This document shows positions 1-64,000 of a stretch of DNA of 64,000 nt, piece by piece. The stretch is taken from contig JAFZLD010000025.1 in assembly GCA_017553505.1 (NCBI GenBank), positions 124,001 to 188,000 of the forward strand, in the 5' to 3' direction. The translations under genes and the position numbers were made by a program. Source of the stretch: Lachnospiraceae bacterium. GTDB lineage: Bacteria > Bacillota > Clostridia > Lachnospirales > Lachnospiraceae. Every line of letters begins with the position of its first letter. Positions within the stretch are counted from its first letter, which is position 1. A model generated the notes under the pieces. The model had not been told where the DNA came from. It searched no databases and saw nothing but the letters and a program-made list of their open reading frames with translations.

Positions 1-1
1 G

Positions 2-1096
2 ATAATGGCGGGCAAGCGCGGCATAATATATGCGGTAGGAGATGAAGACCAATCTATTTACGGGTTCAGGGGCGCTACGCCGGATATAATGAAACAGTTT
101 ATAAAGGATTATGATAATACCGCCGTAATCAATCTTGCCAAGAACTATCGTTCATATCAGGAAATATCCGACTTTTCGTATAAGGTAATCAGCAAGAATC
201 CCGGCAGACTGAATGAATATGCTCCCGATTGCATTAAATCCGATAATAAGAAACATGTACAGATGGTAATAAGCAAGTCGAGTGAGGAATCCATCAGGGC
301 TTTGATAAGGGATTGCTACTGCCGAAACGATAAGTCTGACGCGGTGCTTTTAAGAACCAACAAAGAAGTGGCAGAGTATAGGCGGATACTGCTTAATACT
401 TCTGAAGATGAAGATGCCTTCAAAGCCGGAATAATAGAGGATTTCTTGTGTTATATCGAATATATTCTTACAAGAAATATTCAGGCCCTGAAAATCATAA
501 TCAATATTCCCGCACGCGGAATTCCCGGGTCTTTATTGAAAGATGCAGAAAGTCTTGAACATTTAAAGAAAAAAGTGGCCGGAACGAGGAAGGCAGACAT
601 TATTTACGTATTTGAAAATAAGTTAAATGTATTAAAGGGCTTAAATCCGTTTTCTTTTACCATGTATCTTAGAAACATTATGGGCCTGTATGAGTATCAT
701 CGCGAAAAGAGCGGTCTGATTAAGAAAGAAACTATTGATAAGATTTACGAAGAAATTCTTGGAGTTGCCGGTGTGTGCACCGATTTGAGCTCTTTCAAAG
801 CTGAACTTGAGTTAATAAAGCCGTCGATAATACCAAAGACTTCAAACGATAAGGTCACTATTACAACCTTTCATCAGGCGAAGGGACTTGAGTGGGACAG
901 AGTCTTCATACCTGACGCTATTGAGGGCAAGATTCCTGCGAGTATGTCGGTCTCGGAATGTAAGGTAGAGGAAGAGAGGCGACTGTTTTATGTGGCGCTT
1001 ACAAGAGCACGGGAAAATCTGTATATTTACACAATAAAAAATGAGGAAAGCGGCGGTTCGCTTCCCTCAAGATTTATTGAAGAATTTATTTCTTAA
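2..1096 (+). CDS. UvrD/PcrA-family (SF1) DNA helicase, C-terminal part, cut by the window start
   Basis: The reading frame is open at the left edge, so the gene begins outside the window. What remains is the C-terminal half of a superfamily 1A ATP-dependent 3'-5' DNA helicase. Visible are motif III (GDEDQSIYGFRGA, the first residues seen), the NYRS motif, motif V (TTFHQAKGLEWDRVF) and motif VI (EERRLFYVALTRARENL, with the arginine finger region). The Walker A segment must lie upstream. The protein ends about 20 residues after motif VI. It therefore lacks the long C-terminal tail of PcrA and is more like the short UvrD-like helicases common in Clostridia. Which member (PcrA, UvrD or an accessory helicase) cannot be decided from this fragment. 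It ends 2 bp before the stop of the convergent DUF1292 gene. Confidence 0.9.
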   Translation: MMAGKRGIIYAVGDEDQSIYGFRGATPDIMKQFIKDYDNTAVINLAKNYRSYQEISDFSYKVISKNPGRLNEYAPDCIKSDNKKHVQMVISKSSEESIRALIRDCYCRNDKSDAVLLRTNKEVAEYRRILLNTSEDEDAFKAGIIEDFLCYIEYILTRNIQALKIIINIPARGIPGSLLKDAESLEHLKKKVAGTRKADIIYVFENKLNVLKGLNPFSFTMYLRNIMGLYEYHREKSGLIKKETIDKIYEEILGVAGVCTDLSSFKAELELIKPSIIPKTSNDKVTITTFHQAKGLEWDRVFIPDAIEGKIPASMSVSECKVEEERRLFYVALTRARENLYIYTIKNEESGGSLPSRFIEEFIS

Positions 1097-1098
1097 AG

Positions 1099-1425
1099 TT
1101 ACTGGTCTTCAAAATCGAGGCTGTCGAGATATTCGTCGAATTTGTCTGCGGCAGCTTCGTATTCTTCTTCGTCTTCGATGTAGATTAATTCGGGCTCTTC
1201 GTTGGAATCTTCTTCATTCTCCTTATAGCCGTAAATCCAGACTTCATCGCTGTCTGCATTGCCTTCCTCATCAAGGGGCATAAGTGCGATGTAATCCTTA
1301 TCGTTCATCTCAAATATGGTAACAATGGAACATACAACGGTAGTGCCGTCATCGAGGTCGAGAGATACGGTCATTTCCTCGTCAAGTTCCTTATCAAAGT
1401 TGTTATCGTCGTTAAAATCGCTCAT
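1099..1425 (-). CDS. DUF1292-family small acidic protein
   Basis: This 108-residue, very acidic protein matches the DUF1292 family, in which a central beta-rich segment of the type LDDGTTVVCSIVTIFE is followed by a conserved YIALMPLDEEG stretch and an acidic tail. The family is widespread in Firmicutes and its function is unknown. The start at MSDFNDDN is chosen because an AAAGGAT ribosome binding site lies about six bases upstream; the frame stays open further upstream but without a site. A clear promoter (TTGCAA-17-TACTAT) lies upstream on the minus strand. It converges on the helicase gene with a 2-base gap. Confidence 0.8.
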   Translation of the reverse strand: MSDFNDDNNFDKELDEEMTVSLDLDDGTTVVCSIVTIFEMNDKDYIALMPLDEEGNADSDEVWIYGYKENEEDSNEEPELIYIEDEEEYEAAADKFDEYLDSLDFEDQ

Positions 1426-1464
1426 AAAAAATCCTTTCATACGCTGTATTGTTACTACAGTCTT

Positions 1465-1493
1465 ATAGTATGTCAATTTGTTCGCACTTGCAA
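1465..1493 (-). promoter_or_regulatory. Sigma-A promoter for the DUF1292 gene
   Basis: Read on the minus strand there is a -35 TTGCAA (1488-1493) and a -10 TACTAT (1465-1470) with a spacer of exactly 17 bases, about 40 bases upstream of the chosen start. Confidence 0.6.
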
Positions 1494-1524
1494 GCAAATA
1501 AATATACAAAGAAGCCTGTGTATG

Positions 1525-1533
1525 TGGTATATT
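1525..1533 (+). promoter_or_regulatory. Extended -10 promoter candidate for the GlgX-like gene
   Basis: TGG followed by TATATT (1528-1533) forms an extended -10 element about 35 bases upstream of the start at 1569. No good -35 hexamer is seen at 17 bases, so this is tentative. Confidence 0.35.
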
Positions 1534-1568
1534 GTAGATGTTGCAAATATGTAAAGGCGGTACCTGAT

Positions 1569-3395
1569 ATGCAGATTCTATTGTCTAAAGCAGGATTTAA
1601 GGGATACGGAGCATTTTTTGAAGGCAGCAAGCTCTATGTGTGCGCTGTCTTAAGTCATTTGCACAAGGCCGGCATCGTCCTTTATAACAGCGAGAATCTG
1701 CAGGAGACGAAGAAGATTACTATCCCCGAGGATTACTTTATCGGCGATGTAATGTGCGCGTATCTGACAGGTTCAGAGTTTAAGAATACAGCATATACTT
1801 TCTTTGCAGATGATAAGATTGTCCTCGATCCTTATGCCAGGGCTGTCAGTGAAGACGGAAAGTTTGGATTGGTAGTCAAAGAAAAAGCGTATCCTTCTTT
1901 TGCTTCCGACTCTATGCAGTTTGTAAAGTTTGAAGATTCACTTTTGTATACGCTTAATGTAAGAGGCTATACAATGGCGGATAAGAGCGTTAAGAGCGCT
2001 CGCGGCTCCTTTAAGGGACTTATTCGTAAGATTGATTATATTAAGAAACTGGGGGTCACAGGGGTTATATTTATGCCTTGTTATGAAGTGACAGATGAGG
2101 AGGATTCCAAGACTGCCGCAGACCCTGCTAAGTTAGATTACAAAAAGAACCCTCAGGTTAAAAAGCCCAATCTCTGGGGCTTTGGCAAGGGTTATCACTT
2201 TGCTGTCAAGAAATCCCTTGCATCGTCGGATAACGCTTACGGCGAGCTTCAATCGATGGTTAAGGCTTTTCACGACAAAGGTCTTGAATGCATCTTTATG
2301 ATGCAGTACGAGGAAGATGCAAGCGAAGATTACATTATTGATTCGCTTAAGTACTGGCTTGTTAACTTTCATGCGGACGGCTTCAGGCTTGTAGGTCCGA
2401 ATGTTCACGCGGAGAAGGTTCTTGAATGCCCGTTCTTTAAGAATATAAAGATTATTACCGATGGTATGAACTTCGGCGATTATAAGCCGAATACCGTTAT
2501 GAAGGCACGCAATCTCGGAGCTCTCAATTATTCTTTTATGAACAATGCAAGACGGTTCATAAAGGGTGATGAAGATTTAGTGTCATATTTAAGCTTTGCA
2601 ATAAGGGAAAATGCAAAGTTTTATTCTCCAATCCGTAATATAAGCGATTTCTGGGGCTTCACGCTCTGGGATCTTGTGTCTTACAACATTAAGCACAATG
2701 AGTTAAACGATGAAGCCAATGCCGACGGAACCGATTACAACTACAGCTGGAACTGCGGAGTAGAGGGCGACACGGCCAAGAGAAACGTCAATAAGCTTAG
2801 ATTAAGACAGGCCCGCAATGCGATGCTTCTTATGATGCTTGCGCAGGGCACACCGCAGATTTTGGCGGGAGACGAGTTTCTAAATACTCAGAAGGGTAAC
2901 AACAATCCTTATTGTCAGGATAATGAAATCGGTTGGGTTACCAATCGTAACGATAAGGCATCACGTGATTTCACTAAGTTTGTAATGAATCTTGCGGCCT
3001 TCAGAAAGCGCCACAGTGTGCTTCATCAGCCCAAGGAACTTATGCTTTTTGACTATATGTCATGTAAAGCGCCGGATGTTTCTTTCCACGGCCATGAAGC
3101 GTTCAAAATCGACCAGTCGCCGGTTTCGAGAGAATTCGCGGTACTTTTCTTTGGCGATTACTCCAAGCAGTATACCGGCAAGAAAGAAGACTCGGTTTAC
3201 ATAATATTCAATATGCATTGGGAAAAGAAAGAATTTGTACTTCCCATGACCACAAAGACCAAGCGATGGCGACTGTTGTATTCGACCGGCGGTTCGACAG
3301 ATGAAAGTTTTGATGAATCAAAGGCCGGATTGGTTGAGACTGAATCATATGTGGCAGAGGGCAGAAGTATAAGCGTTTTATTACTTAATTCTTGA
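1569..3395 (+). CDS. GlgX/isoamylase-like GH13 protein lacking catalytic residues (predicted pseudoenzyme)
   Basis: This 608-residue protein follows the glycogen debranching enzyme (GlgX, GH13) layout along its length: a CBM48-like N-terminus, an LDPYARAV segment, VRGYTMADKS, a (beta/alpha)8 barrel, and the GlgX-specific blocks DGTDYNYSWNCGVEG and QGTPQILAGDEF with KGNNNPYCQDNEIGW. The active site is gone. Region I reads CIFMMQYEE (241-249) where active enzymes have a DVVYNH-type motif. Region II reads DGFRLV (270-275), with Val275 at the nucleophile Asp. Region III has Asp298 in ITDGM in place of the acid/base Glu. Region IV has Phe361-Trp362 where GlgX has His-Asp. The frame is intact, so this is not a decayed gene. 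Start chosen at MQILLSK, which has AAAGGCGG upstream; the frame extends further upstream without a site. A role in binding or sensing glycogen is inference only. Confidence 0.85.
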   Translation: MQILLSKAGFKGYGAFFEGSKLYVCAVLSHLHKAGIVLYNSENLQETKKITIPEDYFIGDVMCAYLTGSEFKNTAYTFFADDKIVLDPYARAVSEDGKFGLVVKEKAYPSFASDSMQFVKFEDSLLYTLNVRGYTMADKSVKSARGSFKGLIRKIDYIKKLGVTGVIFMPCYEVTDEEDSKTAADPAKLDYKKNPQVKKPNLWGFGKGYHFAVKKSLASSDNAYGELQSMVKAFHDKGLECIFMMQYEEDASEDYIIDSLKYWLVNFHADGFRLVGPNVHAEKVLECPFFKNIKIITDGMNFGDYKPNTVMKARNLGALNYSFMNNARRFIKGDEDLVSYLSFAIRENAKFYSPIRNISDFWGFTLWDLVSYNIKHNELNDEANADGTDYNYSWNCGVEGDTAKRNVNKLRLRQARNAMLLMMLAQGTPQILAGDEFLNTQKGNNNPYCQDNEIGWVTNRNDKASRDFTKFVMNLAAFRKRHSVLHQPKELMLFDYMSCKAPDVSFHGHEAFKIDQSPVSREFAVLFFGDYSKQYTGKKEDSVYIIFNMHWEKKEFVLPMTTKTKRWRLLYSTGGSTDESFDESKAGLVETESYVAEGRSISVLLLNS

Positions 3396-3420
3396 CCGTA
3401 AGCGCACTATATTGTAGACT
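3392..3420 (+). promoter_or_regulatory. Promoter candidate for trpS
   Basis: TTGACC (3392-3397) and TAGACT (3415-3420) are separated by 17 bases. They overlap the stop codon of the preceding gene and lie about 45 bases upstream of the trpS start. Confidence 0.4.
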
Positions 3421-3463
3421 TTATTTTAATTTATGAAAAAATATATTCGGAGGAATTTTTGAG

Positions 3464-4468
3464 ATGATAGACGGAAAGAAAGTATTATTCAGCGGTATGC
3501 AGGCAACCGGTAACCTGACACTCGGCAATTACCTGGGGGCCTTGAAAAACTGGCTTACCCTTTCCGATGAGTACGAGTGCTTTTACTCTGTTGTGGATTT
3601 ACATTCGATTACTGTAAGACAGGACCCTGCGGAGCTTAGAAGTCGTGCAAGAAAACTGTTGACTTTATACATAGCAGCCGGCTTAGACCCCAAGAAAAAT
3701 TGCATTTATTATCAGTCACATGTAAGCTGCCACGCAGAACTTTCATGGATTTTGAATTGCTTTACTTACATGGGCGAGCTTAACAGAATGACTCAGTTTA
3801 AGGACAAGTCAGCCAAGCACGCGGACAATATCAACGCAGGTCTTTTCACATATCCCGTACTTATGGCTGCGGATATCCTTCTTTACCAGGCAGATGTAGT
3901 GCCTGTAGGTAAGGATCAGCTTCAGCACCTTGAGATTACAAGAGATATCGCTCAGAGATTCAATGCAATCTATGGCGACGTATTCACTATTCCCGAGCCT
4001 TACCTCGGCAAGTCCGGCGCTAAGATCATGAGCCTTCAGGATCCTACCAAGAAGATGAGTAAGTCTGATGAGAACCTTAACGCAAGCATCTATCTTATGG
4101 ATGACAAGGATACCATTATTCGCAAGTTCAAGAGAGCCGTTACAGACTCAGAGGGATGCGTAGCATACAATGATACTCAGCTTGGCATTCACAACCTTAT
4201 CGATATCTACAGCGCTTGCACAGGCAAGACTCCCGAAGAAATTGTTAAGGAATTCGACGGCAAGGGGTACGGCGACTTTAAGCTTGCCGTAGGTGAATCT
4301 GTTGCCGATATTCTTACACCTTTACAGGCTCGTTTCTACGAACTTGAGAAGGATAAAGCATATATCGACGGCATTATCAAAGAAAACGCCGAAAAGGCCG
4401 GTTATTATGCCAACAAGACCTTGAGAAAGGTGCAGAAAAAAGTAGGCTTTCCCGAAAGAATCAGATAA
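3464..4468 (+). CDS. trpS: Tryptophanyl-tRNA synthetase
   Basis: Cytoplasmic class I aminoacyl-tRNA synthetase that charges tRNA-Trp. The 334 residues match the usual bacterial TrpS length. The HIGH-equivalent lies in TGNLTLGNYLGAL near the N-terminus, and the KMSKS loop is exact (KKMSKSDEN, near residue 200). The tryptophan-pocket block YPVLMAADILLYQADVVPVG is also typical. An AGGAGGAATT-like site precedes the ATG. The potABCD genes follow after 27 bases, so trpS may be the first gene of that transcript. The leader is under 70 bases, too short for a T-box. Confidence 0.96.
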   Translation: MIDGKKVLFSGMQATGNLTLGNYLGALKNWLTLSDEYECFYSVVDLHSITVRQDPAELRSRARKLLTLYIAAGLDPKKNCIYYQSHVSCHAELSWILNCFTYMGELNRMTQFKDKSAKHADNINAGLFTYPVLMAADILLYQADVVPVGKDQLQHLEITRDIAQRFNAIYGDVFTIPEPYLGKSGAKIMSLQDPTKKMSKSDENLNASIYLMDDKDTIIRKFKRAVTDSEGCVAYNDTQLGIHNLIDIYSACTGKTPEEIVKEFDGKGYGDFKLAVGESVADILTPLQARFYELEKDKAYIDGIIKENAEKAGYYANKTLRKVQKKVGFPERIR

Positions 4469-4495
4469 TTATACATACGCTGCAAAGGGGTAGAT

Positions 4496-6067
4496 ATGCG
4501 CAAATTAATCCAGTTTCAGAACATCATAAAGGAATTTGACGGTCAGCTCGTACTTAAGGGAATCAATCTCGATATTTACGAGAATGAGTTTGTTACTTTG
4601 CTCGGACCTTCGGGTTGCGGTAAGACAACACTTCTTCGTATTCTCGGCGGCTTTCTTGAGCCCAATCAGGGCCGTGTAATATTCGATGATAAGGATATCA
4701 CGGACTTACCGGCTTATAAGAGAGATTTAAATACCGTATTCCAGAAGTATGCGCTTTTCCCGCATATGAACGTTTATGACAATATTGCTTTCGGCCTTCG
4801 TATTAAGAAAGAGCCCGAAGATATTATTGCGCAGAAGGTTGCACGTATGCTTAAGCTCGTAGGTCTTGAAGACTACGGTAAGCGCGGTGTCAATGAAATG
4901 TCAGGCGGTCAGCAGCAGCGTGTGGCTATTGCGAGAGCGCTTGTTAATGAGCCTAAGGTTCTTTTGCTTGATGAGCCTCTGGGTGCTCTTGACCTTAAGC
5001 TTCGAAAGGAAATGCAGCACGAGCTTAAGAAGATTCAGCGAGAGGTAGGAATTACCTTTATTTACGTTACACACGATCAGGAAGAAGCCCTTACCATGTC
5101 TGATAAGATTGTGGTTATGAAAGCGGGCGAGATTCAGCAGATCGGTACCCCCACAGATATTTACAATGAGCCCGTTAACAGATATGTTGCGAACTTCATC
5201 GGTGAGAGTAATATCGTAGACGGTATTATGCTTGAAGATTACAAGGTTATGTTTGAAGACAAGACCTTTGAATGTGTCGACGCAGGTTTCTCCAAGAACG
5301 AGAACGTTGAGGTTGTAATTCGTCCCGAGGACCTTGAGATTGTAGCTCCCCGTTCCGGTAACCTTAAGGGTATCGTTAAGTCCGTTCTTTTTAAGGGCGT
5401 GCATTACGAGACAATCGTTGAGACTAAGTCCGGTACGGAAATCACCGTTAAGATGAACGTTTCCGATGACAAGCCTGTTGTCAATGAGCTTGCCGAGGAA
5501 ATGATGAGTGCCAACGACTTCTATATCGATCTTGACGACCTTCAGGAGATTACGGACGAATTTATTATAGCAAGAGCCGATGCTCAGGCATGGAATCCCG
5601 CTACAGAAGAGCGTATTTCAATTCATTCCGTTAATTATGAAGCTGCTCCCGAGTACGGAACATACCCTGTTACATTCTCTACTCAGGCAGGTACTTCCGT
5701 AACCGTTAACATGATTATCGAAGAAGAGAACAGAGTAGTTAATCAGGAGTATGAAGAAGAAATCTTTGCGGTTAACTTCTTTAAGAATGCCGATGAAATT
5801 CAGGAGTCTATTGCTCTTGAAACAGACTTAAAGACATGGGCCAACGCTTCGGCCTGGAGCCTTGAAGATGGTTCGCCCGTAACCATTACAGAAGTTGTAT
5901 ACGACTTCGACCCTGCGACCGTTGAACCGGGTGTATATAATGTAACCTTTAAAACCGAAGGTTATGAATATAAAGTTGATACGACCAAGGAAACCAAGGT
6001 GGGAGATGCTGTAGGACTTAAGTTCACACCCGACGCTCTTCATATCATGGTTAAGCAGAACTACTAA
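4496..6067 (+). CDS. potA: Spermidine/putrescine ABC importer ATPase PotA with two inserted Ig-like repeats
   Basis: ATPase of a polyamine-type importer, acting at the cytoplasmic face with PotB and PotC. It has Walker A (GPSGCGKTT), the signature [15 protein letters not shown], Walker B ([12 protein letters not shown]) and the H-loop (YVTHDQEEA), then a TOBE-type regulatory domain. It is unusually long: 523 residues against roughly 350-380 for PotA. The excess is two repeats of about 86 residues, starting near residues 328 and 414. Each begins VVN and later carries an AxAW segment and a GxYxVTF segment, resembling Ig-like repeats of Gram-positive surface proteins. They split the TOBE domain, whose last strand ([17 protein letters not shown]) resumes at the C-terminus. 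ATPase residues are intact. The start has weak purine spacing (AAAGGGGTAGAT). Confidence 0.92.
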
Positions 6068-6080
6068 AGAGGGAGCGAAG

Positions 6081-6920
6081 ATGAAACAATTCCGTAAAAT
6101 GGTTTATCCGTACCTTCTTTGGAGTACGGTGGTTATAGCGGTTCCGATGCTTCTTATTTTGCTTTATGCATTTACTTCGGGAGGCAATTCGGTATCCAAG
6201 TTTATGTTCAGTCTCCACAATTTTAAGAGATTCCTTACCGACAAGACTTTCCTTGAAGTTTTGTACAGATCTTTAAGAATTGCGGTTGAAACTACGGTAG
6301 TGTGTGTTCTCCTCGGATATCCCGCGGCTTATATTATTGCCAAGTATTCGGAGAAGGTTAAGATGCGTTGGGTGCTCGTTATTACGCTTCCCACGTGGAT
6401 TAACATGCTTGTAAGAACATACGCATGGACCGGTATTTTGCAGGAAGACGGTGTTATTAACAGCTTTCTCGGGCTTTTCGGTATAGGACCCGTGACGTTT
6501 ATGTATACGGACTTTGCCGTAATTCTGGGTATGGTTTATAACTTCCTTCCTTTTATGATTATCCAGATATATACGTCCCTTACCAAGATGGATTATAGTT
6601 TGATAGAGGCTGCAAGCGATCTCGGAGCCAATCCCCGCAAATGCTTTACGAAGGTTACGCTTCCTTTGTCCATGCCCGGAGTAATCAGTGGTATTACATT
6701 GGTATTCCTTCCCTCTGTATCAAGCTTCTGTATTCCCAGAATGTTGGGCGGCGGATCGTATGTTATGGTCGGAACTATAATTGAATCACAGTTTTTAACA
6801 GCCGGCGACTGGAACTTCGGTAGTGCCATTTCACTTATTATGGCAATCATAATAATGATTTCGATGTACATTACCAAGAAAGTCGACAAGGGCGAGAAGT
6901 TGGAGGCGATTAACGCATGA
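6081..6920 (+). CDS. potB: Spermidine/putrescine ABC transporter permease PotB
   Basis: Inner-membrane permease of 279 residues with about six hydrophobic segments, the first at residues 10-30. The EAA loop that contacts the ATPase is seen as EAASDLGANPRKCFTKVTLP, followed by the usual MPGVISGI segment. It lies 13 bases after potA with GAGGGAG upstream of its ATG, and overlaps potC by four bases (ATGA), implying coupled translation. Substrate specificity (polyamine rather than, for example, iron) rests on the whole potABCD set and is inferred from the family. Confidence 0.92.
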   Translation: MKQFRKMVYPYLLWSTVVIAVPMLLILLYAFTSGGNSVSKFMFSLHNFKRFLTDKTFLEVLYRSLRIAVETTVVCVLLGYPAAYIIAKYSEKVKMRWVLVITLPTWINMLVRTYAWTGILQEDGVINSFLGLFGIGPVTFMYTDFAVILGMVYNFLPFMIIQIYTSLTKMDYSLIEAASDLGANPRKCFTKVTLPLSMPGVISGITLVFLPSVSSFCIPRMLGGGSYVMVGTIIESQFLTAGDWNFGSAISLIMAIIIMISMYITKKVDKGEKLEAINA

Positions 6921-7729
6921 GTAAGAAGAAAAAGAAAATCGGCTCCACAGTATTCATGGTTTTGATGGTGCTTTTCCTGTATGCGCCGATTATATACACA
7001 ATGGTATTTTCTTTTAACGAAGGCAAGTCCCTTACGAATTTCACCGGCTTTTCGCTTAAGTGGTATTCGAAGATGTTTGCCAATAAGACGATGATGGAAT
7101 CGCTCTTTTATACAATTGCCTGTGCGGTTCTTGCAACAGCAATTTCGACGGTTGCAGGTACCATTACGGCAATCGGTTTGTCTAAGTCCAGACGTGCCGT
7201 TAAGAGCGTTGTGGAACAGCTCAATCAGCTTCCCATCATGAATCCCGAAATAGTTACGGCTATCGGACTGTTGATGTTATTCAGCGCCATTCATATCGAG
7301 AAGGGTTTCTTTACGATGCTTGTAGCGCACATAATGTTCTGTATTCCTTACGTAATACTCAGCGTTATGCCCAAGCTTCGTACCCTTAACCCCAACATCG
7401 CCGAGGCCGCTATGGATTTGGGTGCGACTCCCTGGCAGGCACTTACCAAGGTTATTGTGCCTCAGTGTATGCCCGGTATTATTTCGGGCGCTTTGATAGC
7501 GTTTACGATGTCGTTTGACGACTTTGTAATATCGTATTTCGTAACAGGTAACGGTGTCAGCAACATCTCGATTCTGGTATACACCGAGTCAAGACGTGTT
7601 AACCCGTCCATCAACGCGCTTTCGACACTTATTGTGCTTATAATTACCGTAGCGCTTATACTTGTTAATGTTATTCCTTCCATAGCAAGCAAGAAAGAAG
7701 CCAAGCTTGCAGTGGATAAAGATATATAG
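6917..7729 (+). CDS. potC: Spermidine/putrescine ABC transporter permease PotC
   Basis: Second permease, 270 residues, with an N-terminal membrane segment (TVFMVLMVLFLYAPIIYTMV) and the EAA loop EAAMDLGATPWQALTKVIVP. The motif SFDDFVISYFVTG near the C-terminus is characteristic of PotC. The ATG overlaps the potB stop (ATGA). Together with PotB it forms the membrane channel of the importer. Confidence 0.93.
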   Translation: MSKKKKKIGSTVFMVLMVLFLYAPIIYTMVFSFNEGKSLTNFTGFSLKWYSKMFANKTMMESLFYTIACAVLATAISTVAGTITAIGLSKSRRAVKSVVEQLNQLPIMNPEIVTAIGLLMLFSAIHIEKGFFTMLVAHIMFCIPYVILSVMPKLRTLNPNIAEAAMDLGATPWQALTKVIVPQCMPGIISGALIAFTMSFDDFVISYFVTGNGVSNISILVYTESRRVNPSINALSTLIVLIITVALILVNVIPSIASKKEAKLAVDKDI

Positions 7730-7746
7730 TTTCAGGAGGATTTAAA

Positions 7747-8808
7747 ATGAAAAAAGGATGGCTTGTTTCTTTGGCCGTGCTTGCACTTTCCATGATGTGC
7801 TTAACCGGTTGCGGCTCAAAAGAAAAACTTAAAATATACCTTCCCGGAGAGTATATGAGCGACGAACTTGTTCCCAATTTCGAGAAGCAGTACAACTGCA
7901 AGGTAGACGTGGAACTTTTCGACAGCAACGAAATGATGTATACGAAGGTTATGGCAGGCGACAGCTACGATGTGCTCATTCCTTCAGACTACATGATTGA
8001 AAGACTTATCAAAGAAGATTATCTTCAGAAGATTGACGTATCTAAGCTTTCTAACTTTGGTAGCGTAACAGATGCACTTAAGGTAGCTCCTTACAACGGA
8101 TTCGATCCCGACAATTCATACTCGGTTCCCTATTTCTGGGGCTCTGTAGGTATTGTTTACAATCAGAACAATGTACCTACATCGGAAGTTGAGGCTAAAG
8201 GTTTCGAAATCATGAAGGATACCAAGTATTCCGGAAAGATTTACATGTACGACAGCGAGAGAGACAGCTTCATGATTGCTTTCAAATCTCTCGGTTATTC
8301 TATGAATACTAATGAAGAGTCAGAGATTATGGCAGCATATGACTGGCTTGTAGAGCTCAACACCACTATGGCGCCTACAACTGTAACCGACGAAGTTATC
8401 GACGGCATGGCTCAGGGACGTAAGGACCTTGCTATTGTATACAGCGGTGATGCGGCTTACATTCTTTCAGAGAACGAAGACATGCGTTACTACACACCCG
8501 AATGCGGCACCAACGTATGGGTAGACGCTATGGTTATTCCCAAGAACGCCAAGAACGTAGACCTCGCTTACAAGTTCATAGACTATGTAATCAGCTACGA
8601 TGCGGCTATGGGCAATACCGAGGCTGTAGGATATGCATCCGTTAACAAAGACGTTCTTGCAGAAGTAACCAAAGAAGGCGGCCTTTACGACGGTAACGAA
8701 GCATACATTCCTCGTACTGGATTTGCCAAGGACGAAGTATTCACAGACAATGAATTCCTTCGTAAGAAATTATCGGAGCTTTGGATTAAAGTTAAAGCAA
8801 GCAACTAA
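7747..8808 (+). CDS. potD: Spermidine/putrescine-binding lipoprotein PotD
   Basis: Extracellular substrate-binding component, 353 residues. It starts with a lipoprotein signal peptide ending in the lipobox LTGC (lipid-modified Cys22), and then shows a periplasmic-binding-protein fold of the PotD/PotF group, with typical blocks NFEKQYNCKVDVELFDSNE, YDVLIPSDYMIERL and YFWGSVGIVYN. A strong AGGAGGA site precedes the start. It is the last gene of the trpS-potABCD run and is followed by a terminator. The ligand is not proven by sequence; polyamine is the family expectation. Confidence 0.92.
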   Translation: MKKGWLVSLAVLALSMMCLTGCGSKEKLKIYLPGEYMSDELVPNFEKQYNCKVDVELFDSNEMMYTKVMAGDSYDVLIPSDYMIERLIKEDYLQKIDVSKLSNFGSVTDALKVAPYNGFDPDNSYSVPYFWGSVGIVYNQNNVPTSEVEAKGFEIMKDTKYSGKIYMYDSERDSFMIAFKSLGYSMNTNEESEIMAAYDWLVELNTTMAPTTVTDEVIDGMAQGRKDLAIVYSGDAAYILSENEDMRYYTPECGTNVWVDAMVIPKNAKNVDLAYKFIDYVISYDAAMGNTEAVGYASVNKDVLAEVTKEGGLYDGNEAYIPRTGFAKDEVFTDNEFLRKKLSELWIKVKASN

Positions 8809-8814
8809 TAATAA

Positions 8815-8846
8815 ACCCTCGGCATCACTGCCGAGGGTCTTTTATT
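8815..8846. terminator. Bidirectional intrinsic terminator between potD and the lactonase-like gene
   Basis: A perfect 10-bp stem (8815-8824 with 8829-8838) has a TCAC loop and is followed by CTTTTATTA. The opposite strand also ends in a T-rich run, so the hairpin can serve both converging genes. Confidence 0.85.
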
Positions 8847-8849
8847 ATC

Positions 8850-9929
8850 TTATTTAGTTTCTTTGGTCTCTTTGGGAGCCTCTTCCTCAAGTTTCTTAAA
8901 TACTATACAGTTGGGCTTCTCTATCTTAATCTCGGGACCGTTCATAATCAGAGTCTTTAGCTCAGGATCCACATTAAAGAATGTAAGAGTATCAGACTCG
9001 TTGTTACACGATACTAAGTGCTTACTGTCAGGGAAGAGCGATACATCCTTCGGATATTCACCACTTATAGGTAAGCAGAAGAGCTTCTCAAGTGTTCCGT
9101 CCTGCAAAATCTTATAAAGGCATACACTGTTGTCACCTGCATTGGAAGCGGTAATATACTTAAAGTCATAAGAAATATTTACGCTGCTGGCCGCATTACC
9201 CTTGGCATGATAATCGTTAAGAGTCGAGATGGTCTGAATCTTTTCGAATACAGGGTTGCCGTTTCCTTTATTTTCATAAGAGTATACATCAATATAATTT
9301 TTAAGCTCATGTACGATGTATAAATACTTGCCGGATTTGGAGAACTTTAAGTGTCTCGGAGCAGATTCCTGCTCGGAACGAATAATATCTACGAGCTTAA
9401 GCTTGCCGGTAGAGTGGTTCATGGAATATACGTTAACGTGATCCATGCCGAGGTCTGCTGCCAGGAGATATTCATTGTCACGGGTCATCTTTACGCAGTT
9501 TACGTGAGGATGGAAGTTTCTTTCGGAAACGGTACCCATACCCTTTAAATAGATTTCTTCGGTAATGTCGCCGACAGCTCCGCCGGGCTTTAATTTAAGA
9601 ACTGTAATCTTACCGTCGTGGTAACCTGCGACGAAGAGGAACTTGTCCTGATAATCTGTTGAAATGTAGCAGCCGCGCATACCGTTTATCGACTGCATAT
9701 TAACTTTCTTAAGCATACCGTCTGGAAGAATCTTGTAGCTTTCAACACCCAGGTCGGTAATTGTATAGAGGAATTTCTGACTGTGGGAAATGGTGATGTA
9801 AGAGGAGTTGGAAACTTCTACAACGCCTTTCTTGGTAAAGCGTCCTTTCTTCATATCCACATCAAAAATTGTTATACCGAACTTTTCGTTCTGGGTATAG
9901 CTTGATACATACGCAACGTATTTATTCAT
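8850..9929 (-). CDS. Seven-bladed beta-propeller lactonase-family protein (6-phosphogluconolactonase type)
   Basis: The 359 residues match the lactonase/Pgl beta-propeller family (YkgB-like), with repeated blade sequences. The diagnostic blocks are HPHVNCVKMTRDNEYLLAADLG and APRHLKFSKSGKYLYIVHEL. Some members hydrolyse 6-phosphogluconolactone; many are uncharacterised, so the substrate is not assigned here. The start codon overlaps the aroC stop by eight bases, so the two genes are translationally coupled on the minus strand. The C-terminal tail is lysine/glutamate rich. No signal peptide is visible, so it is probably cytoplasmic. Confidence 0.82.
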   Translation of the reverse strand: MNKYVAYVSSYTQNEKFGITIFDVDMKKGRFTKKGVVEVSNSSYITISHSQKFLYTITDLGVESYKILPDGMLKKVNMQSINGMRGCYISTDYQDKFLFVAGYHDGKITVLKLKPGGAVGDITEEIYLKGMGTVSERNFHPHVNCVKMTRDNEYLLAADLGMDHVNVYSMNHSTGKLKLVDIIRSEQESAPRHLKFSKSGKYLYIVHELKNYIDVYSYENKGNGNPVFEKIQTISTLNDYHAKGNAASSVNISYDFKYITASNAGDNSVCLYKILQDGTLEKLFCLPISGEYPKDVSLFPDSKHLVSCNNESDTLTFFNVDPELKTLIMNGPEIKIEKPNCIVFKKLEEEAPKETKETK

Positions 9930-10926
9930 CGATTTCTCCTTTGTAAAAAGAAACTACATTACTCATTTTGGAAGACATGTTGGCAAGCAACTCATCCGCA
10001 AGCACTATAGCGCACATAGCCTCCAAAACAGGAGCGACGCGCTTGACAATGCTGATATCGTGGCGACCTTTAATCTCAAGCGTTACAGGCTCACCCTTAT
10101 CGTTAACGGTCTTCTGAGGAAGTGAAATGGAAGGGGTAGGCTTAATATAAGCTTTAATGACTATATCGCCACCTGTACTCATACCACCGAGAACACCGCC
10201 GCAATGATTGGTCTTGGTAACAATCTTGCCGTTCTTATTGATAAACTCATCATTGTTTTTGCTTCCAAGTGTCTTGGAAGCTTTTATACCGTCTCCGAAT
10301 TCGATTGCTTTAACGGCTCCGACAGACATAATGGCGCGGGATAATAATCCGTCAAGCTTATCAAAAACAGGCTCGCCGAGTCCTGCCGGAACATTCTTAA
10401 TACGAAGACTTACGGTACCGCCTACGGAATCGCCTGCGGGAATGTCTTCTTTTAACACAGGTTCGGATTCAAAAGTCACGCCAAGGGGCTCAAGAATTTT
10501 CTTGGCAACTACACCTGCCGCTACACGGGCAGCGGTTTCACGTCCTGAAGAACGTCCGCCGCCGCGATGATCTCTGAAGCCATACTTCATATCATAAGTA
10601 AAGTCCGCATGACCGGGGCGATATGTATGCTCCAAATTATCATAAGACGGAGAGTGCTGGTCTTCGTTAAATATTATAAGTGATATGGGTGTACCGAGAG
10701 TTAACCCGTTATACACACCGGACATAATCTTTACGGTATCACTTTCTTTTCTCTTGGTGGAAACTTTGTCTGTAGAAGGACGACGTCTTGACATGTCGGT
10801 CAAAAAATCATCTTCGCATAATTTAATACCTGCGGGAACACCGTCCAAAACGGCGCCGATTGCCGCTCCGTGAGACTCGCCCCAGGTAGTTACTGTAAAT
10901 ATTTTCCCTATTGTTGAACCACTCAT
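9922..10926 (-). CDS. aroC: Chorismate synthase
   Basis: Converts 5-enolpyruvylshikimate-3-phosphate to chorismate, the last shared step of aromatic amino acid synthesis, using reduced FMN. The 334-residue protein opens with the family signature GKIFTVTTWGESHGAAIGAV and carries RPGHADFTYDMKYGFRDHRG followed by GGRSSGRETAARVAAG, plus the C-terminal RHDISIVKRVAPVLEAM block. The start at MSGSTIGK is chosen because an AAAGGA site lies about nine bases upstream. An ATG 12 codons further upstream has no site. It is coupled to the downstream lactonase-like gene. Confidence 0.95.
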   Translation of the reverse strand: MSGSTIGKIFTVTTWGESHGAAIGAVLDGVPAGIKLCEDDFLTDMSRRRPSTDKVSTKRKESDTVKIMSGVYNGLTLGTPISLIIFNEDQHSPSYDNLEHTYRPGHADFTYDMKYGFRDHRGGGRSSGRETAARVAAGVVAKKILEPLGVTFESEPVLKEDIPAGDSVGGTVSLRIKNVPAGLGEPVFDKLDGLLSRAIMSVGAVKAIEFGDGIKASKTLGSKNNDEFINKNGKIVTKTNHCGGVLGGMSTGGDIVIKAYIKPTPSISLPQKTVNDKGEPVTLEIKGRHDISIVKRVAPVLEAMCAIVLADELLANMSSKMSNVVSFYKGEIDE

Positions 10927-11092
10927 CGGTAATTGTCCTTTTTGCGTATTTTGTGTACTCATTTATAATAACATATGACAATTGTTAAACAAATAAAAAA
11001 TGTAAAAAATCGAGTGTGATTTAACGAAAGTTATGATATAGTATTTATGTGAAAAGAATGGCTGGGGGCAATGGGAATTTTCGAGGTGCGTT

Positions 11093-12130
11093 GTGAAGAA
11101 GACTTTTAAGGAGAAGGCTGTATCCAAAGCAGCCGGGCTTTCACGAAAGCACAAGTTTATGAAGCCATTTATTTTCCTGGTGCTGATTACCGTACTGGGC
11201 GTTTACAATGTAATAAAATATTTCGGAGGCAATGGCAAGAAGTACGTATCCATTGGCTTTGTTTTCGTGTTCTTTTTACTGTGTTCGAGCTTTACCAATG
11301 CCGATGCAATGAAGGAAGGCGAGGTATATCTTTCTTCGGCAGGCGGAGTGAATATTTACGAGGATTCTATTCCGCTTAATGAGGAGACGATACAGGATGT
11401 TTCGGAATTTGTTCAGTTAACAAATGATACTCCGGAGGATGAATATACTTCGGATGAATCCGCTGCATTGTCTGATTCCGACATGTTTTCTTTGGACGAT
11501 TTCCTGATGTCTTATACCTTGACAGATACCCCCGGAAACAAATCCGAAGGCGGCAAGGGCTTTTCCAAGGATGACTGGAGCCTGATTCTTGTTAACAAGA
11601 CTCATCCGATTCCCGACGATTACGAAGTTAAGCTTACAGTAATCAAGGGTAACATGCGGTGCGACGAGAGGGCGGTCGATCCCTTAAGAAGCATGCTCAA
11701 TGCGGCCAATTCCAAGGGTATCAGCCTTTATGTATGTTCTCCTTACAGAGACAACGATCGTCAGGTTATGCTGTTTAACAGAAGAATTGACCAGTATATG
11801 GCGAACGGCAAGTCTTATCTTGAAGCATTTAAGACTGCCTCTAAGGACGTTATCATTCCCGGATGCAGTGAACATCAGCTGGGTCTTGCTTTTGACATAG
11901 TATGCAGTTATCATTCGACTCTTGACTGGGAGTTCGGCGATACCGAAGCCGGCAAGTGGCTTCAGGAACATTGCGCAGAGTATGGTTTTATATTGAGATA
12001 CCCCAAGGGCAAGGAAAGCATTACGGGTATCGTATATGAGCCCTGGCACTTCAGATACGTAGGTATCGAAGCTGCCAAGTATATCATGGACAAGGGCATC
12101 ACACTTGAGGAGCTCTGGGAAGATTTTTAG
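11093..12130 (+). CDS. VanY-type D-alanyl-D-alanine carboxypeptidase, membrane-anchored
   Basis: Peptidoglycan peptidase of the M15B/VanY family, 345 residues, predicted to trim D-Ala from stem peptides outside the cell. Two hydrophobic segments near residues 24-43 and 54-75 anchor the protein; an acidic, Ser-rich linker follows. The catalytic domain keeps the zinc and catalytic residues: SEHQLGLAFD (His261, Asp268) and EPWH (Glu316, His319). The start codon is GTG with GAGGTG four bases upstream, a short spacing. The next gene, tgt, starts 15 bases after its stop. Confidence 0.88.
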   Translation: MKKTFKEKAVSKAAGLSRKHKFMKPFIFLVLITVLGVYNVIKYFGGNGKKYVSIGFVFVFFLLCSSFTNADAMKEGEVYLSSAGGVNIYEDSIPLNEETIQDVSEFVQLTNDTPEDEYTSDESAALSDSDMFSLDDFLMSYTLTDTPGNKSEGGKGFSKDDWSLILVNKTHPIPDDYEVKLTVIKGNMRCDERAVDPLRSMLNAANSKGISLYVCSPYRDNDRQVMLFNRRIDQYMANGKSYLEAFKTASKDVIIPGCSEHQLGLAFDIVCSYHSTLDWEFGDTEAGKWLQEHCAEYGFILRYPKGKESITGIVYEPWHFRYVGIEAAKYIMDKGITLEELWEDF

Positions 12131-12145
12131 CTTGAAAGGTATTAA

Positions 12146-13282
12146 ATGAATTACGAAATATTGAAAGAAGAAGGCCGCGCGAAAAGGGCGGTCTTTCATA
12201 CGGTTCACGGAGATATTCAGACTCCGGTTTTCATGAATGTGGGTACGGTTGCTGCTATTAAAGGCGCCGTTTCCACAATGGATCTTTATGATATAGGTTG
12301 TCAGGTTGAACTTTCCAATACATATCATCTTCATGTTCGCCCCGGAGATAAGGTTATTAAGGAACTCGGCGGTCTTCATAAGTTTATGAACTGGAAAAGA
12401 CCGATACTTACCGATTCCGGCGGATTTCAGGTATTTTCGCTTGCAGGACTTCGTAAGATTAAGGAAGAAGGCGTTACATTCCACTCGCATGTGGACGGTC
12501 GCATTATTTTTATGGGACCCGAGGAAAGCATGCAGATTCAGTCGAATCTCGGTTCTACCATAGCGATGGCTTTTGATGAATGCCCTTCAAGCGTGGCTGA
12601 GCGTAAGTATGTGGAAGACAGTGTTGCCCGTACCACAAGATGGTTAGAGCGCTGTCGCGTTGAAATGAACAGACTTAACAGTCTTGAGGATACGGTTAAT
12701 AAAAAGCAGATGCTTTTTGGCATTAACCAGGGCGCTATTTTTCCCGACATTCGTATCGAACATGCTAAGCGTATCAGCGAGATGGACTTGGATGGGTACG
12801 CTGTGGGCGGTCTTGCGGTCGGTGAGACTCACGAGCAGATGTATCATATTCTAGATGAAACGGTACCTTATCTTCCTAAGAACAAGCCTACTTACTTAAT
12901 GGGCGTAGGTACTCCCGCCAACATTCTTGAAGGCGTGGCAAGAGGTGTCGATTTCTTTGACTGCGTATACCCTTCGCGTAACGGTCGTCACGGACATCTG
13001 TATACCAATAAGGGCAAGATTAACCTTTTCAATGTTAAATACGAGAAGGATATGAGACCTATCGAGGAAGGTTGTCAGTGTCCTGCATGTAAGTCATATT
13101 CCAGAGCTTACATCAGACATTTGCTTAAGGCCAAGGAAATGCTTGGCATGAGATTATGCGTACTTCATAACCTGTATTTCTATAACACCATGATGGCGGA
13201 GATTCGAGACGCTCTCGATAACGGAAGTTTCGAAAAATATAAGAAATGCAAACTTGACAGCATGAGTGAAGGTTATGTATGA
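12146..13282 (+). CDS. tgt: tRNA-guanine transglycosylase
   Basis: Exchanges guanine-34 for preQ1 in the anticodon of tRNA-Asp, -Asn, -His and -Tyr on the queuosine pathway. The 378 residues show the active-site blocks LTDSGGFQVFSL and GVDFFDCVYPSRNGRHG (the two catalytic aspartates), MGVGTPANILEGVARG, and the zinc site CQCPAC with a later His. AAAGGT precedes the ATG. It is immediately followed by yajC, an arrangement often seen with the secDF/yajC region. Confidence 0.96.
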   Translation: MNYEILKEEGRAKRAVFHTVHGDIQTPVFMNVGTVAAIKGAVSTMDLYDIGCQVELSNTYHLHVRPGDKVIKELGGLHKFMNWKRPILTDSGGFQVFSLAGLRKIKEEGVTFHSHVDGRIIFMGPEESMQIQSNLGSTIAMAFDECPSSVAERKYVEDSVARTTRWLERCRVEMNRLNSLEDTVNKKQMLFGINQGAIFPDIRIEHAKRISEMDLDGYAVGGLAVGETHEQMYHILDETVPYLPKNKPTYLMGVGTPANILEGVARGVDFFDCVYPSRNGRHGHLYTNKGKINLFNVKYEKDMRPIEEGCQCPACKSYSRAYIRHLLKAKEMLGMRLCVLHNLYFYNTMMAEIRDALDNGSFEKYKKCKLDSMSEGYV

Positions 13283-13327
13283 TAATTCTTGCGGGTTTTA
13301 AGCCCGATATTATTTGGAGGTATATCT

Positions 13328-13654
13328 ATGAATTTGTTATTAACAGCTGCCGCAGCCGGCGGTGAGGCTTCTGTAGGAATGTCTTTGGTTTCAATGCTTA
13401 TAATGATTGTTCCTTTTGGTCTTCTTTTTTACTTTATGCTTGTAAGACCTCAGAAGAAAGAGCAGAAGCGTTTTAATGAAATGATGTCAGGCCTTGAAGT
13501 AGGCGATGTTATCGTTACCACCGGAGGTTTCTACGGCGTTGTAATCGATATTTCCGAAGAAGATGTTATCGTTGAATTCGGTAACAACAAGAACTGCCGT
13601 ATTCCCATGCGTAAGACAGCTATTGCTCAGGTTGAGAAGGCTGAACAGCAGTAA
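13328..13654 (+). CDS. yajC: Preprotein translocase subunit YajC
   Basis: Small Sec accessory protein, 108 residues, with one N-terminal membrane segment (SMLIMIVPFGLLFYFMLV) directly followed by the hallmark RPQKKEQKRFNEMMSGLEVGD and a small beta domain with VVTTGGFYGVV. The start at MNLLLTAAA is preferred because TTGGAGG lies about seven bases upstream. It follows tgt closely and ends at a terminator. Confidence 0.94.
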   Translation: MNLLLTAAAAGGEASVGMSLVSMLIMIVPFGLLFYFMLVRPQKKEQKRFNEMMSGLEVGDVIVTTGGFYGVVIDISEEDVIVEFGNNKNCRIPMRKTAIAQVEKAEQQ

Positions 13655-13664
13655 TATGACTTTT

Positions 13665-13701
13665 ATCCCCTTAAGCTTATGAACTTAAGGGGATTTTTTT
13701 A
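13665..13701 (+). terminator. Intrinsic terminator after yajC
   Basis: An 11-bp stem (13665-13675 with 13684-13694), an 8-base loop and a run of seven T residues follow the yajC stop codon. Confidence 0.85.
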
Positions 13702-13753
13702 TACATATATCTGTATACATGTATATAAGAATTAAATTTATCACGATTTTATA

Positions 13754-13782
13754 TTGAAAATATATTCGAAATGTAATATGAT
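13754..13782 (+). promoter_or_regulatory. Sigma-A promoter of the leuB-ilvD-ilvB operon
   Basis: TTGAAA (13754-13759) and TATGAT (13777-13782) are separated by exactly 17 bases, about 50 bases upstream of leuB. The leader is too short for a T-box or a leucine attenuator. Confidence 0.6.
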
Positions 13783-13830
13783 TAGTTTCATACTGTACTA
13801 CGTTAAATCATAAAACGCACGAGGGTAGTT

Positions 13831-14913
13831 ATGGAATTCAATATTACATGCATTCCGGGTGACGGAATCGGTCCCGAGATAGTATCTCAGGCCAAGATTA
13901 TTCTTGATAAAGTCGCAGACAAATTCAATCACAAATTTAACTATAAAGATATTCTGATGGGCGGAGCATCAATCGATGTTCACGGAATTCCGCTTACAGA
14001 TGAGGCAATAACAGATGCCAAGGCCGCGGATGCGGTACTTATGGGTTCGATAGGCGGTGATACCAACACATCACCCTGGTATAAGCTCGAGCCTTCCAAG
14101 CGTCCCGAGGCAGGCCTTCTTAAGATAAGGAAAGAACTCGGCCTTTTTGCCAACCTTCGCCCTGCACTACTTTACAAGGAGCTTTCCGATGCTTGCGTAC
14201 TCAAAAAAGAAGTGAGTGACAACGGATTTGACCTTATAATAGTAAGAGAGCTTACCGGCGGTCTTTATTTTGGCAAGCGCGAGACTGTTATCAAGGATGG
14301 TATTAAGGAAGCTACAGATACTCTTACATATAATGAAAAAGAAATAAGAAGAATAGCAATCAAAGCTTTTGAAATAGCAATGAAACGTCGTAAGAAAGTT
14401 ACGAGTGTCGATAAGGCCAATGTACTCGATTCATCCAGACTTTGGCGCGAAGTGGTCAATGAAGTGGCCAAGGACTATCCGGAAGTAAAGGTAGAGCATA
14501 TGCTTGTCGACAACTGCGCAATGCAGCTTGTTAAGGATCCCGGACAGTTCGATGTGATTCTTACGGAGAATATGTTTGGAGATATTCTTTCGGACGAAGC
14601 CAGCATGATTACAGGCTCAATCGGAATGCTTGCAAGTGCGAGCCTTAACGAGACCAAATTCGGCCTCTACGAGCCCAGCCATGGCTCTGCACCGGATATT
14701 GCGGGTAAAGATATAGCCAATCCCATAGCGACCGTTTTAAGCGCCGCTATGATGCTTAGATTCAGCCTTGATCTTAACAAGGAGGCTGATGCAATAGAGG
14801 CAGCTGTTCAGAAAGTTTTGGAAGACGGTTACAGAACCGGCGATATTTACACCGAAGGCTTTAAGAAGGTGGGCTGTTCCGAAATGGGCAAGCTTATTGC
14901 CGACAGAATTTAG
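13831..14913 (+). CDS. leuB: 3-isopropylmalate dehydrogenase
   Basis: NAD-dependent oxidative decarboxylase of leucine synthesis, 360 residues. It starts with CIPGDGIGPEIV and carries the substrate loop (LRPALLYKELSDACVL), the block ENMFGDILSDEASMI with metal-binding aspartates, and the cofactor-binding stretch EPSHGSAPDIAGKDIANP. GAGG precedes the ATG. First gene of leuB-ilvD-ilvB; the other leucine genes, leuC and leuD, are about 33 kb away, and leuA is absent from the window. Confidence 0.96.
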   Translation: MEFNITCIPGDGIGPEIVSQAKIILDKVADKFNHKFNYKDILMGGASIDVHGIPLTDEAITDAKAADAVLMGSIGGDTNTSPWYKLEPSKRPEAGLLKIRKELGLFANLRPALLYKELSDACVLKKEVSDNGFDLIIVRELTGGLYFGKRETVIKDGIKEATDTLTYNEKEIRRIAIKAFEIAMKRRKKVTSVDKANVLDSSRLWREVVNEVAKDYPEVKVEHMLVDNCAMQLVKDPGQFDVILTENMFGDILSDEASMITGSIGMLASASLNETKFGLYEPSHGSAPDIAGKDIANPIATVLSAAMMLRFSLDLNKEADAIEAAVQKVLEDGYRTGDIYTEGFKKVGCSEMGKLIADRI

Positions 14914-14928
14914 GAGGATTATTACACT

Positions 14929-16602
14929 ATGAAGAGTGATAACGTTAAATGTGGTACCCAGCAGGCACCCCACAGAAGTTTGTTTAATGCACTTGGATTT
15001 ACCGAGGAAGAAAGAAAGCGCCCGATGATCGGTATTGTTTCTTCTTACAACGAAATAGTACCCGGACACATGAACCTTGATAAAATTGTTGAAGCCGTAA
15101 AGATGGGCGTTGCAATGGCAGGCGGTATGCCTGTTGTATTCCCTGCAATCGCTGTTTGTGACGGTATTGCAATGGGTCATATCGGCATGAAGTATTCTTT
15201 GGTCACCAGAGACCTTATAGCAGACTCTACTGAGTGTATGGCTATTGCTCATCAGTTTGACGGACTTGTAATGGTTCCCAACTGTGACAAGAACGTGCCC
15301 GGATTGCTTATGGCTGCAGCAAGAGTCAATATACCTACGATTTTCGTATCAGGCGGCCCCATGCTTGCAGGACACGTAAAGGGACAGAAGAGAAGCCTTT
15401 CATCAATGTTTGAGGCTGTAGGCGCTGTTGCTGCCGATAAGATGACCATGGACGAACTCTGCGAATTCGAAGAGAAGGTATGCCCTACATGCGGATCTTG
15501 TTCAGGTATGTACACCGCTAACTCTATGAACTGCTTAACAGAAGCACTCGGTATGGGCCTTCGCGGTAATGGTACTATTCCTGCTGTGTACAGTGAGAGA
15601 ATTCGTCTTGCCAAGCACGCAGGTATGCAGATAGTTGAACTTGTTAACAAGAACATTCGTCCCAGAGACATCATGACTAAGGACGCATTTCTTAATGCAC
15701 TTACCACCGACATGGCTCTCGGATGTTCTACCAACTCCATGCTTCACCTTCCGGCCATCGCCAATGAAGCAGGTGTTGACTTAAACCTTGATATTGCCAA
15801 CGAACTTTCGGCCAAGACACCGAATCTTTGCCACCTTGCACCCGCAGGCCCTACTTATATGGAAGACCTTAATGAAGCCGGCGGCGTATATGCAGTACTC
15901 AAGGAACTTACCAAAAAGAACCTTCTTAACCTTGATGTCATGACCGTTACGGGCAAGACTATGGGTGAGAATATAAAGAACGCAGTTAACCTTAATCCCG
16001 AAGTAATCAGACCTGTAGAGAATCCTTATTCAACCACAGGCGGTATTGCGGTACTTAAGGGTAACCTTGCTCCGGACGGTTCTGTAGTAAAGCGTTCGGC
16101 AGTTGTGCCTGAAATGCTTGAACATACAGGTCCCGCAAGAGTATTTGACTGTGAAGAAGATGCTATCAGCGCTATTAAGGGTGGCAAAATTGTACCCGGC
16201 GATGTAGTTGTTATACGTTACGAAGGTCCTAAAGGCGGTCCCGGTATGAGAGAGATGCTTAATCCTACCTCGGCAATCGCAGGTATGGGTCTCGGCGCTT
16301 CTGTAGCCCTTATTACCGACGGTAGATTTTCAGGTGCTTCAAGAGGCGCTTCCATAGGTCACGTATCACCTGAAGCCGCACTTGGCGGACCGATTGCTTT
16401 TGTTAACGAAGGTGATATGATTCACATTAACATTAACGAAAATCTTATCGAACTTCTGGTGGATGATGCCGAGCTTGAAAAGCGTAAAGTCGGCTTTGTG
16501 CCCAAAGAAACCGATATTAAGTCAGGCTATTTACTTAGATACAGAGAACTTGTTACAAGTGCTGCCAAGGGTGCGGTACTTAAAGTTCCGGGTAAGAACT
16601 AA
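14929..16602 (+). CDS. ilvD: Dihydroxy-acid dehydratase
   Basis: Fe-S dehydratase forming the 2-keto acid precursors of valine and isoleucine; 557 residues, as expected. Cluster cysteines are seen in [10 protein letters not shown] and [16 protein letters not shown], and the C-terminal block [19 protein letters not shown] is diagnostic. AGGAGGATT lies in the 15-base gap after leuB, and ilvB follows 11 bases downstream, so the three genes form an operon. Confidence 0.97.
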
Positions 16603-16613
16603 GGAGGACAGAC

Positions 16614-18287
16614 ATGCTTTTGACAGGTGCGGAAATTGTTGTTGAATGTTTGAAAGAACAGGGAGTAGATACCGTATTCGGATATCCGGGCGGTACAATC
16701 CTTAACGTTTATGACGCTTTATACAACCATAGCGAGATAAGACATATTCTTACAAGCCACGAGCAGGGTGCATCACATGCAGCCGACGGTTATGCAAGAT
16801 CTACCGGCAAGGTAGGCGTATGCATGGCTACATCAGGTCCCGGTGCCACCAACCTTGTTACAGGTATCGCTACAGCTTATATGGATTCTGTTCCGATGGT
16901 GGCAATTACTGCCAACGTTGTTCTTCCCTGGCTCGGTAAGGATACCTTCCAGGAAGTAGATATAGCCGGTGTGACCATGCCTATTACCAAACACGGTTAC
17001 ATTGTTAAGAATGTCAAAGAACTTGCTGACACTATCAGAAAGGCATTTACTATTGCAAAGAGCGGCCGTCCCGGACCGGTTCTTGTAGATATTACCAAAG
17101 ATGTAACGGCCGCCAAATGCGAGTATACGCCCAAGGCGCCCGAGAAAGTTACAAGAATAGATAAATTTACGGACGAAGACATAAACAGGGTTATTAAGCT
17201 TATACAGGGCTCTAAGAAGCCTTTTATATACGTAGGTGGCGGTGCTATTGCCAGCGATGCTCAGAAAGAAGTTAAGGAGTTTGCTGAGCTTGTTGATGCT
17301 CCCGTATGTGACACTCTTATGGGGAAGGGCGCTTTTGACGGATGCGATAAGAGATACACCGGCATGATTGGTATGCACGGTACCAAGGCATCTAACTTAG
17401 GTGTAAGTGATTGTGACCTTCTTATCGCGCTTGGAGCAAGATTCTCGGATCGTGTAGTCGGTAACGTTAAGACGTTTGCTTCCAAGGCCAAGGTTATTCA
17501 TTTTGACATAGACGCTGCTGAAATCGATAAGAATATCAAGACCAAAGCCAGCGTTATCGGTGACTTGAAGTCGGCACTTAAGAAAGTTAACAAGCTTCTT
17601 CCCAAGCAGGACCACAGCGAGTGGATGCAGCATATTTATGAGTTGAAAGAAAAATATCCTCTCGGATACGACCACTCAAAGCTTACATGTCCATTCGTTA
17701 TGGAAGAGATTGACAGAATTACCAAGGGTGATGCAATTATTACTACGGATGTAGGTCAGCATCAGATTTGGGCTTCACAGTACTATCATTACACCAAGCC
17801 CCGTACATTCCTTTCTTCGGGCGGACTTGGAACCATGGGCTACGGCTTAGGCGCTTGTATCGGTGCCAAGGTTGGTAATCCCAAGAAGCTTTGTATCAAC
17901 ATTGCGGGTGACGGCTGCTTCAGAATGAACATGAACGAGCTTGCAACCGCTTCAAGATTTGATATTCCGATTATTCAGGTTATTATCAATAACCACGTAC
18001 TCGGCATGGTAAGACAGTGGCAGACCCTTTTCTACGAGGGAAGATACTCACAGACCGTGCTTAACGACAAGGTTGATTTTTGCAAGGTAGCTGAAGGTTT
18101 GGGCTGTGATGCTTATAAAGTTACCAAGAAAGAAGAATTCGCGCCTGCACTTGAAAAGGCTATCAAGAATAACAGACCTTGCATTATCGAATGCGTAATT
18201 AACGAAGACGACAAGGTGTTCCCTATGGTTCCCGGCGGTTCACCTCTCAGCGATGTATTTGATGAAAAGGATTACGAAAAAAGGTAA
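16614..18287 (+). CDS. ilvB: Acetolactate synthase large subunit (copy 1)
   Basis: Thiamine-diphosphate enzyme condensing pyruvate to acetolactate. The 557-residue protein has the catalytic glutamate at residue 50 (TSHEQGASHAADGYA), the flavin/dimer region, and the TPP motif starting at GDGCFRMNMNELATA and reaching NNHVLGMVRQWQ. This ending (MVRQWQ...YSQT) is typical of the regulated anabolic enzyme. An AAGGAGGA site precedes the ATG. No small-subunit gene lies beside it; two lie at 44.4-45.4 kb next to a second large subunit. Confidence 0.95.
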   Translation: MLLTGAEIVVECLKEQGVDTVFGYPGGTILNVYDALYNHSEIRHILTSHEQGASHAADGYARSTGKVGVCMATSGPGATNLVTGIATAYMDSVPMVAITANVVLPWLGKDTFQEVDIAGVTMPITKHGYIVKNVKELADTIRKAFTIAKSGRPGPVLVDITKDVTAAKCEYTPKAPEKVTRIDKFTDEDINRVIKLIQGSKKPFIYVGGGAIASDAQKEVKEFAELVDAPVCDTLMGKGAFDGCDKRYTGMIGMHGTKASNLGVSDCDLLIALGARFSDRVVGNVKTFASKAKVIHFDIDAAEIDKNIKTKASVIGDLKSALKKVNKLLPKQDHSEWMQHIYELKEKYPLGYDHSKLTCPFVMEEIDRITKGDAIITTDVGQHQIWASQYYHYTKPRTFLSSGGLGTMGYGLGACIGAKVGNPKKLCINIAGDGCFRMNMNELATASRFDIPIIQVIINNHVLGMVRQWQTLFYEGRYSQTVLNDKVDFCKVAEGLGCDAYKVTKKEEFAPALEKAIKNNRPCIIECVINEDDKVFPMVPGGSPLSDVFDEKDYEKR

Positions 18288-18297
18288 AGCGTAGTTT

Positions 18298-19704
18298 ATG
18301 AAGAGAAAGCTTAAGGGGTTTTTTGGTGCATTGCTGCTGATTCCTACAGTATCCTTTATTGTTTTCTACCTGTTTGTTTCTTTGTACTATACAGATGGGT
18401 TTACTTTTAATACGCGAATTAACGGTGTTTACTGTACCGGAAGGAGCGTTGAGGAAGTCAATAAGGAGCTGATAGAGACCACAACTCCAAAAGTTCTTCA
18501 TGTAAACTGTGAGAAATACGGCACTGAGGAAGAAGTGCTTCTTAGCGATATCGATTACAAAATCGATTATACGGATGCGCTTGAAGATATATTCGGTAAT
18601 CAGAATCCTTTCCTTTGGATTTTGAATGCTTCCAAATCTTCACCCGTAAATAACGTTAAGCCTGATATAACGTTTGATTCAGCTAAGCTTTACGAGAAGA
18701 TTAACGATCTTCAGATAGTTAAAGACCATACTGAAAATGCTCATTATGAGTGCAGACTGGCTTATTCCAAGGATAAAGGCTATTTCCTTTACGAGAATAT
18801 TGATGAGCTTATAGATGTGGAGGCTGTCGACGCGCTTTCTTTTACCGCGGTTACAGATGATTTAAAGGTCAATATTACTGACGAGTGTTTCACTAGGCCC
18901 GGCTACACCGAGGAGATGGTTCATGACAGAAAACTTTGGGCAGATATCAGCGGATTTTTGACGCCCAAGCTTTCGTACGATATGGGTGACGAACCTATAT
19001 TGTTGGATGCAGCGATTTTGAGCAGTTTTCTGTTATACGATGCCAATAATAAAGACTTTATCAGAAACGACGACGGAAGTTTATTCATAAGTGAAACGTC
19101 TGTCAATAAGTTTATAGATGAGTTGTTCGATAAATACGACACATATGAGAAGCCTCGTAAGTTTGTAACTCACTTGGGTGAGGTTAAAGAAATCAAGTTT
19201 TCTGTTTATGGAACTTTACTTAACCGCAAAGTAGAGAAAGAATACCTCCTAAATGCCCTTAAGACAGGCGAGAAGGGCATTCATATACCCACATACATTC
19301 ACGAGCCTTTCAGTCGCGGCCTTAACGATATAGGCGACACATACGTTGAGGTGGATATGACGAGGCAGACGCTTTGCTATATCAAGGACGGCGAAGAGAA
19401 GATGCTGGTGGATGTAGTGACGGGTAAGCCTTCGGCGGGTTACTCGACGCCCGAAATGCTCTGCTACGTATACAGAAAGATTCCGGGCAAGTATTTAAGG
19501 GGCGAAGATTATTGCTCCTGGGTCAATTTTTGGATGCCCATATATAAATCCATCGGACTTCATGATGCAAGCTGGCAGTCTAAGTTTGGCGGAAACAGAT
19601 ATTTAACTCACGGTTCCAGAGGGTGCATAAATATGCGTTATGACGACGCCAAGACCCTTTACGATGAGATAGAAATCGGAACGCCTGTTATTGTTTACAA
19701 ATAA
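18298..19704 (+). CDS. Membrane-anchored L,D-transpeptidase (YkuD domain)
   Basis: Envelope enzyme predicted to form or remodel 3-3 peptidoglycan cross-links, 468 residues. It has one N-terminal membrane helix (ALLLIPTVSFIVFYLFVSLY). An INGVYCTGRSVEEV segment resembling the peptidoglycan-binding domain found in VanW/YkuD proteins follows, then a long middle part and a C-terminal YkuD domain. Catalytic His438 and Cys443 are in LTHGSRGCINM. It follows ilvB after 10 bases, without a strong ribosome binding site, so it probably shares the ilv transcript although it is unrelated in function. The middle region may be a second substrate-binding domain. Confidence 0.88.
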   Translation: MKRKLKGFFGALLLIPTVSFIVFYLFVSLYYTDGFTFNTRINGVYCTGRSVEEVNKELIETTTPKVLHVNCEKYGTEEEVLLSDIDYKIDYTDALEDIFGNQNPFLWILNASKSSPVNNVKPDITFDSAKLYEKINDLQIVKDHTENAHYECRLAYSKDKGYFLYENIDELIDVEAVDALSFTAVTDDLKVNITDECFTRPGYTEEMVHDRKLWADISGFLTPKLSYDMGDEPILLDAAILSSFLLYDANNKDFIRNDDGSLFISETSVNKFIDELFDKYDTYEKPRKFVTHLGEVKEIKFSVYGTLLNRKVEKEYLLNALKTGEKGIHIPTYIHEPFSRGLNDIGDTYVEVDMTRQTLCYIKDGEEKMLVDVVTGKPSAGYSTPEMLCYVYRKIPGKYLRGEDYCSWVNFWMPIYKSIGLHDASWQSKFGGNRYLTHGSRGCINMRYDDAKTLYDEIEIGTPVIVYK

Positions 19705-19779
19705 AAAGCGTTAAATTTTCTGTAATTTTCGCCAATTTTTGACCGTTAAAAATTAGTTGAATAAATATACGAAAATTGC

Positions 19780-19808
19780 TTGACAAAAAAATATCAAAAT
19801 ATAATAAT
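19780..19808 (+). promoter_or_regulatory. Promoter of serC-serA
   Basis: A consensus -35 TTGACA (19780-19785) is followed by an A/T-rich -10 region. TAATAA at 19802 gives a spacer of 16 bases, and AATAAT at 19803 gives 17. This lies about 35 bases upstream of serC. Confidence 0.6.
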
Positions 19809-19840
19809 ACATATTAAATATTTTTTAGGAGGATGAGAAA

Positions 19841-20923
19841 GTGTCCAGAGTTTACAACTTTTCAGCAGGTCCGGCTACCATGCCTTTACCTGTGCTTGAA
19901 GAAATCCAAGCAGAGCTTCTTGATTACAAGGGAAGCGGAATGAGCGTAATGGAGATGTCCCATCGATCTAAGGTTTTTCAGACTATCGCTGATGAAGCCG
20001 AGAAAGACTTAAGAGACTTAATGAATATTCCCGACAACTACAAGGTATTATTCATTCAGGGCGGCGCTACCGTACAGTTTTCCATGATTCCCATGAACCT
20101 TTGCAAGAACGGTGTGTTCGATTACATCGTAACCGGCGCCTGGTCCAAGAAAGCTATGACCGAAGCTAAGAAATTCGGTAAAGTAAATGTTATTGCCTCA
20201 AGCGAAGATAAGAATTACAGTTACATTCCGGACTGCTCAGACCTTCCTGTTGACGATAATGCAGACTATGTATATATCTGTGAGAACGAGACAATTCACG
20301 GTACCACATTCCAGAAGCTTCCCAACACCAAGGGTAAGGTTTTGGTATCCGACCAGTCTTCAATGTTCTTATCAAAGCCCTGTAATGTATCCGATTACGG
20401 CATCATCTACGGCGGCGTACAGAAGAACGTAGGACCCGCAGGTCTTTCAATTGTAATCATTCGTGAAGACCTCATCAGAGAAGACGTTGCTGCTAATGTA
20501 CCCGTATATTTAAGATACGATACCCATGCCAACAACGGTTCCATGTACAATACCCCCAACTGCTGGGCAATCTACGTATGCGGTAAGGTATTTAAGTACT
20601 TAAAGAGCCTCGGCGGACTTGAGGCCATGAACGAAATCAATAAAAAGAAAGCAGCCATTCTTTACAACTTCCTTGACAACAGCAAGATGTTCAAGGGTAC
20701 CGTACAGAAGGAATACCGTTCACTTATGAACGTTCCTTTCGTGACAGAATCAGCCGAGAAGGATGCTGAAGTCGTAGCGGCTACCAAGGCTGCAGGATTT
20801 GATAACCTTAAGGGTCACAAGAGCGTAGGTGGCTTAAGAGCTTCCATCTACAACGCTATGCCGCTTGAAGGGGTACAGGCTTTGGTTGATTTCCTTACTA
20901 AGTATGAAAAGGAGAATGGTTAA
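19841..20923 (+). CDS. serC: Phosphoserine aminotransferase
   Basis: PLP enzyme converting 3-phosphohydroxypyruvate to phosphoserine; 360 residues. It begins RVYNFSAGPATMPLPVLE, a family signature, and has the block YGGVQKNVGPAGLS, in which the Lys binds PLP. The start is GTG, supported by AGGAGG ten bases upstream. The serA ATG follows the serC stop with no gap, indicating coupled expression. Confidence 0.97.
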   Translation: MSRVYNFSAGPATMPLPVLEEIQAELLDYKGSGMSVMEMSHRSKVFQTIADEAEKDLRDLMNIPDNYKVLFIQGGATVQFSMIPMNLCKNGVFDYIVTGAWSKKAMTEAKKFGKVNVIASSEDKNYSYIPDCSDLPVDDNADYVYICENETIHGTTFQKLPNTKGKVLVSDQSSMFLSKPCNVSDYGIIYGGVQKNVGPAGLSIVIIREDLIREDVAANVPVYLRYDTHANNGSMYNTPNCWAIYVCGKVFKYLKSLGGLEAMNEINKKKAAILYNFLDNSKMFKGTVQKEYRSLMNVPFVTESAEKDAEVVAATKAAGFDNLKGHKSVGGLRASIYNAMPLEGVQALVDFLTKYEKENG

Positions 20924-22105
20924 ATGTTTAAGTACGCATGCTTAAATCCCATCGCCAATGTGGGGCTTAAAAATTTCGATGAGAATTACACCAAGACAGA
21001 TGACGTTAATGATGCCGAAGGTATCCTGGTAAGAAGTGCGGTAATGCACGAGATGGATTTTTCCGAAAAGCTTCTTGCCGTAGCAAGAGCCGGCGCAGGC
21101 GTTAACAACATTCCTCTTGATAAGCTTGCACAGAAGGGTGTTGTGGTATTCAATACACCCGGTGCCAATGCAAACGGCGTTAAAGAACTTGCTATCGCAG
21201 CAATGCTTCTTGCTTCACGTGATATCATCGGCGGTATCGATTTTGTCAAAGAAAACAAGGCTGACGAAAACATAGCGAAGCTTGTTGAAAAAGGCAAAAG
21301 CAAATATGCAGGAACCGAAATCAGAGGCAAAAAGCTCGGTATTATCGGTCTTGGCGCAATCGGCGGACCTCTTGCCAATGCAGCAAGACACCTAGGTATG
21401 GATGTATACGGTTGCGACCCTTACATTTCAATCGATGCAGCTTGGAACCTTTCAAGAGACATCCATCATGTAAAGACCAGAGAAGAAATCTTCCAAAAGT
21501 GTGATTACATTTCCGTACACGTTCCGCTCATCGAGAACGATGACCCCAATGTAAATACCAAGAAGATGATCAATAAAGACACCATCGCAATGATGAAGAA
21601 GGGTGTTATCATTCTTAACCTTGCCCGTGACCTTCTCGTAGACGACGACGCTATGGAAGAAGCACTTAAGAGTGGCAAGGTAAGAAAATATGTTACAGAC
21701 TTCCCCAATGCCAAGACCGCCAATATGGAAGGAGTTATCGCAATTCCTCACCTTGGTGCATCTACAGAGGAGTCGGAAGACAATTGTGCTGTAATGGCCG
21801 TTAATCAGATGAAAAATTATCTTGAGAACGGTAATATTGTAAACAGCGTAAACTATCCGGCGCTTGACATGGGCATTTGCCAGAAGGCAGGAAGAATCGC
21901 TATTTTCCATAAGAACGTTGCCAACATGATTACTCAGTTTACGGCTTCTTTCGGCGACCTTGGTATCAACGTATCGGATATGTCAAGTAAATCTCGTGGT
22001 GAAGTGGCTTACACCATGATTGACGTAGACGAACCCGCTACCGATGCAATCAAAGCTAAGCTTGAAGCAATCGACGGCGTATTCAAGGTAAGAATAGTTA
22101 AGTAA
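20924..22105 (+). CDS. serA: D-3-phosphoglycerate dehydrogenase
   Basis: First enzyme of serine synthesis, NAD-dependent; 393 residues. The Rossmann motif KLGIIGLGAIGGPLANAA and the catalytic region IPHLGASTEESEDNCA (with His) are intact. The C-terminus is a single ACT domain (from about VANMITQF), usually a serine-binding regulatory unit. This short form lacks the extra domain of the long bacterial enzymes. A terminator follows. Confidence 0.96.
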   Translation: MFKYACLNPIANVGLKNFDENYTKTDDVNDAEGILVRSAVMHEMDFSEKLLAVARAGAGVNNIPLDKLAQKGVVVFNTPGANANGVKELAIAAMLLASRDIIGGIDFVKENKADENIAKLVEKGKSKYAGTEIRGKKLGIIGLGAIGGPLANAARHLGMDVYGCDPYISIDAAWNLSRDIHHVKTREEIFQKCDYISVHVPLIENDDPNVNTKKMINKDTIAMMKKGVIILNLARDLLVDDDAMEEALKSGKVRKYVTDFPNAKTANMEGVIAIPHLGASTEESEDNCAVMAVNQMKNYLENGNIVNSVNYPALDMGICQKAGRIAIFHKNVANMITQFTASFGDLGINVSDMSSKSRGEVAYTMIDVDEPATDAIKAKLEAIDGVFKVRIVK

Positions 22106-22111
22106 TATTAA

Positions 22112-22159
22112 CCCCCTTTATATAGACTGCTTTGTTTATGTGAAGGGGGATTTTATTTT
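22112..22159 (+). terminator. Intrinsic terminator after serA
   Basis: CCCCCTTTA and TGAAGGGGG pair across a loop of about 20 bases and are followed by ATTTTATTTTT, just after the serA stop. Confidence 0.65.
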
Positions 22160-22181
22160 TATAAAGGGATATGTAGGGTAT

Positions 22182-24014
22182 ATGAATAAAAAGAACGCAT
22201 TTAAGAATAATATCTATGCGCTGAAACTTGTATGGAAAATGTCTAAACCGCTTATTATCACAAACGGTATAGCAAGTTTCCTGGATTATTTTGAGTGGTT
22301 GTTTTTCAGTGCTTTTTTCTTACGAATTCTTATAAACGGTTTAGAGACCGGTCAGGAATTCTCCAAATTATTAACGTTTATCGTAATATGTATTGGAACA
22401 CTTGGTTTCATTTCTCTTTTCCATTCTGTAAGGACAAGAAAATGGCTTCCGGTATTTAAGACAAAGGTCAATAAGGAACTGTTTAAGATACTGTTCAAAA
22501 AAGCATCAAACGTAGAGCTTGAATGCTTTGAAAATAGTGACTTCTACGACAAGTACACCCTTGCCATGGAAAAGTCAGATGAAAGGCTTACACGTACAAT
22601 CGAAGTTATCTGGGGAGTTTTCTTTGGCGCAATAGCCAGCGTCTGCGCCTTCATATTTATGTACCGGGTAGACAAATACTCGGTGCTGTTCATTATTTTC
22701 CCCATAATCGGAAACTTCGGCTTCAACAGACTGCAGAGCAAGATTGACTACAACCGTAATAAGGATATGGCTCCGCACAATCGTAAGATTTCATACATCA
22801 ACCGTGTAATGTATCTTACTCAGTATGCCAAAGAAATGCGTCTGTCAGATGTGTTCACCCTCATGAGAGAAGAATACAGGGGCGCAATCCGAGGCGTAAC
22901 CGATGTGACAAGAAAGTATACAAAGAAAGCAATGGTGCTTCATTGGTTCTACGTAATGTTTACTTTTACATTTATCTTTGAAGGCCTGCTGATTTATGGC
23001 GCTTACAGAACATTGGTATCTTACACAATGACACTTGCACAGTTATCGGTTATTACCAGCTTGATGGTTTCCACAACATGGATTCTTATAGGCTTTACGG
23101 ATTCGGTAACGGAACTTTTCAAGAACGGCTTGTTTGTGGACTATCTCAAGACTTTCCTTGAGTACAAGGAAAAGATACCGGAAGATTACGACGGTGCAGA
23201 CCCGGATGATACCATTGAGTCAATTGAGTTTAAGAATGTTTCTTTTGCTTATAAGGACAAAGAAGTAATCAAGAACCTCAACATGAAGTTTGAAGGCGGC
23301 AAGACCTATGCGCTTGCAGGACACAACGGAGCGGGCAAGACCACGATTATTAAGTTGTTGTTGCGTTTCTACGACCCTACGGAAGGCGAGGTGCTTCTCA
23401 ACGGAAGAAATATCAAGGAATACAATCTGCAGAAGTATCGGGCGCTGTTTGCGACCGCTTTCCAGGACCATCAGATGTTCTCGATGTCTGTTAAGGACAA
23501 CGTTTTAATGGGTCACAAGACCGAGGGTGATGCGACAGAGAAGGTATTAAATGCATTGAAACTCGCGGGAGTGTATGACAAGGTTATGTCTCTTCCGTAC
23601 AAAGAAAATACAATACTTACCAAGGAATTTGACGACGAAGGAGCTATTCTTTCGGGCGGTGAGTTCCAGAAGGTTGTTGTTGCCAGAGCTTTTGTACAGA
23701 ATAGCCCCGTTAAGCTATTTGACGAGCCGTCGAGTGCGCTTGACCCGATAGCGGAATATACGTTGTTTGATAACATTCTTAAATCTTGTAAGGACAATAC
23801 GCTTGTATTTATTTCACACAGATTATCATCTGTTCAGAACGCAGACAAGATATTCTTGCTTAGGCATGGAACCGTTAGAGAAGAAGGTTCTCACAAGGAA
23901 CTCATGGCTCTTGATGGTTTGTATGCGGATATGTACCGCAAACAGGCCGAAAATTATCTTGCAGGTAGCCATGAAACCTCCGACGGAATCTTTAAGGAGG
24001 TGGCAAAAGCATGA
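22182..24014 (+). CDS. ABC exporter half-transporter (ATPase-permease), first of a pair
   Basis: 610-residue protein with an N-terminal membrane domain of several helices followed by a nucleotide-binding domain: Walker A (GHNGAGKTT), signature LSGGEFQK, Walker B ending in LFDEPSSALDP, and switch His in FISHRLSS. All ATPase residues are intact. The start at MNKKNAFKNN is preferred, as the upstream extension reads through the terminator hairpin. It overlaps the next gene by four bases (ATGA), so the two probably form a heterodimer. Substrate unknown; drug, lipid or peptide export are the family options. No peptidase domain is present. Confidence 0.86.
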   Translation: MNKKNAFKNNIYALKLVWKMSKPLIITNGIASFLDYFEWLFFSAFFLRILINGLETGQEFSKLLTFIVICIGTLGFISLFHSVRTRKWLPVFKTKVNKELFKILFKKASNVELECFENSDFYDKYTLAMEKSDERLTRTIEVIWGVFFGAIASVCAFIFMYRVDKYSVLFIIFPIIGNFGFNRLQSKIDYNRNKDMAPHNRKISYINRVMYLTQYAKEMRLSDVFTLMREEYRGAIRGVTDVTRKYTKKAMVLHWFYVMFTFTFIFEGLLIYGAYRTLVSYTMTLAQLSVITSLMVSTTWILIGFTDSVTELFKNGLFVDYLKTFLEYKEKIPEDYDGADPDDTIESIEFKNVSFAYKDKEVIKNLNMKFEGGKTYALAGHNGAGKTTIIKLLLRFYDPTEGEVLLNGRNIKEYNLQKYRALFATAFQDHQMFSMSVKDNVLMGHKTEGDATEKVLNALKLAGVYDKVMSLPYKENTILTKEFDDEGAILSGGEFQKVVVARAFVQNSPVKLFDEPSSALDPIAEYTLFDNILKSCKDNTLVFISHRLSSVQNADKIFLLRHGTVREEGSHKELMALDGLYADMYRKQAENYLAGSHETSDGIFKEVAKA

Positions 24015-25810
24015 AAAATGTATTGAAAAATCACCTCTTTCTGTGGAAACTCTGCTTTAAGACCTGCCCCGGTTATATGCTTTATTTCCTTTATGACGGC
24101 TTCAGATATCAGGGCGTTATCTTTATCGAACATGTACTGGGTATTAACTATGTACTTAAGTGTGCAGAGTTCCATGAGCCTTTTAAGAAGGCGTTTATTT
24201 ACATAGGCATAATCTTACTGATAAATATAATACAGATTATCCCCGACGGCTTCTTTATCCACGGATGGAGCTTCAGGGCCAAGCCTAAGATTTATAAAGC
24301 TCTTAAAGAAAAAATGTATGCCAAAGCCGCAGAAATCGATTTGTCCTGCTATGACGATCCTAAGTATTATAACGACTTTGTGCTTGCGGTTTCTGAGTCA
24401 GAGAGCAGTATCGACAGGTTCTTAACACTTTGCAATAACCTGGTGCAGGGACTGACGATTCTTTTTACAACAGGTGTGTTCTATTTGGTGGTAGATAAGA
24501 CCGGTATTTTGTTCGTGTTTGTTTCGTTTGTGTTCAGGTTCTTTATTTCAAAGGCTATGAACAAAGTTAACGTTGATACACGTGTGAAAATCAATCCCAA
24601 GGAACGCAAACGTAATTACGTAAGCAGACTTTTCTATCTCAAGGATTATGCCAAGGAATTGCGTCTCCACCCCGAAGTAGGTGCATCGCTTTCCAAAGAG
24701 TTTGAGGAAGCGGATGATGAAATAATGGATATTCAGAGAAAAGTAGGTACTAAGTTAAGTCTGCTTGAGTATATCAGAACGTATATTGTCGACACGTTCT
24801 TGCTCGACGGACTTTATATTACCTATCTGGTATTTAGTGCAGCGGTTCTTCATACGATTTGTTACAGTGATGCTGTTACGCTCTTTAACAGAACCGGAAG
24901 CTTGAGAAGGGGTATGGCTACTTTTGCCGACCTTGTTCCGAGTATGCACGAGAACAGCCTGTATGTTGATAAGATCAGAGCTTTCCTCGATTACGAAGTA
25001 AAGATTAAAGCAGACGAAGGTCGTGAAGTCGCTAAGGGACCTGGAGAAATCGTAATCGACAATCTCAGTTTCTCGTACAAAGAAGGCGGCAAGAAAGTCC
25101 TTGATAATATAAGCCTTCGTGTCAAACCTTGCGAGAGAGTTGCCATAGTCGGTTATAACGGTACGGGCAAGACTACACTTATTAAGCTTTTGATGCGCTT
25201 ATATGACCCCACAGAGGGCAGCATCAGCTATCACGGCGAGAACATTAAGAAATATAAGCCTCGCGACTACAGGCACAAAATCGGCGTAGTATTCCAGGAT
25301 TTCCAGATGTATGGAGCAAGACTGTCCGAGAACGTTGTAATGAGCAATATTGAGAATCAAGATTACGAAAGTCTGAAGAAGCCGATCACCGATGCATTGC
25401 TTAATGCAGGATTTGAGAAGCGTCTTAAAAAACTCGATAAAGGTCTTGATACCATGGTTACAACAGAGTTTGACGAGGCGGGAGTAGATTTCTCCGGAGG
25501 CGAAAGCCAGAAGATAGCTATTTCAAGAGCATTCTATAAAGATGCCGATATTCTTATCATGGACGAGCCTTCAAGCGCACTCGATCCTATAGCCGAGTAT
25601 GAACTTAACAAAGCAATGGAATCGGCAGCTATCGGAAAGACTGTGTTCTATATATCGCACAGACTCTCGACCACAAGAGATGCGGACAGAATCATAATGC
25701 TTGAGAACGGTCATATTATCGAAGAAGGTACACATGATTCCTTGATTAAAATGAACGGTAAGTATGCTGAGATGTGGAATGCACAGGCAGGTAAGTATGC
25801 GATAAGCTAA
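24011..25810 (+). CDS. ABC exporter half-transporter (ATPase-permease), second of a pair
   Basis: 599 residues with the same membrane domain plus ATPase layout as the preceding gene. Walker A is YNGTGKTT, the signature FSGGESQK, Walker B ILIMDEPSSALDP, and the switch His lies in YISHRLST. Both ATP sites of the presumed heterodimer therefore look competent, unlike many heterodimeric exporters with one degenerate site. A good GGAGG site lies just upstream, inside the first gene. Substrate not identifiable from sequence. Confidence 0.86.
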   Translation: MKNVLKNHLFLWKLCFKTCPGYMLYFLYDGFRYQGVIFIEHVLGINYVLKCAEFHEPFKKAFIYIGIILLINIIQIIPDGFFIHGWSFRAKPKIYKALKEKMYAKAAEIDLSCYDDPKYYNDFVLAVSESESSIDRFLTLCNNLVQGLTILFTTGVFYLVVDKTGILFVFVSFVFRFFISKAMNKVNVDTRVKINPKERKRNYVSRLFYLKDYAKELRLHPEVGASLSKEFEEADDEIMDIQRKVGTKLSLLEYIRTYIVDTFLLDGLYITYLVFSAAVLHTICYSDAVTLFNRTGSLRRGMATFADLVPSMHENSLYVDKIRAFLDYEVKIKADEGREVAKGPGEIVIDNLSFSYKEGGKKVLDNISLRVKPCERVAIVGYNGTGKTTLIKLLMRLYDPTEGSISYHGENIKKYKPRDYRHKIGVVFQDFQMYGARLSENVVMSNIENQDYESLKKPITDALLNAGFEKRLKKLDKGLDTMVTTEFDEAGVDFSGGESQKIAISRAFYKDADILIMDEPSSALDPIAEYELNKAMESAAIGKTVFYISHRLSTTRDADRIIMLENGHIIEEGTHDSLIKMNGKYAEMWNAQAGKYAIS

Positions 25811-25818
25811 AAATGAAA

Positions 25819-25844
25819 AGCCCTTATCTTAACAGATAAGGGCT
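25819..25844. terminator. Terminator hairpin between the ABC pair and the 93-residue unknown gene
   Basis: A perfect 11-bp stem (25819-25829 with 25834-25844) has a TAAC loop. The T-rich tail (TTTTCATTTTT) is on the minus-strand side, so it best serves the minus gene, with weaker use on the plus strand. Confidence 0.75.
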
Positions 25845-25870
25845 GAATAATACTACAGGTTTATGATTCC

Positions 25871-26152
25871 TTAAAATTGCTCAAACGCCATCGGGTCACC
25901 GTACTTGGTCATATCACCCATGGTGCTTTGAAACTTTCTTTCGGTTAAGAGAGCGGCGTCGGAAGCGGCGTCCATGTACTGAATGAAGATGTCTTCGACA
26001 GGATCGCCGAGCTCCTTGGAAAGCTCTTCCATAATGGGTTTAAGCTTCTCTAACTGAAAAGAAATCTTGGTCTTCTCGGGGTCGATTCCTTCGAGTACTT
26101 TATCTGCGTATTCACTCACTTTATCAAGAATGTATTTACTTTTGTTTTCCAT
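25871..26152 (-). CDS. Unknown small protein (93 residues)
   Basis: I do not recognise this protein. It is predicted to be mostly helical and charged, without a membrane segment, signal peptide or cysteine. Features that can be seen are a DPEKTKISFQLEKLKPIMEE stretch and a C-terminal half containing DIFIQYMDAASDA and FQSTMGDMTKYGDP. It is a real gene by its good AAAGGAAC ribosome binding site, a terminator after its stop and a plausible promoter. It is divergent from the DUF1015 gene. Confidence 0.7.
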   Translation of the reverse strand: MENKSKYILDKVSEYADKVLEGIDPEKTKISFQLEKLKPIMEELSKELGDPVEDIFIQYMDAASDAALLTERKFQSTMGDMTKYGDPMAFEQF

Positions 26153-26204
26153 GACAGTTCCTTTCTTAACGAATATTGACTAAATTATAATACCACCATT
26201 TTCG

Positions 26205-26238
26205 TTGTTTTGAATTAAAAATTTTGATAAAATATTTT
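26205..26238 (+). promoter_or_regulatory. Promoter of the DUF1015 gene
   Basis: Two overlapping solutions exist: TTGTTT-17-TAAAAT with an extended TGA before the -10 (26228-26233), or TTGAAT-17-TATTTT. Both lie 40-70 bases upstream of the start. Confidence 0.45.
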
Positions 26239-26280
26239 AGGAATCATTTGTTCTGAAGATTCCGACATTGGAGGTTATGT

Positions 26281-27522
26281 ATGGCTCTCATTAAACCCTT
26301 TCAGGCAGTGAGACCCGCTCAGGGGCTTGAATCTTTAATTGCCGCTTTACCCTATGACGTTTATAACAGATCGGAGGCCAAGGAAGTTGTGTCTAAGAAT
26401 GACAAGACCTTTCTTAAGATAGACCGCGCGGAAACAACCCTTCCCGATGACGTCGATACATATGACCCGCGTGTATACGCCAAGGCCAGACAGCTTTATG
26501 AAGAAATGCTGGGTAAAGGCGAATTTGTCAAAGAAAATAAGCCTTGTTATTATCTCTACGAAGAGACCATGAACGGTCGCGCACAGACAGGTCTTGTATG
26601 CGCCGCATCCGTAAGAGATTATGAAACCGGCGTAATTAAGAAACACGAGAACACCCGAGCTGACAAGGAAGTTGACCGCATCAATCACGTTGATACTGTC
26701 GATGCTCAGACAGGTCCTATTTTTCTTGCATACAGAAATGACGAGAAGCTCAATGCTTTCTTAGAAAATATTAAAACGTTGGAGAAGCCTTATTTTGACT
26801 TCGTATCCGATGACGGTATTCGTCACAGAGGATTTAAGATTGATTCCGATGATGAAATTAAGTTTATTACGGATTCTTTTGCCAAAATTCCGAATCTTTA
26901 TATAGCCGATGGCCATCATAGATGTGCTTCGGCAGCCAAGGTTTCGATTAAGAGACGAGAAGAGGCGACGACCGTTGACGAGAACGCCGAATACAATTTC
27001 TTTTTAAGTGTGGTATTTCCTGATTCCGAACTCATGATTATGGATTATAATAGAGTTGTAAAGGACTTAAACGGCTTGTCGGAAGAAGAGTTTATCGCAC
27101 GTGTGTCTGAGAAGTTTGAAGTGCAGTCGATTGCCGTAAGTGACAATAAACCGGCTCATAAAGGCGATATTTATATGTTGCTTAAGGGTAAGGAATATTG
27201 CATTTCGCTTAAGGATGAATATGTTAGCGACGATCCGATTAAAGCTCTTGATGTTTCGAAGCTTCAAGATTATCTCTTAAATCCGATTCTTGGTATTGAA
27301 AACCCCAAAACCGATAAGAGAATCGATTTTGTAGGAGGAATAAGAGGTGTCAAGGAACTTTGGAGAAGACTTGAGACTGATTCAACGGTTGCTTTTGCAA
27401 TGTATCCGACATTAATGAGTGAGCTTTTTGCGGTTGCGGATGCGGGACTTTTAATGCCGCCCAAATCCACATGGTTTGAGCCCAAGTTACGAAGCGGTTT
27501 GTTTATACACGAATTACAATAA
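26281..27522 (+). CDS. DUF1015 family protein
   Basis: The 413 residues match DUF1015, a conserved family without an established activity. Its signatures are the N-terminal IKPFQAVRP block, the GPIFLAYRN segment and, near residue 210, the ADGHHRCASA motif. That motif resembles the GHHR motif of ParB/sulfiredoxin-fold proteins such as the free-serine kinases SerK and SbnI. DUF1015 genes are often found near serC and serA in Clostridia, and here serCA lie 4 kb upstream with the ABC pair in between. A link to phosphoserine metabolism is therefore a reasonable inference, not a demonstrated function. The start has TTGGAGG upstream. Confidence 0.85.
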   Translation: MALIKPFQAVRPAQGLESLIAALPYDVYNRSEAKEVVSKNDKTFLKIDRAETTLPDDVDTYDPRVYAKARQLYEEMLGKGEFVKENKPCYYLYEETMNGRAQTGLVCAASVRDYETGVIKKHENTRADKEVDRINHVDTVDAQTGPIFLAYRNDEKLNAFLENIKTLEKPYFDFVSDDGIRHRGFKIDSDDEIKFITDSFAKIPNLYIADGHHRCASAAKVSIKRREEATTVDENAEYNFFLSVVFPDSELMIMDYNRVVKDLNGLSEEEFIARVSEKFEVQSIAVSDNKPAHKGDIYMLLKGKEYCISLKDEYVSDDPIKALDVSKLQDYLLNPILGIENPKTDKRIDFVGGIRGVKELWRRLETDSTVAFAMYPTLMSELFAVADAGLLMPPKSTWFEPKLRSGLFIHELQ

Positions 27523-27539
27523 ATTCTAAAGGGGAATAT

Positions 27540-29624
27540 ATGGACAACAAACTTTATAAGCTTATGAACTGGCCTGAGATTGAGAGTATTGTTTATTCGG
27601 AGTGCGATCATCCTCAGGAGATTCTTGGCATGCATCCTGTACAAGGGGGATTCCTTATTCAGGCATTCTTTCCCAATCACAGTTCTGTTTCGGTTTATAA
27701 CAAGACAGCCGACAGATATTATGATATGGAGCTTGTGGATGAGGAAGGCTTCTTTGCGCTGTTTGTGCCGGCCAAGGCTCCCTTTTCATACGAATATATA
27801 GTTAAGAACGGAAGCGGCGATGAAATAAGACTTCCGGAAGTATATTCTTATATTCCCAAATTCTGGCTTAATCTTAAGGACAAGCTTTTAAGCGGAGTTT
27901 TCTACGATTCTTACAAGTATCTCGGTGCGCACTTCTGTGAGAGAAAAGAGGTTCTTGGTACAGAGTTCATCACTTATGCTCCGGGAGCCGAACGTGTAAG
28001 CGTTATCGGTGATTTCAACGGGTGGGACGGACGTATTCATCAGATGTGTAAGATTGATGAGTGTGGTATTTTCGGACTTTTCATTCCCGGTGTTTCTATC
28101 GGAAGCTTATACAAGTACGAAATCAAATTGACGAGCGGACTTACCTATGCCAAGAGAGACCCTTATGCATTCTCGCTTGAAAAAGGTGTTGGTGACGCTT
28201 GCAGAGTAATTGACGATCCCGATTGGGAGCATGTTAAGTATAAGAGAGCGCATATCAGCGATGCTTTTACTGTTTTAAACCTTTCTTTGCGCGATATATT
28301 TACACACTATGCCAAAGAAAACGTTGCTGATTTTGTTATAAATACGGTCAAAGAATACGACTATGACGCAGTGCTCTTTGAAGATTTTTCTTTTTGCGAC
28401 AACAGAGTCGTGACCGAGTGGGGCAAGCTTTCTTTCTTCAGCGTATGTCCCGAGGTATGCAGGCTTAAGGATTTGATCGATATAATCGATAAGATTCATG
28501 CTGCAGGCATTAAGGTTCTTTCGACTATCGATATTTCTTCGTTCCTGCCTGATAACGGCGGACTTCGAGGATATGACGGAAGCAGGATGTTTGAAGTCGA
28601 TAATACAGAGGTGTTTGGGGCGCTTTCTTTTAACTTCGAGAGTGCATATGTGCGTAATTACCTGATAAGTGTATGCGATTACTTCATTAGGGTTCTGAGC
28701 CTTGATGGTATTGCTGTAGGTGGCCTTGACCGTATATTGTATCTTGATTACGGCAAGGGTGACGGAGAGTGGAGAGCCAATATTTACGGCGGCAATGAGA
28801 GCATCGGCGGTCATGAATTGATTAAGCATCTCAATTCTTTCCTTCATAAGAATTATTCCAATATCTGTACTGTTGCAAAAGACTCCATGGTGTCCAATAA
28901 CCTGACACTTTCTCTTGATGAAGACGGTATGGGTTTTGATTTTAAGCTTCATACGCAGTTTGACAAGGATCTGTTCAATTATTTGAAGAACGATTATAAG
29001 GATCGTCCTGCTCATCACAGTGAGCTTACTTACAGTCCTGTTTATATTTATTGCGAGAAGTTTATTCTTTCGTTCCTGTACAGTGATTACGGTAAGGATA
29101 AGGGCAGATTTTTCGCGTGCCTTCCCGGTGATGATGAGCAGAAGACTGCCAATTTGAGACTGGCGGTAAGTTATTTGTTCGCTCATCCCGGAAGAAAATG
29201 TTTGTCATTCTGCAATTTTGACAGCCTTAAGACCAAGACTTTGGTCAAAGAACTGATAGAGCTTTATAAGACTCATTCTGCGCTTAATACACTTGATGAT
29301 GAAGAAGCCGGCTTTAAGTGGGTCAATGCAATCGATTCGGAACACAGTGTTGTAAGCTTTGAGAGAAGCTCGGGCGATGAGACTTTACTTGTGGTATGTA
29401 ACTTCTCGGATAAGACATTAAGCTATAAACTCGGTGTGGATGAAGGCTCATACAAAGAAATATTTGCGTCTGAACAAATTAAGTACGGCGGACTCTATAA
29501 AATGAGCGGAAGAGCCAAGGAAGCGAAAGCTGCAAAGCGTGACGGTAAGATGCATGAACTTACATTAAAGCTTTGTCCTTTATGCCTTCACATTTATGCA
29601 AAATCCACTTGCCAAAACGATTAG
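27540..29624 (+). CDS. GlgB-like GH13 protein lacking catalytic residues (predicted pseudoenzyme)
   Basis: 694 residues laid out exactly like glycogen branching enzyme: an N1 domain (DHPQEILGMHP), a CBM48 (RVSVIGDFNGWDGR then GSLYKYEIK), a GH13 barrel and a C-terminal beta domain. Family blocks outside the active site persist, for example RILYLDYGKGDGEW, DEDGMGFDFK and PGDDEQKTANLRLA. Catalytic positions are all changed. Region I has Thr329 and Ser334 for Asp and His. Region II is DGIAVG (389-394), with Ala392 for Arg and Gly394 for the nucleophile Asp. Region III is VAKDS, with Lys447 for the acid/base Glu. Region IV has Phe512-Leu513 for His-Asp. The frame is intact and AAAGGGGAA precedes the ATG. 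It starts 17 bases after the DUF1015 gene. Glycan binding or enzyme regulation is inferred only. Confidence 0.86.
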   Translation: MDNKLYKLMNWPEIESIVYSECDHPQEILGMHPVQGGFLIQAFFPNHSSVSVYNKTADRYYDMELVDEEGFFALFVPAKAPFSYEYIVKNGSGDEIRLPEVYSYIPKFWLNLKDKLLSGVFYDSYKYLGAHFCERKEVLGTEFITYAPGAERVSVIGDFNGWDGRIHQMCKIDECGIFGLFIPGVSIGSLYKYEIKLTSGLTYAKRDPYAFSLEKGVGDACRVIDDPDWEHVKYKRAHISDAFTVLNLSLRDIFTHYAKENVADFVINTVKEYDYDAVLFEDFSFCDNRVVTEWGKLSFFSVCPEVCRLKDLIDIIDKIHAAGIKVLSTIDISSFLPDNGGLRGYDGSRMFEVDNTEVFGALSFNFESAYVRNYLISVCDYFIRVLSLDGIAVGGLDRILYLDYGKGDGEWRANIYGGNESIGGHELIKHLNSFLHKNYSNICTVAKDSMVSNNLTLSLDEDGMGFDFKLHTQFDKDLFNYLKNDYKDRPAHHSELTYSPVYIYCEKFILSFLYSDYGKDKGRFFACLPGDDEQKTANLRLAVSYLFAHPGRKCLSFCNFDSLKTKTLVKELIELYKTHSALNTLDDEEAGFKWVNAIDSEHSVVSFERSSGDETLLVVCNFSDKTLSYKLGVDEGSYKEIFASEQIKYGGLYKMSGRAKEAKAAKRDGKMHELTLKLCPLCLHIYAKSTCQND

Positions 29625-29661
29625 CACATCTTATAATATCCATTGTGTCGTTAAGACGCAG

Positions 29662-29734
<73 letters not shown>

Positions 29735-29744
29735 TTGAGCGATT

Positions 29745-29781
29745 AAAGGAATCTCTTTGTGAGGTTCCTTTTTCTTTTTAT
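29745..29781 (+). terminator. Intrinsic terminator after tRNA-Thr
   Basis: AAAGGAA (29745-29751) pairs with TTCCTTT (29765-29771), with an inner CTC/GAG extension, and is followed by TTCTTTTTA. Confidence 0.65.
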
Positions 29782-29835
29782 TTTAAGGGTTTGAAAGCAT
29801 TTTGCTTTAACGCTTCACAAGGACGAATTGCTAAA

Positions 29836-29860
29836 ATATGTACGCGCTCGACGTACATAT
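29836..29860. repeat. 9-bp perfect inverted repeat upstream of argH
   Basis: ATATGTACG (29836-29844) and CGTACATAT (29852-29860) are perfect inverted copies with a 7-base spacer, about 70 bases upstream of the argH promoter. It lacks a T-run, so it is not a terminator. It could be an operator, but no regulator can be named. The rest of this gap holds only the tRNA, its terminator and the argH promoter. Confidence 0.45.
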
Positions 29861-29927
29861 GTATATTGTGTAGAGATTTTCGCTCTTTTTGCATATTATT
29901 TTGGCACTTTTTGAAGGTGTCTTTGTG

Positions 29928-29956
29928 TTGAATCAAAGGTACCTCTATGCTAAAAT
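29928..29956 (+). promoter_or_regulatory. Promoter of argH
   Basis: TTGAAT (29928-29933), a 17-base spacer and TAAAAT (29951-29956), preceded by TGC, form an extended -10 promoter about 45 bases upstream of the argH start. Confidence 0.6.
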
Positions 29957-29999
29957 TGGATTTAACAATTACAGAGATGCAAAGGAGCATTTAACGATC

Positions 30000-31400
30000 A
30001 TGGCACAGCTTTGGGGCGGACGATTTACTAAGGAAACAGACAAGAAAGTATACGACTTCAATGCCTCCATTAACTTTGACAAAAGGCTTATGGAAAGAGA
30101 TTGCGAAGGATCTGTGGCACACGCCGCCATGCTTGCCAAATGCGGAATAATTACCAAGGAAGAATCCACCAAGATTATCGACGGCCTTGTAGCCGTTAAG
30201 AACGATGTTTTGGAAGGAAAGCTTGAGATTACCGATGCTTATGAGGACATTCACAGCTTCATGGAAGCTAAGCTTATTGAGCGAATCGGTGATACAGGTA
30301 AGAAACTTCACACGGGAAGAAGCCGCAACGATCAGGTTGCCCTTGACATGAAGCTCTACACCAGACTTGAGGTCTTATATGTGGATGCTGCGGTTAAGAA
30401 ACTGCTTGGCACCATTCTTGATATCATGACTGAGAATACCGACACATATATGCCGGGATTTACTCATCTTCAGAAGGCTCAGCCTGTAACGCTTGCTCAT
30501 CATCTCGGAGCTTATTTTGAGATGTTTAAGCGCGACAGAGACAGACTCAAAGACATTTTCCATCGTATGAATTATTGCCCCTTGGGAGCAGGTGCTCTTG
30601 CAGGTACCACGTATCCTTTGGATCGTGATATGACGGCTTCTTTGATGGGCTTTTACGGACCTACCCTTAACAGTATGGATTCCGTATCCGACAGAGATTA
30701 TCTTATTGAGTTTCTGGCTGCACTTAGCATTATTTCGATGCATTTGAGCCGTTTCTGTGAAGAGATAATAGTTTGGAATACTAACGAATACAGGTTTATT
30801 GAACTTGATGATGCTTTTTCCACAGGCTCATCCATCATGCCTCAGAAGAAGAACCCGGATATAGCGGAGCTTGTACGCGGAAAGACCGGAAGAGTATACG
30901 GCGCGTTGATGTCGCTTCTTACTACCATGAAGGGCCTTCCCCTTGCATACAATAAAGACATGCAGGAAGACAAGGAAGTAAGCTTTGACGCTATCGATAC
31001 GGTAAAGACTTGCCTCGACCTTTTCGAGGGCATGCTTGCCACTACCAAGTTTAATAAAGACAACATGGCCAAGAGCGCTGTTAACGGATTTACGAACGCT
31101 ACCGATGCCGCAGATTATCTCGTTAAGAAGGGGATGCCTTTCAGAGATGCTCATAAGGTTATCGGTGAGCTGGTACTTTACTGCATAGATGAAGGTATCA
31201 GTATCGATGATTGTTCTTTGACCAAATTAAAAGAATTCTCGGAGCTTTTCGATGCAGATGTTTATGACGAGATATCTCTTAAGACATGTGTATCGAAACG
31301 CTTGACTATAGGCGCTCCCGGAATGGAAGCGATGAAGAAAATTATAGCTGTAAGCCGTGATTATCTGGAACACGACTGGCAGGATTCGGAATTTGAATAA
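30000..31400 (+). CDS. argH: Argininosuccinate lyase
   Basis: Last enzyme of arginine synthesis, cleaving argininosuccinate to arginine and fumarate. The start at MAQLWGGRFTKETDK is chosen because it is the conserved family N-terminus, it gives 466 residues as expected, and AAAGGAG lies upstream, although spaced by 12 bases. The fumarase-family signature GSSIMPQKKNPD is exact. Other active-site blocks are HTGRSRNDQVALDMK and TPGFTHLQ-like MPGFTHLQKAQPV. No other arg genes are nearby; asd follows after 37 bases. Confidence 0.96.
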   Translation: MAQLWGGRFTKETDKKVYDFNASINFDKRLMERDCEGSVAHAAMLAKCGIITKEESTKIIDGLVAVKNDVLEGKLEITDAYEDIHSFMEAKLIERIGDTGKKLHTGRSRNDQVALDMKLYTRLEVLYVDAAVKKLLGTILDIMTENTDTYMPGFTHLQKAQPVTLAHHLGAYFEMFKRDRDRLKDIFHRMNYCPLGAGALAGTTYPLDRDMTASLMGFYGPTLNSMDSVSDRDYLIEFLAALSIISMHLSRFCEEIIVWNTNEYRFIELDDAFSTGSSIMPQKKNPDIAELVRGKTGRVYGALMSLLTTMKGLPLAYNKDMQEDKEVSFDAIDTVKTCLDLFEGMLATTKFNKDNMAKSAVNGFTNATDAADYLVKKGMPFRDAHKVIGELVLYCIDEGISIDDCSLTKLKEFSELFDADVYDEISLKTCVSKRLTIGAPGMEAMKKIIAVSRDYLEHDWQDSEFE

Positions 31401-31437
31401 TTAAGCATTATCAATATAGCAGGAGGATAATTTATTC

Positions 31438-32523
31438 ATGAGTGAAAAGTTGAAAGTAGGTATTTTAGGCGGAACGGGTATGGTAGGTCAGAGATTCATT
31501 TCTCTTCTTGAGAATCACCCCTGGTTCGAAGTTACCACAATCGCAGCAAGTCCCAGATCCGCAGGCAAGACTTACGAAGAAGCCGTAGGCGACAGATGGA
31601 AAATGGATACTCCTATGCCTGAGGCTGTTAAGAAGATTGTGGTTAAGGATGTTACCGAGGTCGAGAAGGTTGCTTCCGAAGTTGATTTCTGCTTCAGCGC
31701 CGTAGACATGACCAAGGAAGAAATCAAAGCAATCGAAGAAGAGTACGCAAAGACCGAAACTCCCGTAGTTTCCAATAACTCCGCACACAGATGGACCAAG
31801 GATGTTCCTATGGTCGTTCCGGAGATTAACGCAGACCATACAGGTCTTATCGAGGCTCAGAAGAAGAGACTCGGCACCAAGAGAGGATTTATCGCGGTTA
31901 AGCCTAACTGTTCCATTCAGAGCTATACACCTTGCCTTTGGGCTTGGAGCGAATTTGAGCCTTACGAGGTAATCGCATCCACATATCAGGCAATTTCCGG
32001 TGCAGGCAAGACCTTCAAGGACTGGCCTGAGATGGTAGAGAACATCATTCCCTACATCGGCGGCGAAGAGGAAAAGAGCGAGAAGGAGCCTTTGAGAGTT
32101 TTAGGTACTCTTAAGGACGGCGAGATCGAACTTAAGAAAGACCTCGTAATTACTTCTCAGTGTATCCGCGTTCCCGTATTAAACGGACACACAGCTTCCG
32201 TATTCGTTAAGTTCCGTAAGAAACCTACCAAGGAACAGCTTATCGAGAAGTTAAGAACCGCTAAGGGCGCTCCTCAGGAGTTAAACCTTCCCAGCGCTCC
32301 CAAGAATTTTATTCAGTATCTTGAAGAAGACAATAGACCTCAGGTTAAACTTGATGTAGACTATGAGAAGGGAATGGGCGTTTCAATCGGACGTCTTCGC
32401 GAAGACAGCGTTTACGACTTTAAGTTCGTAGGCCTTTCACACAACACTGTTCGCGGTGCTGCCGGCGGAGCTGTTTTATGCGCAGAGCTCTTGAAGGCTC
32501 AGGGTTACATCACCAAGAAATAA
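31438..32523 (+). CDS. asd: Aspartate-semialdehyde dehydrogenase
   Basis: NADPH-dependent enzyme of the aspartate pathway, leading to lysine, threonine, methionine and diaminopimelate. The 361 residues belong to the archaeal/fungal-type branch: N-terminus KVGILGGTGMVGQRFISLL, catalytic Cys158 in AVKPNCSIQSY, and the GAGKTF and GHTASVFVKF blocks. AGGAGGATAA precedes the ATG. This branch is common in Clostridia. Confidence 0.95.
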   Translation: MSEKLKVGILGGTGMVGQRFISLLENHPWFEVTTIAASPRSAGKTYEEAVGDRWKMDTPMPEAVKKIVVKDVTEVEKVASEVDFCFSAVDMTKEEIKAIEEEYAKTETPVVSNNSAHRWTKDVPMVVPEINADHTGLIEAQKKRLGTKRGFIAVKPNCSIQSYTPCLWAWSEFEPYEVIASTYQAISGAGKTFKDWPEMVENIIPYIGGEEEKSEKEPLRVLGTLKDGEIELKKDLVITSQCIRVPVLNGHTASVFVKFRKKPTKEQLIEKLRTAKGAPQELNLPSAPKNFIQYLEEDNRPQVKLDVDYEKGMGVSIGRLREDSVYDFKFVGLSHNTVRGAAGGAVLCAELLKAQGYITKK

Positions 32524-32568
32524 ACATTGCTTTATGGGGACGAAGCGAGAATAGAGGGTTATATTTGT

Positions 32569-34293
32569 ATGGATGATTTACGTTATCAGGTTGACCTCTT
32601 AACGGCATTAAATCAGAAACTCCAAGCAGACGAGAGAATGTATCGGTTGTTCTTTGATACTTCGCAAAGAGCTTTTTTGTATGTGAATTACGAAACGGGT
32701 TCTGCGCGAACTCTCGGAAACTGGAACACTTTTTTTGACATAACGATTAGCGAGGCGGCAAGGCTTCCTGAACTCGAAGAATATTTTTCTGAAGAGTCCA
32801 AGGAAAACGTTAGGCGCCTTCTTTTCGTTGAGAAAGAAGGAAAGTCAAGACAGGCACTCGATTGTAAATTAAAAGATGAGAAGACCTGGGTATGTGTCGA
32901 TGTTTCTGTATTTAAGAATGCTTCGGGAGAAGTTACCGAGAAAATAGTAGCTGTTTCCGATGTTACAAAACAGCGTAATCGCCAGGATGAACTGGCATAT
33001 ATGGCATATTATGATTCCACCACAGGTCTTTATAACAGAAATTACTTTATTTCCAAGCTTAAAGACTACGTAGATAAGGCCAAAGAACAAAACGTTGTGG
33101 TAAGCGTTATGCTTCTTGATATCGATGATTTTCACAATATCAGCGATGTGCGAGGAATCGTAACAGGAGATGAAATCATACAGAATCTGGGAATCTTTAT
33201 CCATGGATTATCGGAAGATAATGTAATTGCTTCCAGATTCGATTCTGATATTTTCTGCATAGGAATTTACGACCCTTGCGGTCACAGAAGCGTAGATACG
33301 ATTTATCGTTCCATCAAAGAGTATCTTGCAAAGCCCATGAAACTCACAGATATGACAGACGCGTCAATAAGCGTGTCCGTAGGCGTGGCTGAGTACCCCG
33401 AGAGCTCCGATGATGCGCTTTCTTTAATCAATTGTGCCGAGATAGTTATGTACAAGGCTAAGAGACAGGGCAAGAACAATATCAAGTTCTTTGACACGGC
33501 AATACTTAACAATTTCCTTAATGAAGTTGCGATAGAGAACAAGTTAAAAGATGCAGTGTTGTCTGCTAACTTCGCCATGAATTATCAGCCGCAGTTTAGT
33601 GCTCGCAACAAGCGCCTTCGCGGGGTTGAGGCATTGATTAGGTGGAAAGATTCGGACGGAAATATGATAAGCCCGTCAGTTTTCATTCCTTTGGCAGAGA
33701 AGAACGGAACCATCATTCCAATCGGTGATTTTGTTCTTAACGAAAGCGTAAGACAGTTCATGGAATGGAAAAAGAAATTTGATTTGAATGTGATTTTATC
33801 GATCAACATTTCGTCCATACAGTACGCTAAGCCTGATTTTGTGCCTAAGGTCATGGCGGTTCTTAACAAATACGATATGAATCCCGAGCTTTTGGAACTT
33901 GAAGTTACAGAATCGGTTTTGATAGACGATTTTAAGACTATAACCGACAAAATGCTTGAATTAAGGGATTACGGGATAAAGGTTTCTTTGGACGATTTCG
34001 GAACCGGTTTTTCTTCTTTGGCTTACTTAAGAGGCTTGCCTATTAACACACTTAAGATTGATAAGTCTTTTATTGATAACATTCTTAAGGACGATGCTTC
34101 TAAGGTTATTGTTGAATCCGTTATCGCAATGTCTGAAAAGTTAGGTTTTGAAACCGTAGCAGAGGGCGTTGAGACCAAGGAACAGTTTGATTATCTTACC
34201 GAGCACACGAATTGCGATCTTATACAAGGTTTCTATCTCGGTAAGCCTACTGATGACAAGGGCATCGAGGAACTGATGCTTAGGATAATTTAG
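32569..34293 (+). CDS. EAL-domain c-di-GMP phosphodiesterase with degenerate GGDEF domain
   Basis: 574-residue signalling protein with no membrane segments. Residues 1 to about 125 form a PAS-like sensor region, then comes a GGDEF domain. The catalytic motif GGDEF is replaced by a sequence reading RFDSDIF, so cyclase activity is unlikely. The C-terminal EAL domain keeps its active-site motifs: GVEALIRW, ELEVTES, SLDDFGTGFSSLAYL, LKIDKSFI, AEGVETKEQ and QGFYLGKP. It probably hydrolyses c-di-GMP, with the GGDEF domain as a possible GTP sensor. The start at MDDLRYQ is preferred because GAGGG lies nine bases upstream; an in-frame TTG 14 codons earlier lacks a site. Confidence 0.9.
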   Translation: MDDLRYQVDLLTALNQKLQADERMYRLFFDTSQRAFLYVNYETGSARTLGNWNTFFDITISEAARLPELEEYFSEESKENVRRLLFVEKEGKSRQALDCKLKDEKTWVCVDVSVFKNASGEVTEKIVAVSDVTKQRNRQDELAYMAYYDSTTGLYNRNYFISKLKDYVDKAKEQNVVVSVMLLDIDDFHNISDVRGIVTGDEIIQNLGIFIHGLSEDNVIASRFDSDIFCIGIYDPCGHRSVDTIYRSIKEYLAKPMKLTDMTDASISVSVGVAEYPESSDDALSLINCAEIVMYKAKRQGKNNIKFFDTAILNNFLNEVAIENKLKDAVLSANFAMNYQPQFSARNKRLRGVEALIRWKDSDGNMISPSVFIPLAEKNGTIIPIGDFVLNESVRQFMEWKKKFDLNVILSINISSIQYAKPDFVPKVMAVLNKYDMNPELLELEVTESVLIDDFKTITDKMLELRDYGIKVSLDDFGTGFSSLAYLRGLPINTLKIDKSFIDNILKDDASKVIVESVIAMSEKLGFETVAEGVETKEQFDYLTEHTNCDLIQGFYLGKPTDDKGIEELMLRII

Positions 34294-34311
34294 ATTTGGA
34301 TTGTGTAAAAG

Positions 34312-35676
34312 ATGATTATTGGCAGAAATTCTGAATTAAATCAATTGGGGAATTATTATGACAGAGACAAGAGTCAGATTCTTGTCTTATACGGGCAGAA
34401 ATACATAGGTAAGACTGCGCTTATCAGGGAATTCATGTCCGATAAGCCGGGCTTTTACTATGCCTGCGAGCCTGCAAGCGAGAGAGAGCAGAAATACAGA
34501 CTCGGCTTAAGACTTGCGGAACTGGGCATTAAGACTTTAAAGTACCCGGAACTGTCGGAGGTTTTTGCGTGCCTCGGTAAGAAACATACGCAAAAGAAAG
34601 TCATTGTTTTTGATGAATTCCAGCACATTTTAAAGAGTAATCCCAATTTCTTCGAGGAGATTATTTCTTTTATTCATTCTAACTGGAACAATCAGGAATA
34701 TCTTGTAATTCTGTCTTCTTCATCGGTTGGATTTGTGGAGAATTCGCTTGTAAGCAGAATCGGTGATGCGGCGTTTGAACTGTCGGGATTTCTTAAGTTA
34801 AAAGAACTTTCTTTCTACGATTTAAGAGACTATTTTTCTTTGTATACCAATGAAGATTGTGCCGTATGTTACAGCATTCTCGGCGGTGTGCCGGGACTTT
34901 GGAAGATGTTTGATGAGCATTTGAGCATCAAGGACAATATTGTAAAGAACCTTCTGGCCGAGAACGGAGCTCTTCATAATGTTGCCGGGGCTCTTGTAAC
35001 TGAAGAGTTGCGCGAGACTTCTGTTTACAATACGATTTTAAGTGCTCTTGCAGTCGGTAAGAATAAGCTCAATGATTTATATGAGCATACTGAATTTTCA
35101 AGGGCTAAGATTAGTGTTTATATCAAGAATCTTATGGAACTTGAGCTGGTTGAGAAGTTGTTCAGCGTAGATACGGAAGGACGCGACAATTCTCAAAAGG
35201 GACTGTACGGAATATCCAATAATCTGGTGGATTTCTATTATTCTTTTATGTTTAACAGAGCATCTTATCTCGAGACAAGTTCGCCGGAAGAATTCTACAG
35301 ACTTTGCGTCGTGCCGGGACTTAAGGCATATGTCGACAAGCATTTTGATAAGATTTGTCTTGAATATTTAAGCAGACTTAACGATAAGAAGAAGCTTCCG
35401 ATTAACGTGGAGCGTTTCGGCAAATGGATCGGCAAGCAGGGAAACATCGATATCATGGGTAAGTCTGCGGACAAGAACTATATTATCTGTCTTTGCGCTT
35501 ATGACAAAGCTATGGTAACATATGATGACTATGAATTATTGCTGTATCTGGCCGAAAAGGCTAAGATTTCGGCCGACCATATTTACCTCTTTGCAGGTAA
35601 CAGATTTGACGAAAAGCTTTCTTTGGAAGCCAAGGTCAGAAAGAATTTAAGATTGTTGCTTCTTGACAATCTGTAA
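34312..35676 (+). CDS. Archaeal-type ATPase with C-terminal DUF234-like domain
   Basis: 454-residue STAND/AAA-like ATPase. Walker A is GQKYIGKT (residues 28-35), Walker B KVIVFDEFQ (Asp101, Glu102), and a winged-helix segment lies near residue 265 (EHTEFSRAKISVYIKNLMEL). The C-terminus corresponds to the DUF234 domain, a PD-(D/E)XK nuclease-like module. Its NIDIM strand keeps the aspartate, but the usual E-x-K strand reads ICLCAY, so nuclease activity is doubtful. The family is of unknown role and is often described as mobile. It lies between the EAL protein and topB, 18 bases after the former. Confidence 0.8.
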   Translation: MIIGRNSELNQLGNYYDRDKSQILVLYGQKYIGKTALIREFMSDKPGFYYACEPASEREQKYRLGLRLAELGIKTLKYPELSEVFACLGKKHTQKKVIVFDEFQHILKSNPNFFEEIISFIHSNWNNQEYLVILSSSSVGFVENSLVSRIGDAAFELSGFLKLKELSFYDLRDYFSLYTNEDCAVCYSILGGVPGLWKMFDEHLSIKDNIVKNLLAENGALHNVAGALVTEELRETSVYNTILSALAVGKNKLNDLYEHTEFSRAKISVYIKNLMELELVEKLFSVDTEGRDNSQKGLYGISNNLVDFYYSFMFNRASYLETSSPEEFYRLCVVPGLKAYVDKHFDKICLEYLSRLNDKKKLPINVERFGKWIGKQGNIDIMGKSADKNYIICLCAYDKAMVTYDDYELLLYLAEKAKISADHIYLFAGNRFDEKLSLEAKVRKNLRLLLLDNL

Positions 35677-35697
35677 GTTTGAAAGGGATTTTAGATT

Positions 35698-38600
35698 TTG
35701 GGGAAGAAACTTATTATAACCGAGAAACCGTCTGTGGCAAGAGACTTTGCCAGAGTGCTTAGAGTGTCCGGCAATAACAACGGATACATAGAGAACGACA
35801 CGTATGTCATTTCATGGTGTTTCGGCCATCTGGTCGAGATGTCTTATCCTGAAGCCTACGATGAAAAGTATAAGACCTGGAGGCTTGAGGATCTTCCTTT
35901 TTTACCCAAGGAATACAAATACGGAGTAATCCAAAGTTCCAAGGATCAGTATGCCCTCGTGAATAAGCTTTTACACAGGGAAGATATTGATACCGTTTAC
36001 TGGGCAGGCGACTCCGGAAAAGAAGGACAGACAATTGAAGAAAACATTCGAAACTACGGTGGTGTCCGCGAGGGCATGACCGAACTTCGTGTTTGGATAG
36101 ATTCTCAGACTGACGATGAAATTATGCGAGGCATCAGAGAAGCGAAGCCCATGTCTGATTATGCACGCCTTGGCAAGTCCGGTATTATGCGTACCATCGA
36201 GGACTATAGCCTTGGAATTAACTTTTCGAGAGCGCTTTCTGTTAAGTACGGTTGCATGATTAATGATGCTGCAGCAACTTCCAGCTATACCGCGATTGCC
36301 ATAGGCCGAGTTATGACCTGCGTACTTGGAATGGTAGTTAATCGTGAGCGCGAAATCCGTGATTTTATAGAGACACCTTTTTACCGCATTATGGGGTCTT
36401 TTGGTGATGCCGGATTTAAGGGTGAATGGAGAGCGGTTAAGGATTCCAAGTACTTTGAGTCACCGCTTCTGTACAAAGAAAACGGCTTTAAAAAGCGTGA
36501 GAGTGCTGAAGCTCTGATTAACGATTTAACGGGTAAGCCTGCCGTTATTGACTCTATCGAGACTTCAACATCCAACAAACGTGCGCCTTTGCTCTTTAAC
36601 CTTGCCGAGCTTCAGTCGGAATGCTCCAAGATATTCAAGATAAGCCCTGCGCAGACTTTGGATATTGTGCAGGAACTTTATGAAAAGAAACTTACGACTT
36701 ATCCTCGTACAGATGCACGTGTACTTACTACCGCAATTGCCAAGGAGATAAGCAAGAATATCCGCGGACTTACGGGTTATCCCGAAATGGCTTCTTTTGC
36801 CAAGAATATTCTGGATAATCGCATGTATGTCGGAATCGAGAAGAGTGCGTACACCGATGATTCGAAGGTTACCGATCACTATGCTATTATTCCGACGGGA
36901 CAGACTCAGGCTATCGGTGCACTCTCAGACCTTGCCAAATCTGTATATAACCTTATTTGTAAGAGATTCCTGTCCATTTTCTATCCGGCTGCCGAGTATA
37001 AGAATGTCAAGATGACAGTTGTGTCAGATGGCGAAAAGTTCTTCACATCAGCCAAAGTTTTGTCGAAGAAAGGCTACATGGAAGTTGCCGGAGTTTACGA
37101 AAAGAAAGAATCCGACGACGATGAAGGCAGCGACGATAATTCACACAAAGAAGAACTTCTTGCATTTGCCGGAACTGCAAAAAAGGGCGATGAGATAGTA
37201 GTTCAAGGTTACGAGATTAAAGAAGGTAAGACATCCCCGCCCAAGCGATATACCTCAGGTAACCTGATTCTTGCTATGGAGAATGCGGGTAACCTTATAG
37301 AGGATGAAGAACTTCGCGAACAGATTAAGAAGTCCGGTATCGGTACATCCGCAACTCGCGGCGAGATACTGGATAAACTTGTTCGCATTAAATATCTTAA
37401 TCAGAACCAGAAGACTCAGATTATTACCCCCGAGAAGCTTGGTGAGATGATTTATGAAGTAGTTAAACTTTCTGTTCCTACACTTCTCAATCCCGAAATG
37501 ACAGCTAACTGGGAGATGGGACTTGAGGGTATTATTAACGGAACGGTTGACGACGTCGAATATAGGTCTAAGCTTGAAGACTACATCAGACGTGAGACCA
37601 CCAAAATGATTTCTTTTGACCTTACCGAGCAGATTGCGAGAAACATTAATCGCTTTACCGGAAAGGATTCAAAAGGAGTTGCGACACGTAAGAAACTCGG
37701 CATTAAGTGCCCTATGTGCGGTGGCGAGCTTACTACAACTTCTTTCGGATACGGTTGCAGCAATTACTTTGACGAGACGATTAAATGTAAGTTCAATGTC
37801 GGAACGATTGCGGGTGTTGATTTGCCCGAAGAAGATTTTGTGAATCTTGTGACCGAAGGCAAAACAAAGGTTATCGACGGCTTTGTAGGCAAGAACAAGA
37901 AGCCTTTCAGTGCTGCACTTGTTATGAGCAAAGACGACAATGGTGTCATTAACGTAAACTTTGATTTCTCCCAAGTTCCCGCAAGATACCTGGAAGGTGC
38001 TGTGTGTCCTGCCTGCGGTAAGCGTTTGATGATTACCGGTTACGGTGTGACCTGTGAAGATAGGACAAAAGAAAACGGATGCTACTTCGGCATAGGCGAG
38101 ATAGCCGGTAAGCATCTGGATGATGATACGATAATTAAGCTCATTAACGAAGGCGCCACCGATATCATTACAGGATTTAAATCCAAAAGCAATGCAAAAT
38201 TTAATGCAAAGTTAAAACTTATCACTGATGAAAACGGCAAGAAATCCGTCGCATTCGACTTTGAAGGCATAGAAGCCGAGAAACTCAAAGATTGCAAGTG
38301 CCCGGATTGCGGAAGCGATATTATTATCAAGTCTGCGGGCTATGGATGCTCGGCTTTTGACGCTGCCAAAGAAGACTCATGTAAATTCTTCATAGGTAAG
38401 ACCATTGCAGGCAAGACAATTTCGCCCGCGGTAGCCGAGAAACTGATCAAAGAAGGCAAGACCGAAACCTTGCGTGGATTCAAGGGTAAGAGTGGCAAGA
38501 AATTTGATGCGGTATTAATCCTCCAAAAGACCGAATCAGGCAGAACCGAAGTCGTATTTGACTTTGACAATGTCGAGTCCAAGGTGGTGGAAGGTGTAAA

Positions 38601-39459
38601 ATGTCCCGCATGCGGCGGAAATATCGTGGTTACTCAATACGGCTTCGCCTGTGAAAACAGATTTGCCGAAGAGAATAAGTGTAATTTTTCCATAGGCGAA
38701 ATAGCAGGTAAGAAAATATCCGAAGCCGATGTCAAAGAACTTCTTACCAACGGCATTTCCAAGACCATCAGAGGCTTCAAAGGAAAGTCCAAGAAAGCAT
38801 TTGATGCCTGCCTTAAGCTTAATATTACAGAAGACGGCAAGAAAGAAATCGTCTTTGACTTCGAAAACGTCGAGGAAAAGACAATAAAAGACGTAAAGTG
38901 TCCTGTCTGTGGCGGAGATATAGTTAAGACCAAATTTGGGTTCGGCTGCAAAAACTATAATCGCGAGAATCCCGAAGCCGGCTGCCGATTTAATGTCGGT
39001 ACGATTTCAGGTGTAAAGATTACCGAGGCAATCCTAAAGGAACTCCTTAATAACGAGACAACTTCCGTCATATCGGGCTTTAAGTCCAAATCGGGTAATT
39101 CTTTTGATGCCAAGCTTACACTTGCCAGAAATGAAGAAGGCGTCGTTACCGGCTGTAAGTTTGTTTTTGAAGACGAAGACAAAGTTATGGAGAATGTTAA
39201 GTGCCCCAAATGCGGAAGTTCAATCATTAAAGGACATATGGGCTATCGTTGCGCTTCCTACGTAAGAGAAGGCGATGGCTGTAAGTTCTTCGTGGGCAAG
39301 ATCGCGGGCGTTGAATTGCCGGAAGAACAATTTACCAAACTGATTACCGACAAGAAAACAGACAGAATTCAAGGCTTTTTAAGCAAAAAAGGCTCCGTAT
39401 TCGACGCAGTATTAAAACTTGATGAAAATTCAAATATTGTATTTGATTTTGAGTCGTAG
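35698..39459 (+). CDS. topB: DNA topoisomerase III with six C-terminal zinc-ribbon repeat modules
   Basis: Type IA topoisomerase acting on negatively supercoiled or recombining DNA. The N-terminal part is complete: TOPRIM start LIITEKPSVARDFA, the acidic site AGDSGKEGQTIEE, and active-site Tyr335 in TTYPRTDARVL. From residue about 670 to the end at 1253 there are six consecutive modules of about 97 residues. Each opens with a CPxCG pair and continues with Cys residues, an IAGK/V-type strand, a GFKxKS-like segment and a final FDF. These correspond to the topoisomerase C-terminal repeat (Toprim_Crpt). The protein is therefore much longer than the 690-900 residues usual for TopB. The start is TTG with AAGGGA upstream. 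Confidence 0.93.
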   Translation: MGKKLIITEKPSVARDFARVLRVSGNNNGYIENDTYVISWCFGHLVEMSYPEAYDEKYKTWRLEDLPFLPKEYKYGVIQSSKDQYALVNKLLHREDIDTVYWAGDSGKEGQTIEENIRNYGGVREGMTELRVWIDSQTDDEIMRGIREAKPMSDYARLGKSGIMRTIEDYSLGINFSRALSVKYGCMINDAAATSSYTAIAIGRVMTCVLGMVVNREREIRDFIETPFYRIMGSFGDAGFKGEWRAVKDSKYFESPLLYKENGFKKRESAEALINDLTGKPAVIDSIETSTSNKRAPLLFNLAELQSECSKIFKISPAQTLDIVQELYEKKLTTYPRTDARVLTTAIAKEISKNIRGLTGYPEMASFAKNILDNRMYVGIEKSAYTDDSKVTDHYAIIPTGQTQAIGALSDLAKSVYNLICKRFLSIFYPAAEYKNVKMTVVSDGEKFFTSAKVLSKKGYMEVAGVYEKKESDDDEGSDDNSHKEELLAFAGTAKKGDEIVVQGYEIKEGKTSPPKRYTSGNLILAMENAGNLIEDEELREQIKKSGIGTSATRGEILDKLVRIKYLNQNQKTQIITPEKLGEMIYEVVKLSVPTLLNPEMTANWEMGLEGIINGTVDDVEYRSKLEDYIRRETTKMISFDLTEQIARNINRFTGKDSKGVATRKKLGIKCPMCGGELTTTSFGYGCSNYFDETIKCKFNVGTIAGVDLPEEDFVNLVTEGKTKVIDGFVGKNKKPFSAALVMSKDDNGVINVNFDFSQVPARYLEGAVCPACGKRLMITGYGVTCEDRTKENGCYFGIGEIAGKHLDDDTIIKLINEGATDIITGFKSKSNAKFNAKLKLITDENGKKSVAFDFEGIEAEKLKDCKCPDCGSDIIIKSAGYGCSAFDAAKEDSCKFFIGKTIAGKTISPAVAEKLIKEGKTETLRGFKGKSGKKFDAVLILQKTESGRTEVVFDFDNVESKVVEGVKCPACGGNIVVTQYGFACENRFAEENKCNFSIGEIAGKKISEADVKELLTNGISKTIRGFKGKSKKAFDACLKLNITEDGKKEIVFDFENVEEKTIKDVKCPVCGGDIVKTKFGFGCKNYNRENPEAGCRFNVGTISGVKITEAILKELLNNETTSVISGFKSKSGNSFDAKLTLARNEEGVVTGCKFVFEDEDKVMENVKCPKCGSSIIKGHMGYRCASYVREGDGCKFFVGKIAGVELPEEQFTKLITDKKTDRIQGFLSKKGSVFDAVLKLDENSNIVFDFES

Positions 39460-39521
39460 ATGGAATATTATTTTATGCGGAGTTAATTCTGATATTTTAT
39501 ATTAAGTAATTGGAGGGCATT

Positions 39522-40193
39522 ATGGCTGACATTACTATTTCTGATTTATATACACTTGACGAAACGCTGGCCAAGGACCTTCTTTTGACGGTAACTTATC
39601 CTTGGGAAGCGCTTCCTAAGATTAAGGATTATATACTTGAACTCGGAAGCAAGCTTTCGCCCGATGAGTATGATTACAAAGGCGACAACGTATGGATTCA
39701 TAAGACCGCCAAGATTTATCCCAACAACTATATCGCAGGCCCCTGTATTATTGGTGCCGAAACCGAGGTTCGTCCCGGTGCGTTTATAAGAGGCAATGTT
39801 ATTGTCGGCGACGGTTGTGTGGTAGGTAATTCGACGGAGCTTAAGAACGTTATTCTTTTTAATAAAGTTCAGGTTCCTCACTATAATTATGTAGGCGATT
39901 CAATTCTTGGATTTAAAGCTCACATGGGTGCAGGCTCCATTACATCCAATGTTAAGAGTGATAAGAAACTTGTAGTTGTACACAACGAAGGCGAACGTAT
40001 CGAAACCGGACTCAAGAAATTTGGTGCAATGCTCGGCGACAATGTTGAGGTCGGATGTAACAGCGTTCTCAATCCCGGTACCGTAATCGGCAAGTGGAGT
40101 AACGTATATCCCACATCGTGCGTAAGAGGTGTAATTCCCGCGCATTCAATACACAAAAACAACGGCACGGTTATTCAGAAAAGGGAAGATTAA
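39522..40193 (+). CDS. Left-handed beta-helix (hexapeptide) transferase-like protein
   Basis: 223 residues. The N-terminal 60 residues (YPWEALPKIKDYILELG) lead into hexapeptide repeats such as GPCIIGAETEVRPGAFIRG and VIVGDGCVVGNSTELKN. This fold resembles the acetyltransferase half of GlmU, but there is no nucleotidyltransferase domain. Such stand-alone proteins are often labelled UDP-N-acetylglucosamine pyrophosphorylase-related in Clostridia; the substrate is unknown. The HYNYVGDSILG and AHMGAGSITSN blocks align with the GlmU active-site region. GGAGGG lies four to five bases before the ATG. Confidence 0.8.
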   Translation: MADITISDLYTLDETLAKDLLLTVTYPWEALPKIKDYILELGSKLSPDEYDYKGDNVWIHKTAKIYPNNYIAGPCIIGAETEVRPGAFIRGNVIVGDGCVVGNSTELKNVILFNKVQVPHYNYVGDSILGFKAHMGAGSITSNVKSDKKLVVVHNEGERIETGLKKFGAMLGDNVEVGCNSVLNPGTVIGKWSNVYPTSCVRGVIPAHSIHKNNGTVIQKRED

Positions 40194-40212
40194 TAACCGT
40201 ACGTGTTTAATA

Positions 40213-40240
40213 AAAAATACTGGATTTTTCAGTATTTTTA
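40213..40240 (+). terminator. Terminator-like hairpin after the beta-helix gene
   Basis: AAAAATACTG (40213-40222) pairs with CAGTATTTTT (40230-40239), so the stem itself supplies the T-run. It separates the beta-helix gene from the NifU-like gene. Confidence 0.6.
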
Positions 40241-40291
40241 TGCAACAATGGAAGTTGCGATTATTATTTGTTTGAAAGGAGTAAACAATTC

Positions 40292-40996
40292 ATGATTTAT
40301 TCAAAAGAAGTTGAAGAAATGTGCCCTGTTAAACTGGGTGTAAACCATGGCTGTGCTCCCATTCCCGAAGAGGCTAAATGGGTTAAGGCTAAGAATGTTT
40401 CTGACATTTCCGGTTACACACACGGTATCGGCTGGTGCGCTCCTCAGCAGGGTGCCTGCAAGCTTTCTTTGAACGTTAAGGAAGGTATCATTCAGGAGGC
40501 TTTGGTTGAGACAATCGGATGCTCCGGTATGACTCACTCTGCAGCAATGGCAGCTGAAATCTTACCCGGACGTACCGTTTTGGAGGCTCTTAATACAGAC
40601 CTTGTTTGTGACGCTATCAACACCGCTATGAGAGAATTATTCTTACAGATCGTTTACGGACGTACACAGTCCGCATTCTCTGAGGATGGTCTTGCTATCG
40701 GTGCAGGTCTTGAAGACCTTGGTAAGGGTACCCGTTCAATGGTTGGTACCACTTACGGTACTCTTAAGAAGGGTCCTCGTTACCTTGAACTTACTGACGG
40801 TTATATCACAGGTATCGCTCTTGACGAAGAAGACGCTATCATCGGTTACAAGTATGTAAACTTTGGTAAGATGATGGACTTCATCAAGAAGGGCGACGAT
40901 GCTCAGACCGCTCTTGACAAGGCTTCCGGCCAGTACGGACGCGTTCAGGATGCTGTTAAGATTATCGATCCCAGAACCGACAAAGAAGTAAAGTAA
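40292..40996 (+). CDS. NifU/IscU-like iron-sulfur scaffold protein
   Basis: 234-residue protein with an IscU-like core: QGACKLSL and ETIGCSGMTHSAAMAAEIL align with the first and second cluster-cysteine segments of IscU. The third IscU cysteine (HCS) is not seen, and additional cysteines (VNHGCAP, GWCAPQ) lie near the N-terminus. The C-terminal extension (FGKMMDFIKKGDDAQ onward) is not part of IscU. An AAAGGAG site supports the start at MIYSKEV. It is paired with the GGGtGRT gene 13 bases downstream, a combination I know from many Clostridia. Role in Fe-S assembly is inferred from the core. Confidence 0.8.
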   Translation: MIYSKEVEEMCPVKLGVNHGCAPIPEEAKWVKAKNVSDISGYTHGIGWCAPQQGACKLSLNVKEGIIQEALVETIGCSGMTHSAAMAAEILPGRTVLEALNTDLVCDAINTAMRELFLQIVYGRTQSAFSEDGLAIGAGLEDLGKGTRSMVGTTYGTLKKGPRYLELTDGYITGIALDEEDAIIGYKYVNFGKMMDFIKKGDDAQTALDKASGQYGRVQDAVKIIDPRTDKEVK

Positions 40997-41009
40997 GGAG
41001 GAGACTAAG

Positions 41010-42029
41010 ATGGCATTATTTGAATCATATGAAAGAAGAGAGCCCCAGATTCTTGCCGTATTAAAGAACTACGGTATCTCTTCCATCGAAGAATGTAAGA
41101 CAATTACAGATGCTGCAGGTATCGATGTATATCATCTTATCGAAGGCATTCAGCCCATCTGTTTTGAAAACGCTAAGTGGGCATACACTGTAGGCGCTGC
41201 AATCGCTATTAAGAAAGGTTGCCGCAGAGCAGCAGATGCAGCTGCAGCAATCGGCGAAGGCCTTCAGGCTTTCTGTATTCCCGGTTCCGTAGCAGACACC
41301 CGTAAGGTAGGTCTTGGTCACGGTAACCTTGGTAAGATGCTTCTTGAAGAAGACACCGAGTGCTTCGCTTTCCTTGCAGGTCACGAGTCATTCGCAGCAG
41401 CAGAAGGCGCTATCGGTATCGCTGAGAAAGCTAACAGAGTTCGTAAGACTCCCTTAAGAGTTATTCTTAACGGTCTCGGCAAGGACGCTGCTCAGATTAT
41501 TTCCCGTATCAACGGCTTTACTTTCGTAGAGACCGAATACGATCCTTACACCAACACTGTTAAGGAAGTTTCCAGAAAGTGCTACTCCAAGGACGCTAAC
41601 AGCCCTCGTGCAAAGGTTAACTGCTATGGTGCCAATGATGTAAGCGAAGGCGTTGCAATCATGTGGAAGGAGAACGTTGACGTATCCATCACCGGTAACT
41701 CCACCAACCCCACCAGATTCCAGCATCCCGTTGCAGGTACTTACAAGAAGGAAAGACTTGAGAAGGGCAAGAAGTACTTCTCAGTAGCATCAGGCGGTGG
41801 TACAGGACGTACACTTCACCCCGATAACATGGCTGCAGGTCCCGCTTCCTACGGTATGACAGATACCATGGGTCGTATGCACTCTGACGCTCAGTTCGCA
41901 GGTTCTTCTTCAGTTCCCGCACACGTTGAGATGATGGGTCTTATCGGCGCAGGTAACAACCCTATGGTTGGTATGACCGTTTCCACAGCAGTATCTATCG
42001 AAGAAGCTGCTAAGGCAGGTAAGTTCTAA
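41010..42029 (+). CDS. GGGtGRT family protein (PF14057), function unknown
   Basis: 339 residues with the family-defining SGGGTGRTLHPDNMAAGPAS block, followed by a Gly/Met-rich C-terminus (GLIGAGNNPMVGMTVSTAVS). Earlier is CYGANDVSEGVAIMWKE. The family has no established activity. It almost always neighbours the NifU-like gene, as here, and a strong AAGGAGGAGA precedes its ATG, so the two probably act together. No membrane segment or signal peptide. Codon use looks like that of a highly expressed gene (few rare codons, AAG/GGT/GCT rich). Confidence 0.88.
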   Translation: MALFESYERREPQILAVLKNYGISSIEECKTITDAAGIDVYHLIEGIQPICFENAKWAYTVGAAIAIKKGCRRAADAAAAIGEGLQAFCIPGSVADTRKVGLGHGNLGKMLLEEDTECFAFLAGHESFAAAEGAIGIAEKANRVRKTPLRVILNGLGKDAAQIISRINGFTFVETEYDPYTNTVKEVSRKCYSKDANSPRAKVNCYGANDVSEGVAIMWKENVDVSITGNSTNPTRFQHPVAGTYKKERLEKGKKYFSVASGGGTGRTLHPDNMAAGPASYGMTDTMGRMHSDAQFAGSSSVPAHVEMMGLIGAGNNPMVGMTVSTAVSIEEAAKAGKF

Positions 42030-42058
42030 GTTTCATAGGAACATTTAAAGATAATAAA

Positions 42059-42096
42059 AACCCCTGTTTCCGTAAGGAAGCAGGGGTTAAATTTTT
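42059..42096. terminator. Bidirectional terminator between GGGtGRT gene and the lipoprotein gene
   Basis: AACCCCTGTTTCC (42059-42071) pairs with GGAAGCAGGGGTT (42076-42088) around a GTAA loop. T-rich runs lie on both sides (AAATTTTTG on plus, TTTTTATTATC on minus). Confidence 0.85.
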
Positions 42097-42103
42097 GTTT
42101 TAT

Positions 42104-42592
42104 TTAGTTACCGAAAGAAATCGATTCGTCCTTGGGATATTCTCCGTGAAGAAGAGTAATTATATACTGGATTCGCTTGTTGGTTCTTTTGTAACATTCA
42201 AGAGCAGCTTCAAGTGTATGTTCATTGTAAGCGCCGTCGGAAAAAGAATCATGTAAATATCCGTTTGCCTGAGTCATATAATCCGCAGCTGACTTGGCAA
42301 TATCTCCGATATAAGCAAAAGTCTCGGGAACGCCTTCGGTAGGTACCGTAAGCTGAGACATAGCGGTGATTTCTTTTTCAAGAACATCAAACTGCTCAAA
42401 TAACTTGGATACCGCATCCTGATCTTCAGGATTGATACTGTTTATATCTGTATTAACCTTATCTAAGCTTTCGAAAAACTTCTCCATCGAAGCTCTATAT
42501 TCCTTGGCAGCGCCGGAACCTTTGGCTCCGCATCCGCACAGAAGAACTGCCGTAAGCATAATACATATAAGAACTTTCGTATATTTTCTCAT
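42104..42592 (-). CDS. Putative lipoprotein of unknown function (162 residues)
   Basis: N-terminal lipoprotein signal: MRKYTKVLICIMLTAVLLCGC, where the lipobox is LCGC. The mature part is helical and acidic (KEYRASMEKFFESLDKVNTD and similar segments), resembling small helical-bundle lipoproteins; I do not recognise a named family. A GGAGG site five bases upstream supports the start at MRKYTKV, four residues after an alternative. Monocistronic on the minus strand and ending in the shared terminator. Confidence 0.75.
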   Translation of the reverse strand: MRKYTKVLICIMLTAVLLCGCGAKGSGAAKEYRASMEKFFESLDKVNTDINSINPEDQDAVSKLFEQFDVLEKEITAMSQLTVPTEGVPETFAYIGDIAKSAADYMTQANGYLHDSFSDGAYNEHTLEAALECYKRTNKRIQYIITLLHGEYPKDESISFGN

Positions 42593-42678
42593 AAAAACCT
42601 CCAATGTTTCACACCACTTAAAGATATCATATTAACAGACTAAATACAATTTAAAAAACTTTTAAATTGTATTAACTA

Positions 42679-42708
42679 TTGCACATTCATGCTTTAGTGT
42701 GGTAAAAT
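42679..42708 (+). promoter_or_regulatory. Promoter of the ilvB-ilvN-leuCD locus
   Basis: TTGCAC (42679-42684), an 18-base spacer and TAAAAT (42703-42708), preceded by TGG (extended -10), lie about 45 bases before the ilvB copy 2 start. Confidence 0.55.
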
Positions 42709-42753
42709 TTTACATTGAAACAAATAAAGAAAATCTATTAACGAGGTGACAGG

Positions 42754-44373
42754 ATGATTGGAGCAGATGCATTGGTGAAAGCCCTCTCTGAAGAGAAGGT
42801 TAAATACGTATTCGGCTATCCCGGTGTTGCAATTTGTCCTTTTTACAACTCCATTCTCAATTCCGATATTGAGACGGTACTTGTAAGAACCGAGCAGAAT
42901 GCAGCCCATATGGCAAGCGGCCTTGCCAGAATTTCCGGAGAAGTGGGTGTCTGCGCCGTCACAAGCGGCCCCGGTGCCACCAATTTAATTACAGGTATTG
43001 CAACTGCTTTTGCAGACAGTATACCGCTTGTATGTATTACGGGACAGGTTAATTCATCACTTCTCGGATCCGACGTATTCCAGGAAGCCGATATCACAGG
43101 TGCCGTAGAGTCATTTGTTAAATACAGCTATCTTGTTAAGGATGTTAACGACATCCCCAGAGTCATGAAAGAAGCATTCCACATCGCCAGAACCGGTCGT
43201 AAGGGACCCGTTCTTGTAGACGTGCCGATTGATATTCAGAATGCCGAAATAAAGAAATTCAAATATCCCGAAGAAGTAAACATGCGTACCTACAAGCCTA
43301 CGGTTGTGGGTAACTATGCGCAGATTAAGAAGATGGTTAAGGCACTTGAAAAGGCCAAGAGACCCGTTATCTGTGCCGGTGGCGGTGTACTTCTTGCAGA
43401 TGCACAGAAGGAGCTTAAGAAGTTCTCAGAGACCTTTAAGATTCCCGTTGTATCTACAATGATGGGTATCGGTTCTATGCCTACAGCTCATCCTATGTAC
43501 TTTGGTATGGTCGGTAACAACGGCAAGGCATATGCTAACAGAGCCATGAACGAATCCGACTTACTTATCATGGTAGGCGCGAGAGTGGCCGACAGAGCCG
43601 TTAATCAGCCTGATTTAATTACTGAAAACAAAGTCCTTATTCACATAGACGTTGACCCTGCGGAGATAGGTAAGAACTGCGGTCCCACAATCCCTATCGT
43701 AGGCGACGCCAAGAATATTTTTGAGCAGCTTCTTTCTTTTGAAATGACCCTTGATACCAAGGAATGGCTCACGACTCTTAACGAGTATAAAAAGAAAATG
43801 GTTGTCAAAAGAAATCCGAATCCCAAGTTTACAGACCCGGAGGCATTTATCAAGCTTTTGTCTGCCAAGATGAAGGATGACGGAATATATGTGGCCGATG
43901 TCGGACAGAATCAGATTTGGTCTTGCGCTTATCACGAGGTTAAGAAAGGTCGATTCATGACCAGTGGCGGTATGGGCACCATGGGATATTCAATTCCCGC
44001 AGCATTGGGAGCCAAGCTTGCAGCTCCTAAGAAGCAGGTAATCGCAGTTTGCGGCGACGGTTCTTTCCAGATGTCCATGATGGAACTTGCTACCATTAAT
44101 CAGGTTAAGAAAGGCGTTAAAATTATTGTACTTAAGAATAATTACCTTGGTATGGTACGTGAGTATCAGCACTTTACATACAAGGACAATTATTCCGTGG
44201 TAGAACTTAATGACTATCCGAACCTTGAGCTTTTGGCCAAGGCTTACGATATGGGCTACATAAAAGTTGAAAATACGAGTAAAGCCGAAGCGGCGATAGA
44301 CCTTCTTTTGAAAGACGACAAGTCTTGCATTATGGAAGTTATGGTTGATCCGATGGATATCGTTAAAGGTTAG
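42754..44373 (+). CDS. ilvB: Acetolactate synthase large subunit (copy 2)
   Basis: 539-residue paralogue of the protein at 16.6 kb. Catalytic Glu47 is kept (VRTEQNAAHMASGLA), as are the TPP block GDGSFQMSMMELATI and KNNYLGMVREYQHFT. The sequences differ enough to be old paralogues (YPGVAICPF here, YPGGTILNV there). GAGGTGACAGG precedes the ATG. It is directly followed by two small-subunit genes, so this copy sits in the regulated holoenzyme operon. Which paralogue pairs with which small subunit cannot be told. Confidence 0.94.
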   Translation: MIGADALVKALSEEKVKYVFGYPGVAICPFYNSILNSDIETVLVRTEQNAAHMASGLARISGEVGVCAVTSGPGATNLITGIATAFADSIPLVCITGQVNSSLLGSDVFQEADITGAVESFVKYSYLVKDVNDIPRVMKEAFHIARTGRKGPVLVDVPIDIQNAEIKKFKYPEEVNMRTYKPTVVGNYAQIKKMVKALEKAKRPVICAGGGVLLADAQKELKKFSETFKIPVVSTMMGIGSMPTAHPMYFGMVGNNGKAYANRAMNESDLLIMVGARVADRAVNQPDLITENKVLIHIDVDPAEIGKNCGPTIPIVGDAKNIFEQLLSFEMTLDTKEWLTTLNEYKKKMVVKRNPNPKFTDPEAFIKLLSAKMKDDGIYVADVGQNQIWSCAYHEVKKGRFMTSGGMGTMGYSIPAALGAKLAAPKKQVIAVCGDGSFQMSMMELATINQVKKGVKIIVLKNNYLGMVREYQHFTYKDNYSVVELNDYPNLELLAKAYDMGYIKVENTSKAEAAIDLLLKDDKSCIMEVMVDPMDIVKG

Positions 44374-44386
44374 TCGGGAGGCGCAT

Positions 44387-44875
44387 ATGAAGAAATTATA
44401 TTCGGTTTTGGTAGAAAACAGATCGGGTGTACTCAGCAAGGTATCCGGACTTTTTGCAAGAAGATGCTTTAACATCGATTCTTTGGTTGTAGGCGAGACC
44501 TTCGATCCCGAAGTATCCAATATGACTATCGTAAGTTCCGGTGATGAACGTACACTTGAACAGATAGAGAAACAGCTTAACAAAAAGCTTGATGTTATTA
44601 AGGTTAAAACCTTCAAAGAAGAGCAGGCAATCGCAAGAGAGCTTATGCTTATAAAGGTTAAAGTAAATAAGTCAAACCGAAAGGACATCCTTGAAATCTG
44701 CGAGATATGCAGAGCAGAAATCGTTGATATGAGTAACACTCATCTTATGATTCAGATTTGCGATACTCCCGAGAAAATCAAGGTTTTCCGCACTATGCTT
44801 TCGGGTATAAGCGTAGTTGAAGTGGCTCGCACCGGCACTTTAGCGCTTCCCAAATGTAATGATTTAGAGAATTAA
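44387..44875 (+). CDS. ilvN: Acetolactate synthase small subunit (first copy)
   Basis: 162 residues with an N-terminal ACT domain (VLVENRSGVLSKVSGLFARR then FNIDSLVVGET), the region that binds valine in regulated enzymes, and the C-terminal IlvN domain (ARELMLIKVKV, EICRAEIVDMS). GGGAGGCGC is six bases from the ATG; the frame extends upstream into ilvB but without a site. It starts 13 bases after the ilvB stop. Confidence 0.93.
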   Translation: MKKLYSVLVENRSGVLSKVSGLFARRCFNIDSLVVGETFDPEVSNMTIVSSGDERTLEQIEKQLNKKLDVIKVKTFKEEQAIARELMLIKVKVNKSNRKDILEICEICRAEIVDMSNTHLMIQICDTPEKIKVFRTMLSGISVVEVARTGTLALPKCNDLEN

Positions 44876-44886
44876 AGCATTTTTTA

Positions 44887-44915
44887 TTGACTTTTGTCTG
44901 TGTAGTAGTTACTAT
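44887..44915 (+). promoter_or_regulatory. Possible internal promoter before the second ilvN
   Basis: TTGACT (44887-44892), 17 bases and TACTAT (44910-44915) lie about 30 bases upstream of the second small-subunit gene, in a gap of 71 bases. It would allow ilvN-ilvC expression independent of ilvB. Confidence 0.45.
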
Positions 44916-44946
44916 AAATATTAATTTAAGTGAAACGGAGACGAAA

Positions 44947-45447
44947 ATGCATACCAAAGTTTTCCAATTACTTGTAGATAACACTTCAGGTGTTTTGAGC
45001 AGAATTTCAGGACTTTTCTCAAGAAGAGGCTATAATATCGACAGTATTACCGCAGGCGTTACGGCCGATGAAAGATTTACCAGAATCACTATTGTGACTC
45101 ACGGTGACGACGATATTCTCGACCAGATTGAGAAGCAGGTTGCCAAGCTCATTGATGTTAGAGATATCAAGGTTTTAAAGCCCGAAGAAAGCGTTTACAG
45201 AGAGCTTGCTCTCATTAAGATTAAATGCTCACCCAAGGACAGACAGGGAGTTATTTCAATTGCAGACATTTTCAGAGCCAATATAATCGATGTAGGCAAG
45301 GAAAGCCTTATTATTGAGCTTATCGGTGATCAGGAGAAGATTAAGGCATTCATGGATCTTCTTGACGGCTACGAAATCTTAGAACTTGCAAGAACCGGTA
45401 TGACCGGTCTTATAAGAGGTATAGACAAGGTTACTTACCTTGATTAA
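44947..45447 (+). CDS. ilvN: Acetolactate synthase small subunit (second copy)
   Basis: 166 residues, again ACT domain (LVDNTSGVLSRISGLFSRR, then YNIDSITAGVT) and IlvN C-terminal domain (YRELALIKIKC, DIFRANIIDVG). It is the closer of the two to the standard bacterial small subunit (GYNIDSITAGVTxDxRFTRxT). CGGAG precedes the ATG. It is followed by ilvC after 40 bases. Two different small subunits in tandem suggest two regulated holoenzymes or a two-ACT-domain regulator split in two genes. Confidence 0.93.
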   Translation: MHTKVFQLLVDNTSGVLSRISGLFSRRGYNIDSITAGVTADERFTRITIVTHGDDDILDQIEKQVAKLIDVRDIKVLKPEESVYRELALIKIKCSPKDRQGVISIADIFRANIIDVGKESLIIELIGDQEKIKAFMDLLDGYEILELARTGMTGLIRGIDKVTYLD

Positions 45448-45469
45448 AACGTTATTATTTTTTATTTAA

Positions 45470-46507
<1,038 letters not shown>

Positions 46508-46519
46508 TTCGGAAGGCTA

Positions 46520-46552
46520 CAGGGAACCCCTTCGCGGGTTCCCTGATTTTTT
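46520..46552 (+). terminator. Intrinsic terminator after ilvC
   Basis: A perfect 10-bp GC-rich stem (46520-46529 with 46536-46545), loop CTTCGC and tail ATTTTTT. It ends about 12 bases before the next start codon, so it would limit read-through into cysK. Confidence 0.85.
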
Positions 46553-46562
46553 GAAAAGAAAT

Positions 46563-47498
46563 ATGATTTATAGCAATGTATTGGAAGCCATCGGACATAC
46601 TCCGATGATTGAATTAAGCAATAAAATGGTACCGGAAGATGCGGCAAGAGTACTTGTTAAGTATGAAGGTCTTAATGTCGGCGGTTCCATCAAGACAAGA
46701 ACAGCTTATAACATGATTACCAAAGCGCTCAAAGAAGGCATTATCAATGAAGATACAATAATTGTCGAGCCTACAAGCGGTAATCAGGGAATAGGACTTG
46801 CGCTTATCGGCGCGGTTATGGGTTTTAAGACAGTGATAATAATGCCCGATTCCGTAAGTTCCGAGAGAAGACTTCTCGTTAAGCATTACGGAGCAGAGGT
46901 AATTCTGATAAAAGACGAAGGAAACATCGGCGAATGCATGGATAAATGCCTTCAGACAGCTCTCGATATGGCTGCATCCGACAAGAGAGTATACATTCCT
47001 CAACAGTTTGAGAATCCCAACAACCCTTTGGTTCACAAGCATCATACAGGACTTGAGATTCTTGAGCAGGTTGCAGGTCCGATAGACGGATTTTGCTCCG
47101 GAATCGGTACCGGCGGTACCATAAGCGGAATTGGCGAGACCTTGAAGGCTCAGAACCCGGATATTACAATCTGGGCAGTTGAACCTGAAAATGCTGCAAT
47201 TCTTGCGGGAGGCAATATCGGTACTCACCTTCAGATGGGTATCGGTGACGGAATTATCCCTAAGAATCTTAATCAGGAAATTTATGACGATATCTACGTG
47301 GTATCTGATGAAGAAGCGATACAAACAGCCAAGGACCTTGCCCGCAAGGAAGGTCTTATGTGCGGTATTTCAAGCGGCACCAATGTAGCCGCAGCTATAG
47401 CTCTTGCAACTAAACTAGGCAAGGGTAAGACGGTAGTTACTGTCTTACCCGACACAGCAGAAAGATATTTTTCCACACCACTTTTCGAAAACGAATAA
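46563..47498 (+). CDS. cysK: Cysteine synthase (O-acetylserine sulfhydrylase family)
   Basis: PLP enzyme, 311 residues, forming cysteine from O-acetylserine and sulfide or a close relative. Blocks: N-terminal [14 protein letters not shown], the PLP lysine in [12 protein letters not shown] (a variant of the common SVKDR), [11 protein letters not shown], and [11 protein letters not shown]. It has no clear ribosome binding site. An in-frame TTG 12 bases upstream overlaps the terminator tail. Its location between ilvC and leuC is unusual and its expression may depend on read-through of the terminator or an unseen promoter. Confidence 0.9.
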
Positions 47499-47512
47499 AG
47501 GAGAATGAGCCA

Positions 47513-48772
47513 ATGGGAATGACTATGACCCAGAAGATTCTTGCCGCTCACGCGGGTCTTGAATCTGTTGTCGCAGGACAATTAATCGAAGCTGACTTAG
47601 ATTTGGTGCTTGGCAATGATATTACAAGCCCTGTAGCTATTAAAGAAATGGAGAAAATGAACTTAAAGGATGTGTTCAACAAGGACAAGATTGCTCTTGT
47701 TCCCGACCATTTCGTACCCAATAAAGATATTAAATCCGCAGAACATTGCAAATGCGTAAGAGAATTCGCTCTCAAGAATAAGATTACCAATTACTTTGAA
47801 GTAGGTAAGATGGGCATTGAGCACGCGTTACTCCCCGAACAGGGCTTAACTGTTGCCGGTGACGTTATTATCGGTGCCGATTCACATACCTGCACATATG
47901 GCGCGCTTGGTGCTTTTTCCACCGGTGTAGGAAGTACAGATATGGCCGCAGGTATGGCTACAGGCAAGGCATGGTTTAAAGTACCTTCCGCAATTAAGTT
48001 TAACGTAGTAGGTAAGATGCCCAAATGGGTAAGCGGTAAGGATGTTATCCTTCACATTATCGGTATGATAGGCGTGGACGGTGCGCTTTACAAATCTATG
48101 GAATTTGTGGGCGAAGGCATTAAGAACCTTTCCATGGACGATCGTTTCACTATCGCCAATATGGCTATTGAAGCAGGCGCCAAGAACGGAATATTCCCCG
48201 TAGACGACCTTACCGAAGCTTATTTAAAAGAACACAGCAAGCGCGAATATACTGTATATGAAGCAGATTCCGATGCTGAATATGACGAAGAATACACTAT
48301 CGACTTATCGGCTCTTAAGCCTACAATCGCGTTTCCTCACTTGCCCGAGAATACTCATACAATTGACGAAATCAAAGAACAGATTAAGATAGATCAGGTT
48401 GTTATAGGTTCATGTACCAACGGACGTATCGATGACTTAAGATGTGCCGCAGAAGTACTTAAAGGTAATAAAGTCGCAGACGGCATGCGTCTTATTGTGC
48501 TTCCCGCCACTCAGGCTATATACCTTCAGGCTATGGAAGAAGGCTTACTCAGAACATTTATTGAAGCCGGCGGCGTAGTCAGTACACCTACCTGTGGCCC
48601 TTGCCTCGGCGGATACATGGGAGTACTTGCCGAAGGTGAACGTTGCGTATCCACTACCAACAGAAACTTTGTAGGTCGTATGGGTCACATTACAAGCGAA
48701 ATTTATCTTGCAAGCCCCGCAGTTGCCGCAGCAAGCGCAATCAAGGGCTACATTGCAGCTCCGGAGGTATAA
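47513..48772 (+). CDS. leuC: 3-isopropylmalate dehydratase large subunit
   Basis: Aconitase-family enzyme, 419 residues, the shorter bacterial/archaeal-type large subunit. The [4Fe-4S] ligands are seen in [13 protein letters not shown] and [13 protein letters not shown], and the substrate block [15 protein letters not shown] is typical. AAAGGAG precedes the start and leuD follows after three bases. Family members of this type can also act on homoaconitate or citraconate, but the presence of leuB and leuD supports leucine synthesis. Confidence 0.94.
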
Positions 48773-48775
48773 AGT

Positions 48776-49264
48776 ATGAACGCAAAAGGAAGAGTATTCA
48801 AATACGGTGACAACGTCGATACAGACGTAATAATTCCCGCAAGATATCTTAACTCATCAGACCCCAAGGAACTTGCGACTCACTGCATGGAAGATATCGA
48901 TAAAGAATTTGTGAATAAGGTTAAAGCCGGCGACATTATAGTTGCCACCAAGAACTTTGGCTGCGGTTCCTCAAGAGAACATGCTCCCATAGCAATTAAA
49001 GCTAACGGCGTAAGCTGTGTAATAGCAGAGACCTTCGCCAGAATCTTTTATCGAAATGCCATTAACATAGGCCTTCCCATTATGGAATGCAAGGAAGCTT
49101 CCGAGAAGATTAACGCGGAAGATGAGGTCGAAATCAATTTCGATACCGGAGAGATTTTTGACCGAACAACCGGCGAAACCTTCAAAGGCCAGCCGTTCCC
49201 CGAATTCATGCAAAAAATAATTCATTCGGACGGCTTACTTAACTACATAAAAAATAGAGATTAA
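48776..49264 (+). CDS. leuD: 3-isopropylmalate dehydratase small subunit
   Basis: 162-residue swivelling-domain subunit that completes the isomerase with LeuC. Blocks: [36 protein letters not shown] and [28 protein letters not shown] site ends in the leuC stop region. A terminator follows immediately, ending the branched-chain locus. Confidence 0.96.
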
Positions 49265-49269
49265 TTTGC

Positions 49270-49311
49270 AAACATCTGATATACTGTTAGTTAGTATGTC
49301 AGATGTTTTTT
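49270..49311 (+). terminator. Intrinsic terminator after leuD
   Basis: AAACATCTGA (49270-49279) pairs with TCAGATGTTT (49299-49308), with an inner ATACT/AGTAT extension and a tail of T residues. It overlaps the approach to the AlgI-like gene, whose GAGGT site follows directly. Confidence 0.75.
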
Positions 49312-49321
49312 GAGGTATAAA

Positions 49322-50806
49322 ATGCTTTTTAACTCTTTTGAATTTATTATATTCTTTCCTATAGTGGTTGCCGCTTATCTGATACTTCCCAAGCGGATTA
49401 AGCCTGTATGGTTGCTTCTTTCCAGCTATTTCTTTTACATGTGCTGGAATGCCAAATACATCGTACTTATTCTATTTTCAACTCTTGTAACTTACCTTAC
49501 CGCTATTTTAATTGATCGAGAAAGACCGGCGAAAGTCCGTAAAGCCATACTGGCTTGTGGAATTACGCTTAATCTGTTGGTACTGTTTCTTTTTAAATAC
49601 TTTGATTTCTTTCTCTCAAACATTAGTCATATTACAGAGAAAATCGGCATGGGAAGTTTGTCCAATCCGTTTTCTTTTGTACTGCCGGTAGGCATTTCTT
49701 TTTATACTTTTCAGGCAGTGGGATACGTTATCGACGTGTACAGGGGAGACGTTAAGGCAGAGAAGAACATTATCAATTACGCTTTGTTTGTAAGTTTTTT
49801 CCCTCAGCTTGTAGCAGGCCCCATAGAGAGAAGTAAGAACCTTCTTACGCAGATTAAATCTATAAGAGAAAAGAATCTGTTTTCTTATGATTCTATGGTA
49901 TCGGGCTTCGGGCTGATGCTTTGGGGAATGCTTTTAAAGACAATGATTGCCGACAGAGCGGCGGTCTTTGTAGATAATATCTTTTCAACTTATTCGATGT
50001 ATGGAACGGTAGAGCTTGTATTTGGCGCGTTGCTGTTTACGCTTCAGATATATGCTGATTTTTCCGGTTATTCTGCCATAGCGATAGGCGCGGCAAGAGT
50101 TATGGGCATTAACTTATGCACTAACTTTAACACTCCTTATTTTGCCACAAGTATTGCTGATTTCTGGGCAAGATGGCATATATCGCTCAGCACATGGTTC
50201 AAGGATTATGTCTATATTCCTTTGGGCGGTAACAGAAAGGGTAAGGTAAGGAAGTATATTAACCTTATCATTACATTCCTGGTAAGCGGTTTATGGCACG
50301 GAGCGTCATGGAACTATGTCGCTTGGGGTTTGTTGCATGGATTATATCGCGTAATAGGTGAGGTTACAGGTTCAATTCGAGCCAAAGCATACGATGCGTT
50401 ACATGTCAAAAAAGACGTATTTAGCTACAACCTGTTAAAAAGACTGATAACATTTGTACTGGTAGCATTTGCCTGGATTTTCTTCAGAGCAAGATCGCTA
50501 AAAGTCGCTGTAGGATATATTCACAGAATGTTTACCAGATTTAATCCCTGGGCGCTTTTTGATGAGTCTTTGTTCTTGCACGGCCTTGACAGGAGAGAGT
50601 TTGCGATTCTTGCATACATGATTGCTTTGCTCCTCATAGTTTCATTCTTAACTTACAAAAAGAAACAGGACGTAGGCGTTCTTTTGGCAGAGCAGAACCT
50701 TTGGTTCAGATGGACTGTATATGTGGCTGTAATTGTGGGTGTTCTCGTATTTGGAGAGTACGGCGTCAATTTTGAGTCGGCCAAATTCATATATTTTGAT
50801 TTTTAG
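49322..50806 (+). CDS. MBOAT-family O-acyltransferase (AlgI/DltB-like)
   Basis: 494-residue polytopic membrane protein. N-terminus MLFNSFEFIIFFPIVVAAY is the family signature, followed by many hydrophobic segments and the catalytic region SLSTWFKDYVYIPLGGNRKG and SGLWHGASWNYVAWG (conserved His). It is expected to pass acetyl groups across the membrane to an extracytoplasmic acceptor such as a polysaccharide. GAGGT lies before the ATG. It is paired with the SGNH gene that follows; no polysaccharide gene cluster is nearby, so the acceptor is unknown. Confidence 0.9.
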   Translation: MLFNSFEFIIFFPIVVAAYLILPKRIKPVWLLLSSYFFYMCWNAKYIVLILFSTLVTYLTAILIDRERPAKVRKAILACGITLNLLVLFLFKYFDFFLSNISHITEKIGMGSLSNPFSFVLPVGISFYTFQAVGYVIDVYRGDVKAEKNIINYALFVSFFPQLVAGPIERSKNLLTQIKSIREKNLFSYDSMVSGFGLMLWGMLLKTMIADRAAVFVDNIFSTYSMYGTVELVFGALLFTLQIYADFSGYSAIAIGAARVMGINLCTNFNTPYFATSIADFWARWHISLSTWFKDYVYIPLGGNRKGKVRKYINLIITFLVSGLWHGASWNYVAWGLLHGLYRVIGEVTGSIRAKAYDALHVKKDVFSYNLLKRLITFVLVAFAWIFFRARSLKVAVGYIHRMFTRFNPWALFDESLFLHGLDRREFAILAYMIALLLIVSFLTYKKKQDVGVLLAEQNLWFRWTVYVAVIVGVLVFGEYGVNFESAKFIYFDF

Positions 50807-50819
50807 AGAGGCTATAATC

Positions 50820-52256
50820 TTGAAGTTAATTAAGAATCAAAAATTAGGAAATACCGTTAAGTTTATTGCATTTATCATATTGTTATCGATAATCATTTTG
50901 TCAGTTTATAATGTTCTGAAATGGAAGGACACTACGGGCGATTATTGCTCGTCGATCGAACAGCTTTATAATACCGATAAGGATTTGATTGATGTTGTTT
51001 TTGTGGGAAGCTCACACGTGTATTGCGGTATTTATCCAAGCATTTTGTGGGAGAAAAGCGGCATATCCGCATTTGACATGAGTGTGTCCGGTCAAGACAA
51101 GTATTCCGCATATCATCAGATTAAGGAATTGCTGAAGACTCAATCTCCGAAGGTTATTTTCGTGGATATTTACGGCCTTTTTTCGGATAAGCACGACAGC
51201 GAAGGCAATTTATACAGGAACCTTCTTTCCATGAAGACGTCCAAGAATTCTATTGATCTTGTTAATGATTATTTTGAAGACAACGAAGGCGATAAGAGCA
51301 ATTTCTTTTACCGTTGGCCTATTATACATACACGTTACAAAGAGCTCAGCCGTTACGATTTCCGTAACAACAAGCTAAACTCTATATTGAGGGGTGAGAG
51401 AATAGGCTTTAATACAGGCAGCGACATAAGTCCCATACTTCAATTTGATTTCGACCCTGCCGAACTGTCGGATAAGAATATCGCGTGGCTTAACAGTCTG
51501 TATGATTTATCGGTGCAGAAAGGCTTTAAGCTTGTTCTTATGAAAACGCCTATAAACGGAGGACCGTTCTTTCAGTCAATTATGGATGCCGCATCGCAGT
51601 ATGCCGAAAGTAAGAATATAGACTTCATAGATTTTAACAGAATGGCCGATGAATTATGTCTTGACATGGGAAGCGATTTTATAGACGGTAACCATGTTAA
51701 TGCATACGGAGCTGCGAAAGTTACAGGTTATCTTAATGATTATATCAATACCAATTTTAGTCTTGCAGACCATCGAGGCGATTCGAGGTACCATCAGTGG
51801 GATGAGGATTTGAAATACTATAATCACGAAGAGTTTTTAAATAACCTACAGTATGTCAACGATTTACATGATTTGCATGAAGCTTTGTCGAGCGAAGCCG
51901 GAGCCGACTTCTTGGCAATAATCAGTGTGGAAAATACTGATTCGATTATAAATCTGTCTCATGATACCTGTGAAAAGCTTTCCGAATTCGGCATGGCATA
52001 CAGTGAGATAACTGAAGGCGGAAAGTGGCTGTATTCCGGCAATACACTTACCAAACTGCTTGATAACGATTCATCGGAAGGTATTAAGTGTATCGATTTA
52101 AATGAATTTGATTCTTTATGTGTCAGATTTTCAGGCGACGGTTCTCTTGGAAATATAGTGATTGGCAATGATGATTACTCCAATCAGGATGTATATGTAA
52201 ATATCGTAATATATGATAATTATCTGTATGAAACCGCAATGCAGAAAAAATATTAA
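50820..52256 (+). CDS. Membrane-anchored SGNH/DltD-AlgX-like protein
   Basis: 478 residues, with one N-terminal membrane helix near residues 13-32 and an extracellular SGNH hydrolase-like domain: DVVFVGSSHVYCG (GxS block, Ser65) and FIDGNHVNAYGA (the Asp-His pair). This is the usual partner of MBOAT acyltransferases, handing the acyl group to the final acceptor. The C-terminal 140 residues after the SGNH domain are of unknown type. The start is TTG, preferred because AGAGAGG lies eight bases upstream; the frame continues upstream into the previous gene without a site. It begins 13 bases after the MBOAT gene. Confidence 0.85.
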   Translation: MKLIKNQKLGNTVKFIAFIILLSIIILSVYNVLKWKDTTGDYCSSIEQLYNTDKDLIDVVFVGSSHVYCGIYPSILWEKSGISAFDMSVSGQDKYSAYHQIKELLKTQSPKVIFVDIYGLFSDKHDSEGNLYRNLLSMKTSKNSIDLVNDYFEDNEGDKSNFFYRWPIIHTRYKELSRYDFRNNKLNSILRGERIGFNTGSDISPILQFDFDPAELSDKNIAWLNSLYDLSVQKGFKLVLMKTPINGGPFFQSIMDAASQYAESKNIDFIDFNRMADELCLDMGSDFIDGNHVNAYGAAKVTGYLNDYINTNFSLADHRGDSRYHQWDEDLKYYNHEEFLNNLQYVNDLHDLHEALSSEAGADFLAIISVENTDSIINLSHDTCEKLSEFGMAYSEITEGGKWLYSGNTLTKLLDNDSSEGIKCIDLNEFDSLCVRFSGDGSLGNIVIGNDDYSNQDVYVNIVIYDNYLYETAMQKKY

Positions 52257-52268
52257 CATGAGGTGTTT

Positions 52269-52991
52269 ATGAGAATTATTTTCATTCGTCACGGGGATCC
52301 CGATTATAAGAATGATTCTTTGACGGAAAAAGGAAGAAGAGAAGCCGAGCTTTTGGCTGAGAGAGTTCTTAACTGGAAAGATGATATAACTCATATTTAT
52401 CGTTCTCCCTTGGGAAGAGCCAAACTTACGTGTGAATATTCGCTTAATAAGCTTCACATGGAAGCTACGGAGTGTGAGTGGCTCAAGGAGTTTTACTATC
52501 CGACACACCATGCGGAACAGAATAATGAGATACATGTTCCTTGGGATTTTTATCCGGCTGCCTGGACTGATTTTAAAGAAGCATACGACAAAGATAAGTG
52601 GGCCGAGCTTTCGCTGTTACATGAGAACGACATAAAGGGCGAAGCGGAACACGTGAATGCTTCTTTTGATAAACTGCTCGAAGAATATGGTCTTAAAAGA
52701 AACGGAGAATACTATTTAACAGATGGTTCAGACCATGGCAAGACACTGGTTTTCTTTTGCCACCTCGGTGTGTCGTTCCTGATTATGGGTCACCTACTCG
52801 GAATTTCGCCATTTGTATTGTGGCATGGTTTCTTCGTAGCTCCTACGGCTGTAACAGTGCTTGCTACAGAAGAGCGTGAGCCCGGTAAATGTGCATTCAG
52901 AACGCAGTACTTCGGAGATACGAGCCATTTAAGACTTAACGGTGAGCCTGCATCCAAATCGGGCTATTTTACAGATTGTTTCCAGGGTTAG
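52269..52991 (+). CDS. Histidine phosphatase family protein (phosphoglycerate mutase-like)
   Basis: 240 residues. The catalytic RHG motif is in FIRHGDPDY at the N-terminus, and later residues of the family are seen (YRSPLGRAKLTC; CHLGVSFLIM). It may dephosphorylate small phosphoesters; the exact substrate is unknown. The GAGGT site supports the ATG at MRIIFIRHG; an in-frame GTG two codons upstream is less likely. It sits between the acyltransferase pair and ruvA, 13 bases before the latter. Confidence 0.85.
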   Translation: MRIIFIRHGDPDYKNDSLTEKGRREAELLAERVLNWKDDITHIYRSPLGRAKLTCEYSLNKLHMEATECEWLKEFYYPTHHAEQNNEIHVPWDFYPAAWTDFKEAYDKDKWAELSLLHENDIKGEAEHVNASFDKLLEEYGLKRNGEYYLTDGSDHGKTLVFFCHLGVSFLIMGHLLGISPFVLWHGFFVAPTAVTVLATEEREPGKCAFRTQYFGDTSHLRLNGEPASKSGYFTDCFQG

Positions 52992-53004
52992 TGAGGATTA
53001 GAGT

Positions 53005-53607
53005 ATGATTGCTTTTTTGAAGGGTATTCTTGAAGAAAACCGTCCCGGTAATCTTGTAATAGATGTTAACGGCGTCGGCTATAATGTAGCTGTCTCGGAG
53101 TCAGTTTCCGAAAGCCTTCCGTCTATAGGCAATGAGATTAAGGTATATACTTATTTGAGCGTTCGTGAAGATGGAATGAGTCTTTACGGATTCTTGACTC
53201 GCGACGAACTTGATATGTTTAATCTTCTTATAGGCGTATCGGGAGTAGGACCCAAGGGCGCACAGGCGCTTCTTAGCATAGCTGACGTGCCTGTTATCAA
53301 GTACTTCATTGTTACGGGAGATGTGGCAAGTCTTTCAAAGGCGCCTACAATCGGCAAGAAGACTGCCGAGCGAATAATTGTAGATTTGAAGGACAAACTG
53401 GCCAAAGAACCTCTTATCGGCACGGTTTCGGATGTGCCTTCTCAGTCAGACGGTAAGCTTTCACAGGATGCACTTGATGCTATTGAGGCATTGGCGGCTC
53501 TCGGATATGACAAGAAAGAAGCCAAGGCTGCCGTACTTAAGATTGAACATCTTGAAGAGCTTAATACCAATGAGATTCTTAAGCTTTCGCTTCAATATAT
53601 GTTTTAA
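53005..53607 (+). CDS. ruvA: Holliday junction branch migration protein RuvA
   Basis: Junction-binding subunit of the RuvAB complex, 200 residues: OB-fold N-terminus (MIAFLKGILEE, VIDVNGVGYNV), helix-hairpin-helix segments (LIGVSGVGPKGAQALL and APTIGKKTAERIIVDLKDK), and a C-terminal domain that contacts RuvB (ALAALGYDKKEAKAAV). GAGGATTAGAG lies upstream. It is followed by ruvB after 13 bases. Confidence 0.97.
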   Translation: MIAFLKGILEENRPGNLVIDVNGVGYNVAVSESVSESLPSIGNEIKVYTYLSVREDGMSLYGFLTRDELDMFNLLIGVSGVGPKGAQALLSIADVPVIKYFIVTGDVASLSKAPTIGKKTAERIIVDLKDKLAKEPLIGTVSDVPSQSDGKLSQDALDAIEALAALGYDKKEAKAAVLKIEHLEELNTNEILKLSLQYMF

Positions 53608-53620
53608 GGGGTGACTTACA

Positions 53621-54616
53621 TTGCAACGAATGATTGAAACCAAGATAACCGAAGAAGATGTTAAACTCGAAGGCTCTTTGAGACCTCATTTTCTTTCGGA
53701 GTACATCGGTCAGGAAAAGGTTAAAGACATTATGAAAGTGTACATCGAAGCGGCCAAGAACCGTAACGATGCGCTCGACCATGTTCTTTTGTACGGACCT
53801 CCCGGACTCGGCAAGACTACACTTGCACAGATTATTGCCAATGAAATGGGCGTTAATATTAAGATTACCAGTGGCCCTGCAATTGAGAAGCCCGGAGATA
53901 TGGCGGCTATTCTTAACGGACTTAAGGAAGGCGACCTTCTTTTTATAGACGAGATTCACAGACTCAACAAGCAGATTGAAGAAGTTCTTTATCCCGCAAT
54001 GGAGGACTATTCCCTTGATATCATGATAGGAAAGGGACCTTCGGCCAAGTCTATAAGACTTGATTTACCTAAGTTTACTTTGGTAGGCGCTACTACCAGA
54101 GCAGGCCTTCTTTCGGCGCCTTTAAGAGACAGATTCGGCGTTGTACAGAAGCTTGAGTTTTATAATGTAGATGAATTGTCGACTATTATCAGACATTCGG
54201 CCAAGATTTTGAACGTAAAAATCGATACCGACGGTGCCGATGAGCTGGCAAGAAGAAGCAGAGGCACGCCCAGACTTGCCAATCGTATGCTTAAGCGCGT
54301 AAGGGATTTTGCCGAGGTTAGATTTGACGGTGTTATTACCGGAGATGTAGCCAGAACGGCACTTGATTTAATGGACGTCGACAAGATGGGACTCGATCAC
54401 GTAGACAGAAATATTCTTGTTACAATGATTGAATTATATAAGGGCGGACCTGTGGGTCTTGATACCCTTTCAGCCACTATCGGAGAGGATTCCGGTACGA
54501 TTGAAGAAGTATATGAGCCTTATTTAATCAAGAACGGATTCATCATCAGAACCCCCAGAGGACGTATGGTTACGGAGCTTGCATACCGACATTTGGGCAT
54601 TGAGATGAATGCTTGA
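53621..54616 (+). CDS. ruvB: Holliday junction branch migration ATPase RuvB
   Basis: 331-residue AAA+ motor of RuvAB. It contains Walker A (GPPGLGKTT), Walker B ([12 protein letters not shown]), sensor 1 ([20 protein letters not shown]) and the winged helix ending in [16 protein letters not shown]. The start codon is TTG (MQRMIETK), chosen because AAGGGGTG lies seven bases upstream; an ATG three codons later would leave a spacing of 16 bases. Confidence 0.97.
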
Positions 54617-54620
54617 GACC

Positions 54621-54649
54621 TTGCAATTTGAAAGGTTAGATATTATAAT
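54621..54649 (+). promoter_or_regulatory. Sigma-A promoter of zapA
   Basis: TTGCAA (54621-54626), 17 bases and TATAAT (54644-54649), between ruvB and zapA. Confidence 0.65.
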
Positions 54650-54717
54650 TAAAATAAGTTTGAAAACATGCGTTATGCCTTGTTTTTGACGAAGAATTCT
54701 TTGGGAGGATTGCTTTC

Positions 54718-55119
54718 ATGGCAGCTAAAACTGATACAGAAGTTATTATCGGCGGCAAGGTTTTCAGGCTTAGCGGATATGAAAGCGAAGAGTACCTTCA
54801 GAAGGTTGCAGCTTATATTAACTCCAAGCTTGCGGAGTATAACCGAATCGAAGGCTTCAGACGTTCTCCCGTGGATACTCAGAATGTGCTTCTTCAGCTT
54901 AACATCGCCGATGATTATTTTAAAGCCAAGAAGCAGATATCTCTCCTTGAAGAAGAAATCAGCGCCAAGGAGAAGGAACTGTATGATCTGAAGCATGAAT
55001 TGATTGCTTCTCAGATTAAGCTTGATAATTCCGAGAAGAATATGAAATCTCTTAAAAGCGAGCTCGATGAGAGCTCTCGAAAGTTATACAGGCTTGAATC
55101 TGAACTTAAGAATAACTAA
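54718..55119 (+). CDS. zapA: Cell division protein ZapA
   Basis: FtsZ-ring-associated protein, 133 residues. The N-terminal globular part has the ZapA block EVIIGGKVFRLSGYESEEYLQKVAAYIN, followed by a long coiled coil from about residue 60 to the end (heptads rich in Leu, Glu and Lys). It is longer at the C-terminus than typical ZapA (about 85-110 residues), owing to the extended coil. GGGAGGATT precedes the ATG. A terminator follows. Confidence 0.9.
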   Translation: MAAKTDTEVIIGGKVFRLSGYESEEYLQKVAAYINSKLAEYNRIEGFRRSPVDTQNVLLQLNIADDYFKAKKQISLLEEEISAKEKELYDLKHELIASQIKLDNSEKNMKSLKSELDESSRKLYRLESELKNN

Positions 55120-55122
55120 CTT

Positions 55123-55150
55123 AAAAGGCTGTTTTAATCAGCCTTTTTTC
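55123..55150 (+). terminator. Intrinsic terminator after zapA
   Basis: AAAAGGCTG (55123-55131) pairs with CAGCCTTTT (55139-55147) around a TTTTAAT loop and is followed by TT. Confidence 0.8.
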
Positions 55151-55178
55151 TTTATAGTATTGCAGGAGTTGTTTAAGT

Positions 55179-57269
55179 ATGGAACTATTGTCGCCGGCAG
55201 GTAATTATAATGCGTTTATAGGTGCTTTAAATGCCGGCTGTGATGCCGTTTATTTGGGTGGCTCACGATTCGGAGCCAGAGCCTATGCAGACAATTTCTC
55301 GGACGAAGAAATAATTAAGGCCATAAAGCTTGCCCATATCAATAACGTTAAGGTATATCTTACCGTTAATACGCTTATTAAAGAACGTGAATACAGCGAT
55401 GTCATCGATTACTTGCGTCCGCTCTATGAAGCCGGTCTTGATGGCTGTATAGTGCAGGATTTGGGTCTTATCGTACGTTTCAGAGAACTTTTTCCGGATA
55501 TGGAATGCCATGTAAGTACTCAGGGTTTTGCCACGGGTATAGAGTCTGTTAAGTTCTATAAATCACTTGGCGCATCCCGCGTTGTGCTTGCAAGAGAACT
55601 TTCTTTGGACGAGATTAAGAAGATTAAGGCAAGTGTAGATGTCGAACTCGAGACATTTATTCACGGTGCCATGTGTTATTCATACTCCGGCGAGTGTCTT
55701 TTCAGTTCGTGTCTCGGCGGCAGAAGCGGAAATCGCGGACGTTGCGCGGGTCCTTGCAGATTACCTTACAAAATGCTTGATGACAAGTCAGGTGCCGATA
55801 AATACCTTCTTTCCATGAAAGATCAATGTACCGTAGATATTATTCCGGAGCTTATTAATGCGGGTATAGATTCGCTTAAGATTGAAGGACGTATGAAAAA
55901 GCCCGAATACAGCGCCTTTGTTACGTCTGTATATCGTAAATATATCGATTTATTCATGGAACATCCCGATGCTTATAAGGTCGATAAGAAAGACTTTGAA
56001 GATTTAAGACATATGTATTTGAGGTCTGAAATCGGCAAGGGTTATTATCATGTCCAAAACGGTCGTGAGATGATTACTCTCGAAAGTCCTGCATACAACG
56101 GTAATGATGATGCCCTTATGAAGCGTGTGTCTGAACTATTTTTGTCCGGTATTAAAAAGCAATCGATTACTATGTATACGAGCCTGATACCCGGCAGGAA
56201 TGCTTCTTTAACAGTTATACAGGGGGAAGTATCGGTAACCGTTGAAGGTGATGAGGTTAGTACACCCCTTAATCGTCCTTTGGCTGAGGCTGACATTATT
56301 AAACAGTTAAGTAAACTCGGGGATACTGCTTTCTCTGCCGAAGAAGTATATGTTGAAATGCCTGAACCTGCATTTATGCCGGTTAAATCGCTTAACGAAC
56401 TCAGACGAAATGCAATTGAACAATTAACAGATGAACTATCGGTCAAAGAACCTGCCAAAATAAGCCCGATTACATTTAAAGGGCATAAGTCGTCACATTC
56501 TTTTGTAAAGAAACCTATAGTTATGGTTCATACCAAGGAACAGTATGACGCCGCATGTGCTTTTGATGATATTTATATAGGTGTTCCCGCGGAGCTGCTT
56601 CTCAAGGAAAAAATTAGCGGCAACAATATTATTGCTGTGCTTCCGGATGTAATCAGAATTAAGGATTACGGATATGTTAAGGAATTTTTAAAGCATATAT
56701 GTAATAATAACTGTTGTGCTGTTTATGTTCGTAATTTTGAAGCATTAAATATCATTGCTGAAGGTAACTATGACTTGAACGTAGTAGTAGGCAGTGAGAT
56801 TTATACTGCCAACAAATCAGCTGTTGAGTTTATTGATGATATTTCCGACGTTCACGCGGCGCCTCTTGAGCTCTCCAAGCATGAGCTTGCAGAATGTTAT
56901 AACGATAATACATATGTATTTGCATATGGAAAGTTGCCGCTTATGCATACCGCTAACTGCGTTTTGAAGACTTCAAAAGGCTGTGAAAAACACAAGGGCA
57001 ATCCTTTTGTATATTTCAAAGACCGCACGGATACAGTATTTTCGGCATACAGGAATTGTGATATTTGTTCAAACATTATATACAACAGCGTTCCTACATT
57101 TTTGTACGAAGAATTAAAAGAAAGCCGTTTCTCAATGGAAAGAATTATTCTTTCTTTTACCGATGAGAACGCTTCAGAGACAAGAAATATTCTTTCTCTA
57201 TATATAAACGGCGCAGGAGAGTATCCTGACAAATTTACGAAAGCATATTGGAAGCGGGGAGTAGAGTAA
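55179..57269 (+). CDS. Peptidase U32 family protein (RlhA/TrhP-like, with C-terminal DUF3656-type region)
   Basis: 696 residues. Despite the name, members studied so far (RlhA, TrhP) are RNA hydroxylation factors with an Fe-S cluster rather than proven peptidases. Diagnostic blocks: MELLSPAGNYNAFIGALNAG, DAVYLGGSRFGARAYADNF, and the cysteine-rich stretch FIHGAMCYSYSGECLFSSC with GNRGRCAGPCRLPY; IEGRMKKPEY follows. The long C-terminal half includes more Cys residues (NCDICSNI). AGGAG lies 10-14 bases before the ATG. Its stop abuts the start of the SEDS-PBP fusion with no gap. Confidence 0.85.
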   Translation: MELLSPAGNYNAFIGALNAGCDAVYLGGSRFGARAYADNFSDEEIIKAIKLAHINNVKVYLTVNTLIKEREYSDVIDYLRPLYEAGLDGCIVQDLGLIVRFRELFPDMECHVSTQGFATGIESVKFYKSLGASRVVLARELSLDEIKKIKASVDVELETFIHGAMCYSYSGECLFSSCLGGRSGNRGRCAGPCRLPYKMLDDKSGADKYLLSMKDQCTVDIIPELINAGIDSLKIEGRMKKPEYSAFVTSVYRKYIDLFMEHPDAYKVDKKDFEDLRHMYLRSEIGKGYYHVQNGREMITLESPAYNGNDDALMKRVSELFLSGIKKQSITMYTSLIPGRNASLTVIQGEVSVTVEGDEVSTPLNRPLAEADIIKQLSKLGDTAFSAEEVYVEMPEPAFMPVKSLNELRRNAIEQLTDELSVKEPAKISPITFKGHKSSHSFVKKPIVMVHTKEQYDAACAFDDIYIGVPAELLLKEKISGNNIIAVLPDVIRIKDYGYVKEFLKHICNNNCCAVYVRNFEALNIIAEGNYDLNVVVGSEIYTANKSAVEFIDDISDVHAAPLELSKHELAECYNDNTYVFAYGKLPLMHTANCVLKTSKGCEKHKGNPFVYFKDRTDTVFSAYRNCDICSNIIYNSVPTFLYEELKESRFSMERIILSFTDENASETRNILSLYINGAGEYPDKFTKAYWKRGVE

Positions 57270-60047
57270 TTGGTCCAATATATCACCACTCTTTCTAAAT
57301 ATTTCACTGCCGTAATTATGCTGCTCTACACGTTAGAGTGTTTTCTGGTGTTTAAGTACAAAGAAGAGCATTCCAGAAAAAGCATATATATAAGCCAGCT
57401 CATAATGATTGTGCTGGTTCATTTTGCTTGCTTTTTATCGATAATTCTTAAAACCGGAGAAGTAAGATATCTGATTTTCTATGCGATTCTGCAGATATTC
57501 ATTCTTGGAGTCATAGAGATATTACCCATGGTCTATCCGAGGCTTAACAGGCTGCTTATCAATAATGCCTGTATGCTTATCAGTATAGGCCTTATTATGC
57601 TTGTAAGACTCAATTACAGGTCTGCGGTTAAGCAATTTATAATTGTTGTAGTTTCTTTTGCAATCTGTGCGTTCATTCCGTTTTTGATGAAGAAAATAAA
57701 GAGAATACCCAATATTCCGCTTGCTTATGCGGGAGTCGGAATTGTGGCGCTTGCGATAGTTTTCTTTGCGGGAAGCATTTCGGGCGGATCCAAACTTTCG
57801 ATTTCGATTTTTGGTGTGTATTTTATGCCTTCGGAGTTTATTAAGGTGTTATTCGTAATCTTTGTGTCCGGAGCGCTTTGCTATAGCATTAAGATTAAAA
57901 ATCTTGCACTTACGACGGCAATTGCGGCACTGCACATTATTATACTGGCGGCATCCAATGACCTTGGTGCGGCTTTGGTATATTATGTGGTTTTTGTTAT
58001 TTTGGTATTCATCGCTACTCAGAACTATTTGTATTTATCTATAGGTACTCTGACAGGGGTTGGTATCGCTATTGCCGGATACAATATTTTCAGGCATGTA
58101 CGTGTTCGTGTTGCGGCATTTATCGACCCTTTCTCGGTTATTGACAATGAAGGTTATCAGATTACACAATCGCTGTTTGCTTTAAGTAGCGGCTCCTGGT
58201 TCGGAGTGGGACTTTTTAACGGAACTCCCGACAGTATTCCTTATGTTGAGACAGACTTGATTTTTTCGGCAATTGTGCAGGAACTGGGTATCGTATTTGC
58301 GGTTTGTCTTGTATTAATATGCCTCAGCTGCTTTATCATGTTCATCAATATTTCTTTTAAATTTGATGACAGTTTCTACAAACTTATATCTATAGGTCTT
58401 GGATTTGTGTATGTCATCCAGGTATTCCTTACTATCGGTGGCGGCACCAAGTTTATCCCTCTTACAGGCGTGACGCTTCCTTTTGTCAGCCACGGAGGAA
58501 GTTCGGTCATGGCTACGCTTATGGCTTTCTTTGTGATAGAAGGAATGTATGTTGTAAGGCCACAGACCGCTGACAGTTCCGCCAAGGATCAATTGCCGAC
58601 GTCCGGGCGCCATAGGAATAATATTATTCTTGTACTGACTTATCTCGTTATTGCGGCATTTATGGCATTATGTACGTATCTTTGTGTATACAGCGCCACT
58701 CACAAAGAAGAACTGTTTAACAACAGCTACAATCCTATGCAGGAAGTGGTTATAGCGCAGACCAGGCGTGGAACCATATATTCCAGAAATAATGTGATTC
58801 TGGCAGAGACCAGGGTAGACAGGCGGACAGGTGAAGAAAAGAGATATTACCCGTTTTTCAATATCTTTTCACATGCTGTCGGTTATTCCACTAACGGACG
58901 TGCGGGAATTGAAGGCGCCGCCAATTATTATCTGATAAACACCAATCAGCCTATCGGCGAGCGTATGGCTGCGGATTTGACGGGTAATAAATATATCGGT
59001 GACGGCGTAATATCTACGCTTGATGAAAATCTGCAGAAGATTGCATATACGGCTCTCGGAACATATAAGGGAGCGGTTGTCGTGTCCAATCCCAAAACGG
59101 GTGAGATTCTTGCGATGGTTTCCAAGCCGGATTTCGATCCCAATGAAATTGACGAAATATGGAACGATTTGCTTAACGACAAAGACAGTTCGGTACTTTT
59201 AAACAGATCCACACAGGGTCTTTATCCTCCGGGTTCCACATTCAAGATTGTAACTTTGCTTGAATACATTAGGGAAAATGCGGACACCTATTTGAAGTAC
59301 AGCTTTAACTGTTCCGGCTCTCTTAATCTGAAAGAAGGAAGCATAAGCTGTTATAACCATCAGGTACACGGACATTTGAACCTTAAGTCTTCTTTTGCCA
59401 AATCATGTAACTCATCATTCGGTAATATCGGACTGAGTTTGGATAGGGATTCTTTTGAAAAGACGCTTGAAAGCTTGATGTTTAATTCAGAGCTTCCGCT
59501 TACGATGAATTATTCGGAAAGCGCGGCACATGCATCCAAAGACTATGATGATATTACAATGGTACGTACTGCATTCGGTCAGGGCGATACACTTATGAGC
59601 CCGATGCATCTTAATATGATTACATCCAGCATAGCCAATGACGGAGTACTCATGAAGCCGTACCTGATTTCGGAAGTTGTTAACAGCAATATGAATACGG
59701 TTAAGGCATTTGAGCCCGAAGAATATAAGCGTCTCATGTCATCCGAGGAAGCATCGATTCTTACCGAAATGATGCGTGCCGTGGTAACTGACGGTACGGG
59801 CAAACGCCTTAATACAGACAAATATACAGTGGCCGGCAAGACAGGTTCTGCTGAGTTTAGTAGCAACAGTTCTTCGACCCATTCCTGGTTCACCGGATTC
59901 GCACCGATTGATGATCCTCAGATTTGTGTTACAATAATACTTGAGGATGCGGGTTCGGGTAATCTATATGCCACACCCATGGCCAAGAAAATATTCGATG
60001 AATTCTTCAGAAATACGGAAGAAGAGGAATACTTGGAAGAGGATTAA
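57270..60047 (+). CDS. Natural fusion of SEDS (FtsW/RodA) glycosyltransferase and class B penicillin-binding protein
   Basis: 925 residues in one uninterrupted frame. Residues 1 to about 440 form a polytopic SEDS domain: PSEFIKVLFVIFVSGA, GYQITQSLFALSSGSWFGVG, the putative catalytic Asp329 in ETDLIFSAIVQELG, and VTLPFVSHGGSSVMA. After a further helix (residues about 450-475) comes a class B PBP: RRGTIYSRN, STLDENLQKIAYTALGTYKG, then SxxK (Ser656-Lys659, PGSTFKIVT), SxN (Ser712, SCN) and KTG (Lys857). Both active sites look intact, so glycan polymerisation and cross-linking are covalently tied, and it may act in division or elongation. The start is TTG, immediately after the U32 stop. Confidence 0.92.
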   Translation: MVQYITTLSKYFTAVIMLLYTLECFLVFKYKEEHSRKSIYISQLIMIVLVHFACFLSIILKTGEVRYLIFYAILQIFILGVIEILPMVYPRLNRLLINNACMLISIGLIMLVRLNYRSAVKQFIIVVVSFAICAFIPFLMKKIKRIPNIPLAYAGVGIVALAIVFFAGSISGGSKLSISIFGVYFMPSEFIKVLFVIFVSGALCYSIKIKNLALTTAIAALHIIILAASNDLGAALVYYVVFVILVFIATQNYLYLSIGTLTGVGIAIAGYNIFRHVRVRVAAFIDPFSVIDNEGYQITQSLFALSSGSWFGVGLFNGTPDSIPYVETDLIFSAIVQELGIVFAVCLVLICLSCFIMFINISFKFDDSFYKLISIGLGFVYVIQVFLTIGGGTKFIPLTGVTLPFVSHGGSSVMATLMAFFVIEGMYVVRPQTADSSAKDQLPTSGRHRNNIILVLTYLVIAAFMALCTYLCVYSATHKEELFNNSYNPMQEVVIAQTRRGTIYSRNNVILAETRVDRRTGEEKRYYPFFNIFSHAVGYSTNGRAGIEGAANYYLINTNQPIGERMAADLTGNKYIGDGVISTLDENLQKIAYTALGTYKGAVVVSNPKTGEILAMVSKPDFDPNEIDEIWNDLLNDKDSSVLLNRSTQGLYPPGSTFKIVTLLEYIRENADTYLKYSFNCSGSLNLKEGSISCYNHQVHGHLNLKSSFAKSCNSSFGNIGLSLDRDSFEKTLESLMFNSELPLTMNYSESAAHASKDYDDITMVRTAFGQGDTLMSPMHLNMITSSIANDGVLMKPYLISEVVNSNMNTVKAFEPEEYKRLMSSEEASILTEMMRAVVTDGTGKRLNTDKYTVAGKTGSAEFSSNSSSTHSWFTGFAPIDDPQICVTIILEDAGSGNLYATPMAKKIFDEFFRNTEEEEYLEED

Positions 60048-60071
60048 GAGTTTATAATTAGGAGGATTGCA

Positions 60072-60515
60072 ATGAAAGAAGCAATCAGTTGCGGCGGCAT
60101 CGTCGTTTACAGGGGCAAGATTTTGGTCCTTTATAAGAATTTTTACGATCATTTTCACGGTTGGGTACTTCCCAAAGGTACCGTAGAACCGGGAGAATCC
60201 TACGAACAGACCGCTTTAAGAGAGGTCAAAGAAGAAGGCGGTTCTGTTGCCAATATTGTTAAATACATAGGAGATACTCATTATTCATTCAAAGTAGGCA
60301 ATGAAGAAATTGTAAAGACCGTCAAATGGTATTTAATGAGCACGAAATCATTTTATTCAAAGCCTCAGAAAGACGAATTTTTCGAGGATTCAGGTTTTTA
60401 TAAGTATCACGAAGCGTATCATTTGCTTAAATTTGACAACGAAAAAGGTATTTTGGAAAAAGCATACAACGAATTCAGAACACTCAAACAAAACGGTCAA
60501 TGGTTGGATAATTAA
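60072..60515 (+). CDS. NUDIX hydrolase
   Basis: 147 residues, hydrolysing a nucleoside diphosphate linked to another moiety. The Nudix box begins at GTVEPGESYEQTALREVKEE and continues GG. The N-terminal SCGGIVVYRGKILVL is typical of the diadenosine polyphosphate/short Nudix group. TAGGAGGATT precedes the ATG. The following unknown gene starts right after its stop, so they form one unit. Substrate cannot be deduced. Confidence 0.88.
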   Translation: MKEAISCGGIVVYRGKILVLYKNFYDHFHGWVLPKGTVEPGESYEQTALREVKEEGGSVANIVKYIGDTHYSFKVGNEEIVKTVKWYLMSTKSFYSKPQKDEFFEDSGFYKYHEAYHLLKFDNEKGILEKAYNEFRTLKQNGQWLDN

Positions 60516-60863
60516 ATGAATTTATCACCCAATTGCTTTGTGGATGAAACGATTAAGCATCCCGACAAAGTCATTGATAAATTGAATAAGGGAAAGCTTT
60601 TAAAGGGATATTATCTTGTATCATATAACGATGCACTTGGAAGACTTGAGATTATTTCTTCAAGAATGTTTCTTCAGAAATATTTCAGAGAGCAGACATA
60701 TAAAGTAACAGCTCTTTTAAAGACGCAGGATGATGCTTTTGAATATGTCCGTTGCATCAGTGAGCTTTCTTATAAGAAATATAACGAGTTTAAGGCTTGG
60801 GAGACTATTGAGAATACCGTACAGGCCGAGATTAAGGCTATTTTCGACGGGGAGAATGAGTGA
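60516..60863 (+). CDS. Unknown protein (115 residues) coupled to the NUDIX gene
   Basis: I do not recognise this family. It is a soluble, mixed helix/strand protein with segments such as KLLKGYYLVSYNDALGRLEI and EYVRCISELSYKKYNEFKAW. No signal peptide or membrane segment. The ATG directly follows the NUDIX stop and has little ribosome binding site of its own, which suggests coupled translation. The TGATG overlap with the DUF2953 gene indicates a run of coupled genes. Confidence 0.7.
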   Translation: MNLSPNCFVDETIKHPDKVIDKLNKGKLLKGYYLVSYNDALGRLEIISSRMFLQKYFREQTYKVTALLKTQDDAFEYVRCISELSYKKYNEFKAWETIENTVQAEIKAIFDGENE

Positions 60864-61804
60864 TGACGGTATTTTTTAAAATATTGGCGATTATCGGCAT
60901 AGTACTTCTTTCTATACTCGGTATTATACTTCTCGCAGTTTTACTTGTGCTGTTTGTACCCGTAAGATACAAAGCCGAGGGCTCTTTTAAGGATAATAAG
61001 CCAAGATTGGTTGCCGGCGGTTCATGGTTACTGCATATAGTAAGTGTAAGATACACATTAGGTGAGACCGACCCTCTTTGTATCAGAGTGTTTGGATTTA
61101 AGATTAAGTCCAAGAAAGAGGCAGAGCCAGATTTCGAAGAAGATGACGATGAGTTTATTGAGTATACACCTGACAATGTTTCGAATGAACAATCTAAAGT
61201 GGATTATAAAGCAGAAAGTGTAGCTTCTGAGAATGTTGTCAGCGTAACGACAGTTGAAAAACCTGCTGAAGAAGTTTCATCCGAATTGGAAGATTCAAGC
61301 GAAAATACAGCGGAACCGGAAGCGAAAGAAAACTTGATTTTGGAGGACGAGCAAGCCGAAAAGCCTTCAAAGCCCGTATCTAAGCCAAAGAAAGCTAAGT
61401 CGAAGAACGAGCCAAATAAAAATTTTGAGAATCGAAGTTTTTATGATAAAATAAAAAAGTATATTGAAATAATTGAGTCGAGAAGATTTAAGAAAACCTT
61501 TGAATACTCCAAGAAAAAGGTATTCAAACTTCTTAAACACATATGCCCGAGAAAGTTGCAAATAGACGGAGAAGTCGGATTTGACGACCCTTCGGTTACG
61601 GGACAGATTCTTGTAATTACTTCTATGCTTAAGCCTGTTTTAGGTAAGAATGTCAGGATAGTGGGTAATTTTGAAGAACCGATTATTTCAATAGAAGGTA
61701 AGTTAAAAGGTCGTATAACGGTATTCAGGGTGTTATGGACCGGAGCAGTTTTATATTTCAATAAGAATATTCGAAAGATAATAAAGATGTTTCGGGAGGT
61801 CTAG
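60863..61804 (+). CDS. DUF2953 domain protein (YtfI-like), membrane-anchored
   Basis: 313 residues. One N-terminal membrane helix (ILAIIGIVLLSILGIILLAV) is followed by a DUF2953 domain, with KAEGSFKDNKPRLVAGGSWL and KLQIDGEVGFDDPSVTGQIL recognisable, and a Glu/Lys-rich low-complexity linker at residues about 90-190. In Bacillus the DUF2953 gene ytfI lies next to ytfJ (gerW), the same order as here. The start at the ATG rather than the GTG three bases upstream is supported by GGGGAG. Function unknown, presumed envelope. Confidence 0.82.
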   Translation: MTVFFKILAIIGIVLLSILGIILLAVLLVLFVPVRYKAEGSFKDNKPRLVAGGSWLLHIVSVRYTLGETDPLCIRVFGFKIKSKKEAEPDFEEDDDEFIEYTPDNVSNEQSKVDYKAESVASENVVSVTTVEKPAEEVSSELEDSSENTAEPEAKENLILEDEQAEKPSKPVSKPKKAKSKNEPNKNFENRSFYDKIKKYIEIIESRRFKKTFEYSKKKVFKLLKHICPRKLQIDGEVGFDDPSVTGQILVITSMLKPVLGKNVRIVGNFEEPIISIEGKLKGRITVFRVLWTGAVLYFNKNIRKIIKMFREV

Positions 61805-61808
61805 ATAA

Positions 61809-62207
61809 ATGTCTGAGAAAAATTGCAGTTCACTTATAGATTCGCTTATGAAAGGTGCCGACGCGGTATTTTCCGCCAAGACTGTTGTGGGCGAGCCTGT
61901 CAGAATTGATGATACAATTATTCTTCCTTTGGTAGATATTTCTTTTGGCATGGGTGCCGGAGCAAGTGCCAAGGACAGTAAGAATGGAGCGGGCGGAGGT
62001 ATTACCGGTAAGGTAAGCCCCAGCGCGGTACTTGTAATTAAGAACGGTACTTCAAAGCTTGTCAATGTTAAGAATCAGGATGCGATTACTAAGATACTCG
62101 ATCTTGTGCCCGACGTAGTGGACAAGATTTCCGATATGATTAACAAGAAGGATATGCCTTCAGACAAAGAAGTTATTGAGAAAGCCTTTCCCGAGGAGGA
62201 CGTTTAA
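61809..62207 (+). CDS. GerW/YtfJ family protein
   Basis: 132 residues matching the spore_YtfJ family: GADAVFSAKTVVGEPV, TIILPLVDISFGMGAGAS, a glycine-rich GGGITGKVSPSAVLVI. GerW is needed for normal spore germination in Bacillus, but family members also occur in non-sporulating Firmicutes. GGAGGTC lies upstream of the ATG. It is followed by the J-domain gene with a one-base overlap (TAATG). It sits in the DUF2953-GerW-J-domain run. Confidence 0.85.
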   Translation: MSEKNCSSLIDSLMKGADAVFSAKTVVGEPVRIDDTIILPLVDISFGMGAGASAKDSKNGAGGGITGKVSPSAVLVIKNGTSKLVNVKNQDAITKILDLVPDVVDKISDMINKKDMPSDKEVIEKAFPEEDV

Positions 62208-62755
62208 TGGATGGATCTTTCGAAGAGAAACTTTTAAGTGATGACGTTGAACAATTGAATGACTTAAAAAGATGGCTTTTCGAGGAAAACATCAGGCTTG
62301 AAATCCGCAAAAAAGAACTTAACGAGCTTCATGAGAAGTTCCTTAATGAAAAAGTTGCTTTTGTGGAAGAAATGAAAGCCATTAACCTTCGTAACGTAAG
62401 CGAGAGAAAACGACTTAAAGACGAAGAGATGTTTTTTGACAAGAAGATGCAGATACTTAAGGACGGCTTCGCAGACCTTGATGCCGACCGTAAACGCCTT
62501 GCCAAAGAACGCCTTGCTTTCGAAACGGAGAAGCAGGTTACAAGGACTATTAAGCATGAAGAAGCTTATACGGATCTTGCCGGAACGCTTTTTGCGGGAG
62601 TTAACAATTCCCTTGCACTTAAGAAGCGTTACAGAGACCTTCTCAAGATTTTCCATCCCGACAATCTCTGCGGAGATTCGGATATGGTTATGATTATCAA
62701 TAAGGAATACGATAGATTAAAATCAGACTTTGATTATTATAAATCGGCAAAATAA
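62207..62755 (+). CDS. Coiled-coil protein with C-terminal J-domain-like segment
   Basis: 182 residues. The first 125 residues are a charged coiled coil, as in RLEIRKKELNELHEKFLNEK. The C-terminus contains YRDLLKIFHPDN with an intact HPD motif, followed by MIINKEYDRLKSDFDYY. This corresponds to the helix II-HPD-helix III part of DnaJ. The J-domain is terminal rather than N-terminal and seems to lack zinc-finger or client domains. The ATG overlaps the gerW stop by one base, so the two are coupled. It may recruit Hsp70 to a partner; inference. Confidence 0.7.
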   Translation: MDGSFEEKLLSDDVEQLNDLKRWLFEENIRLEIRKKELNELHEKFLNEKVAFVEEMKAINLRNVSERKRLKDEEMFFDKKMQILKDGFADLDADRKRLAKERLAFETEKQVTRTIKHEEAYTDLAGTLFAGVNNSLALKKRYRDLLKIFHPDNLCGDSDMVMIINKEYDRLKSDFDYYKSAK

Positions 62756-62756
62756 A

Positions 62757-62785
62757 AGAGAACCGAATTTCGGTTCTCTTTTTAT
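62757..62785. terminator. Bidirectional terminator between the J-domain gene and rpmB
   Basis: A 10-bp stem (62757-62766 with 62770-62779) has a 3-base loop, with TTTTTAT on the plus side and TTTTATTTT on the minus side, serving both converging genes. Confidence 0.85.
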
Positions 62786-62805
62786 AAAAAGATATTAATC
62801 TGAAA

Positions 62806-62991
62806 TTAAGCTCTTTCAACTTTACCGGATCTTAAGCATCTGGTACAAACATGAAGCTTCTTAGTAGTTCCGTCAACCTTGCATGATACGGACTGAATGT
62901 TGGAGCCCCACATTCTGCTGGACTTTCTATTAGAATGGCTTACGTTATTTCCAAAATGAATACCTTTTCCGCAAACAGCACACTTTGCCAT
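62806..62991 (-). CDS. rpmB: 50S ribosomal protein L28
   Basis: 61-residue ribosomal protein beginning AKCAVCGKGIHFGNNVSHS, with a second CTRC pair near the C-terminus, so it is the zinc-binding (C+) form. GGAGGTG precedes the ATG at MAKCAVCG; the alternative start three residues upstream is less likely. A full promoter is seen upstream. Asp23 and the DAK gene lie on the other side in divergent orientation, an arrangement common in Firmicutes. Confidence 0.95.
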   Translation of the reverse strand: MAKCAVCGKGIHFGNNVSHSNRKSSRMWGSNIQSVSCKVDGTTKKLHVCTRCLRSGKVERA

Positions 62992-63042
62992 CTTTAGCAC
63001 CTCCTTAAAGCTCGGAATCTTTGCGAAACTCGCAACATAGAG

Positions 63043-63071
63043 ATAATATCAGAAACCTAAGTAAATTGCAA
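63043..63071 (-). promoter_or_regulatory. Sigma-A promoter of rpmB
   Basis: On the minus strand, TTGCAA (63066-63071), 17 bases and TATTAT (63043-63048), about 50 bases upstream of rpmB. Confidence 0.65.
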
Positions 63072-63133
63072 GCAAAAAATAATATTATGTTAAACTCGCA
63101 AAAAAATATGTTTTCTTTTTATGAATATAAGGT

Positions 63134-63139
63134 TATAAT
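63134..63139 (+). promoter_or_regulatory. -10 element candidate for the Asp23-DAK operon
   Basis: A consensus TATAAT (63134-63139) lies about 50 bases before the Asp23 gene, but the -35 region (TTTTCT) is weak. Confidence 0.4.
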
Positions 63140-63189
63140 GACACATGTATGAGTTTTTTTGACTTTTACCAATTTAACCGGAGGTGCGT

Positions 63190-63558
63190 ATGAAAGGTTC
63201 ATCCATGAACACCCATCTGGGTAATGTTATTGTCGATCCGGGCGTTATCATGCAGTATGCCGGCTCTGTAGCCGTAGAGTGCTTTGGTATCGTAGGAATG
63301 GCTAACGTTAATGTCAAAGACGGCTTGGTTAAGCTTTTAAAGATTAATTCCGCAGATATTTGCAGAGGAATACAGGTTTCTTTGACCGATCACGGTAAAC
63401 TTTCTCTTGACTTTCATATCATAGTATCATATGGTGTGAGCATTCAGGCTGTCGTTGACAACCTTATTAATAATGTAAAATATAGGGTCGAAGAGTTCAC
63501 CGGTCTTGAAATCGGAAAGATTAACGTTTACGTAGAAGACGTTAAAGCAATCGACTAG
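63190..63558 (+). CDS. Asp23/Gls24 family protein
   Basis: 122 residues with the Asp23 fold: LGNVIVDPGVIMQYAGSVAV, ECFGIVGMANVNVKDGLVKLL, then HGKLSLDFHIIVSYGVSI and INVYVEDVK. The family is an alkaline-shock or envelope-stress protein group; the short YloU-type form next to a DAK-domain kinase gene is typical in Firmicutes. GGAGGTG supports the ATG at MKGSSMNTH. Confidence 0.93.
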   Translation: MKGSSMNTHLGNVIVDPGVIMQYAGSVAVECFGIVGMANVNVKDGLVKLLKINSADICRGIQVSLTDHGKLSLDFHIIVSYGVSIQAVVDNLINNVKYRVEEFTGLEIGKINVYVEDVKAID

Positions 63559-63569
63559 GAGGATGCCAC

Positions 63570-64000
63570 ATGGCAGCAAATGTTATAAATGCAGATTTAC
63601 TCGCCAAGATGTTTTTAGCCGGCGCTAAGAACCTCGAGGCCAAGAAAGAATGGATAAACGAACTTAACGTTTTCCCCGTTCCGGACGGTGATACCGGTAC
63701 CAATATGGTTATGACTATCATGTCTGCAGCCAAGGACGTACATGCTCTCCAGAGCACCAATGACATCACAATGCAGACTTTATGTAAGGCTATTTCATCC
63801 GGCTCCCTTAAGGGTGCAAGAGGTAACTCGGGTGTTATTCTTTCTCAGTTGCTTCGCGGATTCACCAAGCTTGTCAAAGAATCCGAAGAGATTACCATTC
63901 CCATGGTAGCAGATGCTTGTGAGAAGGCGGTTGAGACCGCTTACAAGGCAGTTATGAAGCCCAAGGAAGGTACTATTCTTACAGTAGCTAAGGGTATCAG
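63570..64000 (+). CDS. DAK-domain kinase (FakA/YloV-like), N-terminal part, cut by the window end
   Basis: The frame opens at ATG 63570 after a strong AGGAGGATG and stays open to the right edge (143 codons). The start MAANVINADLLAKMFLAGA leads to the DhaL signature NVFPVPDGDTGTNMVMT (two Asp residues for Mg-ATP) and SLKGARGNSGVILSQLLRG. This is the fatty-acid kinase A family, which phosphorylates fatty acids bound to FakB/DegV proteins in membrane lipid synthesis. It starts 11 bases after the Asp23 gene, so the two are co-transcribed. The C-terminal part lies outside the window. Confidence 0.9.
   Translation, partial: MAANVINADLLAKMFLAGAKNLEAKKEWINELNVFPVPDGDTGTNMVMTIMSAAKDVHALQSTNDITMQTLCKAISSGSLKGARGNSGVILSQLLRGFTKLVKESEEITIPMVADACEKAVETAYKAVMKPKEGTILTVAKGI

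Follow-up and report, generated by a model that had tools for sequence, protein, structure and literature searches.

Two GH13 proteins of a Lachnospiraceae bacterium lacking the catalytic residues, with separate histories and putative glucan-binding roles

The window analyzed in this study, a stretch of 64,000 nucleotides from a Lachnospiraceae bacterium (assembly GCA_017553505.1, contig JAFZLD010000025.1, positions 124,001 to 188,000, forward strand), encodes a GlgX-like and a GlgB-like protein of the GH13 family from which the catalytic residues have been lost. With moderate confidence, we regard them as two separate non-catalytic glucan-binding proteins, scaffold or regulatory in function, with distinct histories.

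Results

Loss of the catalytic residues in both proteins

As listed in Table 1, both genes were found to be full-length open frames devoid of the GH13 catalytic set, as the initial annotation had reported. The GlgX-like frame as listed starts at 1449, but its counterparts in the genus align with it from about residue 34-45 onward; in two genus rows the alignment begins only later, these rows being fragments.

Table 1. Features of the window discussed in the text
Feature	Position	Strand	Remark
GlgX-like gene (isoamylase-type GH13), catalytic set missing	1569..3395	+	608 aa, open frame
GlgX-like V275 codon, catalytic nucleophile (Asp) column	2391..2393	+	alignment
GlgX-like D298 codon, acid/base (Glu) column	2460..2462	+	alignment
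GlgX-like F361-W362 codons, region IV His-Asp columns	2649..2654	+	alignment
DUF1015 gene, adjoining the GlgB-like gene on its upstream side	26281..27522	+	marker of the positional orthologue in other genera
GlgB-like gene, long form, catalytic set missing	27540..29624	+	694 aa, open frame
GlgB-like N-terminal (N1) domain	27570..27830	+	better conserved than the barrel in the dead genus set
GlgB-like CBM48 domain	27921..28169	+	conserved in the dead genus set as in the intact set
GlgB-like A392-G394 codons, region II Arg and nucleophile Asp substituted	28713..28721	+	alignment
GlgB-like K447 codon, acid/base Glu column	28878..28880	+	alignment
GlgB-like Y514-S515 codons, region IV His-Asp columns	29079..29084	+	alignment
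argH-argC	29889..32523	+	names from Pfam domains; downstream neighbours kept in the genus and in some other genera

Alignment to solved enzymes and intact homologues revealed that the nucleophile Asp of the GlgX-like protein is replaced by Val (GFRFDLA to GFRLVGP), the acid/base Glu by Asp, and the His-Asp pair of region IV by Phe-Trp. The GlgB-like protein carries Ala and Gly in place of the Arg and the nucleophile Asp of region II (GIRxDAV to GIAVGGL), Lys in place of the acid/base Glu, and Tyr-Ser in region IV. The catalytic Asp-Glu-Asp of GH13 is missing from both, and from these lost residues we infer that neither protein is catalytically active. The His-to-Phe change that the two proteins had been said to share proved to be an error, since the GlgB-like residue is Tyr; the position differs again among sister species.

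Against the GlgX model TIGR02100, the GlgX-like protein scored 258.9 bits, below the curated cut-off of 640.9, and the GlgB-like protein reached 344.7 bits against TIGR01515, likewise below its cut-off (463.95). Beyond region IV, the GlgX-like protein retains the isoamylase-type loops NYSWNCGxEG and GNNNxYCQDN, which also occur in active GlgX rows, and among its solved-structure matches GlgX, TreX, and ISA1 ranked above the ISA2 chains; its predicted model was poor (pLDDT 49.9). The GlgB-like protein retains the domain order N1, CBM48, barrel, and C-terminal domain. At E 0.001, Pfam found all of these except the barrel, which was seen in the predicted model (pLDDT 84.1) and in the fold matches, the best 50 listed being branching enzymes.

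Within the genus, 17 GlgX-like and 13 long GlgB-like orthologues were read, some of these rows being contig-end fragments, and every one of them lacked the catalytic set. Against the two nearest relatives, G214 and G206, dN/dS was 0.063 in both comparisons for the GlgX-like gene (487 codons), and 0.035 and 0.055, respectively, for the GlgB-like gene; the 24 other genes computed against G214 gave 0-0.054. Neither protein displayed a dN/dS near 1 or a broken frame, as would be expected of a pseudogene. Purifying selection is thus evident for both, and these values far below 1, together with the uniform loss within the genus, bear out the earlier contention that more than chance decay is at work.

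An old GlgX-like clade without the catalytic set

GlgX-like matches were present in 164 of the 200 genera of the family. The frames were open in the 76 genera read, and in none of these was the catalytic set kept. A tree was built from 36 dead and 20 active GlgX rows, and a branch with SH-aLRT 95 set all the dead rows apart from the active ones, suggesting that the loss was probably one old event, of single origin, in an ancestor within the Lachnospiraceae. The clade possesses residues of its own. K214 and E382 were found in 100% of 77 dead rows, as against Asn in 89% and Trp in 83%, respectively, of 18 active rows, and D495 was found in 97% of the dead rows, with a gap in 89% of the active ones. 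Meanwhile, the N-terminal, CBM48-like part was weakly conserved (25.2%, compared with 53.0% among active GlgX), which argues against that part as the binding unit.

A search of 291 genomes of the class yielded matches in 32. In this set, the dead kind was seen in the present genome and seven others, all of the same family; two other family members and three members of the same order were listed without a match. Reading of six strong matches from other families (L338-L343) showed an intact catalytic set in each, and the remaining 18, weak and restricted to the N-terminal half, were taken as putative pullulanases.

No true GlgX was seen in 104 of the 157 genera counted with the GlgX-like gene, and thus an ISA1-like partner is not general. 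Moreover, of the 36 genera in which the GlgX-like gene is missing, 32 still have GlgA, indicating that the GlgX-like gene is not required wherever glycogen is made. The GlgA profile itself, found in 194 of 200 family genera, was uninformative.

Recurrent loss of catalysis in long GlgB

A catalytic carboxylate has been lost from the long GlgB of 28 of the 96 family genera read. A DUF1015 gene lies upstream at 36 of 54 non-RDEHD loci and at 50 of 67 intact loci; in this count, a contig edge truncates three of the 54, and certain genomes are represented twice. The GlgB-like gene occupies the locus of the family's active long GlgB, of which it is the positional orthologue, and its product lost catalysis in place. 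Since dead and intact long GlgB share the site beside DUF1015, an origin of the dead form as a paralogue from a recent duplication of active GlgB was disfavored. Some genomes do show a second long GlgB match (for example G009, G092, G171, G054, and G002).

Losses were counted with no regain allowed, using a 58-row tree built from the neighbouring housekeeping proteins. This gave six independent losses on the tree as drawn and four when forks under SH-aLRT 80 were collapsed, Butyrivibrio strains being among them. In a FastTree of GlgB itself, the majority of the dead rows fell into a single group with long branches; as this may reflect long-branch attraction, it was distrusted in favor of the housekeeping tree, with which an early weakening of the gene, common to these lineages, may also be compatible.

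To compare the domains of GlgB, mean identities within eight dead genus rows were set against those within 15 intact rows. The barrel fell from 73.6 in the intact rows to 45.8 in the dead rows, and the C domain was relaxed as well (50.2 to 41.0), whereas CBM48 was held at 65.4 (intact, 64.9) and N1 at 56.3 (intact, 46.4). Of the residues invariant among intact rows, all eight dead rows kept 26 of 34 in CBM48, 12 of 17 in N1, 9 of 17 in the C domain, and 31 of 138 in the barrel. In the dead GlgB, constraint no longer centres on the barrel but on the N-terminal and CBM48 domains.

Other glycogen genes of the genome

The same genome encodes a short GlgB and a pullulanase, both intact, together with GlgA and with GlgD, which has a GlgC-like neighbour. 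As to whether it also holds active counterparts of the two variants, the answer was divided: the short GlgB looks active, whereas the genome yielded no true GlgX, the best match to the GlgX model reaching only E 5.3e-59. In the available portion of a report on the cytosolic proteome of B. proteoclasticus (PMC5217386), a pullulanase and a glycogen phosphorylase are identified, but neither GlgB nor branching is mentioned, which weighs against the reading proposed below.

Discussion

Proposed roles and alternative explanations

As a member of the old dead isoamylase clade, the GlgX-like protein would have lost catalysis while still binding branched glucan, and could have a scaffolding or regulatory role comparable to that of ISA2; the kept loops and the clade's own residues K214, E382, and D495 point in this direction. 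The GlgB-like protein would represent a long GlgB that lost its catalysis in place while the intact short GlgB remained, and a glycogen-binding role is suggested by the finding that selection keeps its N1 and CBM48 domains best. GlgA, the short GlgB, or the pullulanase would be candidate partners. More tentatively, Lachnospiraceae may rely on non-catalytic GH13 proteins to arrange their glycogen: one would be a widespread counterpart of ISA2 that mostly operates with no active isoamylase as partner, the other a long GlgB made into a glycogen-binding protein in place several times (four losses supported, six on the best tree), presumably as the short GlgB made its catalysis dispensable while N1-CBM48 stayed useful.

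Alternatively, the proteins could have been retained for a non-catalytic role other than glucan binding, such as that of a metabolite sensor or an assembly factor of another enzyme. The distinctive residues of the GlgX-like clade would suit such a role, as would the binding of c-di-GMP to Streptomyces GlgX stated in the accessible text of PMC9530166. We nevertheless consider this account unlikely, because what is best kept is CBM48 and N1 in GlgB and, in the GlgX-like protein, the loops common to active GlgX.

Relocation of the catalytic residues, giving a new or altered glucan activity, appears more improbable still. Several dead GlgB lineages that lack the nucleophile Asp do carry an Asp one residue later (for example, RVADIAK in Butyrivibrio against RMDAVAS), and K214 and E382 are invariant and dead-specific in the GlgX-like clade. 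However, a residue shifted one step along a strand should face another way, many dead rows carry Lys, Arg, Ala, or Gly at the acid/base Glu position, and the residues vary by lineage.

The initial annotation had proposed a pair inactivated in parallel; an obligate pseudoenzyme pair of joint origin, forming one complex on glycogen, now seems very improbable. Of 18 genomes of the genus, 13 have the dead long GlgB and 17 the GlgX-like gene, and in 21 family genera the GlgX-like and long GlgB genes lie 5-41 kb apart. Only five of these 21 close pairs involve a dead GlgB, however, as against 16 with an intact one, and the closeness tracks a conserved housekeeping stretch whose order is common to intact GlgB. 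The two inactivation histories also differ, that of the GlgX-like protein fitting one old event and that of GlgB being recurrent. The GlgX-like gene occurred in 26 of 28 dead-GlgB genera and in 55 of 67 intact-GlgB genera, and with four weak-match genera omitted (26/27 vs 55/64) no association was detected (Fisher p = 0.27), leaving an obligate pair unsupported. Furthermore, the nearly complete sister genomes G204 (97%) and G210 (98%) have the dead GlgX-like gene with no long GlgB match. The two variants are thus distributed independently, and their co-inheritance as an obligate pair is largely refuted. For true GlgX, the corresponding comparison gave 13 of 28 dead-GlgB genera and 17 of 67 intact-GlgB genera (p = 0.055).

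Slowly decaying pseudogenes open by chance are barely credible: although the catalytic residues are gone, the dead GlgB barrel diverges fast, and two GlgX-like matches among those listed (G014 and G122) contain stop codons, the low dN/dS of both genes and the open frames in the 76 genera read and, apart from contig-end fragments, in the genus speak against them.

Comparison with known systems

Two non-catalytic proteins of separate history, the reading preferred here, can be set beside several described cases. In plant ISA2, the nucleophile and the majority of the catalytic residues had already disappeared in an ancient common ancestor, and the protein is still under selection, according to the part of PMC12510319 at hand, which calls the persistence of selection on this non-catalytic isoamylase not understood. 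The GlgX-like protein is similarly an isoamylase-type GH13 protein whose nucleophile was lost and which is old, conserved, and selected. It differs in being bacterial; furthermore, ISA2 forms a heteromer with the active isoamylase ISA1, whereas no partner of this type, no true GlgX, was seen in the present genome, and most genera with the gene likewise showed none. ISA2 is cited as a resemblance, with shared descent not implied. A bacterial analogue, found in some lineages beside true GlgX and in most without it, would make the plant question testable in simpler organisms.

Relative to GlgX and TreX, the GlgX-like protein belongs to the same sequence family (TIGR02100) and shares the two loops, but it lacks the catalytic set and scores far under the cut-off. 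The GlgB-like protein matches the long N1-CBM48 branching enzymes (3K1D, 9U77, and 5GQU of Cyanothece) in domain order and predicted fold, and occupies the position orthologous to that of active family members, but it is without the region II, III, and IV residues and its barrel constraint is relaxed. Counts of glgB and glgX in gut and rumen genomes can consequently overstate catalytic capacity.

GlgD differs in fold and pathway step from both proteins. It is likewise a non-catalytic paralogue in the same pathway, encoded in the same genome, but its partner is known, GlgD being named a regulatory subunit of GlgC in the text available of PMC10395257. Finally, the chlamydial GlgA-GlgB fusion provides a bacterial branching domain called inactive, which the consulted section of PMC11046441 ascribes to genome rearrangement and gene fusion, whereas residues were lost here in a free-standing protein; an orthologous gene that has repeatedly lost catalysis in place, while constraint shifted toward its binding domains, would offer a natural series from enzyme to scaffold.

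Catalytic positions and selection

As the initial annotation had proposed, both GH13 proteins proved to be full length with changed catalytic positions: the frames of the 608-aa isoamylase-type GlgX-like protein and the 694-aa long GlgB-like protein are open over their entire length, and both carry substitutions at the nucleophile, acid/base and region IV positions. The His-to-Phe change described as common to the pair was confirmed for the GlgX-like protein but not for the GlgB-like protein. Both displayed clear kinship to solved enzymes and family models, and both missed the curated cut-offs.

Positions in the window of the two genes and their neighbours (TrpS, name used for the tryptophanyl/tyrosyl-type tRNA synthetase gene)
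Feature	Window position	Surroundings
UvrD-like helicase gene	2-1096	adjoins GlgX-like gene
GlgX-like protein gene	1569-3395	between UvrD-like helicase gene and TrpS gene
DUF1015 gene	26281-27522	directly upstream of long GlgB-like gene
Long GlgB-like protein gene	27540-29624	between DUF1015 gene and tRNA-Thr plus argH
tRNA-Thr (cgt)	29661-29735	between GlgB-like gene and argH

Pairwise Nei-Gojobori estimates against two relatives, genomes G214 and G206, gave dN/dS values of 0.063 and 0.063 (487 codons), respectively, for the GlgX-like gene and 0.035 and 0.055 for the GlgB-like gene, those against G206 being rough because dS exceeded 1 for both genes. Against G214, 24 other genes of the stretch (YajC excluded; three shortened by the stretch ends) ranged from 0 to 0.054, the GlgX-like gene having the highest value of all and five others exceeding the GlgB-like gene. 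Both genes are far from neutral evolution, and purifying selection is present (dN/dS 0.035-0.063). The neighbouring UvrD-like helicase is conserved in position, yet shares 26-41% identity with relatives beyond G214, which is fast for a helicase.

Distribution of the GlgX-like protein

A search with the GlgX-like protein found matches (E up to 1e-10) in 164 of the 200 Lachnospiraceae genera sampled; seven of these were weak, with E exceeding roughly 1e-60, and may represent true GlgX alone. Of the 18 genomes of the genus, 17 had a match. The matches of G014 and G122 contained stop codons (a TGA plus a TAA in one, a single TAA in the other) and may be true pseudogenes or assembly errors. The catalytic set was kept in none of the 76 genera read (75 family genera and the own genome); one row alone, L225, retained Asp at the nucleophile column, its partner residues being gone. 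All 20 active-type GlgX rows from Lachnospiraceae and other families of the class kept the set. When 36 dead rows were placed in a tree with these 20 active ones (quick search without bootstrap), each group was set apart by a branch (SH-aLRT 95 and 91), so that a single old loss would be enough to account for the dead clade, of which no member was found outside the family in the class sample.

Among residues invariant in 12 active rows, those shared with 12 or more of 13 dead rows amounted to 31/46 after region IV, 17/66 in the first barrel half, 6/18 in the N-terminal part and 2/26 in the stretch before region IV. K214 and E382 were found in 100%, and D495 in 97%, of 77 dead rows, versus Asn in 89%, Trp in 83% and a gap in 89% of 18 active rows. 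At two loci, L315 (G126:C6:62000-74000) and L316 (G133:C30:149000-160000), an intact GlgX lies within a few kb of the dead gene.

Repeated loss of catalytic residues in long GlgB

Within the genus, 13 of 18 genomes held a long GlgB orthologue (one partial), all lacking the catalytic set (region II Arg, nucleophile Asp, acid/base Glu and region IV His-Asp; RDEHD), and none was found in two nearly complete genomes, G204 and G210. Selection of the wider sample followed similarity to the dead query, and the fractions obtained therefore do not represent frequencies in the family. In the 96 genera examined, the best long GlgB was intact in 67, missing at least one catalytic carboxylate in 28 and otherwise changed in one (the remaining 104 of the 200 sampled being without long GlgB or unread), and among 80 named loci a carboxylate was lost in 34, including seven Butyrivibrio strain genomes without a metagenome-assembly label, and both nucleophile and acid/base in 31. 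Among the 28 dead genera, the nucleophile alone was altered in three (Asn or Ala in place of Asp) and the stabiliser alone in two, so some residual activity is possible in these five. The long GlgB of locus L261 reads HDEHD, region II Arg to His being its sole change; its activity is uncertain, and it was not taken as intact in the gene-order comparison. In several dead lineages, the nucleophile Asp is gone and an Asp stands one residue on (RVADIAK, RLTDISK and RFPDIAK versus RMDAVAS; rows L255, L258, L272, L273, L275, L300, L301, L276, L278 and others), which looks like a recurrent shift.

A tree was built from as many as seven housekeeping proteins encoded in the GlgB stretch, covering 58 of 89 loci (31 with fewer than three markers left out), and on it the dead state needed five changes, four of them forced by starred branches. 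Without regain of catalysis and with L261 taken as intact, six losses were counted on the tree as drawn and four once forks below 80 or below 95 were collapsed.

As for what dead GlgB keeps, mean identity among 15 intact rows was 73.6% in the barrel, 64.9% in CBM48, 50.2% in the C domain and 46.4% in N1, and among eight dead genus rows 65.4% in CBM48, 56.3% in N1, 45.8% in the barrel and 41.0% in the C domain; because the two sets are not equally deep, the ranking inside each carries more weight than values compared between them. Seven Butyrivibrio-type dead rows gave N1 60.9, CBM48 58.0, C 54.6 and barrel 53.8. Intact-invariant residues kept by all dead rows numbered 26/34 in CBM48, 12/17 in N1, 9/17 in the C domain and 31/138 in the barrel. 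In its predicted structure (pLDDT 84.1), the GlgB-like protein retained the fold of branching enzymes; confidence was low in three loops of the barrel (289-293, 349-358 and 405-417).

Other glycogen enzymes in the genome

The named record closest to the genome (3.13 Mb, 28 contigs, 99.68% complete) is that of Lachnospiraceae bacterium YSD2013, at 97% identity; further close records include several rumen or ruminant metagenome assemblies. The active counterparts raised by the initial annotation were found in part: the genome encodes an intact short GlgB, whereas the strongest hit of the GlgX model in it reached just E 5.3e-59. True GlgX scored about 610-687 bits and was counted in 55 of the 200 genera (34 above the curated cut-off), with partial matches of this type in two more (G042 and G048). 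All five catalytic positions were intact in the short GlgB of each of 16 genus genomes examined. The genome also encodes an intact type I pullulanase, GlgA, GlgD and, adjoining the last, a gene that by inference is GlgC. Given the short GlgB (L038) and the pullulanase (L036), the genome seems to have branching and debranching capacity independent of the two proteins in the window.

Relationship between the two genes

The two genes lie 24 kb apart in the window, and at most 41 kb apart in 21 of 28 same-contig cases; this closeness applies to intact GlgB too and tracks conserved gene order. The order SerC-SerA-DUF1015-GlgB was common to dead and intact long GlgB loci, many of them alike having LeuB-IlvD-IlvB-YkuD before and ArgH-ArgC after it; DUF1015 stands directly upstream of dead or intact GlgB in many genera, and none was found next to the dead gene in G205 and G211. 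The GlgX-like gene occurred in 26/28 dead-GlgB versus 55/67 intact-GlgB genera, and without weak matches in 26/27 versus 55/64, an association being absent (p = 0.27). The proposed paired inactivation was therefore not borne out, and there is no sign that one loss drove the other. GlgA is present in 32 of the 36 genera missing the GlgX-like gene, so glycogen synthesis does not depend on this gene throughout the family. Both proteins are genuine pseudoenzymes maintained by selection; they are not parts of a single system and are best read as separate non-catalytic proteins with putative glucan binding.

Comparison with known systems

In the titles and abstract openings searched, subscription papers and preprints lying outside them, no description of a non-catalytic bacterial GlgX or GlgB was found, leaving novelty unproven; PMC11046441 notes one case of a bacterial inactive branching domain arising via gene fusion. 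The GlgX-like protein would represent an old non-catalytic protein resembling plant ISA2, and the GlgB-like protein a branching enzyme retired repeatedly.
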